In this document: one piece after another, positions 1 to 47,716 of the stretch
How the letters are laid out: every line of letters starts with the position of its first letter
How positions within the stretch are numbered: the first letter of the stretch is position 1
DNA from: Deltaproteobacteria bacterium
GTDB taxonomy: Bacteria > Desulfobacterota > Desulfobacteria > Desulfobacterales > B30-G6
NCBI GenBank assembly: GCA_022340465.1
Contig: JAJDNW010000118.1
Coordinates: forward strand, 1 to 47,716
Reading direction: 5' to 3'
Length of the DNA stretch: 47,716 nucleotides
Position numbers and translations under genes: made by a program
The notes under the pieces: generated by a model
The model's database searches: none
Seen by the model: the letters and a program-made list of their open reading frames with translations, nothing else
What the model was told of the DNA's origin: nothing

Positions 1-137
1 TCCAGTTTCTTCTTTAAAGTGGCCGTCACATCGATGTCCGTCAGGATGCCAAAACCTTCTTTTTTGAGAGCCTCGGTCGTCTTTTGCACAACATTTTCAA
101 AGTTTCCCTCAATTACTGCGTTAAAATAATAACTCAT
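1..137 (-). CDS. DUF302 family protein, N-terminal part (cut by window edge)
   Basis: The reading frame starts with an ATG at 137-135 and runs off the left edge, giving 45 residues beginning MSYYFNAVIEGNFENVV. The start is preceded by a strong ribosome binding site (GGAGGGC, 5-6 nt before ATG). The pattern of a beta strand followed by a helix ending in LKKEGFGILTDIDV is typical of the N-terminus of DUF302 proteins, small soluble proteins of unknown function often found beside metal-resistance and thiol genes. Family assignment is from the recognisable N-terminal motif only; the rest lies outside the window. Confidence 0.7.
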   Translation of the reverse strand, partial: MSYYFNAVIEGNFENVVQKTTEALKKEGFGILTDIDVTATLKKKL

Positions 138-224
138 ATGCCCTCCTTACCATAACGCTGACTCGATCAGTATTGTCGTTCTTTTAGATACGCATTCTAT
201 TGGCATTGCCGAGAGTTAACAAAA

Positions 225-899
225 TTAATTTTTTCTCGCAAAATAGTTTCGCATCATCCCCATATCTTCGTGCTCCAGATTGTGGCAATGGTATAAAAAC
301 AAACCTGAATAATCACTGAAATCGGTCAGTATTCTTATGCTTTCGCCCGGCATCAACAAGACTGTGTCCTTCAGAAATCCGGTCATGCGGGCCATCCTGT
401 TCCTCGACATGTAAACGAATTGATTGTCCACATCAAAAGTACGGTCCTGAATCAATAAGGGAACATCAAATTCGTTTTCCGGCAACCCTGCTGACAGCTC
501 TTCTTCGTCAGAGACGAGAAAAAGTCCGGCGAGTCCGCCATGGACCTGAGGCCCGGTTCGACCATGGGAGTGGGGGTGATACCAATAAGTCCCGGCCCGG
601 TTGGTTACCGTGAACTCGTAGAGAAAAGACTGTCCTTGGGAAACGGCATAACGCGGATGCCCGTCCATAATAGCCGGCACGTGAAGGCCGTACCAGTGAA
701 TGATGGATTTTTCAGGTATGTTGTTTTTAAATCGAATGCGAATGTTCTCTCCCTGGCGTACGTTGATGATCGGCCCGAGATAGCTTTCCGGAATGTCGAC
801 AACTTTGTTCGAATCGCCCTGGTTGACTGTGGCACGGTATCGCCAGACACGGGTTGGGCTGCCCGAAAGGACTCCCCCTTTCCGTGATTCAGTATCTAT
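225..899 (-). pseudogene. multicopper oxidase remnant (N-terminus and central domain lost)
   Basis: The open frame runs from an in-frame TGA at 902-900 to the stop at 225. The first ATG is deep inside, at 680, after the conserved copper-site segment. The translation shows the domain-1 signatures: GPIINVRQGENIRI, then IHWYGLHVPAIMDGHP, then GTYWYHPHSHG. It then jumps from RMTGFLKD, which matches the end of domain 1, directly to TVLLMPGESIRI and the C-terminal type-1 site LYHCHNLEHEDMGMM. All of domain 2 and the HPxHxH copper motif of domain 3 are missing, roughly 200-250 residues compared with CueO/SufI-like oxidases. There is no signal peptide or plausible start. I read this as an in-frame internal deletion plus a 5' truncation, so the protein could not build a trinuclear copper site. 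Confidence 0.8.
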
Positions 900-914
900 T
901 CAGGGTTCGACTTA

Positions 915-1433
915 TTACCAGCAGTGTTCGCCTCTGGAATATCCGTACCCCATCATGGGCCCGCCGCCCATAAATCCTCGGCCGACATCTGGATTCTGTT
1001 TTCTCATCTCTACCATAAAATGAATGCGTTTTTGATCCAGTTGAGACTGCAACTCGGATATTTCTTTTTGGATGCTTGACGCCTTGGCGGCATCCGGGTT
1101 CTCCTTATTCAGTTCGGCCTGCAGTTCTTCTTCTTTATCATAGAGCCTGCTTCGGATGTCCTGGGTTTCCTTGAAAAAGGCTTCGCGCTGCTGATCGAAC
1201 TTACGGTAATCTTCATCGGTCCACCGGTTATTTCTGTCATTGTCATAACCATAGCCATGATGCCAGCCCGGGCCATGGTGACCCCAGCCGCCGTAGTACC
1301 CACCCATCATTCCGCCGCCATAACCCATCATACCCCCGCCCCAGCCCATGCCACCATGGGCAAAGGCGTTGATGCCGATACCTGCTGCCGCGATCACTGC
1401 AATCGTGAGTATAATGTTTCTTAATGTACGCAT
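915..1433 (-). CDS. periplasmic ZraP/Spy-like metal-responsive protein
   Basis: The protein has 172 aa. A signal peptide (about residues 1-25, ending INAFAHG) is followed by a Gly/Met/His-rich stretch (about 26-65, many GGGMMG and GWGHHGPGWHHG units). Then comes a charged helical region (about 70-145, DEDYRKFDQQREAFFKETQDI) and a second GGGPMMGYGYS tail ending HCW. This layout matches periplasmic heavy-metal sensor/chaperones of the ZraP/CpxP/Spy type, which bind Zn or Cu and buffer envelope stress. The ribosome binding site AAAGGAGG precedes the ATG. It lies between two multicopper oxidase genes, which supports a copper or zinc role. The exact metal is not evident from sequence. Confidence 0.75.
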   Translation of the reverse strand: MRTLRNIILTIAVIAAAGIGINAFAHGGMGWGGGMMGYGGGMMGGYYGGWGHHGPGWHHGYGYDNDRNNRWTDEDYRKFDQQREAFFKETQDIRSRLYDKEEELQAELNKENPDAAKASSIQKEISELQSQLDQKRIHFMVEMRKQNPDVGRGFMGGGPMMGYGYSRGEHCW

Positions 1434-1963
1434 GTCAAATTCCTCCTTTAGTTGTTTGGGTTTATTGTTACACGTTCATCGTTTTGTAGTGATACATGAG
1501 CAAACGGCATGCCATATAGAGTATTTTTCATGCCCAAACCATACATCTCTTTGTAATTATTTCTAATTTAAATATTTAACACGTCTTTTCATAAATTAGG
1601 ACAAAACCAAAATACCTGATAGCGTATATTTTTTATCCGATTCAAAGATGTTAACTTAAACAAAGGTATAATTATTACCCGAATTGCTTGGTGGTAATGT
1701 ATTAAAAAGGTGAATTGGATTTCTTATTCAATCTCGCCCAGTGGCCATGAGTTGGCTTTATAATTTAACATGTTGAACGTAGCATAACGCACACCACTAT
1801 GTGGTAAGCAAATTGAATATAAAAATAGGGATTACGTATTCAAACAAAATTGTGGTTCAATTTGAAACAACCGGAGGAAACCCCAGTCGCGTTTATTTTT
1901 TCTTTGACCAGACCGGAGAGTATTCCGGCTCGAATTCTACAGGTGACTAAAGGGGGGGACATT
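1434..1963. other. 530-bp AT-rich gene-free gap
   Basis: This stretch separates the minus-strand ZraP-like gene from the plus-strand membrane-protein gene, so it must hold divergent promoters. I see no convincing ORF, RNA gene or clear -35/-10 pair. A run of seven G at about 1952-1958 serves as the ribosome binding site of the gene starting at 1964. Confidence 0.5.
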
Positions 1964-2321
1964 ATGGGAAAGTTTATCAATGAAAAAAACAGCCGGGGCT
2001 GACAAGATTAGACCACATGTCCCTGCCGGCCAAAGTATTGGCAAGCAGCATTCTTTTGGGGATCGGTATGATTTTCGTCTTCATGAGTGGTATCAGCCTG
2101 CTGCTGGATGCCGGCGCCACATTTCGTGCCTGCTTGATCGTGCTGCCTTTTGTCGGCATGTTAATCGATATTGCGGCCATATGGTTCAAAGGATTCGTGT
2201 CTTCCGTATTTTTCTGGCCGCACCTCTACCCGGCGGTGGTCTTTTCGGGCTGGTGTTCGGCTATGTGTCGTTGCGAGCCTTGTGGGAAATGTGGCTCAAG
2301 CCGCGGTCTCGAGAATCATGA
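1964..2321 (+). pseudogene. small membrane protein interrupted by two single-base losses
   Basis: A good start exists at 1964 (ATG preceded by AGGGGGGG), but MGKFINEKNSRG meets a TGA. If one G is restored to the GGGG run near 1996, the frame continues as LTRLDHMSLPAKVLASSI. This gives three predicted membrane helices (about LLGIGMIFVFMSGISLLL, ACLIVLPFVGMLIDIAAIW and WPHLYPAVVFSG). A second restored G in the GGG run near 2247 then gives LVFGYVSLRALWEMWLKPRSRES and a natural stop at 2319-2321. The repaired protein is about 120 aa with three helices and a basic tail. I do not recognise the family. Both lesions are single-base losses in G runs, so sequencing error and genuine decay are both possible. 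Confidence 0.6.
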
Positions 2322-2340
2322 CCGCATTTTCATGTACTAT

Positions 2341-4806
2341 CTAAAACCGTACCTGCAGGCCACCACCCCAGCCGTATTCCGAGTGCCACTGGCCCAGCAG
2401 GGAGACGTTTTTTGTCAGCAAATAGGACATGCCGGTCTTGCCCTCCCACTGATCATGGGTGTCATATTGTACTTCGCCGATTAGAGATAACCGTGGCGTC
2501 AAAGTGAATTCCTTGTCGAGTGCCACTCGTGCGCCCCCATCGGAATCCACCCAAAGCATGGATTCGACATTCAAAGGCAACAGGTAACGTACACCGAGCA
2601 CCCCCCGCGTTTCCTCAGTTTTATCTTCATATCCCATGAAATCAGCGCCCACAAACAGGCGGCTGAAACGGTTTACATAACGATCATAGGTTAGGAGACC
2701 TTCCCATTCGGTGCCGTCGACATGCTGCCATCCGGTCTCCCACTGCGCCTGAAATATGTTGCGCGTGTCCGACAGGGTCAGCGCGCCTTCGGTCATGTTG
2801 CTGAGAATATCGGCTTGCCCCCAGGCATACCAGGATTCCTTAAAAAGATTCGACTGGACAGCGGCCACAGCAGCGTCCGGTTGGTAACCGTCATAATGGA
2901 TGAACCGCGCCATGCCGCTCTTCATGTGATAGAGCAGGTGGCAGTGAAAAAACCAGTCACCGAATTCATCGGCTGCGAACTCGATCACTGTGGTCGACAT
3001 GGGGGCCACATCCACCGTGTGTTTGAGTGGCGCATGATTCCCCTGCCCGTTGATGACCCTGAAAAAATGACCGTGCAGATGCATGGGATGGTGCATCATG
3101 GTGCGGTTGATCATGATGAACCGGACCACTTCCCCGGCTTTGATACGAATAATATCGCTTTCGGAAAGGGCCTTGTTGTTTATGAACCAGACGTAGCGCT
3201 CCATGTCCCCGTCCAAAGTCAATCGAATCTCGCGAACCGGCCTACCGGGATCAAAAACCGTTGGCTGCAGGGCACGCAGCCTGCCATAGGGCGGCCAGGG
3301 GCGTTCCGGCCCCATGCCCTCTGCTGCCAGCGCCTTCCTGGATGACACATCCGAGGTCAATAAGCGAAAATATCTACCATATTTTTTGCCTTTGCGGTTC
3401 GGGATGGTCCCTTCCTGCATGGCGTGGCCACCAGATTCGCTTTTTTCCATGCCTTCCATGACAGATGTTTTAGTCATATCCGAATCGCTCTGCGGATGAC
3501 CGGAATGAACAGCCATTTTATCTGTGTGCATTCCGTCGGATTCCGATGCAGTATCGGTTGCATGACCTGCGCCGTGTTCAGCGCCCATGGACATGCCTTG
3601 CATGCCTGTTTCCACCGAGTCATGGTGCCCCGTCATCGTCATAGGTTCGTCGGTCATCGACATGCCCTTCATGCCCATCATACCGGGTTGGTCAAATTGA
3701 CCGGATTCCACCAGGCGGTCCGACATACCCATGGTGCCCGCGGGTGTGAGCGCCCATATACTGGTTTCACTGCCGTGGTGCATGCTTTGGTACAAATTGG
3801 GGTAGGGCATGTCGGGTGCGACAAACTTTTTACCGCTGCCCAGCCAGACGGAAGCGTACCCGGAGGCATCATGGGATGTGGCCCTCAGCTCATATGCCCC
3901 GTTATGCGGGATGGTTATCAGCACATCGTACGTTTCGGCCACACCAATTAAAAGGCGTTGTAACTCCAACGGTTCGACGTCCAATCCGTCGGCAGAAATA
4001 ATGGACATAGGCCCCCCGGCATATTCGATATGAAAATACGTAGTAGCCGAGCCGTTGATGATTCGCAGGCGAACTGTTTCTCCACCCGCAGCATTAATCT
4101 CAGTTTCGGGCTGACCATTGGCCAGAAAATAGTTGTAAGCCACATCGGCAATGTCCATGGGCGGCATACGCTGCAGTTCGCGTGTGAAATAGTCGCCCAA
4201 TAAACCGACACGGGCTGCGCCCAGAATGCTCTGACCGCTTCCCTTTTCAATGGCATACCACTCGCTACCACGCTTAAGGGTGTGTAAGACAGCATGTGGA
4301 TCCTCGGTGGTCCAGTCGGACAGCAGGACCACATGATCGCTGTCCGCGCGCTGTTTCGGATGTCGCGGTTCAATCACAATGGAGCCATATACGCCGCGCT
4401 GCTCTTGCAGACTCGAATGGGAGTGGTACCAATAGGTGCCGCTCTGGCGAATGGGAAACTCATACTTAAACGTGGTTCCCGGCTCAATGGGTGGAAAACT
4501 GATATAGGGCACGCCATCCATATTGGGAGGCACAAGTACGCCGTGCCAGTGTATGGATGTTGCCACCTGCATACGATTACGCACAACAATACGTGCCAGA
4601 TCTCCCTCCCTAAAGCGCAGAGTCGGACCAGGGATGCCTCCGTTGATGGTCATGCCATCAGCTGAGATTCCTTCAATTGTCACTTTCTCCCAAGCGATCG
4701 TCAGTTCGTAGGTCACTGTTTCCGCCCAGCCCTTATTTGGCAGCACACTGGCCAGAAAAAGCATCAGCAGCAGCCGGCTGTATGGTATGCGAATTTTTAT
4801 TCTCAT
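2341..4806 (-). CDS. copA: CopA-type multicopper oxidase fused to a CopB-like outer-membrane barrel domain
   Basis: This 821-aa periplasmic copper-resistance protein starts at an ATG preceded by AGGA; the TTG three codons upstream is too close to that site. A signal peptide (about residues 1-28) leads into a three-domain multicopper oxidase. Its copper motifs are HWHG (about 86-89), WYHSHSS (about 126), HPMHLHG (about 570) and HCHLLYHMKSGM (about 620). Between about 370 and 455 lies a Met/His-rich insert with repeated GMKGMSM and MGAEHGAGH units, typical of CopA copper loading. After about residue 655 the oxidase is followed by about 165 residues that look like CopB: ESWYAWGQADIL, then alternating beta strands, ending in VRF with a C-terminal Phe as in outer-membrane barrels. 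In most bacteria CopA and CopB are separate genes. The likely role is oxidation and sequestration of Cu(I). Confidence 0.85.
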   Translation of the reverse strand: MRIKIRIPYSRLLLMLFLASVLPNKGWAETVTYELTIAWEKVTIEGISADGMTINGGIPGPTLRFREGDLARIVVRNRMQVATSIHWHGVLVPPNMDGVPYISFPPIEPGTTFKYEFPIRQSGTYWYHSHSSLQEQRGVYGSIVIEPRHPKQRADSDHVVLLSDWTTEDPHAVLHTLKRGSEWYAIEKGSGQSILGAARVGLLGDYFTRELQRMPPMDIADVAYNYFLANGQPETEINAAGGETVRLRIINGSATTYFHIEYAGGPMSIISADGLDVEPLELQRLLIGVAETYDVLITIPHNGAYELRATSHDASGYASVWLGSGKKFVAPDMPYPNLYQSMHHGSETSIWALTPAGTMGMSDRLVESGQFDQPGMMGMKGMSMTDEPMTMTGHHDSVETGMQGMSMGAEHGAGHATDTASESDGMHTDKMAVHSGHPQSDSDMTKTSVMEGMEKSESGGHAMQEGTIPNRKGKKYGRYFRLLTSDVSSRKALAAEGMGPERPWPPYGRLRALQPTVFDPGRPVREIRLTLDGDMERYVWFINNKALSESDIIRIKAGEVVRFIMINRTMMHHPMHLHGHFFRVINGQGNHAPLKHTVDVAPMSTTVIEFAADEFGDWFFHCHLLYHMKSGMARFIHYDGYQPDAAVAAVQSNLFKESWYAWGQADILSNMTEGALTLSDTRNIFQAQWETGWQHVDGTEWEGLLTYDRYVNRFSRLFVGADFMGYEDKTEETRGVLGVRYLLPLNVESMLWVDSDGGARVALDKEFTLTPRLSLIGEVQYDTHDQWEGKTGMSYLLTKNVSLLGQWHSEYGWGGGLQVRF

Positions 4807-5027
4807 TGTTTCCAATTCCTGTCGCTATCCTGAGATTATCTGCCGGCCATCTGTACACTGCCTGTCTGCTTGTCAAGCAGCAATCTCTGAATGGCAGACC
4901 CGTCATGTCTAACGATTTTAGCCACATAATATCTGCCTTTGTTCTCGACGGTGTTGATATGGAAAAAAACTCCCTGATCTATGACATGGAATTTGGTTTT
5001 CCTACTTTCTTTGAATCCAACACGTTG

Positions 5028-5516
5028 TTAATAACTGCAGCAAGATGCCTTATTCACACCCGTCATACGAATATCGGGTGTAACGATTTCGGTGATGGTC
5101 GGCGTGATTTTATTTCGCATTCCCGGACTGCGGTCGATAAAGATCACAATGACGAAGCCGAAGACCAGTCCGCAAACAGCACCGAGGATCGAAGCCGTCA
5201 CCTCAGCCATGTTCGACCATTCAGCAAGCCAGTGTCCGGCAAAAGCGCCGCAAAGCATGGCAACTATAGGAAGCAGGTATAAAATGGCGGCACCGGCTGA
5301 CAGGATACCGAAGGACAACTGAAGTTTAACCACATCGCCGACCTTGGCACCTACCCTATTGACCGCGCGGCTTTGTATTTTTTTGGCACCTGCCAGACAA
5401 CTGTGGCATTCAGTGCCGCTTGACTCACATCCGCCGCAGGCGTTTTTGCGATCCAGTAAAACCTGTGCATACTCATTCGGTTCTGTTTTTATGACTATTC
5501 CTATATTTTCCGGCAT
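5028..5516 (-). CDS. RseC/MucC-like (SoxR-reducing system type) membrane protein
   Basis: The protein has 162 aa. The N-terminal cytoplasmic part has a cysteine cluster (CGGCESSGTECHSC, about residues 27-40) that probably binds an Fe-S cluster. It is followed by the conserved ARxxVGDVVKLQLS-like segment and two membrane helices (about 67-95 and 105-127, ILSAGAAILYLLPIVAMLCGAF and ILGAVCGLVFGFVIVIFI). This is the RseC/MucC layout, linked in other bacteria to Rnf complexes, SoxR reduction or sigma-E control. The C-terminus ends ASCCSY, an extra Cys pair that could bind metal. It sits between copper-handling genes, so a stress role is plausible but unproven. Confidence 0.75.
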   Translation of the reverse strand: MPENIGIVIKTEPNEYAQVLLDRKNACGGCESSGTECHSCLAGAKKIQSRAVNRVGAKVGDVVKLQLSFGILSAGAAILYLLPIVAMLCGAFAGHWLAEWSNMAEVTASILGAVCGLVFGFVIVIFIDRSPGMRNKITPTITEIVTPDIRMTGVNKASCCSY

Positions 5517-5638
5517 GTTTCACCACCCCCTGTCCATTGTCCTGGTGTTGATATTTTGCAGCATCCTGACGGGGTTTAAATTTTTCAGAAATTAGATAAT
5601 GAAGGCGGTCTTGGGCTGCAGTTCGCTCAGGTGCTTTT

Positions 5639-5845
5639 CTAAGTAGACGTCGGATAACCAATTTCTGAGAGCTTGCTCTTTATTTGCGATTCGGTGGCCG
5701 GCGCATCCCATTCAACCGTAGCCGTCTTGCTTTGAGAATCCGCATCGACTTTTACCACCCCATCGAGTTCCTGAAGTTCATTCTGAATGGTGGCCACACA
5801 ATGACCACATGATATGTTCGAAATGCTAAATGTTTGTTTTGCCAT
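5639..5845 (-). CDS. copZ: heavy-metal-associated (HMA) domain copper chaperone, CopZ-like
   Basis: A 68-aa single HMA domain. The metal site is ISCGHCV (CxxC; Cys at about 13 and 16), followed by a helix ATIQNELQEL and the strand GVVKVDADSQSKTATVEWD, the ferredoxin-like fold of CopZ/Atx1 proteins. It is cytoplasmic with no signal peptide and would carry Cu(I) to a P-type ATPase or regulator. The ATG has a clear site (GGAGAACATC before it). No P-type ATPase is encoded in the window, so its partner must be elsewhere. Confidence 0.85.
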   Translation of the reverse strand: MAKQTFSISNISCGHCVATIQNELQELDGVVKVDADSQSKTATVEWDAPATESQIKSKLSEIGYPTST

Positions 5846-6165
5846 GATGTTCTCCTTTCATTTAATTTTGAATTGACATATCACTTTTAAAAATCAGCAA
5901 TTACTGTGCCAGTAGTCCATCAACACATTTTACCTATTGTAATTATTTGCTTTATAAAAAATATGCATCATGCAATGCTTCTGGTATAAAGGCAACCGGA
6001 CGGGGATATGTATAAATTTTATACGATAAATGGCATCTTATTCCTATGCGTATCATTTTTACCCTCCAGGGGAACAGCACTAAAGCTAAGTTGACTTTCC
6101 TCAGTCTTTTATACGAAATGCGTAAAGGTCTATGCAGTTTTTTGAAAGAAAGTTAAAAAGATAGG
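5846..6165. other. 320-bp gene-free gap
   Basis: This AT-rich gap lies between two minus-strand genes and should hold the promoter of the HMA gene and the 3' end of the next transcript. No convincing ORF, RNA gene or operator was seen. Confidence 0.4.
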
Positions 6166-6861
6166 TTAAAATCGAATTACAGGAATGCCGAAGAGAGGAT
6201 AATTTCTGTCTACGTTTCCGATGCCGAGCCCCAGCGTGTCGTTGCTGCAGAACATCTGCATCGCATCAAAGAAATCATTGAACCCGTATGGCGCGACATC
6301 GTAATCTGCAAAGGCCATGAACGGTATTTTACGTTTGTTCATCATCTTTGCGAAATGAGGATGGGTGATGGTTAAAAACTGTACGCACTCTGGGCCGCAG
6401 CCGGTGTCTCCTCTTATTTTTTTCATCAGCTTCGAAACCGTTGATGATTGGTGTGCTGCGCCCGTGTTGAGCTTTGAAAAATAGAAACCTTTGGGGCGTG
6501 GCGGAGCGCCGGGCCGCAAACGGAAATGATCGCTTTTGTTAAAGTCTATGTACCGGCACTGCCAGGTTTCAAGAAAAATGCGCTTTTTGGCAAAATCCCA
6601 AGCCAATTTTCCGGAAAGCACGGCATCGGCATTACCAGCGTCGTCGTCTCCGAAGCCGTAGGAAAGCAACACACCTTCAAATCCCTCGGATAGATCAACT
6701 TCAGTCAGTTCAGGAGGCTCGGGAATTCGTTGCCATTCCATGTATGGAATTCCCCATTTCATTTTTCGATCAGCCCTTCGCCAGGCTTTGAGCTGTCGAT
6801 CGACCGATAAAAATTGATCCTTTGAATTCACAGGGGTTATCTTATTCTGCCGGCCTGCCAT
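6166..6861 (-). CDS. hypothetical soluble protein
   Basis: A protein of about 231 aa with no signal peptide or membrane helix. The ATG start at 6861 is chosen because AGAGGA lies 7 nt upstream; an upstream in-frame TTG lacks this. It has a basic N-terminal half (DRQLKAWRRADRKMKWG), several aromatic-rich segments (FLETWQCRYIDF, RPKGFYFSKLN) and a C-terminal block with GDTGCGPECVQFLTITHPHFAKMM. I do not recognise a family or catalytic motif. It sits in a row of metal-related minus-strand genes, but that is not enough to infer a function. Confidence 0.65.
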   Translation of the reverse strand: MAGRQNKITPVNSKDQFLSVDRQLKAWRRADRKMKWGIPYMEWQRIPEPPELTEVDLSEGFEGVLLSYGFGDDDAGNADAVLSGKLAWDFAKKRIFLETWQCRYIDFNKSDHFRLRPGAPPRPKGFYFSKLNTGAAHQSSTVSKLMKKIRGDTGCGPECVQFLTITHPHFAKMMNKRKIPFMAFADYDVAPYGFNDFFDAMQMFCSNDTLGLGIGNVDRNYPLFGIPVIRF

Positions 6862-6910
6862 CGTCAATTCCTCTTACCGGCTTGATGCCGAGTAAGTTTA
6901 TCCGTATGTA

Positions 6911-7168
6911 TTAATGGCAGCAAGAAGGCGGTTTGCCGCCGGTTGCTTTGTTAAGTCGGTTCAGGTATCGCCCCCAAACCCCCTTTTTCTTGGCAGGTTT
7001 AACACCCAAATACTTACCTGGGGCAGCCATAAAAGCCTGCCGGCATCCTTCGGCGCAAAAGTAGTAGGTGTCACCCTCAAAATCAAAAGGCGGCACCGTG
7101 CTCTTCTTGTCCACTTTCATGTGGCACACCGGATCGATATATCGATCGTTTTGAGATAGAGTTGTCAT
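6911..7168 (-). CDS. YHS-domain protein
   Basis: An 85-aa protein with a YHS domain at about residues 10-55: DPVCHMKVDKKST, then FEGDTYYFCAEGCRQAFMAAPGKYL. YHS domains are small Cys-containing metal-binding modules found in Cu/Ag-exporting ATPases and TRASH-like sensors. A basic linker follows, then a C-terminal PPSCCH, which adds a further Cys-Cys-His. A GGAGGTGTAAG site precedes the ATG. It is probably a metal-binding accessory protein acting with the neighbouring copper genes. Confidence 0.8.
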   Translation of the reverse strand: MTTLSQNDRYIDPVCHMKVDKKSTVPPFDFEGDTYYFCAEGCRQAFMAAPGKYLGVKPAKKKGVWGRYLNRLNKATGGKPPSCCH

Positions 7169-7200
7169 CTTACACCTCCAAGTTGCTTGGATAAAATCTC

Positions 7201-7554
7201 TCAGCTTGACAGAATACGTCGTTTTTCTTCGTACTCGGTCCTGTCAATTTCACCTCGTGCATAGCGCTGCTTGAGTATTTCCAGTGGATCAGGTCTGTCT
7301 TCACCACCTTGTCTTGCAGAGCGGATACCATTGACACCGCCCGATATGATCAGCGCAAACGCGCCGATAATAAGAACCCAAAAGATAATCATAATAATTC
7401 CCATGCCGCCTCCTATAAAACCATGGTGCCCCATCAACCAACGCTCGTTTTCAGGCCAGAATCCGATATTATGCCTGTAAAGAAACCACACGCCCAGGGC
7501 AACTAGGACAGCTGAGACGCCGATGCTGATAAGGGTTGAAGTTTTATGGTTCAT
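7201..7554 (-). CDS. SHOCT-domain membrane protein
   Basis: The start at 7554 (MNHKTSTLISIGVSAV) is chosen over an ATG six codons upstream because AAGGGA lies about 9 nt before it. The 117-aa protein has two membrane helices (about 7-25 and 47-75, the second GGGMGIIMIIFWVLIIGAFALII). It ends with a SHOCT motif (DPLEILKQRYARGEIDRTEYEEKRRIL). SHOCT (short C-terminal) domains are about 30-residue helical oligomerisation modules. Such small proteins are common beside copper-resistance genes. The function is unknown. Confidence 0.75.
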   Translation of the reverse strand: MNHKTSTLISIGVSAVLVALGVWFLYRHNIGFWPENERWLMGHHGFIGGGMGIIMIIFWVLIIGAFALIISGGVNGIRSARQGGEDRPDPLEILKQRYARGEIDRTEYEEKRRILSS

Positions 7555-7575
7555 TTCATTATATCCCTTCATCTT

Positions 7576-8017
7576 TTACCGTCTGCCGTATAGTTTTTCA
7601 TCGAGCCGTTGCTCCAATCTATTGAGTTCATCAATCTTTTCATTCATCATGTCTGCACCAGCATTTTGAGATTGATAGAGCCTGGAAAGCTCTCTGCGCT
7701 TTTCAATTATTTTTGTTTCAGGATATCGATTTCTTCTCTATCGGACTGTCGATACTGTCCATAGGGTTCCGGGTTGTTTCCATATTGGCCGTAAGGGCCC
7801 GGCATATTGCCATATCTGTCGTAGTTGTTATTTGGGCGATTGAACCAGCCGCCACCACCCATCATACCGCCACGGCCGCCGCCCATACCACCGCCGCTAC
7901 CTCCCATCATGCTGTATAACATCGTCGTGTCGCCGGGCTCTGTTCTTGAGCAGACGCACCAAGTGCCAACAATGAAACCACAAACAACCTTGACATGATA
8001 ATTCCTAATCTCTTCAT
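7576..8017 (-). pseudogene. secreted Gly/Met-rich helical protein split by two single-base losses
   Basis: An ATG at 8017 with GGGAGG upstream starts a signal peptide (MKRLGIIMSRLFVVSLLALGASAQEQ) that soon hits a stop. Restoring one C in the CCC run near 7942 gives SPGDTTMLYSMMGG and then a GGMGGGRGGMMGGGG domain with NNNYDRYGN and PYGQY units. That frame stops at DILKQK. Restoring one A in the AAAAA run near 7710 gives IIEKRRELSRLYQSQNAG, continuing to DEKLYGRR and a stop at 7576-7578. The repaired product is a signal peptide, a Gly/Met-rich region and a charged helix, like the ZraP-type protein at 915-1433. Whether the lesions are real or sequencing artefacts cannot be told from the sequence. 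Confidence 0.7.
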
Positions 8018-8550
8018 CTATTGCCTCCCGAAATGAGTAATGTTTCTATTTGTCTGTCCTTGAGAAGTATTATCCCCCCTGAATTGGCTTCATTGTTTTC
8101 AAATCATGATGAAGCGACTTATCTTTGCTAAAGAGTTGAGCAAATGCCGTGCCATCGCTTTTCATCATTTCAATCAAGTGTATTTTATCTCTCTGATATT
8201 GCAGGTAATATTTATAGCAAATTTTTTCCTTGTCAAATGCGAATGCATTTTGCTGATAAGCTTAAAAAGCAATGATTGGGTAATATTTATACGGCTTCTT
8301 TTTTTGACCGATCGGTCACCATGTTTCGTAAATGACCGTTGGCAAAAGCGGCGAGGTGTATTCCACGCAGGTTTAGAATGGAATCGGTATAACTCATTGT
8401 TTTTATTTTGACAGGACCTAACCTATTTCATGGATGAACGTATTTGACCTAACCAAAGCAAGAGGTGCTTCAAAGTGGCATATTGTTTGCTTCTAAAAAA
8501 GGCATAGCCACAACAAATGAAATTCAATATTTTATTTGATAGGAATTGAT
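8018..8550. other. divergent intergenic region with a TetR-type operator
   Basis: A 533-bp gap between divergently oriented, broken genes. It holds the 14-bp perfect palindrome at 8305-8318. No ORF in it looks coding: the plus-strand frame 8106-8411 has no ribosome binding site or recognisable motif. Confidence 0.5.
8305..8318. promoter_or_regulatory. perfect palindrome TGACCGATCGGTCA, TetR-family-like operator
   Basis: A 14-bp perfect inverted repeat in the divergent gap. Palindromes of the form TGACCGnnCGGTCA are common operators of TetR/AcrR-family repressors. No TetR gene lies in this window, so the binding protein, if any, is encoded elsewhere. This is a sequence-shape inference only. 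Confidence 0.45.
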
Positions 8551-9113
8551 ATGAAGACATTTAGGCGACATAAAAATAAATACATGAGCAGATTGTCGTT
8601 CTTCTTACCGGCCTTATCGAAGCATCTTATCTCGTCTTACACGCCGCTTGAATTTACAGATGTACCATGGGCACCTATAACTAAATCCTTATCAACGTCC
8701 AAAATTGCACTGGTTACGACAGCCGGAATACACCACCGATTCCAAAAGCCCTTCGACATGGATGATCCTGCCAGTGATCCAACCCAGTGATCCAACATTT
8801 CGTATAATTGACTCGAAAACTATAGAAGAGAATTTTCTGATAACCCACGATTATTATGATCACCGAGATGCCGACAAAGACCTGAACATTGTTTTTCCGG
8901 TTACACGGGTAAGAGAAATGGCGGCCGCGAAAGTTATTGGCAGTATTGCAGAACACCATTACAGTTTCATGGGCCATATCACCGGTCCGCACCATTTATT
9001 TGAATTTGCCTTTTGGACATCCTTTGGGAGAACCATTCAATAGCACACAGCAGATACGTGTGCTTCAATCTGCCTTGATGCACTTTACTCAATTCTCAAG
9101 CCAGGCACAATAA
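8551..9113 (+). pseudogene. glycine/sarcosine/betaine reductase selenoprotein B family remnant
   Basis: An ATG at 8551 with AGGA 6 nt upstream starts a frame with family motifs: DVPWAPITKSLSTSKIALVTT, FDMDDPASDPT. At 8771-8796 the 13-mer CCAGTGATCCAAC occurs twice in tandem. Removing one copy restores the frame into TFRIIDSKTIEENFLITHDYY, HRDADKDLNIVFP and HYSFMGHI. Beyond GHI the expected central part is absent. A +1 frame resumes with PVRTIYLNLPFGHPLGEPFN and ends QSALMHFTQFSSQAQ at 9113, as in the C-termini of this family. So the gene has a frameshifting tandem duplication plus an internal deletion of the region that normally carries the Cys/Sec-containing site. It is not functional. Confidence 0.75.
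8771..8796 (+). repeat. 13-bp tandem duplication (CCAGTGATCCAAC x2)
   Basis: Two exact adjacent copies at 8771-8783 and 8784-8796 inside the selenoprotein-B-like gene. Thirteen bases is not a multiple of three, so the duplication causes the frameshift; deleting one copy rejoins the conserved SDPTFR segment. Confidence 0.9.
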
Positions 9114-9232
9114 CTGATATTGATCTCAAATGAAACCGTGAAAGCTACATGCTTCCCAAATGGATGAAGGGCAGTCATACGGAGAAAGTGGTTTGACATG
9201 GAGTGATGACGCTCAAAAGGAATCTATTTAAA

Positions 9233-9865
9233 ATGAAATTGATAAAAAGCAAAACAGATCAAATCAGAAAGCAGTATAATCGTATCGCTTTTTTCTACAA
9301 TTCCTTAGAAGCACCAATGGAATGGCTGCGGTTTCGGAACTGGCGTAATCGATTAAAAACAGCGATAGCCGGGCATAGAGCGCTTGAAGTGGGCGTAGGC
9401 ACGGGCAAAAACCTGCCTTATTATCCGATGGACGTGGATGTCACGGCAATTGATTTCAGTCCGCGTATGTTAACTTATGCCAAAAAGACTGCACTCAATC
9501 TAGATATTCATGTCAACTTCCATCTGATGGATGTCCAACATTTAAAATTTCCAGACAATAGCTTCGATACAGTATTTGGCAGCTTTGTCTTTTGTTCGGT
9601 ACCTGACCCTGTAATGGGTCTCAAAGAGATCCGGAGAGTCTGTAAGCCGGGCGGCCGTCTTTTACTGCTTGAGCATGTACGACCCCAGAATGCTTTAGCA
9701 GGGTATCTATTCGATATAATGAATCCGTTTGTAGTTCGTATGATGGGAGCGAATATTAACCGTCGTACCTTAGAGAACATTAACAATGCCGGGTGGGATA
9801 TCATTAAAGATGAGCCACTTTCATACAGTATTGTTCGTTGGGTTGAATCAACACCAAAAACCTAA
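9233..9865 (+). CDS. class I SAM-dependent methyltransferase (UbiE-like)
   Basis: About 210 aa from ATG 9233 (MKLIKSKTDQIRKQYNRIAFFYNS). This start is preferred because AGGA lies about 11 nt upstream; a GTG at 9203 is the alternative. The SAM-binding motif I is ALEVGVGTGKNLPYY, motif II DVTAIDFSPRML, and the motif-III/IV region is FPDNSFDTVFGSFVFCSVPDP followed by PGGRLLLLEHVRP. This is the Methyltransf_11/UbiE pattern. The substrate cannot be told: such genes next to metal-resistance loci may act on thiols, metalloids or quinones. It is the first intact gene of the plus-strand block. Confidence 0.85.
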   Translation: MKLIKSKTDQIRKQYNRIAFFYNSLEAPMEWLRFRNWRNRLKTAIAGHRALEVGVGTGKNLPYYPMDVDVTAIDFSPRMLTYAKKTALNLDIHVNFHLMDVQHLKFPDNSFDTVFGSFVFCSVPDPVMGLKEIRRVCKPGGRLLLLEHVRPQNALAGYLFDIMNPFVVRMMGANINRRTLENINNAGWDIIKDEPLSYSIVRWVESTPKT

Positions 9866-10395
9866 TTGGGATCAATCAATGAGTTTTTTCAATGAACAGA
9901 AAACTTATGAAAGATACAGTCTACAGAGAGTAAACTTTCAATTTATAAACGAGTCAGATATGGTGATAGGGAAAACCATTTTGAACTAAATACGGTTGCA
10001 TTGATATCCATCTGGGAAAAGGCCTCGGTGGAGTGACAATGGCAGGCAGTTCAGAAACGAGCTTACCAATTAGTTTTGGTTTTACAATCAGGATTGGCCT
10101 CATCAGGCATTTAACAATTTAGTAGGTAACTAGCGAATTTTCATGCTCCGTGGCGGCTCGAAGGACCATGAGCGTTTAACACCAGATGATTTTTTTTGCA
10201 ATCTTCCTCATCCTTTTGCGCGGGTGGCTTGATGTCTCCCAACCTCAACCCGATGATGCAGGGCTTATCCCTTTACGCTGGTCGTCAAAATAATGGGTCC
10301 AGGGCCATCAATAAATAAGGCAGGCACCCTATAGCCTCTCTGAGCTCAAGGGAATATTCTTTAGCAAGTAACAAATCAAAGAAAAGGAGTATAAG
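9866..10395. other. 530-bp gene-free gap
   Basis: Both strands were read. No ORF with a plausible start and no RNA gene was recognised. The last 20 bp hold the ribosome binding site (AAAGGAG) of the downstream secreted protein. Confidence 0.4.
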
Positions 10396-10968
10396 ATGAA
10401 ACCCTATAAAGCATTATTCGTTTTGGTAATGATTTTCTGTCTTTCAGGATTTGTCCTTGTATCACCGGGCGAAGCCCAACAAGGCTACGGCATGAAACAA
10501 CAAGGCACGTGGAACTCTGATTCTGGCAATGCCCAAAGTGGCGGATGGAGCTACTGTCCTTACTGTGGTAGCGAGCTCCGAGGACGTAGAAACTACCCTA
10601 TGGGTCCCGGCAGGATGGGCCCTGGGTACGAAGGATATGGTATGATGGGGCGTGGCCATTACGGTCGTCACGGTATGGGACCAGGAATGATGGGACCCGG
10701 CTATTACGACTATCGTGGTATGGGACCGGGGATGATGGGACCCGGCTATGAACGCGACTATCGCCGCTACGAAAAACCGCTGAATAAAGAAGAAGCCAAA
10801 CAGGCCGTGCAGAAAATGATCGACATAAGTCGAAATCCAAATCTGAAAACGGGCGGCATCGAGGATGATGAACAATTCTTTGTCGTCGAGGTCCTCACCC
10901 AGGAGGATTCCTTAGTGGACAAGGTTCAGGTCGACAAGGATACGGGATTGATGCGCTCAATCTACTGA
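10396..10968 (+). CDS. secreted zinc-ribbon, Gly/Met-repeat protein with PepSY-like C-terminus
   Basis: A 190-aa protein. The signal peptide (about 1-28, ending SPGEAQ) is followed by a short rubredoxin/zinc-ribbon-like motif WSYCPYCGSEL (about 52-62). Next come repeats based on GMGPGMMGPGYxDYR (about 70-120), three or four imperfect copies rich in Met and Gly. The C-terminal part (about 128-190) has the helix NKEEAKQAVQKMI, and the strands QFFVVEVLT and VDKVQVDKDTGLMRSIY resemble a PepSY domain. The protein is exported and probably metal-binding. It shares the Gly/Met-rich style with the proteins at 915-1433 and 7576-8017, so these may be parts of one copper/zinc response. Confidence 0.7.
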   Translation: MKPYKALFVLVMIFCLSGFVLVSPGEAQQGYGMKQQGTWNSDSGNAQSGGWSYCPYCGSELRGRRNYPMGPGRMGPGYEGYGMMGRGHYGRHGMGPGMMGPGYYDYRGMGPGMMGPGYERDYRRYEKPLNKEEAKQAVQKMIDISRNPNLKTGGIEDDEQFFVVEVLTQEDSLVDKVQVDKDTGLMRSIY

Positions 10969-11078
10969 TAATAGACCGCAAAGGAATTCGGATCAATTCT
11001 TGCTATCTATGGATAATAGAGGAGCCCCTCGGAGGCAAGATACAACATATCGTAAGGCAAGCCTGAGGAAACAGTTGC

Positions 11079-12311
11079 GTGGACATCTCACATTTTTTTA
11101 AACTCTACGGAGAAGCCGCAAAAACCGCAGCAGGATTTTTCTGGAAATCCGGTTGGGCGTTCGTGTTCGGGTATTCTATCAGCGCGATGATCCAAGCCTT
11201 TATTCCGAAAAGCCGATTGACGCAGTACATGGGGAAACCCGGATTCAAGAGCGTCTCGCTGGCCACCGTTTTCGGCGCTGCCTCCTCGTCATGTTCCTTC
11301 GCTGCGCTAGCCGCAGCCCGAGCTCTGGTGCAAAAAGGAGCCCACTTTATCGTAGCGGTGGCCTTTATGTTCGCTTCGACCAACCTGGTCATCGAACTGG
11401 GAGTGCTGATCCTGATTTTTATAGGTTGGCAGTATTTGGTGGCCGAGGTGGGAGGAGGGCTGATCTTGATCGCTGTCAGCGGTATTTTAATGCACCTTAC
11501 TTATCCGAAATCCTGGATACAAGAAGCCCGTGACAAGGCAAAACATGGAAAATCTGAAGAAGAGGACTTTGACTGGCGCCAACGCATCAGGTCCACCGAA
11601 GGATGGAATCTGGTTGGCAAAAAATTCGGTGACGATTGGGCCATGGTGTGGGAGGAAATTCTCATCGGTTTCACGGTTGCCGGGTTCATGGCTGTGCTGG
11701 TGCCGGCCACATTCTGGGCAACAATTTTCCTGGCCGACTTTGGGGATAGCCTGCCATCCTGGCTGATCGTTCTGGAAAACGCTGCAGTAGCTCCTTTCGT
11801 GGCAGCTGCTACCTTCATTGGTTCCATGGGCAACATTCCCCTGGCAACGGTACTCAACACCAACGGAGTGCTCTTTGCCGGAATCATGGGCTTCATCTAC
11901 TCGGACCTCATGGTCCCCCCCTTGGTACAGGTTAACGCGGAATACTACGGCTGGAGAATGGCCCTGTATATCGCAGGCGTCATGTATGTAAGCATCGTCA
12001 TTACCGCATTGACGCTGAACGGCACCTTCGCCCTCATCGGCATCGTGCCGGAAGGCCGAAAAGCCGTGTCTCAAATCTCCCAATTCAAGATAGACTACAC
12101 TTTCTGGATGAATCTGGCCTCCGCTGCCATCGTCGTAGTTATGGTTGCCTTGCGGCGACGTCATAGGGAATCCCGTCAACACCATGGAGGTCACGGCCAT
12201 GGTGGCATGGATCATCGCGGAGGACTTAGCCCGAAGAGGATGATCGCCTATCTGTGTATTGGGATTTTAGTATGCGGATTCGTCGCCTATGGGCTTACAA
12301 CCTTTCGGTAA
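11079..12311 (+). CDS. UPF0718/YraQ-type permease, putative metal efflux
   Basis: A 410-aa inner-membrane protein with about eight to ten helices. The start is GTG at 11079 with GAGGA upstream. The conserved SSSCSFAALAAARALVQKGA segment (about 68-87) and a second related segment, AATFIGSMGNIPLATVLNTNGV (about 245-266), are the paired signature of UPF0718/DUF318 permeases. That family includes the arsenic exporter ArsP and putative Cu/Zn efflux proteins. A His-rich cytoplasmic or periplasmic loop (RQHHGGHGHGGMDH, about 365-380) before the last helix suggests metal binding. Its place at the end of the metal-stress block fits a metal or metalloid exporter; the substrate is unknown. Confidence 0.8.
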   Translation: MDISHFFKLYGEAAKTAAGFFWKSGWAFVFGYSISAMIQAFIPKSRLTQYMGKPGFKSVSLATVFGAASSSCSFAALAAARALVQKGAHFIVAVAFMFASTNLVIELGVLILIFIGWQYLVAEVGGGLILIAVSGILMHLTYPKSWIQEARDKAKHGKSEEEDFDWRQRIRSTEGWNLVGKKFGDDWAMVWEEILIGFTVAGFMAVLVPATFWATIFLADFGDSLPSWLIVLENAAVAPFVAAATFIGSMGNIPLATVLNTNGVLFAGIMGFIYSDLMVPPLVQVNAEYYGWRMALYIAGVMYVSIVITALTLNGTFALIGIVPEGRKAVSQISQFKIDYTFWMNLASAAIVVVMVALRRRHRESRQHHGGHGHGGMDHRGGLSPKRMIAYLCIGILVCGFVAYGLTTFR

Positions 12312-12975
12312 AAATTAGAATGCATGCATAGGTGACGTACAAACAAGGCGGAATTGAATACCACCCGGTCGGTGATAGCGGGAGAATTGTGAGCGAAGGA
12401 ATTTTTCCCGTTCATGGGTTGTAATCATGCGAGAGGGTGAATGGGCTTGGCCAAGCATTATGTCCGCAAACCCAAAGTTTTAATATTACATTGAGCGAAT
12501 GAAATGTAGAGGCTTGCATCTCCAACATAGTTCGGCGATGAACCTTGTCAAAGAAGGACTTGACGTCAGCCTCGAAAATCACATTCGCTCCGCCTTTGCT
12601 CGGCCGGGTCCAGGTGCCTGCTGTTCCCCGACGTCATCGCTCTTATGCGGTGCTCCGACTTCCTGATCATCATCGGCCTAAGCTCCGGTTCCCCTTGCTG
12701 TCGGCTTACCCCATTGCTGGCGCTTTGTTCTTGGCCGGGCAACGCACAGGCCAGCTGGCGCGTTCCCGTTGGAGATTGGTCACCGGCCCCCCATACAGCC
12801 GGAAGATTGATGGGAAATGATCAGGATCTCCCATCAAAGGCTTCTTTTGCTAATAAAAATCTGACAGGGCATCAGACCATTGATAGATTGCTATGTGAGA
12901 CATTTGATATTTAGCGTAAGAATTCTGTGTCATCTTGGGGGTCAAATAAATTGATTCTTATACGTAAAATGTGGA
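12312..12975. other. gap holding a degraded group II intron
   Basis: This 660-bp gap separates the plus-strand permease from the minus-strand mycofactocin locus. It has no intact gene. The middle contains the intron remnant listed separately. About 12312-12480 and 12810-12975 show nothing recognisable. Confidence 0.5.
12490..12800 (-). mobile_element. degenerate group II intron / reverse transcriptase remnant
   Basis: On the minus strand, 12592 to about 12490 encodes NVIFEADVKSFFDKVHRRTM. This is the RT motif around the first catalytic Asp of group II intron maturases (canonical form V-x-E-A-D-I-K-x-F-F-D). The adjacent 12593-12800, read on the minus strand, resembles from memory the leader that precedes intron ORFs (GGTGACC..., CGGGAACGCGCCAGCTGGC, GAAGTCGGAGCACC). 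Most of the RT, the maturase domain and domain V are missing, so the element is dead. RT motif confidence is good; the leader match is weaker. Confidence 0.6.
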
Positions 12976-13266
12976 TTAGCCCCCTGCAACCGGTGGAAAC
13001 AAGGCTACTTCGTCATTGTTGCATAGGTGGGTCTCCAGCTTATGCGGCAGGGTTGTATAGTGGCGGCCATTGACCAGCACCTTCAACATGTTGCTGATTT
13101 TTTTGGTTTTGGGGTCAAACACCTGATTTTTCAGGTGGTCGCCAAATTCTTCACAAAGCCCTTCCAACAGTTCCCTCAGCGTCAAATCATCGATTTCCAA
13201 TTCGATTTTGGTAAGATTTCCCATCACTTTCCGGAGCGTTAGAAAAGGCTTTACCGTAATTTTCAT
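12976..13266 (-). CDS. MoaD/ThiS-family sulfur carrier
   Basis: A 96-aa ubiquitin-fold protein ending in the obligatory Gly-Gly (ALFPPVAGG). The central part has VLVNGRHYTTLPHKLETHLCNNDEVALFPP, as in MoaD, where the C-terminal Gly is adenylated and thiocarboxylated to give sulfur to molybdopterin. It is the last gene of the mycofactocin locus. Small MoaD-like genes are often found with tungsten aldehyde ferredoxin oxidoreductases, so it probably helps make the pterin cofactor of the AOR at 31301-33172. That link is inferred. The ATG has GGAG 6 nt upstream. Confidence 0.85.
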   Translation of the reverse strand: MKITVKPFLTLRKVMGNLTKIELEIDDLTLRELLEGLCEEFGDHLKNQVFDPKTKKISNMLKVLVNGRHYTTLPHKLETHLCNNDEVALFPPVAGG

Positions 13267-13299
13267 TTTTACTCCATAAAGAGGTCGCTGATTTCCCCT

Positions 13300-14448
13300 C
13301 TAAATGTTAAAATATTTATCCAATCCCATATGGCGGTGCATTTCCATAAACTTCACACCGCCGGTCTGCCACAGCATTTTCAAATAGTGCCAGCCTTCGA
13401 AGGGTAGTGAATACCGCTCCAGCCCGGGCTCCGTGCAGCTGTGGCACTGGGGGAGGCGTCCGATGGTTTTCCTTATCCGGCCCGCCCGATCCGAAGAAAA
13501 CAGGTCTCCAACATCCGTTTCCGTGACATTGCCGACGCTCGCATTGATCAGGGGGCACAAAAACACCTCCCCGTTGCTGCGCACGAAGAAATAGTTGAAC
13601 CCGCAGGAACAAGGCTTACTCACCGAGCCTGTTTCAAAGTATTCCACCAGCGATCGGCCGTGAAAACTCCACTGAAACCGATCGCCGGAAAAAAAAGTGA
13701 TCATTTTCTGCAAATCCTGTTCGTCGAAGGCAAGATCTTCGGCCCGGTCCGGGTTCAGGTAGCGGCCCTCGGTGATGATGCACGGCGAAATGATGGTAAA
13801 CAGTCCTCTTGCTTCCGCATAGCGCGCAATGCCGTCAAGTTCATCCACGTTGAGCGGCAGGATAGTTGTCTTCACGCCTACGATCAGATTAGGAAAGGAT
13901 TTTCTCAAACCAACGAGGGCTTCGATGGTCCGGTCGACCGTCGGCCAGGCACCTGGAAAATTTCTGATCCGGTCATGCAGATCGCTAACGGCGTCCAGGG
14001 CACAGACCACTACGAGGTCGAGGCCTTGCTCCTGCATGATCGGCATCATGGCCTCTACGGCAGGCAGCACCCTCTCCGGCAAAAGGCCGTTGGTCGTGAC
14101 GGCAATGGACTTAAGGCCTGCATAATGGTCGTGCTTCAGGGTACAGATGCCGTTGAAAAGCTCCACCAGGTCACTGCGCAGGAACGGCTCGCCCCCGGTA
14201 ATATCCAACTCTCGAATATCCATGAATAGGTCCGAAGAGAGCAGGCTGAGCCATTGATCCATTGTCAGATTAGGCACGTCATGTGAAATCTTCCAGATAT
14301 TGCACATGACGCAGCGGGCCACACAATCATGGGTGATCTCCAAGCTTAAAGCCTGCGGCCTTCCAGGCCGGCCCGTGCGCCTCAGGTACCGATAGCGCAA
14401 GGCATTTTTGAGCAGTCCTGCGGCAATTTTCGCTGTTTCCATGGTCAT
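13300..14448 (-). CDS. radical SAM/SPASM-type protein (second extra)
   Basis: About 382 aa when started at ATG 14448, whose ATGA overlaps the stop of the preceding gene. The radical SAM site is CVARCVMC (CxxxCxxC), followed by the SAM-binding ITGGEPFLRSDL. The C-terminal auxiliary cluster region has CSCGFNYFFVRSNGEVFLCPL, SVGNVTE, and CHSC, a shortened SPASM-like domain. Such proteins modify peptides or cofactors. Its position between another radical SAM gene and the MoaD-like gene leaves two options: tungstopterin cofactor modification for the AOR (compare the cmo genes beside archaeal AORs), or an added step in mycofactocin maturation. The sequence does not decide. Confidence 0.8.
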   Translation of the reverse strand: MTMETAKIAAGLLKNALRYRYLRRTGRPGRPQALSLEITHDCVARCVMCNIWKISHDVPNLTMDQWLSLLSSDLFMDIRELDITGGEPFLRSDLVELFNGICTLKHDHYAGLKSIAVTTNGLLPERVLPAVEAMMPIMQEQGLDLVVVCALDAVSDLHDRIRNFPGAWPTVDRTIEALVGLRKSFPNLIVGVKTTILPLNVDELDGIARYAEARGLFTIISPCIITEGRYLNPDRAEDLAFDEQDLQKMITFFSGDRFQWSFHGRSLVEYFETGSVSKPCSCGFNYFFVRSNGEVFLCPLINASVGNVTETDVGDLFSSDRAGRIRKTIGRLPQCHSCTEPGLERYSLPFEGWHYLKMLWQTGGVKFMEMHRHMGLDKYFNI

Positions 14449-15533
14449 GGATTCCAGTTGTAAACCGATTTTCTCAAGTGGCAGCGGTCTTCCACCGACG
14501 TGAAGTTTCCACTGGCGGCGTAAGCCCTTCCTGAACAGCCGCCTGCACAATGTTCCTTGCCCACGCACGTTTTGCAAGGCTTCAATTCCTCACGCCGCCG
14601 GTGGTCCAGCACGGGCAAGCAGGCCCACAACCCTAAAGCCTTGGTTATGACGCTTTCCAGTGAACGTTCGTGGGCGCCTTCGACAGCGAAGGCCGGCGCC
14701 GGCATGTAATGGCAGGGATACACCAACCCTTGTGCGTCGATATATGGTGTTTCGATACATACGCATCTTTGTGCGGACCCTTGGGATCTGCCCTTGAACC
14801 ACTCCAAGGCGGCAATGTTGCCTATCCTTTCGTAGCGGGATCTGAATACCGTATCGGTTTGGTAAAGGTCCAGCAGGCGCTCGTATTGTTGAGGCGTGGG
14901 AGGGGCGATGTGGTCCGACGCTTTGGCGCGCCCCTGGGAAACCAGGGTGCCGCTAACACACCTTGAAATGCCCATCTCATCAGCCAATTCCAGCAGCAGG
15001 GGCAAATCGGCAAAATTGTGCACCATCTCGGTAAAGGCCACCTGGGTCTGTGGGCCGAGTCCGGATTCACATAGATGCCTCAACCCTGAGAGCGAGCGTT
15101 CAAAACTGCCCTTTCCTCTAACCATGTCGTGGGTTCTGGGTCCCGTGCCGTCCAGGCTTATCTGGACCAATATACGGGCACCTTCGACCGCCTTCAATTT
15201 ATCCACAACGGCATCGTCGATCAAGGTGCCGTTGGTCTGCAAGGTAACCCGCTTTATTCCAGCCTGCCCGCAGGCCTGCTCCAAAATGGTGTACCAGTCA
15301 GGGTGGAGCAACGGCTCCCCGCCGGCAAGGCAGATCTCTTCCGTTCCCAAGTCGGCAATTTCGTTTACCAGCCTCCCAAGGGTTTGTGTCGGGACCGGTG
15401 GAAAGGATTTTACCGAACCGCTGTCCGGCCAACAATGGCGACACCTCAAATTGCAGGCGTTGGTCATCGATAGAGTGACCATTCTTGGCGATCTTAAGCC
15501 TTTAGTTTTTATTTTCTCATGAAATAGTGACAT
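14445..15533 (-). CDS. radical SAM/SPASM protein (first extra)
   Basis: A 362-aa protein. The radical SAM motif is CNLRCRHC (about 27-34), followed by LAGGEPLLHPDW and QISLDGTG. The SPASM region (about 255-355) has CVCIETPYIDAQGLVYPCHYM, CKTCVGKEHCAGGC and a last ligand in SVEDRC, which would bind two auxiliary [4Fe-4S] clusters as in MftC, PqqE and AlbA. The start overlaps the end of the MftF gene by 17 nt, so the two are translationally coupled. It is related to MftC but distinct, so it is not a simple duplicate. It could modify the mycofactocin peptide further or act on the AOR cofactor. Confidence 0.85.
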   Translation of the reverse strand: MSLFHEKIKTKGLRSPRMVTLSMTNACNLRCRHCWPDSGSVKSFPPVPTQTLGRLVNEIADLGTEEICLAGGEPLLHPDWYTILEQACGQAGIKRVTLQTNGTLIDDAVVDKLKAVEGARILVQISLDGTGPRTHDMVRGKGSFERSLSGLRHLCESGLGPQTQVAFTEMVHNFADLPLLLELADEMGISRCVSGTLVSQGRAKASDHIAPPTPQQYERLLDLYQTDTVFRSRYERIGNIAALEWFKGRSQGSAQRCVCIETPYIDAQGLVYPCHYMPAPAFAVEGAHERSLESVITKALGLWACLPVLDHRRREELKPCKTCVGKEHCAGGCSGRAYAASGNFTSVEDRCHLRKSVYNWNP

Positions 15534-17094
15534 TTTGTGGTTGCGGCTTGGAAATCCTCGGGTTTACGGCATTGAAAGACAGCTGCTTCGTACATTGCCA
15601 CCACACACCCGCCTGATAGGACAGCTGCTCCATTGTAAAATAGACCATGAACCGGACCAGGTCCAATTTCGGTTTCTTGAGAAAAAACTCCACCAGGCCG
15701 TTCAGCAGATGCATGGCGGCAACAATGGTTGCTGCCATGGGTAACATGGAAAATGTAATAATTGCCCAGGCCAAGTAATATCGTGAAAAAAAAGCGCTGC
15801 AGTGAAAAAAAAGCGCTGCATAACTGCGGCAGAGAGAAATCGCCACCATGCCGAACGATATCCCCAATCCCCTTTGTTTCATATGGTTGGACTTGAAAAC
15901 GGATTCACCGAGGAGAACAACGCAAGGTAAAAGCAGCGGCCATAAGGACTTGAACCCTACTACAGCTAAAAGACCAACCCAGAACAGGGATGCCCAGGGC
16001 GAAAAAACCATTTGTTTGACTTTCCCGGGGTAAAGACGGTTCAGCAAAGGCTCCGAGGTCCCGTAATCGAAACGTCTTCTGCAAAACGCAACAAGCCGGT
16101 TGCGATGTTTGTGAAACACCTTGCCGGAAGGCAGATAATCGATATGAAATCCCAGTCGCCGGATGCGCCAGCACAGGTCCACATCCTCGCCGACCACTAG
16201 CTGCTCGTTAAAACCGCCGGCCTGAAGAAAAACCTCATGGCGCACCAGCAAATTACATGAAGGAACATAAAAAAAGGGATTGTTGCTCGCTGACCGCTTA
16301 GGCCACGATCCCATCTTCAATGACGACCGCACTTGTTCGTACCGGTCCAGCGGTCTTTCGACATAATAGCTTTCAACCATACCGCCCACGGCGGCTATCT
16401 TAAGGTCCTTGAAGGCGGGCACCAGCTCCCGCAGCCAGGTCCTGTCCGCCAGGCAGTCGGAGTCGATGAATGCCAATATATCGCCCCTGGCACTGACCGC
16501 CCCTATATTCCGGCAATAGGGCGCCTGGCGGTTCGTCTTGTTTTGGATCAATGTTACCGGATAATGCGACACACGGTCGGGCGTATCATCCGTCGATGCG
16601 TCGTCCACCACGATAATCTCGAGTTTGTCTTCGGGGTAATCGAGTCTTAAAAGTGAATCCAGACAGGCTGCAATGTCCCGGGGGCGATTGTGGACCGGAA
16701 CAATGACGGATATAAATGGAACCGTTTCCATTTCAGCCACCCCGATCCGCTCCAGAAAACCCCGGCGCACAAGGTCGTCGAGAAACGATTCAATTTTACC
16801 TTTATGCTGATTGTCAACAGCTGCAAGTATATCTTTGAATGGTATGAAAGCGCCTCCTGACAGCAGACTCATAACCTCCCGCCAGCACGGTTTCAGGAAA
16901 ATATATTTCAGGGGATAGGACAGGCACAGGTGAATCCCGCCTTCTGTTTTCGTAAGGCTCACGTTTGCCCGTAAACGATAGGCCAGCGGGCTGGGTCGAT
17001 CTTCGTTTATTCCCATGTGGTTTTGTGGTCGACTTTTTCCCATAGCTGGAAGTAATTTAAACCATTGTTGAAAAAATCTTTGCGTCCTCGCCAT
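15517..17094 (-). CDS. mftF: mycofactocin glycosyltransferase MftF
   Basis: A protein of up to 525 aa. The N-terminal about 120 residues form a PqqD-like region, followed by a GT2 glycosyltransferase domain: FISVIVPVHNRPRDIAACLDS, VVDDASTDDTPD, DSDCLAD (metal-binding DxD-type) and VGEDVDLCWRI (acceptor/ED motif). The C-terminus has several hydrophobic helices. This layout is that of MftF, which in mycobacteria adds a beta-1,4-glucan chain to premycofactocin. The start is uncertain: the ATG at 17094 has no clear ribosome binding site, and ATGs at residues 18 and 27 are alternatives. It lies 18 nt after EtfB in the same operon. Confidence 0.85.
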   Translation of the reverse strand: MARTQRFFQQWFKLLPAMGKSRPQNHMGINEDRPSPLAYRLRANVSLTKTEGGIHLCLSYPLKYIFLKPCWREVMSLLSGGAFIPFKDILAAVDNQHKGKIESFLDDLVRRGFLERIGVAEMETVPFISVIVPVHNRPRDIAACLDSLLRLDYPEDKLEIIVVDDASTDDTPDRVSHYPVTLIQNKTNRQAPYCRNIGAVSARGDILAFIDSDCLADRTWLRELVPAFKDLKIAAVGGMVESYYVERPLDRYEQVRSSLKMGSWPKRSASNNPFFYVPSCNLLVRHEVFLQAGGFNEQLVVGEDVDLCWRIRRLGFHIDYLPSGKVFHKHRNRLVAFCRRRFDYGTSEPLLNRLYPGKVKQMVFSPWASLFWVGLLAVVGFKSLWPLLLPCVVLLGESVFKSNHMKQRGLGISFGMVAISLCRSYAALFFHCSAFFSRYYLAWAIITFSMLPMAATIVAAMHLLNGLVEFFLKKPKLDLVRFMVYFTMEQLSYQAGVWWQCTKQLSFNAVNPRISKPQPQNVTIS

Positions 17095-17112
17095 TCAGGA
17101 TCTGCGAGCATT

Positions 17113-17964
17113 TCATGCTTCCACAAACCCGTGTTCGGTCAGAAAGTCCATGATGCCCTCTACTAGTTCTTCGGGTTCTCCTTGCAGCATGCGGCCCTTT
17201 TTCTCTATTTTGCTGCCGGTCAAAAGCTGCTGGACGCGTTCGATGGTCGGCAAGCTGCTGTCCGGTGCCACTGTCTGCTTGGGCCGGGGACGAGGCGGCA
17301 TGGTCTGCAAACTAGAAACCATGGCGTCGGTACATTCAATCGGGCCGGCAACCGATTGGATGGTTGCCGCGGCGGCCTTTTCAAGGTCAGTATGACGTGG
17401 AACACGATAGGTGTACAGCCCCATGTCCGCACTTAAAACAGCCGGTAGCGGGCAACTGACCCTCTCACGCACGCCTCTGCCACAGCTGCGGGTGGCCTCG
17501 ATCCGATCTTCGTCGCTGAAATATTCGAGATCCACGATTGCGGAAACAAAGGGGCGGTTCAGGTGGCCGGCAATGAGGGCGCCCACCAGGCCGTTTTGGC
17601 GATCCATGGACTCCTTGCCACATAGAATCAGGTCCGCGCCCAGCTGCCTGGCAACAGATGCCAGCTGTTTTGATTTTCCATAGGGGTCCAGAGGGAGATC
17701 CGTGTCAATGTGATGGAGGGCATCTGCCCCCAGGGCAAGACAGCGCCGCAGTTCGTCTTCGGCAATCATAGCCCCCAGCGTCAACAGGATTATCCTGGTT
17801 CCAGGAATATTCTCCTTGATCCTCAGCGCCGCTTCCAAGGCAGCCTCGTCATAGGGGTTGACGCGGACAATACGATCCAGTGGGGTTAGAAAATGATGCT
17901 CCGGGTCCATACCGCTCCGGGCATAGACCTGCTCGATCTGTTTGATGCATACGACTATTTTCAT
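17113..17964 (-). CDS. etfB: electron transfer flavoprotein beta subunit
   Basis: 283 aa from ATG 17964 (MKIVVCIKQIE), 5 nt after the stop of the preceding gene; five further in-frame residues upstream are unlikely. The ETF beta signatures are DRIVRVNPYDEAALEAAL (about 30-48), GADLILCGKESMDRQNGLVGALIAGHL (about 113-140) and an AMP-binding ETF fold. It forms the heterodimer with EtfA (20640-21656) and carries electrons from flavin dehydrogenases to the membrane oxidoreductase encoded just upstream. The etfA and etfB genes are unusually separated by the cytochrome and membrane Fe-S genes, which suggests these four products form one electron-transfer unit. Confidence 0.92.
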   Translation of the reverse strand: MKIVVCIKQIEQVYARSGMDPEHHFLTPLDRIVRVNPYDEAALEAALRIKENIPGTRIILLTLGAMIAEDELRRCLALGADALHHIDTDLPLDPYGKSKQLASVARQLGADLILCGKESMDRQNGLVGALIAGHLNRPFVSAIVDLEYFSDEDRIEATRSCGRGVRERVSCPLPAVLSADMGLYTYRVPRHTDLEKAAAATIQSVAGPIECTDAMVSSLQTMPPRPRPKQTVAPDSSLPTIERVQQLLTGSKIEKKGRMLQGEPEELVEGIMDFLTEHGFVEA

Positions 17965-17969
17965 TTTCT

Positions 17970-19874
17970 CTACCCCCAAACTGTTTCACGCTGCATGGAT
18001 GCCGCCACAATTTCTACAATATCCTTGACCTTGGGAAGGGTGTCCCTTCCCAGTCCACCAACCCCGTCTTCCAGCATGGTCAAGCAGTAGGGACATGCCG
18101 TGGCCACCACATCAGGTTCGGCGTCACAAATCTCCCGGGCACGCAATTGGTTGATGCGCTGCCCCTCGGTTTCGTGCAGCCACATCTGGCCGCCGCCACC
18201 GCCGCAACAGAAGCCGTTTTCTCGGCTGCGTTCAAGCTCCCTGACAGTCAGCCCGGGAACCGATCGGCTGATTTCCCGCAAGGGCTCGAACACCTTGTTC
18301 ACCCGGCCCAGATAGCAGGGATCGTGAATGGACAGGTAACCAGCTTGCGGGTATTTTATCTGGATGCGGCCCTCACGGATAAGCCCGGCTATCAGTTCGC
18401 TGCTGTGCAGCACCGTGTACAAACCGTCCAGCTGGGGATACTCATTTTTCAAACTGTGCAGACAGTGAGGACAAAGGGTAACCAGTTTGTTGAACGCATG
18501 GGCCTTTAACTGCTGAATATTCTGAGAAGCCAGCTGTCTGAAAAGGGTTTCATCCCCCAGTCGGCGGGCCGGGTCGCCGCAACAAAGTTCTCCATGCCCA
18601 AGAATGGCAAATTCAACTCCAGCGGTCTTGAGAATTTCGACCAGGTCACGACTGACCTCCCGGTACCTGGGGTGATAGGCGCCGGCACAGCCCACCCAGA
18701 TCAGAATTTCGGTGGTTTGCTTGTCCCTGCCGATAACGGGTACCCCGCAGTTGAGGGTCCAGTCGGTCCTCAAGGCAGACCCCTTACCGTATGTGTCGCC
18801 GAACAGCTGCAGGTCCCGTATCATCGGACGCGCTTCCGCGGGCAGCGCTCCTTTGCCCATGACCCGCTGGCGTCTGAATTCGATGACCTTGTCGGCGGGA
18901 GCGGTCATCACAGGGCAGGCGGCCACGCAGGCCATGCAGGTGGTGCAGGCCCACAGGTCCCGATCGTCGACCACGTCCTGCACCGGCAGGGGATCGCCGA
19001 ACCTTTCCCTTTCGGCGGCGCCCAGCAATTGCTGCACGACCCTTCGGGGCGACAGAGCCTTTTCCGACAGGGAGGCCGGACAACGCTCCACGCAACGGCC
19101 GCAGGACACACAGGCCTCGGCTTCCAGCAACTGCTTCCATGAAAAATCGCCGACAACACCGACAAAAGGCCGGCTATCGTTCCGGGGCCGGGCCGTGAAC
19201 CCTTCCAGGGGATCGTCGTCGCGATGATACACATTCAACGACGCGGCAACAATGTGACGCATGAAGGTATACGGCATAACCGCCACAAACACCAATACCA
19301 GAAAGAAATGGACACGGATGCTCAGCTGCAGCATCAACGGTGATTCCGGGAGTATTCGTGACACGATAAAACCGACGGGTGCCTGCCAGGCAAAAGCCAC
19401 GGGAATTATTTTAAGGCGCAGACCTTCGGCCAGAAAGCCGGTCAGGGTAATACCCATGACCAGCAATGCCGGCAGAACTATCCGCCGGGGTAGGATGCCG
19501 TCCAGGGAACTCCCCCTGGTTTTTCCGCAGCGGATGAAGAAGTACAACATGCCCATAAGCAGCAACAGGCCGGACACGTCCAGCAAAAAGGAAATGGTGC
19601 CGGAGAGCGCCAGGGGCAGCTTGAATTCAAACTGAGCCGCCAGGACCACAACGATAAAGACGATAAAAGACCAGAACAGAAACAAGTGAGCTATACCGGC
19701 CGGCTGCCTTTTCAATACAGCCCGATGAGATATCAGATATCCCAACAGATGCCTCAGGCTTCCTTTGGGCTTCTCTGCCCTCCCATTCATCCATATGGCC
19801 CGCCTCCGTGAAAAACCGACGGTTATGATCAGAAGCGCGGAAACGACCAGGAATACGTCCAGAGATGTAAACAC
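17970..19874 (-). CDS. membrane Fe-S oxidoreductase (ETF:quinone-type, DUF224/EMO-like)
   Basis: About 634 aa from GTG 19874 (VFTSLDVFLVVSALL), chosen because the previous gene ends at 19879. The N-terminal half has five or six membrane helices like NarI/HdrE cytochrome b. A double ferredoxin follows (CVSCGRCVERCP at about 257 and CTTCMACVAACP at about 305), then two CCG domains (GCAGAYHPR... CCGDP ... CPHC and DPCYLGR ... CCGGGGGQMW ... CPYC) that bind non-cubane Fe-S clusters. This matches the ETF:(methyl)menaquinone oxidoreductases of syntrophs and sulfate reducers. It probably accepts electrons from EtfAB and reduces menaquinone or passes them to the cytochrome c encoded by the preceding gene. 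Confidence 0.85.
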   Translation of the reverse strand: MFTSLDVFLVVSALLIITVGFSRRRAIWMNGRAEKPKGSLRHLLGYLISHRAVLKRQPAGIAHLFLFWSFIVFIVVVLAAQFEFKLPLALSGTISFLLDVSGLLLLMGMLYFFIRCGKTRGSSLDGILPRRIVLPALLVMGITLTGFLAEGLRLKIIPVAFAWQAPVGFIVSRILPESPLMLQLSIRVHFFLVLVFVAVMPYTFMRHIVAASLNVYHRDDDPLEGFTARPRNDSRPFVGVVGDFSWKQLLEAEACVSCGRCVERCPASLSEKALSPRRVVQQLLGAAERERFGDPLPVQDVVDDRDLWACTTCMACVAACPVMTAPADKVIEFRRQRVMGKGALPAEARPMIRDLQLFGDTYGKGSALRTDWTLNCGVPVIGRDKQTTEILIWVGCAGAYHPRYREVSRDLVEILKTAGVEFAILGHGELCCGDPARRLGDETLFRQLASQNIQQLKAHAFNKLVTLCPHCLHSLKNEYPQLDGLYTVLHSSELIAGLIREGRIQIKYPQAGYLSIHDPCYLGRVNKVFEPLREISRSVPGLTVRELERSRENGFCCGGGGGQMWLHETEGQRINQLRAREICDAEPDVVATACPYCLTMLEDGVGGLGRDTLPKVKDIVEIVAASMQRETVWG

Positions 19875-19878
19875 AGCC

Positions 19879-20643
19879 CTATTCCTTCCTCTTCGATACG
19901 CGTGAAAAACGACGAACCAGCCAGCGAAATCCACCGATAACCAATACCAACAGGGACAGCTGATAGCCTACGGCCGCAACCGTAACACCCGGTTGCTTAT
20001 CCCACCTGACCTCCGGGTGCATGACACCCCACAGCTTGTTTTTCCCGTCTTTATCCAGGTGACAGGTGTGGCATTTCTGGTCGTTCAAGGGATCGGTTTC
20101 ACCGTGGGCGGCCCTTCCCTGGTGGCATCCCAGACAATTATCCATGTCGTAAACCTGTGAAAAATCCTGTTTGGGGTGCGACGCAACCCGGATCGAGGGT
20201 AACCAGGCCATGTATCCGCTTGAACCGCTTTGAACGGGATGACAGGACCGACAGGTTTGCCTCAACCTGTCCGGATGCACGGATGAGCGCGGGTTCTTCG
20301 GTGAAAGGATACCGTGCCGGGTATGGCAGCTGAAGCACTTTGGGCGGCCCTGCGTCGCTCCCGCCCCGTGCTGATTGAACTTGTCATGACAGGCGGCACA
20401 ATCCACCGCCCCGGATCCCTGTGTCTCCTGGTGGTCCTCGTCCAACACGTTGGTGTGGCACCCCTGGCAGGAACCCTCTTTCCCGTGAACCGAGCGCTTG
20501 AACTGCTCCATTGACATTTTGAGCAGGGATTCCTGGCTGTCTCCGCCATGACACCTTATGCAATCCTCGTCCGTGTAGGCGCCTGCTCCTACTACCGGGA
20601 GTAAAAACAAAACCAGCAGGATGTACATGATGCGGATTTTCAT
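19879..20643 (-). CDS. periplasmic multihaem cytochrome c (7 CxxCH), membrane-anchored
   Basis: A 254-aa protein. The signal peptide (about 1-22) is followed by seven haem c motifs: CIRCH, CQGCH, CAACH, CFSCH, CRSCH, CLGCH and CHTCH. Extra His residues (HGKEGS, HDKF, HPKQDF) could act as distal ligands. A C-terminal helix (VTVAAVGYQLSLLVLVIGGFRWLV) and a basic tail anchor it in the inner membrane. It overlaps the end of etfA by 4 nt and is followed immediately by the EMO-like gene. It is likely the periplasmic exit or entry point for electrons of this locus. I do not assign it to a named cytochrome family. Confidence 0.88.
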   Translation of the reverse strand: MKIRIMYILLVLFLLPVVGAGAYTDEDCIRCHGGDSQESLLKMSMEQFKRSVHGKEGSCQGCHTNVLDEDHQETQGSGAVDCAACHDKFNQHGAGATQGRPKCFSCHTRHGILSPKNPRSSVHPDRLRQTCRSCHPVQSGSSGYMAWLPSIRVASHPKQDFSQVYDMDNCLGCHQGRAAHGETDPLNDQKCHTCHLDKDGKNKLWGVMHPEVRWDKQPGVTVAAVGYQLSLLVLVIGGFRWLVRRFSRVSKRKE

Positions 20644-21656
20644 TTCTTTTCACCTGCAACCTTTTCCGCTTTAAGACGCTCGATAAGAAGCGGCAGGACC
20701 TGATGCAGGTCCCCAACGACACCGAGGTCGGCAAATCTGAAAATTCTGGCTTTGGGATCAATGTTGATGGCAATGACCTTGCGCGATTTCTCCATGCCGG
20801 CGGTGTACTCGTTAGCGCCTGAAATGCCGGAGTTGATGATCAACTGCGGTGTGACGGCCTTGCCGGTCTGACCGATCTGGCGCTCGTAGGCCAGGGTCTG
20901 CCAGTCTACCACCGGGCGGGTGCCGGCCACGGAACCGCCGATCGCGGCCGCCAGTTCGTGGATGATTTCAAAACGCTTGTCCTTGCCCACACCGCGGCCC
21001 CCGGCCACGACAATGTCGGCTTCCCCGATGTCCAGGTTCTCCGGCGAGGCTTCAATGACCGCAACAACGTCCGTCTTCAGATTGCAACCTGACATATCCG
21101 GTACGGCCTTGACGATCACCTCTGCGGTTTTTTCGCTTGCCTGCTCCGGTGTGTTGAGAACCGACGGCAGGAGAGTGACCAGGTAAGGCGGAGGGCCGTC
21201 AAAACACACCTTTTCGCTCAGGTGGCCGTTAGCAATCGGTCGGGTTACCGTTACCGCCCCCTTGTCATCCAGTTTCAAATCTATGGCCCGAGTCACCGCG
21301 CAACCGCCATTCAATCCAGCCAGCCGGGGCGCCATGTCCGCCGTTTGATCCGTGTGGGCCATCAGAAACAAGTAAGGAATCTCCTTTCCCATGAACGCGC
21401 TTAGAATTCCGGCAAAATATTCACCATTGAAGCGTTCCGCCTGGCTGTTTTTAAAATGAAGTACACGGCTCACACCGTACCGCCCGAGTTCCTCCAGGGG
21501 ATCCTCAAAGCCGTTGCCCACGGCAATGGCCGTGATATCACCCTCCCCGGCAATTTCAGAAATAAGTCGAACGGCTTCGGACACCAGCCCCAGGGTTTCA
21601 TCCTCGATGATTCCCTCCCGTTGGTGTACCCATATCCAAATGTTCGTTTTTTTCAT
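20640..21656 (-). CDS. etfA: electron transfer flavoprotein alpha subunit
   Basis: 338 aa from ATG 21656 (MKKTNIWIWVHQ, site AAGG upstream); the 12 residues upstream of it are not conserved-looking. The C-terminal FAD-binding domain shows VVAGGRGVGK, GTRPVVDWQTLAYERQIGQTGK (RP..D...Y..QIGQTG), NSGISGANEYTAGM, then AINIDPKARIFRFADLGVVGDL, all diagnostic of EtfA. The usual SGAIQH is SGANEY here, a variation near the flavin. It pairs with EtfB at 17113-17964 and probably takes electrons from the two FadH/OYE-like proteins or the CCG-domain protein encoded just upstream. Confidence 0.92.
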   Translation of the reverse strand: MKKTNIWIWVHQREGIIEDETLGLVSEAVRLISEIAGEGDITAIAVGNGFEDPLEELGRYGVSRVLHFKNSQAERFNGEYFAGILSAFMGKEIPYLFLMAHTDQTADMAPRLAGLNGGCAVTRAIDLKLDDKGAVTVTRPIANGHLSEKVCFDGPPPYLVTLLPSVLNTPEQASEKTAEVIVKAVPDMSGCNLKTDVVAVIEASPENLDIGEADIVVAGGRGVGKDKRFEIIHELAAAIGGSVAGTRPVVDWQTLAYERQIGQTGKAVTPQLIINSGISGANEYTAGMEKSRKVIAINIDPKARIFRFADLGVVGDLHQVLPLLIERLKAEKVAGEKK

Positions 21657-21758
21657 ACCAAGCCTTGATAAACATGACCCACAAAGGCACAAAGATCACA
21701 AAGTATTTTCTAAATTAGATATTTCTTTCACCCGTCCTGCCTGTCTTGATTGTTGAAT

Positions 21759-23141
21759 TTAACCCAATCCGCCCTGACGGTCATACGCTTCCCGGATGAT
21801 CTCGATGGGATGCTTAATCCGGTAAAGCGTCAACTGTTGAAACTGCAGCCGGCAGCTCAGGCACTCCGTGGTGATCAGCTGCGGATCGCGCTTTTTGATC
21901 GTCGACATCAGGCGCCCTGCTATTTTGATGGAGTTCTGATGGAATTTCTTTTTGAACCCCATGATGCCGGCATTACCGCAGCAGTAGTTACCGTTTATGA
22001 CATCCATCCTGAATCCCGGGATTAGGTCCAAAAGGGGCCCATATGTGCTTTCCATACACTGTTCCCGCACATGGCAGGGCGGATAATAGACCGCCGCCAT
22101 TTCGCAAGATTCGAAGGCCGTGTCCAGATCGCCCACCCGGTGCAGCTTCAGCAAATATTCGCCGGCATCATAGGTGCTCCTTGAAATCTTGAGCCGTTTG
22201 TCGGGATCGATACCTGCAAAATAACCGTTCCTGTCGGGCATGTGCTCGACGTATTTCCTGGCAACCTGCAGAATGCCGCCCGCCTGCGGGAGACTGTAAG
22301 CCAGCATGCTTCCTTGAGCGGGCCATTCGACAAAGTCTCCGTCGGTTTCATCCAGAAGCCTGCGCAGCTTGTGTTCCTCGGCGCCAGCCTTAACCACCAC
22401 TTTCAGCATGTAGGCGCACGTGGGGCAGGAGCAAAGGATGTCATACCCCTGGTCGACGATTGCGGTCCATTTTTCAATATTCTCCCGGACCAGGGCCTCC
22501 GTTTTCCGGCGGTCGCCCTCCAAGAGTGTGGGCATGCCGCAGCAGCGCTGCTCGGGTACCAGCACTTCGACACCGTTTTTCTGCAGCACTTCCACCGTGG
22601 CCTGAGCCACCTCCGGAAAAAGATACCGGGCCGTGCAGCCTGCAAAATAGGCCACTTTGCGTTCAGCCGCCGTAGAAGGTGCCCCGTGATCGCGCCACCA
22701 TCTGTCGAAGCTTTGCTGTGGGAACCGCGGGAATTGGCGTTCGCGATGAATTCCTAAAAACCACTGTACGATGCCGCGGGTCGTATGCTGCTGCAGCAGC
22801 GCATTGGTCATGCCCGGAAAGGCACCGCCCAGTTTGCCGATACGCTCGACGCTTTCGATCATGCGGACATTGAATCGCAGGCCGTGCCGCTCCGCATGTT
22901 CCGTTTTGAAATCCAGAATCGCGGAACGGATGTCTCGGCAGGGGCATATGCCGCACAGGTTGCACAGGTCGGCCACGGCGGCGAGCTCCCGGGTGTCCAT
23001 TTTCCCACCCGCATACCGCTCCTCCTCCGCCAGGCTGAAAATCATCGGGAAGACGAGGCAGGCGTTGTCCACCAGCTCACGGCAGGCCCCGCACCGGAGG
23101 CACTTGGCGATTTCATCCCAAAATCGATCTTCAGCTGTCAT
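21759..23141 (-). CDS. ferredoxin/CCG-domain Fe-S oxidoreductase (GlpC/HdrD-like)
   Basis: A 460-aa soluble protein. The N-terminus has a Cys cluster region (CLRCGACRELVDNAC at about 14-28 and CNLCGICPC at about 60-68) for one or two [4Fe-4S] clusters. Two CCG domains follow: FAGCTARYLFPE ... RCCGMP ... CSCPTC, and YPPCHVREQC ... YCCGNAG ... CLSC, which bind heterodisulfide-reductase-type Fe-S clusters. It lacks membrane helices and is therefore a cytoplasmic partner. Its place between the OYE-type flavoenzymes and etfA suggests that it relays electrons between them, or takes part in flavin-based bifurcation; the latter is a hypothesis. Confidence 0.85.
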   Translation of the reverse strand: MTAEDRFWDEIAKCLRCGACRELVDNACLVFPMIFSLAEEERYAGGKMDTRELAAVADLCNLCGICPCRDIRSAILDFKTEHAERHGLRFNVRMIESVERIGKLGGAFPGMTNALLQQHTTRGIVQWFLGIHRERQFPRFPQQSFDRWWRDHGAPSTAAERKVAYFAGCTARYLFPEVAQATVEVLQKNGVEVLVPEQRCCGMPTLLEGDRRKTEALVRENIEKWTAIVDQGYDILCSCPTCAYMLKVVVKAGAEEHKLRRLLDETDGDFVEWPAQGSMLAYSLPQAGGILQVARKYVEHMPDRNGYFAGIDPDKRLKISRSTYDAGEYLLKLHRVGDLDTAFESCEMAAVYYPPCHVREQCMESTYGPLLDLIPGFRMDVINGNYCCGNAGIMGFKKKFHQNSIKIAGRLMSTIKKRDPQLITTECLSCRLQFQQLTLYRIKHPIEIIREAYDRQGGLG

Positions 23142-23148
23142 AATCTCT

Positions 23149-23295
23149 CACAGAGCCCACAGAGCTACAGAGAATAACAACGTGTTCCAGTTTGTAATAA
23201 TATGCGCTTTGATTGCCTCATCCGGGCTTCGATAATTATTGTAACTTTCATTTGCCCCTAAGAACAAATTTCTCTGTGTTCTCCGTGAACTCGAG
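23149..23295. repeat. imperfect inverted repeat in operon gap
   Basis: CTCACAGAGCCCACAGAGCT... at 23149-23176 and TTCTCTGTGTTCTCCGTGAA... at 23269-23294 are imperfect inverted copies flanking about 90 bp with no gene. The CACAGAG/CTCTGTG wording is typical of short dispersed intergenic repeats. It lies in a gap of about 180 bp inside an otherwise compact operon. Confidence 0.45.
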
Positions 23296-23318
23296 CATCA
23301 GCGGGCGAGAGGTCCCAT

Positions 23319-25277
23319 TCACAGCAGTCGACCGACACGATGGCCGTCGCCAATGGCCGCATCCGTCAAACGGGGGGCCACACAGTCACCGATTCTGTAA
23401 ACCGCTTCCAACTTGTTCTTGAGCTCAAAATAAAGGGCGTCCTCGGCGACATTGCCCGCCGCCAGGACTACCGTGTCATAGCCTTCAAAATCGATCATTT
23501 CGTTGGAGTAGACATTCAAGCCTTTCACCAGCTTTTTCTGTATTTCCAGCACGGCTATGTCGGGCGTATAGGTCACCCCTTTCAAAGCCAGACGCCGGCG
23601 CGCCAAAAAAAGGTCCTGCAGCGGCCCCAGGGCGGATCCCGGAAAAAGGGCCGGTGTCAACACGTGGACCGTCTTTCCCTGGTCGGCCAACAGTTCGGCC
23701 GTTCCGGTTCCATGATGGTGGCCATTCAGATCAATGAACAGGACCTTTGGGCCGGTTTCCACCTCTCCGCTCAAGACCTGCCAAGTGTTGACCACATCGG
23801 GTGGCCCGTAATCGCCCGGAAAAGGATTCTCCCTGGGACGGGATCCCGTGGCCACGACAACCGCATCGGGCGCTTCTGCCAGTATAGCGTCAACGGTCGC
23901 CGTGGTTTCCAATCGCGGCTCGATATCCAATTTTTCCACCTGGCCGATAAGCCAGCGCGTAACCCCCTGGATCTCCTGCCGGCCGGCAACCCTGGCGGCC
24001 AGGCGGTTCTGCCCGCCCACCTCGCTTTCCTTTTCGAACACCACCACCCGGTGCTTCCTGAGGGCTGCCACCCGGGCAGCTTCCAGGCCTGCCGGCCCGG
24101 CCCCGATCACCACCACCTTTTTGGAAATGTCCGCCGGGGTCATGGTACCTTGACCGAGCGCTTTTTCATTCCCCGTGACCGGCGTTTGCATGCAACCGAT
24201 GGTGTAGCCCATACCCATGCGGCCGATACAGCCCTGGTTGCAGGCGATGCACTGACGGACATCGTCCGGCCTTCCCGCGCGGGCCTTGTTGGGTAGATCG
24301 GGGTCGGCGATCAGCGCCCGCACCATGTTGACCATGTCGCCCTTTCCTTGCTCCAGAATTTTTTCGGCCAGATGGGGATCGTTGATGCGGTTGGTCGCAT
24401 ACACGGGCAGGCTCACCACAGAACGAATCCCTGCCGACAGGGGTGCCGCGTAGGCCAGCGGTGTGTGCATGGACCCTTCCACCAGGAAGAGGTTGTGGAA
24501 GGTTCCCAGGCTGATGTCGAAAAAGTCGATATTGCCGTCCTGCTCCATTCTCTTGGCGATGCGCTTGGCTTCTTCGTGGGTGATGCCGCCGTCCGGGTGC
24601 ATCTCGTCGGCATTCAGGCGTACGCCCACGGCAAGGTTTTGGCCGACGGCTTCCCGCACGGCATGGATCACTTCCAGAGAAAAACGCATGCGATTGTTAA
24701 AACTACGGCCATACTCGTCGTTGCGATGGTTGGTAGCCGGCGACAGGAATTGACGAATCAGTGAACTGTGGCCCAGCTGGAGTTCGATGCCGTCGAAGCC
24801 GCCTTCTTTCACGTGCCGCGCGCTCAAGGCGAAATAATCGATGCACTCCCGAATGTCATCGAGGGTCATGGTCTTGGACGTCTCTCTAAAAAGGGGGTCT
24901 TTCCCCGGCGAAGGCCCCCACACCGGCAGGCGGGATATCTTACCGTCGGCCTGCATACCGTTGTGGTTCAACTGGGCGAATATGCGCGTGTCATACCGGT
25001 GAATGGTATCGGTAAGCTTTTGAAACCCCGGGATCACATCCGGCTCAAAGGCATCCACCAGTTTGTCATAGGCCAGGTCCGACGGATGGACGGTCAGCTC
25101 CTCTGTGGTGATCAAACCGCACCCGCCCCTGGCCCGTGCCTCGTAGTAATAAATGTGGTTCTCGCTGATCCGGTGATTTTCGGAAAGATTGGTCAGATGA
25201 GCGGCAAAATTGATCCGGTTGGGCACCACGACCGGCCCGATCTTCAAGGGTGAAAACAGGTAGTTGAAATCACTCAC
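23319..25277 (-). CDS. mycofactocin-associated FadH/OYE-type NADH:flavin oxidoreductase (copy with intact Fe-S motif)
   Basis: A 652-aa protein started by GTG overlapping the TGA of the preceding gene. The N-terminal OYE barrel (about 1-330, LFSPLKIGPVVVPNRI, FAQLNHNG, GFDGIELQLGHSSLIRQFLSP) binds FMN. The Fe-S motif is CIACNQGC-x11-C (about 340-360). The C-terminal half has FAD and NAD(P) Rossmann motifs (KVVVIGAGPAGLEAARVAA and a second). This is the 2,4-dienoyl-CoA reductase/trimethylamine dehydrogenase layout. Two such proteins are known companions of mycofactocin loci. It may reoxidise the mycofactocin carrier and hand electrons to NAD or ETF. Confidence 0.85.
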   Translation of the reverse strand: MSDFNYLFSPLKIGPVVVPNRINFAAHLTNLSENHRISENHIYYYEARARGGCGLITTEELTVHPSDLAYDKLVDAFEPDVIPGFQKLTDTIHRYDTRIFAQLNHNGMQADGKISRLPVWGPSPGKDPLFRETSKTMTLDDIRECIDYFALSARHVKEGGFDGIELQLGHSSLIRQFLSPATNHRNDEYGRSFNNRMRFSLEVIHAVREAVGQNLAVGVRLNADEMHPDGGITHEEAKRIAKRMEQDGNIDFFDISLGTFHNLFLVEGSMHTPLAYAAPLSAGIRSVVSLPVYATNRINDPHLAEKILEQGKGDMVNMVRALIADPDLPNKARAGRPDDVRQCIACNQGCIGRMGMGYTIGCMQTPVTGNEKALGQGTMTPADISKKVVVIGAGPAGLEAARVAALRKHRVVVFEKESEVGGQNRLAARVAGRQEIQGVTRWLIGQVEKLDIEPRLETTATVDAILAEAPDAVVVATGSRPRENPFPGDYGPPDVVNTWQVLSGEVETGPKVLFIDLNGHHHGTGTAELLADQGKTVHVLTPALFPGSALGPLQDLFLARRRLALKGVTYTPDIAVLEIQKKLVKGLNVYSNEMIDFEGYDTVVLAAGNVAEDALYFELKNKLEAVYRIGDCVAPRLTDAAIGDGHRVGRLL

Positions 25278-27223
25278 AGACGTTCTCCGATCTTTCTACC
25301 CTCGTAAACGGCCATTTCGATGGTACGGGGTGCCACGCAGTCCCCGATGGCATAAACCGTCATGTGGTCGGCCTTGGCTTCATGAAAAAGCCTGTCTTCC
25401 GGCAGGTAGTCCGCCTCCACAACAACGGTGTCGTACCCCTCATAGGTTATCGACTCGCCGGTGTGCATCTGGTGGGCCCTCACTCTGTCCACATCGATTT
25501 CATCCACTTTGATGTCCGTACTGAAGGTAACGCCTTTCTGAAGAAGGCGCTGGCGGGTCAGATAGAGATCGCCGATTGGGGCCAGCTCAACCCCCACGAA
25601 TAAATCGTTGGTAACAATATCCACCTGCTTTCTCCGGTCAGCCAGGAGTTCTGCCGTGGCCAGGGAACGGTGTCCGCCGTTTTCGTCAATGAGCAGCACC
25701 CTGTCACCCACGGGATGCAAATCATCCAATACATCCCTTACGCTCAGCACATTTGGTGTGCCGTATGTGCCGGCAAACGATCTGTCAGCCGGTCCGGCGC
25801 CTGTGGCCACGATTAGGACGTCAGGTGCAAAGTCTGCAATCACATCTGCCGTGACCTCCATTCCAACTCGTATGGCAACGCCGGCTGCTTCAAGCGCCCT
25901 GGTGTAATATTCGATCAGCAGGCCCAAGTGGTCTCTTCCGGCTCCCTTGGCGGCCGTTTTGACCTGTCCGCCGATATTTGGGCCGCTTTCCCAGAGGGTC
26001 ACGTCATGCCCCCTCCCGGCGGCCGTCAATGCCGCCTCCATACCAGCCGGCCCACCACCGGCCACCATCACCTTTTTACTGGTAGGGGGCGCGTTTTTTT
26101 TTTTGCCAGTATCGGATGATTCGTAGCCTACCAGCGGGTTGAAGGTACACCCCAAGGCTTTGCCCTGGTTGATGCGGCCCAGGCAACCCTGATTGTCCTT
26201 TAGGCAGGGGCGGATGGTGTCTGCATCACCGGCGCCCAATTTGACCGCCATATCGGGGTCGCAGATCAAGGCGCGCACACACCCCACGGCGTCCGCCCGG
26301 CCTTCGGAAAGAACGCTTTCAGCCATGTGGGGAAATCGAATGTGATCGGCGGCAATTACGGGAATGCTTACGTTTTCCTTGATCTGTTGCGCCAGATCGA
26401 TCGTGTGGCCCTCCAGAGTGTGCATGGAGGCCATGTTCAAATAGAGATTGTAGTATGTCCCCAGGGTTGCCTGCAAATAGTCGATATGTCCCTTCTCCTC
26501 GAACGCTTTGGCCATGGGAATCGATTCTTCCGGCGTTATGCCTCCCCAGAACTTTTCGTCCACACACAGGCGAACCCCCACGGGATAGTCATTGCCCACC
26601 GCCTTGCGCACCGACATCAATACCGCCAGCGGCAAGCGCAGACGGTTCTCGAGGCTTCCGCCGTATTCATCCTGCCGGTGGTTGCTGACCGGTGACAGGA
26701 ATTGCCGCAACAGGGATTCGGACCCCATGTCGATCTCGATGCCGTCAAACCCGTCGGCACGCGCCCTTTCAGCCGCCGCCTCAAATGCCGAGGTCAGTTC
26801 TTCGATATCTTCCGGCTCCATGGGTTTGCAGACCTCGCCGAACACCACGTCCGCCACGGCCGAAGGCCCCCAGGTTTCCCTGCGGGTCCAGGCGCCGTTG
26901 CTCTGAAAACCATGATGGGTCAGTTGAGCAAAGACGCGTGTGTCAAATTCGCCGACGGTCCGGGTAAATCGTTGAAAATCGGCCGACGCCTGAGGATGGT
27001 AGGTGGCAATGGTCCCTTCCCAGGGGAAGTCGTTGTCCATAATAGACAACTCGCCCAGCACGATAAGGCCGCAGCCCCCTTGCGCCCGACGCCGATAGTA
27101 GGCCGTGTGCCGTTCGTTCAGCTGGCCCTTGCGACCGAAATTGGTACGGTGGGCGGTAAATGCAATCCGATTGGGCAGTTTGAGCCTACCGCTGTTCAGC
27201 TCTTGTAATAGGACACTTCTCAT
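25274..27223 (-). CDS. mycofactocin-associated FadH/OYE-type oxidoreductase with Cys-to-Asp in the Fe-S motif
   Basis: A 649-aa paralogue of the next gene, with the same FMN barrel (LKLPNRIAFTAHRTN, FAQLTHHG, GFDGIEIDMGSESLLRQFLSP), central Cys motif and FAD/NAD domains (KVMVAGGGPAGMEAALTAAG). The Fe-S motif reads CLKDNQGC-x11-C: the second Cys of CxxCxxxC is Asp (codon GAC at 26195-26197, about residue 343). The start ATG overlaps the MftC stop (ATGA). The pair is probably a complex or a set of two steps acting on mycofactocin. Whether the cluster is Asp-ligated or lost is unknown. Confidence 0.85.
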   Translation of the reverse strand: MRSVLLQELNSGRLKLPNRIAFTAHRTNFGRKGQLNERHTAYYRRRAQGGCGLIVLGELSIMDNDFPWEGTIATYHPQASADFQRFTRTVGEFDTRVFAQLTHHGFQSNGAWTRRETWGPSAVADVVFGEVCKPMEPEDIEELTSAFEAAAERARADGFDGIEIDMGSESLLRQFLSPVSNHRQDEYGGSLENRLRLPLAVLMSVRKAVGNDYPVGVRLCVDEKFWGGITPEESIPMAKAFEEKGHIDYLQATLGTYYNLYLNMASMHTLEGHTIDLAQQIKENVSIPVIAADHIRFPHMAESVLSEGRADAVGCVRALICDPDMAVKLGAGDADTIRPCLKDNQGCLGRINQGKALGCTFNPLVGYESSDTGKKKNAPPTSKKVMVAGGGPAGMEAALTAAGRGHDVTLWESGPNIGGQVKTAAKGAGRDHLGLLIEYYTRALEAAGVAIRVGMEVTADVIADFAPDVLIVATGAGPADRSFAGTYGTPNVLSVRDVLDDLHPVGDRVLLIDENGGHRSLATAELLADRRKQVDIVTNDLFVGVELAPIGDLYLTRQRLLQKGVTFSTDIKVDEIDVDRVRAHQMHTGESITYEGYDTVVVEADYLPEDRLFHEAKADHMTVYAIGDCVAPRTIEMAVYEGRKIGERL

Positions 27224-28233
27224 GCCACGTTTCTAAGGTTGACCAGACATTCCGGATCCGGCATGTCGATGTCGTTGTAGGTGTGAAAGGCCATGGCCGG
27301 GCAACCGCCGCGGCAAACCTCGAAACGGGAGCAGGCCCGGCACGAGGCGATGTCCAGGTTCCTCAACCTTTCAAAAATGGGAGAATGATTCCACATCTCC
27401 TTAAAATCCGTGTTGCGGACGTTGCCGACCAGAAAAGGCGGTTCCTGCAGAAAGGCGCAGGGGTACACATCCCCTGCGGGGGAAATGCAGCAGGTCATCT
27501 TGGCGGCCCCGCACATATCCAGCCCTTTGCGGCGTCTGCTTTCGGATGTCAGGCAGAAAAAGGAATCACCCGTGCGCACAAGGTCGTGCCTTGCCAGCCA
27601 TTCCGCAAATTCTTCCAGTTGCTCCGCGTTGGGCGCCAGATCCTTACGGCTGTCTTTACCCCGGCCCGAAGGACGGAAACGGGAAACCCGCAGCTCGGCA
27701 CCGCACCCCTTGGCAAGATTGCGCAGATCGTCCAGCTGAGGGTAGTTGAGCCGGGTCAGCACCGCATTGATGCTGAAAGCCACTCGGTTCGATGCAAAAC
27801 AGTCCGCTGCCGCCAGGATTTTTTTATAGGTGCCTTTTCCCCGGATACGGTCATTGACATCTGCGGTGGCGCCGTCCAGGCTGAGCTGCAGATAGAGCAT
27901 CTTCAACCCGGCCAGACGCGAGGCCAGTTGACTGTTTATCAGGGTCCCGTTGGTGCTGACACAGGTCACGACGCCTTTTGTATGCGCGTAATCGAGTATG
28001 TCACAAAAATCGTCCCGGATAAAAGGTTCGCCGCCCCCGATGTTGACTTGGAACACTTTCATGGCCGCCAAGCGGTCGATAACCCGGCGGCACTCCTCGA
28101 AGCTCAGCTCCTGTGGTGACCCGGCACCCGATGCCGAAAGGCAGTGTTCACAGTGCAGGTTGCATTTCAAGGTTATCTCCCAGGTAACGTTGACCGGCGC
28201 CCTTAAAGCTGTTTTCATCATTTTAGCACTCAA
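27220..28233 (-). CDS. mftC: mycofactocin radical SAM maturase MftC
   Basis: 337 aa started by TTG at 28233, chosen because AAAGGAG stands 6-7 nt upstream; it overlaps the end of mftB. The radical SAM motif CNLHCEHC (about 24-31) is followed by NIGGGEPFIRDDF and QLSLDGATADVNDRIRG. The SPASM region has CGAAKMTCCISPAGDVYPCAFL, CRACSRFEVCRGGCP and DPEC, for two auxiliary [4Fe-4S] clusters. In mycobacteria MftC decarboxylates the C-terminal Tyr of MftA and crosslinks it to the preceding Val. Its position directly behind mftA and mftB makes the assignment firm. Confidence 0.93.
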   Translation of the reverse strand: MSAKMMKTALRAPVNVTWEITLKCNLHCEHCLSASGAGSPQELSFEECRRVIDRLAAMKVFQVNIGGGEPFIRDDFCDILDYAHTKGVVTCVSTNGTLINSQLASRLAGLKMLYLQLSLDGATADVNDRIRGKGTYKKILAAADCFASNRVAFSINAVLTRLNYPQLDDLRNLAKGCGAELRVSRFRPSGRGKDSRKDLAPNAEQLEEFAEWLARHDLVRTGDSFFCLTSESRRRKGLDMCGAAKMTCCISPAGDVYPCAFLQEPPFLVGNVRNTDFKEMWNHSPIFERLRNLDIASCRACSRFEVCRGGCPAMAFHTYNDIDMPDPECLVNLRNVA

Positions 28234-28486
28234 GGATGACTCCTTTACTTTTAAGCTGCCTCAAAGCGGTGGCCACCATTTCAAGCTTTCCATCAATGTC
28301 ACCATTACACCCGTGCTTACGACCCATCCACGCTGCCAGCGTCATCTCTCCCCGGAAAAAATCCTCTGCGAGAAGTCGGCCCGAGGCCACGAAATGCAGC
28401 CTCGGCCCTTTCATCTGATAGAACAGGAGACCGAAGTCCTCTTCCCGGACCTGGACGCCCGCCGCCAATTTGTAATGTTTGTCCAT
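28223..28486 (-). CDS. mftB: mycofactocin peptide chaperone MftB
   Basis: 87 aa from ATG 28486 (MDKHYKLAAGVQVREEDFGLLFY). A start 24 codons upstream is open but its extra residues look non-coding. The pattern VREEDFGLLFYQMKGPRLHFVASGRLL matches MftB, a PqqD-like RiPP recognition element that binds the MftA leader and presents it to MftC. It sits between mftA and mftC and overlaps mftC by 11 nt. A GGGA lies 9 nt before the ATG. Confidence 0.9.
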   Translation of the reverse strand: MDKHYKLAAGVQVREEDFGLLFYQMKGPRLHFVASGRLLAEDFFRGEMTLAAWMGRKHGCNGDIDGKLEMVATALRQLKSKGVILEC

Positions 28487-28560
28487 CTCAACGAATCCCA
28501 ACCCGGCTATAACGGGAAAAAAATGATTGCTGCCAGGCTCCCAACACTCCAAGCCCACAC

Positions 28561-28592
28561 TTGAACCCTTGAATCCTGGAATCCTTGAACCC
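28561..28592. repeat. TTGAACCCTTGAATCC-type short intergenic repeat
   Basis: The 32 bp between mftA and mftB consist of slightly varied copies of TTGAACCC/TTGAATCC/GGAATCC. Such phrases occur as dispersed intergenic repeats in related genomes, to my memory. No RNA structure is evident. Confidence 0.35.
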
Positions 28593-28599
28593 TGGTCTA

Positions 28600-28743
28600 T
28601 TAGTAAACGCCGCAGATACCGTCTATCGCCATCTCTTCTATTTCGATTTCCTCGATCTTAAAAATGTCTTCCGGCTCTTTTTCGGATGTGTCCGGCAACA
28701 CGCCTTCTTCCTTGTCGAATTCTTTTTCCACGATGTCCTCCAT
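28600..28743 (-). CDS. mftA: mycofactocin precursor peptide MftA
   Basis: A 47-aa acidic peptide beginning MEDIVEKEFDKEEGVLP and ending IEIEEMAIDGICGVY, then TAA. The C-terminal core IDGICGVY is the hallmark of mycofactocin precursors: MftC acts on the last two residues, Val and Tyr. The leader is strongly acidic, as expected for recognition by MftB. The start is uncertain. The ATG at 28743 has no ribosome binding site, while a GTG at 28731 (giving 43 aa) has GGAGG exactly 5 nt upstream and may be the real start. Order mftA-mftB-mftC on the same strand is canonical. Confidence 0.95.
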   Translation of the reverse strand: MEDIVEKEFDKEEGVLPDTSEKEPEDIFKIEEIEIEEMAIDGICGVY

Positions 28744-28831
28744 GAACGATGGCAAGGAAGATGCAAATCAGGCGATATTTACATCTTCTTTGCCACACAA
28801 ATGGTTACTGTTTCACTGAAACCAAACTGGG

Positions 28832-29320
28832 TTAAATGCCTAGATCGCTTCTTTTCTGGACCAGCTCTTTTTTGAAGGCCTCGAGCTCTTCAGGGCCTAA
28901 ATCATCCGGGAATTTCAGGTCTACCTGCGTCAGGACATCCACCAGTGTATTGGCGTGCGGCCCAAGAGATAGGGCGCCTACCGTGTCACCCTTTTCCAGT
29001 TTGACGCGACCGCCCATGAAGGCACCCACGAATTTGTCTTTCTTGGTGAGAATTCTTTTCCAGGCCGGCGGTGTCGCGGACATGATGTAATCGGCATTCT
29101 CAAAGGCATAGTCTTTTGAACAGTGCTTGAACTCTTTCAACTTGCCGGCTTCCAACTGCATGGAAATGAAAAGATCATTCTCGATACCCCACTCTGGCAT
29201 GGCGTTGATCTGGTAGGCGAAGCTGCCGCTCAAGCTGGAAAGCTTTTTTTCAAAACCCTCGTCATACAGAGCTACGCTGTCGTCTACCCATTCCGGTTGC
29301 GGATAAATGTAAGTTGCCAT
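28832..29320 (-). CDS. SCP2 sterol-carrier-like lipid-binding protein
   Basis: A 162-aa soluble protein. The region from about 60 to 145 (FENADYIMSATPPAWKRILTKKDKFVGAFMGGRVKLEKGDTVGALSLGPHANTLVDVL) has the SCP2 domain pattern: substrate strand, helix with W, then GxxKLxGD-like strand and hydrophobic helix. SCP2-like proteins bind fatty acids, sterols or acyl-CoA. Sitting between the acyl-CoA synthetase gene and mftA, it may hold the hydrophobic alcohol, acid or acyl-CoA of this pathway. A GGAAAGGAG site precedes the ATG. Confidence 0.75.
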   Translation of the reverse strand: MATYIYPQPEWVDDSVALYDEGFEKKLSSLSGSFAYQINAMPEWGIENDLFISMQLEAGKLKEFKHCSKDYAFENADYIMSATPPAWKRILTKKDKFVGAFMGGRVKLEKGDTVGALSLGPHANTLVDVLTQVDLKFPDDLGPEELEAFKKELVQKRSDLGI

Positions 29321-29372
29321 TGTTCATCTCCTTTCCCATTTTGGTTGTTAAAACAATCGTTACGTGATGCCT

Positions 29373-31049
29373 TTATTTGTTTTTAAACGCGGCGATGGCC
29401 TCATCCCTCAATTGGCGCTTAAAAAGTTTTTCGGTCACGGTCATCGGCAATTCATCCCTGAATTCCACGTACTTGGGTACGGCATAGGGTGCCAGATTCT
29501 CCTTGCAGAAATTGACGATGTCCGCTTCAGTGACTTTGCCCTTATCCTCCTCCTTCAGCTGAATTACCGCCATAACCCTCTCGCTGCCCGGGTTTTTCGG
29601 GTCCGGTACACCGAAAGCGGCTGCCATGAGGACTCCCGGATGTTTGAAGAGGACCTCGTCTACCGTTGTAGTGTAAACCTTCATGCCGGACACGTTGACC
29701 ATGTCCTTGATACGGTCGCTGATGAAAAAGTAACCGTCTTTGTCCATATAGCCGATATCACCGGTATGCAGCCACCCGTCCTCGGTGAGGCCCCTGCCGG
29801 CATCGGGCCAGTAGCCTTTCATGGTCTGCGGACCGCGCACCACGATTTCCCCCTCTTCACCAAAGGGCACCTCTTCACCGGTTTCCGGGCTGACTAGTTT
29901 GCATTCAGTATCCGGAAGCGGCACGCCGATACCCTTTTTTTCCTTGGCCATGAACCCTGTGATGCGCCCGAACCCGGACAGGTCGGCGTGGGTCCCCGGC
30001 CCGGTTTCGGTCAGCCCGTAGGCCTCGCCCACCGGATTGCCCATCTCCTTTTGCACGGCCATGCGCACTTCATCCGGCAGCGGCGCGGATCCGCTCAGGG
30101 CCATGGCGTTCAAACGTCCGATCTTGGCCTGGGCCAGGCGCATGAGCTGGGTGGGAACACATGGGATCATAAAGGGCCGGTATTCCTTGATCGTTTTGAC
30201 CAGCTTGTCCGTATCCCTGGGGTCTTTCAGCAAAATAATCCGCAGCCCCCAGAATACGGCCGCCTGGTGGATGTAATGCCCGAAAGCATGAAACAAGGCC
30301 AGGGGGATGAGCACCGAGGCCTTGCCCACGATACCCGGCGCCATGGGCCCCAGCATCCAGGGCATCAACTGCATGAGGTTGCAATAGCGGCCGTAGTGGG
30401 TAATCATGACCGCCTTGGGCAACCCGGTGGACCCGCCGGTATGAGGCAGTTCGCACAAATCTTCCTTGGGATCGATGTCCAATTGCGGCGGGTTGGGGTC
30501 GTTTTCCTCGATGAGCTTGCCGAATTCGTAGACCCCCTTAGGAAGGCTTTGGGCTACCGGTCCCACATCATACCCCTTGTCGGAAGTGACGATGATGTTC
30601 TCAACGCCGCAGGCCTCCTTCAGGCCCAGAATCCGCTCGAAATCCTTTTCCTGGCAGATGATTGCCTTGCTGTTCGAATTCCCGGCCTCGTGCACGATGC
30701 CGTCGTCCGGCCGCAGGGTGCTGGTGGGCACGATGACGCCGCCGGCCTTCTGGATACCCCAGGTGCTGACGATATATTCAAAACAGTTTTCCATGAAAAT
30801 ATTGACACGATCTCCCTTGTGGATCCCCAGACCGGCCAAAGCCGTTGCCAGACGGTCGGCATGATCTTTCAAGTCCCTGTATTTCAGCAGTCTTTCTTCG
30901 AAAAGAACAGCAGTTTTTCCAGGGTATTTTTCGGCGGCATCATCCAGCACCTTGAAAATGGGAACTTCCGGATAGGGAGCCAGGGTCTCCTTCAACTTGT
31001 AGGGGCCTAGTTTGTAGCTTTTCAGCCACGGTTTATCTGCATAACCCAT
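29373..31049 (-). CDS. AMP-forming acyl-CoA synthetase (fatty/aryl acid-CoA ligase)
   Basis: A 558-aa ANL-family enzyme. The signature motifs are the P-loop-like HTGGSTGLPKAVMITH (about 206-221), the A5 motif AYGLTETGPG (about 345), A7 GWLHTGDIGYMDKDGYFFISDRIKDM (about 425-450) and the catalytic C-terminal Lys in LFKRQLRDE. It makes acyl-CoA from acid, ATP and CoA, the third step after alcohol and aldehyde oxidation in this gene order. The substrate is not determined by sequence; long-chain or aromatic acids are the common choices. AAGGAG precedes the ATG. Confidence 0.88.
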   Translation of the reverse strand: MGYADKPWLKSYKLGPYKLKETLAPYPEVPIFKVLDDAAEKYPGKTAVLFEERLLKYRDLKDHADRLATALAGLGIHKGDRVNIFMENCFEYIVSTWGIQKAGGVIVPTSTLRPDDGIVHEAGNSNSKAIICQEKDFERILGLKEACGVENIIVTSDKGYDVGPVAQSLPKGVYEFGKLIEENDPNPPQLDIDPKEDLCELPHTGGSTGLPKAVMITHYGRYCNLMQLMPWMLGPMAPGIVGKASVLIPLALFHAFGHYIHQAAVFWGLRIILLKDPRDTDKLVKTIKEYRPFMIPCVPTQLMRLAQAKIGRLNAMALSGSAPLPDEVRMAVQKEMGNPVGEAYGLTETGPGTHADLSGFGRITGFMAKEKKGIGVPLPDTECKLVSPETGEEVPFGEEGEIVVRGPQTMKGYWPDAGRGLTEDGWLHTGDIGYMDKDGYFFISDRIKDMVNVSGMKVYTTTVDEVLFKHPGVLMAAAFGVPDPKNPGSERVMAVIQLKEEDKGKVTEADIVNFCKENLAPYAVPKYVEFRDELPMTVTEKLFKRQLRDEAIAAFKNK

Positions 31050-31159
31050 ACAATATCTCCTTAATATCCCCTAAGGTGAGCGCTTCAAATTTTAAAAATT
31101 GTTATAATTTTATTGTGTTAAATTGATTGTACGCATCTGTATTCTTAAAAATTGAAATC

Positions 31160-31266
31160 TTTCGAGATTGCCGATCTTACCGCATCTACGGCGTCAGATG
31201 CCATCCCGCATAGCCCACTATAGCAAAATATCATCTTCCTTGTATCTGCGGCAATCTCGGCAATCG
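31160..31266. repeat. inverted repeat CGAGATTGCCG ... CGGCAATCTCG
   Basis: In the roughly 250-bp gap between the AOR and ligase genes, an 11-bp segment at about 31162-31172 recurs in perfect inverted form at about 31249-31259, with a loop of roughly 75 nt, plus flanking partial copies of GGCAATC. It resembles a short dispersed repeat rather than a terminator, as no T run follows. Confidence 0.45.
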
Positions 31267-31300
31267 CCCAGCTTAGGTATTCATCTCACCCGTCCCTGAA

Positions 31301-33172
31301 TTATCCCCAGAGGTCGGTCTTGAGGTCGTCCAATCCCAGTTCTGCCAGTTTTTCAGGAGTCGGCTTTCCCGTGGCGAGATCCCAACCGCGATAACCGTAG
31401 TATGCATCCTTCAGCCTTTCCAGATCGGCTTTTTCGAGGACCATCCCTTCGGCGGAACCACCCGGCAGAGGATCTTCCATCAGCCGCGCCGGCAGCGCAT
31501 CCTTTTCCCGGTCGATGCCTTCGCGCACGCAAAAAGCGCGCACCAGGTTGTAGACCCGCTCCCCGCCTTTGCGGAAATCATCTTCCGTGAAATCCCAGCC
31601 GGTGGCATTGGCGATCAGATCGACATAGTCTTGGGCGTAGAGCAGGAGACCGAAGAACTTGCACCCGCCGAGGCAGTCGAAAACCGTACACCCGTTTTCC
31701 ATGTCCATGACGATCTTGGCTTCCTCAGGAACCACCTGGAACAGGTCCTGAATGTGGCTGTCCTCCACCAGCAGAATTGGACTGTCAATGAAGGTGGGTG
31801 CGATGACGGTCGCGGAAACATGGTCCCCACCACGATTGGCGGTGACATAGCTCAACCCGACGATCTTGGCAGCCCTTGGATCGTAGGCCGGTAGCTCCAG
31901 CCCCTTGACGTTCATGGCGAACCGCTCGGATCCCTGGCCGACTTTTTGGGCTACCAGGCGGCTGCCTTCGGCCAACAGATCCCCGATCCCTTCTCTTTTG
32001 GCGATCATCTCTACCAATTTGACCACCAACTCGCCATCCCCGAAATTGATCTCGAGCCCGCCGGTGTCCGCCGTTGTCAGGAAGCCTTTCTCGAAGCACT
32101 CCATAGCAAACGCAATGGTCGATCCGGCAGAGATGGTGTCCAGGCCGTACTCGTTGCAGAGGTAGTTGGCCATGGTGATGGTGTTGATGTCGGCCACATC
32201 GCACTGGGCCCCCAGGGTGTTGGAGGTCTCGTATTCGGGTCCCTCCCCCTTGTGGCCCTTGTAGGGGCCCTCCTGAATTTCGGAGCCCCTGCCGCAGGCA
32301 ATGGGGCAGGCGAAACAGTTCACCCGGGACGTCAGGACTTTTTCGGCAATGGCCTGAGCGTTGACGTGTTCAATGCCTTCGAATTCCCCCTGCTGCCAGT
32401 TGCGCGTGGGGTAACCGCCCTTGACGTTGACCATGTCGGCCACCATGGCCGTGCCGAAGGTCTCGAAGCCGATCTTCAACAAAGACTCGTTGATTAGTTC
32501 GAACTGCTTTTTAGCCGTTTCCTTGAAAGCCTCCTTGTTGGCCAGCTCAGACAAAGCCTTGCCGGAAACCGCAACGGCCTTCACCTTTTTTGCGCCCATG
32601 ACAGCCCCGACGCCGCAGCGACCGGCGGCACGGTGCTTGTTGTTCATGATGGAAGCGAACTTGACCAGGTTTTCCCCGGCGGGGCCGATGCAGGCCACCG
32701 TGAAACCCTTGCCCAGATCTTCTTTCAGGCTGTCCTCCGTTTCCGGTACCATCTTTCCCCACAAATGCGCTGCATCGCACAGTTCAGGCTGGCCGTCGGC
32801 GATCTTCAGATAGACTGGCCGGGGGGATGTTCCCTCGAAGATGATGCCGTCGAAACCGCTGCGCTTGAGCGCCGGCCCGAAGCTGCCCCCCGAGTTGGAC
32901 TGTCCCCAGATGCCGGTAAGCGGTGACTTGGTAACCACGGAATAGCGGCTGGAACTGGGGGAGGTGGTCCCGGTGAGTGGTCCGGTGAAAAAGATGAGCT
33001 TGTTTTCCGGGCCTAGAGGATCCGCCCCTTTGGGAACCTCGTCATACAGGTAGCGCGTGGCAATACCTGCGCCGCCAAGATACTTGCGGGCCACGTCCTC
33101 GGGAAGATTTTCCTCGGAGAGGGTTCCCGCGGTCAGGTCAACCCGTAGCAACTTTCCCATAAATCCAAACAT
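31301..33172 (-). CDS. aor: tungsten-type aldehyde ferredoxin oxidoreductase
   Basis: A 623-aa AOR-family enzyme. The N-terminus MGKLLRVDLTAGTLSEENLPEDVARKYLGGAGIATRYLYDE is typical. The [4Fe-4S] ligands are in CFACPIACGR (about 285-294) and the late CLGGCKF (about 497). The pterin-binding segments include RAAGRCGVGAVMGAKKVKAVAV and GPEYETSNTLGAQCDV. AORs oxidise aldehydes to carboxylic acids, reduce ferredoxin, and use W-bis-pyranopterin. Here it follows an alcohol dehydrogenase and precedes an acyl-CoA synthetase, so it probably oxidises the aldehyde made by the former. A ribosome binding site AGGAGA precedes the ATG. Confidence 0.92.
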   Translation of the reverse strand: MFGFMGKLLRVDLTAGTLSEENLPEDVARKYLGGAGIATRYLYDEVPKGADPLGPENKLIFFTGPLTGTTSPSSSRYSVVTKSPLTGIWGQSNSGGSFGPALKRSGFDGIIFEGTSPRPVYLKIADGQPELCDAAHLWGKMVPETEDSLKEDLGKGFTVACIGPAGENLVKFASIMNNKHRAAGRCGVGAVMGAKKVKAVAVSGKALSELANKEAFKETAKKQFELINESLLKIGFETFGTAMVADMVNVKGGYPTRNWQQGEFEGIEHVNAQAIAEKVLTSRVNCFACPIACGRGSEIQEGPYKGHKGEGPEYETSNTLGAQCDVADINTITMANYLCNEYGLDTISAGSTIAFAMECFEKGFLTTADTGGLEINFGDGELVVKLVEMIAKREGIGDLLAEGSRLVAQKVGQGSERFAMNVKGLELPAYDPRAAKIVGLSYVTANRGGDHVSATVIAPTFIDSPILLVEDSHIQDLFQVVPEEAKIVMDMENGCTVFDCLGGCKFFGLLLYAQDYVDLIANATGWDFTEDDFRKGGERVYNLVRAFCVREGIDREKDALPARLMEDPLPGGSAEGMVLEKADLERLKDAYYGYRGWDLATGKPTPEKLAELGLDDLKTDLWG

Positions 33173-33195
33173 AATAGTCTCCTGACGGTTTCAGG

Positions 33196-34314
33196 TTAAA
33201 AATCAAAGACCCAGCGTCCGACAATCTCGCGGTTTTCCATGGCATTGATGACGTCGTTTACCTGGTCCAGGCTCAGATGTTTGGTAATCATGTCTTTGAG
33301 GTTGATTTGACCTTTTAAAACCATATTGGCCAAGCGCGGAATGTCAATCTGGTGCCGCAGATTTCCGTACAAAACCCCTATGATTTGGTTTCCCTGGAAG
33401 GGAATGGCATAAAATGGGAGCATCACCATATCTTCGCAGGAAGGGATGCCGACCGCCATCATTTTACCACCGTTTTTCAAGACGAAAAATGACTGCAGAT
33501 AGGCGCCCGGATCGCCGATGGCCTCGAAAACCCAATGAACTCCTAGACCGCCGGTCAGTTCTTCGCGGATGATGGGCACCGGGTCCTGTTCGCTGCTGTT
33601 GATGAAGTGGGTGGCCCCCATTTTCCTGGCAATCTCCTCTTTGGAGCCTTCCAAGTCCACGGCGATGATGGGATCGGCGCCGGCCAGCCGGGCTCCCTGA
33701 ATTATATTCAAGCCGATTCCCCCCATGCCCCACACGGCAACGGATTCACCGGCCTGGACGCCGGCTGAGCGGTGCACCGCCCCCCAGCCTGTTCCCACGG
33801 CGCAGCCCAGCAGACAGGCCTGGTCCATGGGCAGTTCATCGGGTACCTTTACGGAGGCGACGGCCGGTGAAACGATGTACTCCGAGAAGCCGGACACGTA
33901 CAGGGCGTGGTTGACCACTTCGCCATCCTTGGTACGAAATCTGGCAGTGCCGTCCGACGGCAGTTTGCCGCTTCCCAGGCTCGGTAATAGGTTATCGCAA
34001 ATATGCGTATTACCGCTGACGCAGTTCTCGCACGTGCCACAGGGTGCCTGCCAGCAGGAAACAACGTGGTCGCCGGGTTTTAAATTCGTCACGCCTTCGC
34101 CCACCGCCTGAACGACCCCGGCGGTTTCATGCCCCAGCACCAGCGGCAGCACGTCCAGGCCGTAAATGCCCTTCCAGGCGCTCAAATCGGAATGACAAAA
34201 CCCGGTGTGGGCGACTTTGACCAGCACTTCTCCGGCTTTGGGATCTTCAAGTTCCAGTTCTTCGATGGTCATGGGCTCTCCCCAATCTCTCGTTACAGCG
34301 GCTTTCGTTTTCAT
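33196..34314 (-). CDS. zinc-dependent alcohol dehydrogenase (MDR family), probable mycofactocin-dependent nicotinoprotein
   Basis: 372 aa from ATG 34314 (MKTKAAVTRDWGEPMTIEELEL), preferred because AAAGGAG is 6 nt upstream. Catalytic zinc residues appear in GFCHSDLS and GHETAGVVQAVGEGV. The structural zinc ligands are CGTCENCVSGNTHIC (CxxCxxCx7C). The NAD fold motif is VAVWGMGGIGLNIIQGA. It resembles the class of NDMA-dependent alcohol dehydrogenases that hold NAD permanently and need mycofactocin as electron acceptor. That link is inferred from the first-gene position in a mycofactocin operon. It is the first gene downstream of a sigma-54 promoter. Confidence 0.85.
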   Translation of the reverse strand: MKTKAAVTRDWGEPMTIEELELEDPKAGEVLVKVAHTGFCHSDLSAWKGIYGLDVLPLVLGHETAGVVQAVGEGVTNLKPGDHVVSCWQAPCGTCENCVSGNTHICDNLLPSLGSGKLPSDGTARFRTKDGEVVNHALYVSGFSEYIVSPAVASVKVPDELPMDQACLLGCAVGTGWGAVHRSAGVQAGESVAVWGMGGIGLNIIQGARLAGADPIIAVDLEGSKEEIARKMGATHFINSSEQDPVPIIREELTGGLGVHWVFEAIGDPGAYLQSFFVLKNGGKMMAVGIPSCEDMVMLPFYAIPFQGNQIIGVLYGNLRHQIDIPRLANMVLKGQINLKDMITKHLSLDQVNDVINAMENREIVGRWVFDF

Positions 34315-34406
34315 GATGTTCTCCTTTTTGTTAGATGGTTTTTCCAACGATCACGATGAATGTCTTCGATTTAGCAGTTAATTCTTTGAAGTGATAGGTT
34401 GAATAG

Positions 34407-34426
34407 TTGATCACAGCTTTGATCAC
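34407..34426. repeat. direct repeat TTGATCAC-N4-TTGATCAC
   Basis: Two exact 8-mers at 34407-34414 and 34419-34426, 12 bp centre to centre, in the untranslated leader downstream of the sigma-54 promoter. Each contains the palindrome TGATCA. This could be an operator read by a further regulator, or chance. Confidence 0.4.
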
Positions 34427-34631
34427 GGTAATATCCCTGGAGGAATGCAGATATTCGCTGAGTTGAAGTCAGCCAAATCAAGGCCCGTTTGAGAGCAAGC
34501 CTCAGGCTTATCATTGTCACATATTTCGATGATTACTATAAATTGCTTAATAGATATCGTCACGCTTGATTAATTTTCACATGCTAAGCAGCCAACAGCC
34601 GATTGGCCAAAGAAAGAACATATGAAATTAG

Positions 34632-34647
34632 AGCAAAAGGTGTGCCA
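34632..34647 (-). promoter_or_regulatory. sigma-54 promoter (TGGCAC-N5-TTGCT)
   Basis: Read on the minus strand: TGGCAC (34647-34642), ACCTT spacer, TTGCT (34636-34632), a perfect match to the -24/-12 consensus with the required 5-bp spacing. Transcription would start near 34621 and run leftwards into the alcohol dehydrogenase. The upstream neighbour encodes a sigma-54 activator, which strongly supports function. Confidence 0.88.
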
Positions 34648-34723
34648 GGATCCAGTGAGCAAAAAAGTCACTAATAATAACAACAAATTACAAATAAAAG
34701 TGAGTTGGGATAGGACAAATTAT

Positions 34724-34743
34724 TTGGGGCATAAAAGCCCCAA
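34724..34743. promoter_or_regulatory. palindrome TTGGGGC-N6-GCCCCAA, likely activator site or terminator
   Basis: A perfect 7-bp inverted repeat with a 6-nt centre, about 85 bp upstream of the sigma-54 element. That is the usual distance for an enhancer site of an NtrC-type activator. It shares the GGGGC half-site with the palindrome at 34804-34820. As RNA it could also be a weak terminator for the regulator gene, but no T run follows it. Confidence 0.55.
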
Positions 34744-34803
34744 TATTTGTAAAATAAAATATAATTTATTGAATTTAAATATCAAATTAATCTGAGGCTA
34801 TTT

Positions 34804-34820
34804 TGCCCCATAATGGGGCA
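34804..34820. promoter_or_regulatory. palindrome TGCCCCA-TAA-TGGGGCA, likely activator site
   Basis: A perfect 7-bp inverted repeat with a 3-nt centre, ending one base before the stop codon of the regulator gene and about 165 bp upstream of the sigma-54 element. It shares half-sites with the palindrome at 34724-34743, which suggests two binding sites for the same protein. Confidence 0.55.
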
Positions 34821-37800
34821 CTACAGGTTGTAGCGTGCTATCTTCCGGTAAAGCGTTTTGCGATCGATGCCTAGTTGTTCGGCAACCCTCGACCTCTGCC
34901 ATTTGTGTGCCTCCAACAATCTCAAGATATATTCTTTCTCGAATGCAGAGACCGCATCCCGCAAGGTTCCCTGTGCATCGACAATAGGAACAATCGGTTC
35001 GTGGGCTACCCCCATAGTCCTAAATGGCTTGTGCTCTCGCTCTTGGGAGGATAAAAAATCAAGTTGATTCAGGGTGGTATATCGATACAGGGTGTTTTGA
35101 AATTCACGGACATTGCCCGGCCAGTCATAAGCCAGCATCGCATCCAGAACATTGCCTGGAATTCTTGGAAATAGCTCATCCGGGTATTTCAGTTTTAAAA
35201 AATGCTCTAGGAGCAGGAGAATATCCTCTTTGCGTTCTCTTAAAGGCGGCATTTGAATGGGGATCACATGTATGCGGTAAAAAAAATCCTCTCTCATGCG
35301 TCCTTCCCTGATGGCTTCTTTCAAATTCCTGTTGGTTGCAGCGATAATGCGAATGTCCGGATGTAGCGATGTCATGCCTCCCACAGGTTTAAATCCGCCT
35401 CCGTCTAGAACCCTCAAGAGCTTTACCTGCATCAGCGGATCAATCTCACCAAGCTCATCTAAAAACAAGGTACCTTTGTCGACTGTGTCCAGGTAGCCTT
35501 TTTTATCCGCCCCTGCACCGGTAAAGGCCCCCTTTTTATATCCGAAAAACTCGCTTTCAAGCAAGTTTTCGGGAATAGCGCCGCAATTTACGGTCAGGAA
35601 AGGTTTATCGGCGCGACTACTCATTTCATGAATGGCTTTGGCGACGAGCTCCTTACCAGTACCCGATTCTCCATAAATAATCACATTTTCATCTGTTGCA
35701 GCCGCTTTGACAATCAGCTCATAGACCACCTGCATCAAAGGCGATTTCCCCACAAGCCGGCCGAATTTATATCGATCCTTTATTTTCGATCGCAACAGTA
35801 TATTCTCCCGGCGCAACTGTTCATCCTGTTCGATCAGAATATCGGTTGTTTGCTTACGGATGGTAACATCCTTGATAAAACCTTCAATAAATTTGAGATG
35901 ACCTTTTTCATCGACAATTTTACGTGCATTCAAGGAAACCCATACGATTTCACCGTCCTTTTTATAAAAAGGAGCTTCAAAATCCTTTACAAATTCTGAT
36001 TTGTCTAACAAGGATACAAATTCCCTGCGGTCTTCTGGATTCACGTAGATCTGTGTCTCGATATTCTTTACGTTGTTGATAATCTCGTCCGGCGTTTCAT
36101 AGCCGAAGATTTTTGCAGCTGCCGGGTTCACATCGACAAACTTTCCTTCCGGTGTTGTACGGTAGATCCCTTCCACAGCATTCTCAAATATTCCCCGGTA
36201 TTCTTCCTCAGCATTCTTACGATCTTCGTAATATTTTGCATTTTCAATGGAAATACTCATTTGAGATGACAAAATCTTGATTACTTCAATGCGATCAGCA
36301 GAAAAAACGCCTTCCAAGAGCGTGTTTTCAAGGTATAGGAGCCCTGTCAGTTGTGCTTTGTAAAGAATCGGGAAACAAAGCACCGAACGCACCTTTCTCC
36401 CGGTAATATAGGAATCCTGCGTGAACATTCCCCGCTTGCAAGCGTTATTCAGAACTACAGGCTTCGTGGAGCGTACAGTGTAGTTGACAATAGCCTTGGA
36501 TATGCGTTGTCCTTGATCCAGAGCGATAAATGGATTGAATAATCGTTCGGTCCCTTCAACGTCGCCTTGCACCGCTATTTTAGGCTCTCCCCCTTCCATC
36601 AAAAGCAGCGTCCCGTTTTCAGCACCCGCATTTTCAATGCAGTGCCTCATTAAAGCGACAAGAAGGTTGTCTAAAACCAACTCGCTTGATATGGCCCGTG
36701 TAGCTTTGATAATCGTTGCCATGTCAAGCCCTGAAGTTTTTGGATCTTCTATGAAAGGATCCGATGGGCCACTAGATTTTGGATGCCCGTATTCGCCAAC
36801 ATCGTTATCTCCCAGATATGCAGGAAAAGATTCATGTAGCTGATTTGTTTTTGAAAGTGCCCCCCAGCGCACGTAGCACTTATAAGCATTTCTGATAAAT
36901 GGTTTGGCGAATTGCTGTCTCCCCAATGAAACCCAATACTTGGCTGACAGTTCATAGGCCAGAGCCTCATCATTTTTATACGCACTCTTCTGTGACAGAC
37001 TAATTGCCTGATCGTAATGATATATGGCCCGATCCTGAAGACCTTGAATCCTACAAAGCTCTCCCTCCACCAGGTGATATTTCTGGGCATAATTCTCGGG
37101 GGCATGCTTACTCCACAGCTTCATCTTTTTTTGATTACCTATTATTTTGGCCAGGCATTCTTGTTGTTCCTGTTCAGTATAATTATCAAATAAGGCCATA
37201 CGGACTAATGCATCGAAATAATAGAAAAGAGAATAGGCCATTGGGCCACCCGGCAGACCATCGAGCTCACACTCCAGCAGATCAGCGTGATGAATCCCTT
37301 CCGGAAAGCGGCCAAAATAAGTACACAACATCAGTTTGCAAAACCGAAAGTAAATGATCGCCAAACGATCGTTTGCTTCTTCGTGGATCGACAGCATGTT
37401 GTGCTCGTCGTAAGCCGCTCCCGATAGGACCACAGGATCATCACTTTTGCCCATGAGGTTCAATGCGGTTTGATGAAATATTGCGTTGAAGCGAAATGGA
37501 GTTTCCTGTTTGTAGTGCTTTATTGCGGCACTGAACTGGGTCATATTTTTTTCAGTTTTTTCGAGGCTGAACCCTGAAACCAATGCATGCTTGTTGAAGC
37601 TGTAAGCATTATACCCAGCAAATTCAAAGTCACCCGTTTTCATGGCCACCCGGTAACCATCCATGGCCATTTCCATGGTCTTTTCGATGGGCTCTTTCCA
37701 GTGATTGATATATCCACTGATGGCATGCAGGACTTTTGCTTTAGCCTCCTCCGCGTCGAGCTGTCGGATCAGGGATACAGCCAGCTTTCCGAAGCGGTAT

Positions 37801-40688
37801 CCCTTTTCAATATCATTAAAAAGCCTGCAAAGTATAGCGCCCATAGCAGCATAAGCAAATGCAGAAGCGGCTGTGTTTCCGTAAATATAGGACAACCTGA
37901 CCTGTTTGCAGATTAAGTGCGGGAAAAGGCTAGGTACACCTATGAACACAGCAGATACCACCTCGGACATGATATCCATGGCCATGAGTTTCGTCGGGTT
38001 GTTCATTCGCGGCAGAACAAGCAATTCTTCCACAGGTCTTTCGCCCAAAAGGGATGTGGTTTCCTCGATAACCGTGGCAATTTCTTCTTTGGACGGTGCC
38101 CCTGGCAGTTCTTCTCCTAGCGTATTTAATATTTCATGGGCGGTGTTGTAAGCATCACTTAACATATTCTGCATCATGAATGCCCGGATTCTACTTCTGT
38201 ACGCACCAGCAGTGTCCAAAGGGGCAACAGACTTTCTGCATACCACTCTGAATAAGTCCTCTACTTCAGCAAACCTGCCTGTCAGGCGTGCAGCTTCGAT
38301 ACATGCCTTGTGCAGCTTTAACGACAGATCATACTGATCATTCCAGGCCCCATCCGGCAATAGATCCAACCCCATTTTTAAATACCTGTATGCCGGCTCG
38401 AATGCCGCCGTTAAAATCGCTTTCAATCCCGCTGTCAAATTCAACTCAGCCAACTGCATACGTTCATCAAATTTTTCTATGTTTTCAGGCGCGAAATTCA
38501 AATGGCTGAGGATATCAAATACCTCCTCCTCAATTCGTTCAACTGGCATACTCTCTAAAAGTATTTTTCCGATGGCCAAATGGATTGATTTCTTTTCTGT
38601 CGTGTTCACCAAGCTGTAGGCAGCCTGCTGAATACGATCATGTTGAAATCGAAACCATGTGTTTTTCTGTGAATCGTACACCGGCAAATAAATGGAGCCA
38701 TTGTCAACTGTCGTGGAAACAATCATCTCCTGTTGTATGGCTGGTTTTAGTTTTGTATTGGTTTGATGGGGGAACCCCCCGGTGATCAGGCTCAATGTCT
38801 TCAAGTCGAATTTAAATCCGATACATGCTGCCATACAGAGTGCATTCTGGCTTTCCGGCGGTAGATGTCTCAGGCGATATATAAGCAAGTCGATGACATT
38901 GTCAGTAATATCCAACGATCCTATCTTTGCGGAATCCCACTCCCAGGATTTCCCACCGCCATGCTTACGGATAATTTTCTTCTGATGCAACATGGTGAGA
39001 AACTGGTTAACAAAAAATGGATTTCCATGCGTCTTGGTGAAAACTGTATTCGCCAGGGGTTGGATTGTTTTCGGGTTGCTCTTCATGGAGTCGGCGATCA
39101 TTTCGGAAACCGAATGCCGTTGAAGAGGCGAAAGGGATATATTGTGATAGACATTTTTTTTATCGCCATAGGTCGTAAGGACCATCATCAATGGATGAAC
39201 ATTAGTCACCTCGTTATCCCTGTACGCACCTATCAGGAGCAGGTATTGAAGCTTTCCACTATTCATCATCAGATCTATCAATTCAAGGCTGGCCGGATCG
39301 ATCCATTGGAGATCGTCAAGAAAAATTACCAGCGGATGGTTTGCCGAGCAGAAAACGTTTATAAATTTAAGGAATATCCTGTTGAACCGTCGCTGAGTCT
39401 CATCACCGCCCAATGGTTTGATAGATGCCTGTAGCCCGATTAGCTTTTCCACATCCGGTATGATTTCGGTTATCACCCTGCTGTCATCACCCAGAGCATC
39501 ATGAATGCGTGTTTGCCATTGCTCCAGTCGGTCATCGTTTTCGGTCAATATCTGACCGATCAATTCCTGAAACGCGGACACCAGGGCGCTGTATGGAATA
39601 TTTTTATGAAACTCGTCGAATTTTCCGGTAATGAAATAGCCTTTTTCACGGGTAACCGGTTTATACAATTCCCGCACCAGTGATGTTTTACCGATACCCG
39701 CATATCCTGCGACAGTCAGAAATTCAAACGCCCCCTGTGTAACGCCGTTGAAACAGCGCAACAGTATTTCGAGTTCACTGTCGCGACCGTAGAGTTTCTG
39801 GGATATCTGAAATTTCTCAGGCCGGTCATTTTCTCCCAGCGTGAACCGCTCTGCAAATCCGGTGTCGTTCAGTTGTCGGATGCAGTTTTCTAAATCGAGG
39901 CGCATGCCGGCTGCGCTCTGGTATCTTTCCTCCGCGTTTTTGGACAAGAGCTTGAGAACGATTTCAGACACCACGTTGGGAATTTTTCGGTCGATCTGAT
40001 TGGGGGGTAGTGGTTGTTTTGCCAGGTGGCTGTGAACCAATTCGAGTGGATCCTCCAGCTTGAAGGGTACGGTTCCAGTCAGCATTTCGTACAAGGTAGC
40101 ACCCAGAGCATAATAATCGGTCCGATAATCCACCGGTCGATTCATCCGACCGGTCTGCTCCGGTGAAATATAGGCCAGATTCCCATCTATGGAGCTAAAA
40201 CTCTGGATATTCGGCGCCTCTTTAGGCAGAAGCGAGCATACACTGCAATCTCCGACCCAAGCCTCCTTTTTATCCGGCCCGATGAAAATGTTCTCCGGCT
40301 GAATATCCTTGTGGATGATGTTGTGCCGGTGCAAATTTTCAATAACTGCAACCAGCGACAAGGCTATTTGAAGTGCCTCGGCCACGTTCAACCGCTCTTT
40401 TCTTAATAATTCATCGAGAGGAACCGCATTGATCACTTCGAAAATCAGCGCAATGCCGCTGGTAAACTCAACTTTGTCCACTGGTTGTAAAACGCCGGGA
40501 ATTTTCAATCCCTTTAGTACATTATACTCATGATCCAGTTGTGACAGCTCCTTAAGGACTGGATTGTTCGACAGATGGGATTTGACAATGACATCCTCAT
40601 TGGTGTCGTTGTTTGTGGCCCGGTAATAGACCCAACGTGCGTTCCTGAATAACTCCTGTTCAATTTGATATCCTGAAATCGATATCAT
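34821..40688 (-). CDS. giant sigma-54-dependent regulator: kinase-like, AAA, GAF, PAS, sigma-54 activator, Fis HTH
   Basis: 1955 aa from ATG 40688 (MISISGYQIEQELF, site AGAGGTGA upstream); an upstream in-frame start lacks one. Domains (approximate residues): Ser/Thr-kinase-like domain 6-275 with IIHKDIQPENIF; AAA/NACHT-like ATPase from about 325 with GYAGIGKTSLV and FLDDLQWIDP; a long helical repeat region about 700-1300; GAF about 1330-1480; PAS about 1490-1610; sigma-54 interaction domain about 1640-1880 with GESGTGKE, KGAFTGAG and LFLDELGEID; C-terminal Fis-type HTH (RSRVAEQLGIDRKTLYRKIARY). The GAFTGA loop shows it can contact sigma-54. It likely activates the promoter at 34632-34647. The kinase has HKD for HRD and DCS for DFG, so it may be a pseudokinase. 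Confidence 0.92.
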   Translation of the reverse strand: MISISGYQIEQELFRNARWVYYRATNNDTNEDVIVKSHLSNNPVLKELSQLDHEYNVLKGLKIPGVLQPVDKVEFTSGIALIFEVINAVPLDELLRKERLNVAEALQIALSLVAVIENLHRHNIIHKDIQPENIFIGPDKKEAWVGDCSVCSLLPKEAPNIQSFSSIDGNLAYISPEQTGRMNRPVDYRTDYYALGATLYEMLTGTVPFKLEDPLELVHSHLAKQPLPPNQIDRKIPNVVSEIVLKLLSKNAEERYQSAAGMRLDLENCIRQLNDTGFAERFTLGENDRPEKFQISQKLYGRDSELEILLRCFNGVTQGAFEFLTVAGYAGIGKTSLVRELYKPVTREKGYFITGKFDEFHKNIPYSALVSAFQELIGQILTENDDRLEQWQTRIHDALGDDSRVITEIIPDVEKLIGLQASIKPLGGDETQRRFNRIFLKFINVFCSANHPLVIFLDDLQWIDPASLELIDLMMNSGKLQYLLLIGAYRDNEVTNVHPLMMVLTTYGDKKNVYHNISLSPLQRHSVSEMIADSMKSNPKTIQPLANTVFTKTHGNPFFVNQFLTMLHQKKIIRKHGGGKSWEWDSAKIGSLDITDNVIDLLIYRLRHLPPESQNALCMAACIGFKFDLKTLSLITGGFPHQTNTKLKPAIQQEMIVSTTVDNGSIYLPVYDSQKNTWFRFQHDRIQQAAYSLVNTTEKKSIHLAIGKILLESMPVERIEEEVFDILSHLNFAPENIEKFDERMQLAELNLTAGLKAILTAAFEPAYRYLKMGLDLLPDGAWNDQYDLSLKLHKACIEAARLTGRFAEVEDLFRVVCRKSVAPLDTAGAYRSRIRAFMMQNMLSDAYNTAHEILNTLGEELPGAPSKEEIATVIEETTSLLGERPVEELLVLPRMNNPTKLMAMDIMSEVVSAVFIGVPSLFPHLICKQVRLSYIYGNTAASAFAYAAMGAILCRLFNDIEKGYRFGKLAVSLIRQLDAEEAKAKVLHAISGYINHWKEPIEKTMEMAMDGYRVAMKTGDFEFAGYNAYSFNKHALVSGFSLEKTEKNMTQFSAAIKHYKQETPFRFNAIFHQTALNLMGKSDDPVVLSGAAYDEHNMLSIHEEANDRLAIIYFRFCKLMLCTYFGRFPEGIHHADLLECELDGLPGGPMAYSLFYYFDALVRMALFDNYTEQEQQECLAKIIGNQKKMKLWSKHAPENYAQKYHLVEGELCRIQGLQDRAIYHYDQAISLSQKSAYKNDEALAYELSAKYWVSLGRQQFAKPFIRNAYKCYVRWGALSKTNQLHESFPAYLGDNDVGEYGHPKSSGPSDPFIEDPKTSGLDMATIIKATRAISSELVLDNLLVALMRHCIENAGAENGTLLLMEGGEPKIAVQGDVEGTERLFNPFIALDQGQRISKAIVNYTVRSTKPVVLNNACKRGMFTQDSYITGRKVRSVLCFPILYKAQLTGLLYLENTLLEGVFSADRIEVIKILSSQMSISIENAKYYEDRKNAEEEYRGIFENAVEGIYRTTPEGKFVDVNPAAAKIFGYETPDEIINNVKNIETQIYVNPEDRREFVSLLDKSEFVKDFEAPFYKKDGEIVWVSLNARKIVDEKGHLKFIEGFIKDVTIRKQTTDILIEQDEQLRRENILLRSKIKDRYKFGRLVGKSPLMQVVYELIVKAAATDENVIIYGESGTGKELVAKAIHEMSSRADKPFLTVNCGAIPENLLESEFFGYKKGAFTGAGADKKGYLDTVDKGTLFLDELGEIDPLMQVKLLRVLDGGGFKPVGGMTSLHPDIRIIAATNRNLKEAIREGRMREDFFYRIHVIPIQMPPLRERKEDILLLLEHFLKLKYPDELFPRIPGNVLDAMLAYDWPGNVREFQNTLYRYTTLNQLDFLSSQEREHKPFRTMGVAHEPIVPIVDAQGTLRDAVSAFEKEYILRLLEAHKWQRSRVAEQLGIDRKTLYRKIARYNL

Positions 40689-41064
40689 CGATGTCACCTC
40701 TAAAATTTGAGGAAAAGCGGATCTTGAATTGATAATCAGCAATGGCTTAAATGATATGGAATTTTGCTTGAATGGTCAAACCGTAAACAGCGGTTCATTT
40801 CAAATCAATTTGGCTCAATCTTTCAATACCAGACTAACACCATCATGCTTTATAATAATTTCAGTTAAAATATTCCTCATGCTTTTTTAAAGATTGGAAA
40901 CGGAAATATCAATGTTGCGGGGACCAGTGTCGATAAAGACTACGGCAAATTTGGAGAATGCCTCTTGGTTAAGTTTTTAAGCTAAATCACAATGTGCTTT
41001 AAAAGGGTTTCAAGTATTGATTTGTTGGTCTTGTTCTAAAATAATTACAGGATTTCCCAATGGA
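40689..41064. other. 376-bp gene-free gap upstream of the giant regulator
   Basis: AT-rich, between two minus-strand genes. It must hold the regulator's promoter. No clear sigma-54 or sigma-70 element, RNA gene or ORF was recognised. Confidence 0.4.
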
Positions 41065-41766
41065 TTAAATTCTTACCAGTGCACCCTTGCCGTCTTTTTC
41101 TCTGACCTTGTAGCCGAACACTTCGATGGTCTTTGAAAGCGGCCGTCCGAACAGGAAATCGGTCATGCCGGGCTCCACGCCCCCCTTTGAAACCACTAAA
41201 TCTCTGACTTCCCGATCGTAGCGGACCATGGTGACCGTCGATGCAACGGCCGTGCGTTGAAAACCGGTGTCCCGGTTCCTGTCCATATCATTCAGGATCA
41301 ATTTCAGCTTGGGATAGCTGCATTGCCGTTCATGCTCCTGGACCAGATCCCACAGCCCCGCAATGTCCGCCAGTAGGTCTTGGCGCTTGAGCCTGTCCCG
41401 GTCATACACGGCCTCGATACCCGAAGGATCCCAGCATTTCAGTACCCGGCACTCCATGGGGCGGTGCCGGTAGATCCCGCAGGCGCTTTCCGCCGCGTTA
41501 AAAAAGGTGCACTGCCACGACGACTCCATCCCTTTGATTTTAATCATCTCTTCGGGGCTGGGCATCACCACATTGCGCACGTTGTCGTGCACCATTTCGC
41601 CCCGCCGAATGGTGTAGAGGCAACGGGTGTGGATCAAGCCCTCGTCGACCAGCTGCCGGTCCTCCAAATGCAGGCAGGGCCCCCCTTTTTCGCAGCAGGT
41701 CCCGCAGCGAATGCAGGAGTTCCGAAACGCAGCGCTGCCGGGTTTATTTTGGTTCTCTATTTCCAT
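41065..41766 (-). CDS. YkgJ-type cysteine cluster protein
   Basis: A 233-aa protein. The N-terminal motif CIRCGTCCEKGGPCL (about 18-32) is followed by CTFFNAAESACGIYRHRPMECRVLKC (about 86-111), the CxxCxxC...C...RPxxCR pattern of the YkgJ/UPF0153 family, probably a zinc or Fe-S binding site. The C-terminal half has no recognisable motif. Function is unknown; it is separated from PFOR by a terminator hairpin and so is probably its own unit. Confidence 0.82.
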   Translation of the reverse strand: MEIENQNKPGSAAFRNSCIRCGTCCEKGGPCLHLEDRQLVDEGLIHTRCLYTIRRGEMVHDNVRNVVMPSPEEMIKIKGMESSWQCTFFNAAESACGIYRHRPMECRVLKCWDPSGIEAVYDRDRLKRQDLLADIAGLWDLVQEHERQCSYPKLKLILNDMDRNRDTGFQRTAVASTVTMVRYDREVRDLVVSKGGVEPGMTDFLFGRPLSKTIEVFGYKVREKDGKGALVRI

Positions 41767-41893
41767 GTCATCTCTGCCACGGCAAAGCCGTCATACAGCA
41801 ATGATTTAGCTCCAGGGTTTATGGTAACATAGTTAAACATCAAACGTCCAACATTCGGCATCGAACACAATACCGGTTGTCACGTATGTAGAA

Positions 41894-41931
41894 ACATAAA
41901 CCCCGCAGGAACCGTCCGGCGGGGTTTATGT
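41894..41931. terminator. bidirectional-type terminator hairpin after PFOR
   Basis: ACATAAACCCCGC at 41894-41906 and GCGGGGTTTATGT at 41919-41931 form a perfect 13-bp stem with a 12-nt loop, GC-rich in its inner part. It lies 38 bp beyond the stop of the PFOR gene on the minus strand, with T-rich sequence on both sides. It should stop PFOR transcripts before the YkgJ-type gene. Confidence 0.8.
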
Positions 41932-41968
41932 TGTTACCATCTATTTTCTTTATGCCGTCATAAGACGG

Positions 41969-45912
<3,944 letters not shown>

Positions 45913-47523
45913 TTATTCGAGCAGGGTTTCGAAGAAATCGTTGCCCTTGTCGTCCACCAGAATAAATGCGGGAAAATCCTTGACCGTGATGGCGAAAATG
46001 GCTTCCATGCCGAGCTCGGCATACTCGAGAACCTCCACCCCGGTTATGCATTCCTTACCCAGCCGTGCCGCGGGGCCGCCGATGGACCCCAGGTAAAATC
46101 CGCCATATTTTTTGCATGCATCGGATACCATCCGGGAGCGATTGCCCTTGGCCAGCATCACCAGCGATCCCCCCTGCTCCTGGAAAATGGGGACATAGGG
46201 GTCCATGCGGGCCGCCGTCGTGGGGCCGAAGGAGCCCGAAGGGTAGCCCTCGGGTGTTTTCGCCGGACCCGCGTAATAAATGATATGATTTTTAAAGTAA
46301 TCGGGCAGCCCCTCCCCCCGGTCCAGACGCTCCTTGAGCTTGGCGTGGGCGATATCCCTGGCAACGACGATTTTACCGGTCAACAGCAGGGGGGTCGTCA
46401 CCGGATATTTGGACAGGGTTGCGCGGATCTCCTCCATGGGCCGGTCGAGGTCGATGGAAACCGCCTTTTCGCCGCCGACCTCGATGTCGGGAAGAAAGCG
46501 TGCCGGGTTTGTTTCCAACTTTTCGAGGAAAACACCCTCGCGCGTGATCTTGGCTTTGATGTTGCGGTCCGCGCTGCAGCTGACGCCGACGCCCACGGGA
46601 CAGGAGGCCCCATGACGCGGCAGCCGGATGACGCGCACGTCAAGGGCGAAGTATTTGCCCCCGAACTGAGCACCGATACCCAGTTCCTGCGATAGTTTCA
46701 GGACCGTCGCTTCGAGCTCGACATCCCTGAAGGCATGCCCGGCCGGGCTGCCCGAGGTGGGCAGCGTGTCCAGGTATCCGGCGGAAGCCAATTTGACGGT
46801 CTTGAGGTTAAACTCCGCCGAGGTTCCCCCGACGACAAACGCCAGATGGTAGGGCGGACATGCGGCCGTTCCCAGCATCTTCATCTTTTCACGCATGAAT
46901 GCCAGCAGGGTGTCGGGATTCAACAAGGCTTTGGTTTCCTGAAACAGATAGGATTTGTTGGCCGACCCGCCCCCTTTGGCGATGAAAAGAAAATGGTACG
47001 CATCTCCTTTAGTGGCGTACAACTCGATCTGGGCCGGCAGGTTGCACCCGGTGTTCTTCTCCTCGTACATGCTCAAAGGAGCATTCTGGGAATACCTGAG
47101 GTTGTTGTTCAAATAGGCGTTGTAAACCCCCTGGGCAAGGGCGGCCTCGTCTTCCTCTCCAGTCCAGACCATCTGGCCTTTCTTGCCCATGATGATGGCC
47201 GTCCCGGTATCCTGACACATGGGGAATTCCCCTTTTGCGGCAATGACGGCATTTTTAAGCATTTCAAGCGCCACGAGGCGATCGTTGGCCGAGGCTTCCG
47301 GGTCGTCGAAAATGGCGGCAACTTTTTTCAGATGGGCGGGCCGCAACAGGTGGGAAACGTCTCTGAAGGCCTCTTCTGCAAGCAGGGTCAGAGCCCGAGG
47401 GGCCACCATTATGACCTCGCGGTATTCGAATGAAGCCGTCGTTACATGGTCCTTACTGACCAGGCGGTACTCGGTTTCATCCTCTCCCAGCGGAAACATT
47501 TCCTGATATTGAAATTCGGTCAT
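45913..47523 (-). CDS. fumA: class I fumarate hydratase ([4Fe-4S], single chain)
   Basis: A 536-aa class I fumarase with alpha and beta parts fused. The N-terminal part has [18 protein letters not shown], then [12 protein letters not shown] and [23 protein letters not shown], whose three Cys ligate the catalytic [4Fe-4S] cluster. The C-terminal beta part has [46 protein letters not shown] and [28 protein letters not shown]. It interconverts fumarate and malate. The ATG has AGGAG 8 nt upstream. Nothing unusual in the frame. Confidence 0.96.
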
Positions 47524-47716
47524 TTACAAACTCCTATTTACATTAATTCAGCCTGTTGCAGTCGTTGATGGCCGCGAAGGGCCCGGGGCCGTATCAACGC
47601 GGCGCTGCCTTGTTTATGATGTCGGATTTGGCGCCTGGAATTTTATTACCCCTGTTACCGGAGCAGCCAAATATCTCTGGCCTGGCCCAAAAAACCAGGA
47701 TGTCGATACGTCACAT

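Follow-up and report, generated by a model that had tools for sequence, protein, structure and literature searches.

A probable sigma-54-controlled operon for oxygen-independent mycofactocin production and alcohol oxidation in a member of the Desulfobacterales

The 47,716-nucleotide contig JAJDNW010000118.1 of a Desulfobacterales bacterium (hereafter the window) carries a minus-strand run of genes in which an alcohol dehydrogenase (ADH), mycofactocin (mft) genes, FadH/OYE flavoproteins, and EtfAB lie together. A sigma-54 activator gene and a -24/-12 site stand upstream, and the ADH-mft-OYE-ETF block recurs in two other genera. From its sequence, the locus is probably a sigma-54-controlled operon for making mycofactocin without oxygen and for oxidizing alcohols with it; the host would be an anaerobe, judging from its relatives. 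Mycofactocin in anaerobes is already known, the clusters of Geobacter (G. uraniireducens), Desulfotomaculum, and Pelotomaculum having been in print since 2011 (Haft 2011, PMC3023750). What is new here is what is missing and what is extra.

Gene layout and putative promoter

All the genes named in the first-pass annotation of this DNA (MftA, MftB, MftC, MftF, two FadH/OYE proteins, ADH, AOR, acyl-CoA synthetase, SCP2, EtfAB, a CCG protein, a seven-haem cytochrome, and an ETF:quinone-type protein) are indeed found, by coordinates and profile matches, at their place in one minus-strand run. The 3' end of the run (12976-15533) holds two more radical-SAM genes and a MoaD-like gene, which that annotation had overlooked. 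The features are as follows.

34821-40742, minus: giant regulator, 1973 aa, Ser/Thr kinase - AAA_16 - GAF - PAS - sigma-54 AAA+ activator - Fis HTH (Pfam; GESGTGKE and GAFTGA in the sequence)
34632-34647, minus: exact match to a sigma-54 (-24/-12) promoter, TGGCACACCTTTTGCT, with the ADH ATG ~320 nt downstream
33196-34347, minus: Zn-dependent ADH, probable ATG start 34314
31301-33172, minus: AOR-family aldehyde:ferredoxin oxidoreductase, putative tungsten type (family match and solved relative)
29373-31049, minus: acyl-CoA synthetase, long-chain type, under the cut-offs among the matches listed
28832-29320, minus: SCP2-family protein (family match)
28600-28743, minus: MftA precursor, 47 aa (sequence and relatives)
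28223-28558, minus: MftB chaperone, probable start near 28486
27220-28233, minus: MftC radical-SAM maturase
25274-27223, minus: FadH/OYE flavoprotein a (OYEa), with Asp for one Fe-S motif cysteine (CLKDNQGC)
23319-25277, minus: FadH/OYE flavoprotein b (OYEb), with the full CxxCxxxC...C
21759-23141, minus: GlpC-like protein, two CCG domains, without predicted TM helix
20640-21692, minus: EtfA
19879-20643, minus: seven-haem c-type cytochrome, a hydrophobic helix at each terminus
17970-19934, minus: EtfD-type membrane ETF:menaquinone oxidoreductase, 654 aa, with TM region, dicluster, and two CCG domains
17113-17979, minus: EtfB
15517-17094, minus: MftF glycosyltransferase
14445-15533, minus: rSAM2, SPASM radical-SAM enzyme co-occurring with mycofactocin
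13300-14577, minus: rSAM3, another radical-SAM/SPASM protein, which probably starts near 14448
12976-13266, minus: MoaD/ThiS-like small protein, the last gene of the run

The link to sigma-54 proposed earlier is borne out by the activator gene, which encodes the GAFTGA motif, together with the exact site on the operon strand (TGGCAC-N5-TTGCT), a putative promoter. Exact sites number four in the whole window against 0.10 expected; when two mismatches are allowed, the count is no higher than chance (27 against 27.0 expected). The surroundings of the putative ADH promoter showed no repeats. Among 27 relatives' loci, three have sites with one mismatch ahead of ADH or mftA (two in G090; the others in G380 and G058), and the remaining 24 have none directly upstream with up to one mismatch.

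The top NCBIfam match of the ADH is the NDMA-dependent ADH family TIGR03989, at 324 bits for a cut-off of 440. The AOR contains the CFACPIAC motif and has 1aor as its closest solved relative (E 1e-150). The first-pass annotation took these genes for a complete route from alcohol to acyl-CoA that is intrinsic to the locus. The relatives do not support this: their 27 loci contain no match to SCP2 and a single one (25%) to the acyl-CoA synthetase, and the AOR of the congener G218 is of another kind (29% identity). AOR, acyl-CoA synthetase, and SCP2 are best read as a local add-on.

Mycofactocin biosynthesis genes and additional radical-SAM enzymes

The locus holds MftA, MftB, MftC, and MftF, but a search of the genome gave neither MftD nor MftE over cut-off. 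The word "complete" passes over this, and also over the second and third radical-SAM genes of the locus. MftB (49 bits, curated NCBIfam cut-off 33, TIGR03967), MftC (382 bits, cut-off 265, TIGR03962), and MftF (360 bits, cut-off 280, TIGR03965) exceed their cut-offs, and the C-terminus of MftA, AIDGICGVY, fits DG-x-CGVY. Among relatives, 11 of 26 MftA sequences end in CGIY, although the C-terminal CGVY has been reported as invariant. In this genome, which is 95% complete, the best MftD match (TIGR03966) reaches 23 bits against a cut-off of 471 and the best MftE match (TIGR03964) 160 against 172. Neither protein is over cut-off in any of the 28 mftB-containing genomes of the class examined, the present one included; control plasmids in the companion searches were positive (4/4 and 3/3 for MftD and MftE). 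In 13-kb annotated stretches of the control plasmids, Streptomyces and Tsukamurella carry both genes. Only mftD is annotated in Thermomicrobium and Mycolicibacterium chubuense and only mftE in Haloterrigena, and Halolamina has just a "creatininase family protein". The presence of MftD and MftE together beside mft is thus not universal in the control plasmids either.

Two substitutes were considered and rejected. Ordinary lactate-oxidase homologues occur at E 1e-20 in 19 of the 28 mftB-containing genomes; because none is over the MftD cut-off and the present genome has none at that threshold, they offer no general answer. An unlinked creatininase-like protein might act as MftE, yet here it is one domain within a 749-aa protein (the 160-bit match), and in the class such proteins appear at E 1e-10 in 9/28 genomes, with 0 over cut-off.

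rSAM2 resembles peptide-modifying SPASM enzymes (ChlB, SuiB, anSME, SkfB, CteB, PqqE, and MftC) in its predicted fold and in its full set of SPASM cysteines. It differs from MftC, scoring 118 bits against the MftC model TIGR03962 (cut-off 265) and forming a separate clade with support of 100/100 in a tree that set ten further radical-SAM sequences beside rSAM2 and MftC; it stays under every NCBIfam cut-off among the matches listed (best 25 of 73). The predicted model has the fold of the peptide-modifying SPASM enzymes, with Z of 25-27 to ChlB, SuiB, anSME, SkfB, and CteB (5why/5wgg, which we take to be CteB) and 22 to PqqE, a comparison that does not tell these classes apart, the first five lying within two Z units.

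rSAM2 tends to share genomes with mycofactocin: mftB is present in 19 of the 23 class genomes that have rSAM2, where 1.7 would be expected (P ~7e-22 by genomes and 2e-13 by genera, relatedness being corrected by genus only; rSAM2-like matches of ~200 bits in G013 and G269, neither of which has MftC over cut-off, were left out as a different group). Conversely, nine of the 28 mftB-containing genomes have no rSAM2 at E 1e-50, and MftD over cut-off is missing there too. Without mftB, rSAM2 and rSAM3 occur together in G166 and G262 and rSAM2 alone in G069; a search of these three for MftC found none. Among genomes reached via rSAM2, MftC is over cut-off in 38/50, and the genomes with both rSAM2 and MftC have MftD over cut-off in 2/43 and a creatininase-like protein under the MftE cut-off in 20/43.

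rSAM2 may stand in for the missing MftD and MftE. More speculatively, and with lower probability, it may be an oxygen-independent premycofactocin synthase that would replace MftE and MftD in one step: after alpha-H abstraction, the former valine of MftC-treated MftA would be oxidized to an N-acyl imine, a step also proposed for sactisynthases, and hydrolysis would then free PMFT, the keto-amide, leaving a leader peptide with a C-terminal amide. Such a route would explain the joint loss of the MftD and MftE genes in these anaerobes.

It is also possible, though somewhat doubtful, that rSAM2, with rSAM3 and the MoaD-like protein that follow it here, matures some other component of alcohol metabolism, such as the dehydrogenase or AOR's tungsten cofactor, and is linked to mycofactocin only through shared alcohol oxidation. 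The genomic setting in Geobacteraceae and relatives favors this, as rSAM2 there usually has for neighbors not mft genes but an Fe-ADH, a histidine kinase, a sigma-54 regulator, and another Fe-ADH, between which it lies: among 80 named loci, matches to an Fe-ADH occur in 34 and to a sigma-54 regulator in 41, and 21 have an mft gene (L164 was counted in by hand because the contig end cuts its MftC; genomes G389, G392, and G404, reached through named loci, correspond by matching coordinates to G218, G090, and G036 of the class set). However, in the six long type-B loci rSAM2 adjoins a Zn-ADH and mft genes, and the 35 kb retrieved hold no AOR match, so that rSAM2 is not tied to AOR; the neighboring ADH varies between Zn and Fe types while MftC is the constant element, over cut-off in those 38 of 50 genomes; and the predicted fold is that of peptide-modifying enzymes.

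Redox proteins and locus order in relatives

OYEb exceeds the cut-off of mycofact_OYE_2 (TIGR03997; 842 bits, cut-off 793) and OYEa falls below it (721 bits). EtfA and EtfB remain under the cut-offs of mft_etfA (140 bits, cut-off 240) and mft_etfB (98 bits, cut-off 200). For the 654-aa membrane protein, the nearest relative is mycobacterial EtfD (9ojn, E 2.9e-87), and its predicted TM domain, two [4Fe-4S] sites, and two CCG domains agree with an EtfD-type protein; matches to it occur in 1/27 class loci and 9/80 named loci, many of which end at contig ends. The cytochrome has seven CxxCH motifs.

The view of the first-pass annotation that this is an anaerobe-type mycofactocin locus under a sigma-54 activator, equipped with ADH, OYE, and ETF as well as an ETF:quinone-type membrane protein, is supported as far as gene content and an adjoining activator gene go. 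In the comparison of locus order that it suggested, ADH, MftABC, OYE, EtfA, EtfB, and MftF stand side by side in 7/27 relatives' loci, from two other genera. G090 keeps the order ADH-AOR-MftABC-OYE-OYE-EtfA-cytochrome-...-EtfD-EtfB-MftF with an adjoining sigma-54 activator, and six loci of one other genus have ADH-ADH-MftABC-OYE-EtfA-FixC-like-EtfB-MftF. Among named Desulfobacterales, four loci (L146, L147, L148, and L159) have OYE-EtfA-cytochrome-EtfD-EtfB with MftF, rSAM2, and rSAM3. On the other side, 12/27 loci are of another sort, with the OYE/ETF match missing in 11, and the OYE-ETF block is not general among relatives. LarC-like genes occur in 12/27 loci, 11 of which have no OYE or ETF match among the called ORFs; the twelfth, G117, has an OYE match.

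These distributions bear on another, unlikely explanation, in which an OYE/FadH flavoprotein, acting like histamine or trimethylamine dehydrogenase, performs the MftD step and hands the electrons to ETF, rSAM2 having some other role. OYEb is kin to FadH and to these two amine-oxidizing Fe-S flavoproteins, trimethylamine dehydrogenase reduces ETF, and the operon contains both OYE genes and ETF. However, OYE_1 and OYE_2 are NCBIfam "mycofactocin system" families that adjoin mft in actinobacteria having MftD as well, and MftD over cut-off is missing also from the genomes of the 11 LarC-bearing loci without an OYE match. It is more doubtful still, and indeed improbable, that the product is unfinished or different (an AHDP-peptide or glycoside) with MftD and MftE simply unneeded, as their absence over cut-off from 28/28 class genomes and the variable MftA core (CGVY or CGIY) might suggest: MftF and mycofactocin-type redox enzymes are kept (OYE_2 over cut-off, ADH nearest the NDMA-dependent family), and their retention would be hard to understand with a product that has no redox activity.

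Comparison with known systems and proposed mechanism

The locus shares MftA, MftB, MftC, MftF, and an alcohol dehydrogenase partner with the mycobacterial system (MftA-F, MftG, and MftR), and in both the electrons probably go to the respiratory chain. It departs from the six-gene mycobacterial form in lacking MftD and MftE over cut-off, in a sigma-54 activator instead of an MftR-type gene, which is absent from the run, and in OYE, ETF, and EtfD genes inside the operon along with the extra rSAM2 and rSAM3. A single-protein search for MftG in 29 genomes gave no match, but it also failed to recover one of its two positive controls, the mftG annotated in control record W03. The clusters in the part of Haft 2011 considered here (PMC3023750) likewise combine anaerobic hosts, a radical-SAM maturase, a glycosyltransferase, and an adjoining alcohol dehydrogenase, but their partners are mainly of the Fe-ADH family, and that part of the account mentions neither a second radical-SAM enzyme nor an ETF/EtfD chain, nor any control by sigma-54. 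The membrane region, two [4Fe-4S] sites, and two CCG domains are shared with EtfD (9OJN, PMC13083937) and the Syntrophomonas ETF:menaquinone Fe-S oxidoreductase (PMC5101538); in the portions of these papers used here, acyl-CoA dehydrogenases feed those enzymes via ETF, whereas the present gene lies in a mycofactocin operon with OYE flavoproteins.

In the mechanism that we favor, the activator would sense substrate or energy state and open the promoter upstream of ADH. MftA would be bound by MftB, cyclized by MftC, and glycosylated by MftF; with MftD and MftE missing, we infer a non-standard route to the active keto-amide, for which rSAM2 would be the best candidate. ADH with bound NAD(H) would oxidize the alcohol and pass the electrons to mycofactocin, and mycofactocinol would be reoxidized by an OYE-type Fe-S flavoprotein, EtfAB, and the EtfD-type protein, perhaps with the seven-haem cytochrome, to menaquinone, a chain that would replace MftG. 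In the present species, the aldehyde would proceed to AOR and then acyl-CoA synthetase.

In the section of a review available to us, the mycofactocin pathway involves only one radical-SAM enzyme (PMC8326336); in this class, it may involve two or three. A 2025 paper, in the portion seen, gives ~25% of MftC genomes as lacking MftG and leaves its replacement open (PMC11778925). The present locus offers testable candidates for that replacement, with OYE-ETF-EtfD as the reoxidizing chain, and for a route to the active cofactor in an anaerobe that has no MftD, with rSAM2 as the maturation enzyme.

Gene run of the window

The window carries a minus-strand run of genes, in the order ADH, AOR, acyl-CoA synthetase, SCP2, MftA, MftB, MftC, OYEa, OYEb, CCG protein, EtfA, 7-haem cytochrome, EtfD-type membrane protein, EtfB, MftF, rSAM2, rSAM3 and MoaD-like protein. 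The features used here are as follows:

34347 to 12976, minus strand: gene run, from ADH to the MoaD-like protein
25274-27223, minus strand: FadH/OYE flavoprotein OYEa
23319-25277, minus strand: FadH/OYE flavoprotein OYEb
14445-15533, minus strand: SPASM radical-SAM gene, rSAM2
13300-14577, minus strand: further radical-SAM/SPASM gene, rSAM3
34632-34647, operon strand, within the intergenic gap: exact sigma-54 match, TGGCAC-N5-TTGCT
34821-40742, upstream gene: 1973-aa product with Ser/Thr kinase, AAA, GAF, PAS, sigma-54 AAA+ and Fis domains

The gene list of the first-pass annotation is borne out, because every gene that it named, including MftA, MftB, MftC and MftF, was found in this run, with MftB, MftC, MftF and OYEb passing curated cut-offs in the profile search and the 47-aa MftA ending in AIDGICGVY. 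OYEa, ADH, EtfA and EtfB did not reach the cut-offs of the mycofactocin-associated models in the profile search. The gene coordinates give overlaps of a few bases between many adjacent genes, a pattern resembling translational coupling within an operon. AOR and the acyl-CoA synthetase are separated by the widest gap in the run, of about 250 nt. An imperfect inverted repeat of 24 nt (79%) at 31163-31265 in this gap, which includes a perfectly matched pair of 11 nt, is possibly a regulatory or mobile repeat.

OYEb is related to FadH, histamine dehydrogenase and trimethylamine dehydrogenase, all Fe-S flavoproteins, and trimethylamine dehydrogenase reduces ETF. Electrons would then pass from ETF to the EtfD-type membrane protein; in mycobacteria, EtfD (9OJN) wires ETF to menaquinone via Fe-S clusters and haem b (PMC13083937).

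Mycofactocin loci of relatives

Among 389 genomes of the host's class, MftB was present in 28, the host genome counted (27 over the cut-off). The 27 relatives' mft loci, several of which end at contig ends, are of roughly three sorts. Type A is window-like (G090; in part G380 and G180). Type B, six loci of a single genus, has the order ADH-ADH-MftABC-OYE-EtfA-FixC-like-EtfB-MftF-aldehyde dehydrogenase, the FixC-like protein standing where the window has the EtfD-type protein. Type C, the LarC-bearing sort (12 of 27), also has LarE-like and mostly LarB-like genes, mostly with an SDR and a small AOR, and some with an Fe-ADH, a histidine kinase and a sigma-54 regulator. In OYEa and the type B OYE, Asp replaces the second cysteine of the [4Fe-4S] motif (CxxDNxGC-like); all four motif cysteines are retained in OYEb.

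OYE, EtfA, EtfB and MftF occur together in 7 of the 27 loci, and 11 of the 12 LarC-bearing loci gave no OYE/ETF match. An EtfD-type match was found in one of the 27, and in 9 of the 80 relatives' loci reached through an rSAM2 search (hereafter named loci). SCP2 had no match in the 27 loci and the acyl-CoA synthetase a single one, at 25%; the congener G218 has a different AOR (29%) and kept both flavoproteins (OYEa 69%, OYEb 85% identical). The acyl-CoA branch is therefore local, and ADH, OYE and ETF, together with cofactor biosynthesis, make up the conserved core of the window's sort. Because the named relatives are mostly Desulfobacterales (among them L131, a Desulfobacterales bacterium that G218 matches) and Desulfuromonadales/Geobacteraceae, with Anaeromyxobacter and one Spirochaetes MAG, the host probably lives anaerobically.

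The LarC-like (Ni_insertion), LarE-like and mostly LarB-like (AIRC) genes lie shortly 3' of mftC (e.g., L060:14308-17208), in some loci with MftF between; the LarE-like genes were assigned by eye, the Pfam search giving no LarE match. Within the set of papers searched, none mentions both mycofactocin and lactate racemase. MftA ends in VDGICGIY in 11 of the 26 relatives' loci in which it was found (G117, G349, G096, G256, G388, G246, G089, G011, G361, G036 and G184; not found in the G237 locus). The CGVY end has been reported as invariant (PMC3023750). With the CGIY end the core dipeptide is therefore Ile-Tyr, which predicts a mycofactocin one CH2 heavier.

Sigma-54 sites and regulators

The window contains four exact sigma-54 matches against 0.10 expected from shuffles; with two mismatches allowed, the count is no more than chance. 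The other exact sites lie at 5896-5911 (-), 8139-8154 (-) and 43426-43441 (+), the last within a pyruvate:ferredoxin oxidoreductase gene on the opposite strand. When one mismatch is allowed, three of the 27 relatives' loci have a site ahead of ADH or mftA (G090, with two, G380 and G058), at a distance of 67 to 414 nt from the next called gene; the other 24 have none at that place. G090 has a sigma-54 activator gene immediately ahead of ADH; activator homologues occur in 11 of the 27 loci, anywhere in the examined DNA and up to 13 kb off. In the named loci, the last seven of which (L204-L210) are only about 30% identical, a sigma-54 response regulator matched in 41 of 80 and an Fe-ADH in 34. 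Given this recurrence, control by sigma-54 appears to be a recurring feature of alcohol/mycofactocin genes in this group of bacteria, in which the promoters are presumably used. Within the set of papers searched, none was found on sigma-54 control of mycofactocin or on a second mycofactocin radical-SAM enzyme.

A second radical-SAM enzyme, MftD and MftE

rSAM2 has the CxxxCxxC motif, and its SPASM cysteine set is conserved across 42 sequences; it forms a single clade (42 rows, 100/100) separate from MftC (28 rows, 100/99). Its predicted structure is confident (pLDDT 93.5), with peptide-modifying SPASM enzymes as structural neighbours, and its best solved sequence relative is SkfB (E 2.4e-21). 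rSAM2 exceeded 400 bits in 23 of 389 class genomes, two matches of about 200 bits being left out; 19 of the 23 carry mftB, against 1.7 expected (P ~7e-22), and by genus 13 of 14, against 1.8. Of the remaining four, G218 has MftC, and G069, G166 and G262 do not. MftC was over cut-off in 38 of the 50 genomes reached from 50 of the named loci; MftB, MftC or MftF lay within the examined DNA of 21 of the 80. rSAM3 (E 1e-70) occurs in 15 of 389 genomes, 10 with mftB and 11 with rSAM2.

Two findings count against a link between rSAM2 and mft. At E 1e-50, rSAM2 is absent from 9 of the 28 mftB-bearing genomes (G011, G091, G096, G165, G256, G349, G361, G367 and G380), three of them less than 80% complete, and in Geobacteraceae its neighbours are more often Fe-ADH and regulators than mft genes. 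Loci of the Geobacteraceae type (e.g., L163, L166 and L171) keep the order Fe-ADH, histidine kinase, sigma-54 regulator, rSAM2-like, rSAM2, Fe-ADH, the rSAM2-like sequence being about 30% identical; in these genomes mftC lies beyond the examined stretch. In a search at E 1e-20 that covered the plasmid records alone, none of the 12 carrying MftC gave an rSAM2, MftC itself being the single match.

MftD uses oxygen as its electron acceptor. Neither MftD nor MftE was over cut-off in any of the 28 mftB-bearing class genomes. The host's best MftD match scored 23 bits against a cut-off of 471, and its top MftE match 160 against 172, as a domain of a 749-aa protein unlinked to mft. This MftE-like creatininase domain (G000:C130:117922-118641) lies in the C-terminal part of the protein, and comparable matches lie in ~800-aa open frames of G349, G367 and G398. 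Among 43 genomes with rSAM2 and MftC, MftD was over cut-off in two (G412 and G442) and MftE in none, 20 having a sub-cut-off creatininase-like match; plasmids with annotated genes, used as positive controls in these searches, gave 4/4 and 3/3 detections, respectively. Both families have been reported from most, not all, cluster-bearing species (Haft 2011, PMC3023750).

In the described pathway, MftC cyclises the core, MftE releases it and MftD deaminates it to PMFT (PMC11778925); the sactisynthases AlbA and SkfB abstract an alpha-hydrogen, possibly via a ketoimine (PMC8326336). By analogy, rSAM2 might act on the cyclised valine through alpha-hydrogen abstraction and a ketoimine, and water addition would then give PMFT and an amidated leader. 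Rival readings of rSAM2 exist; if this sactisynthase-like reading is true, PMFT would be made without MftE or MftD.
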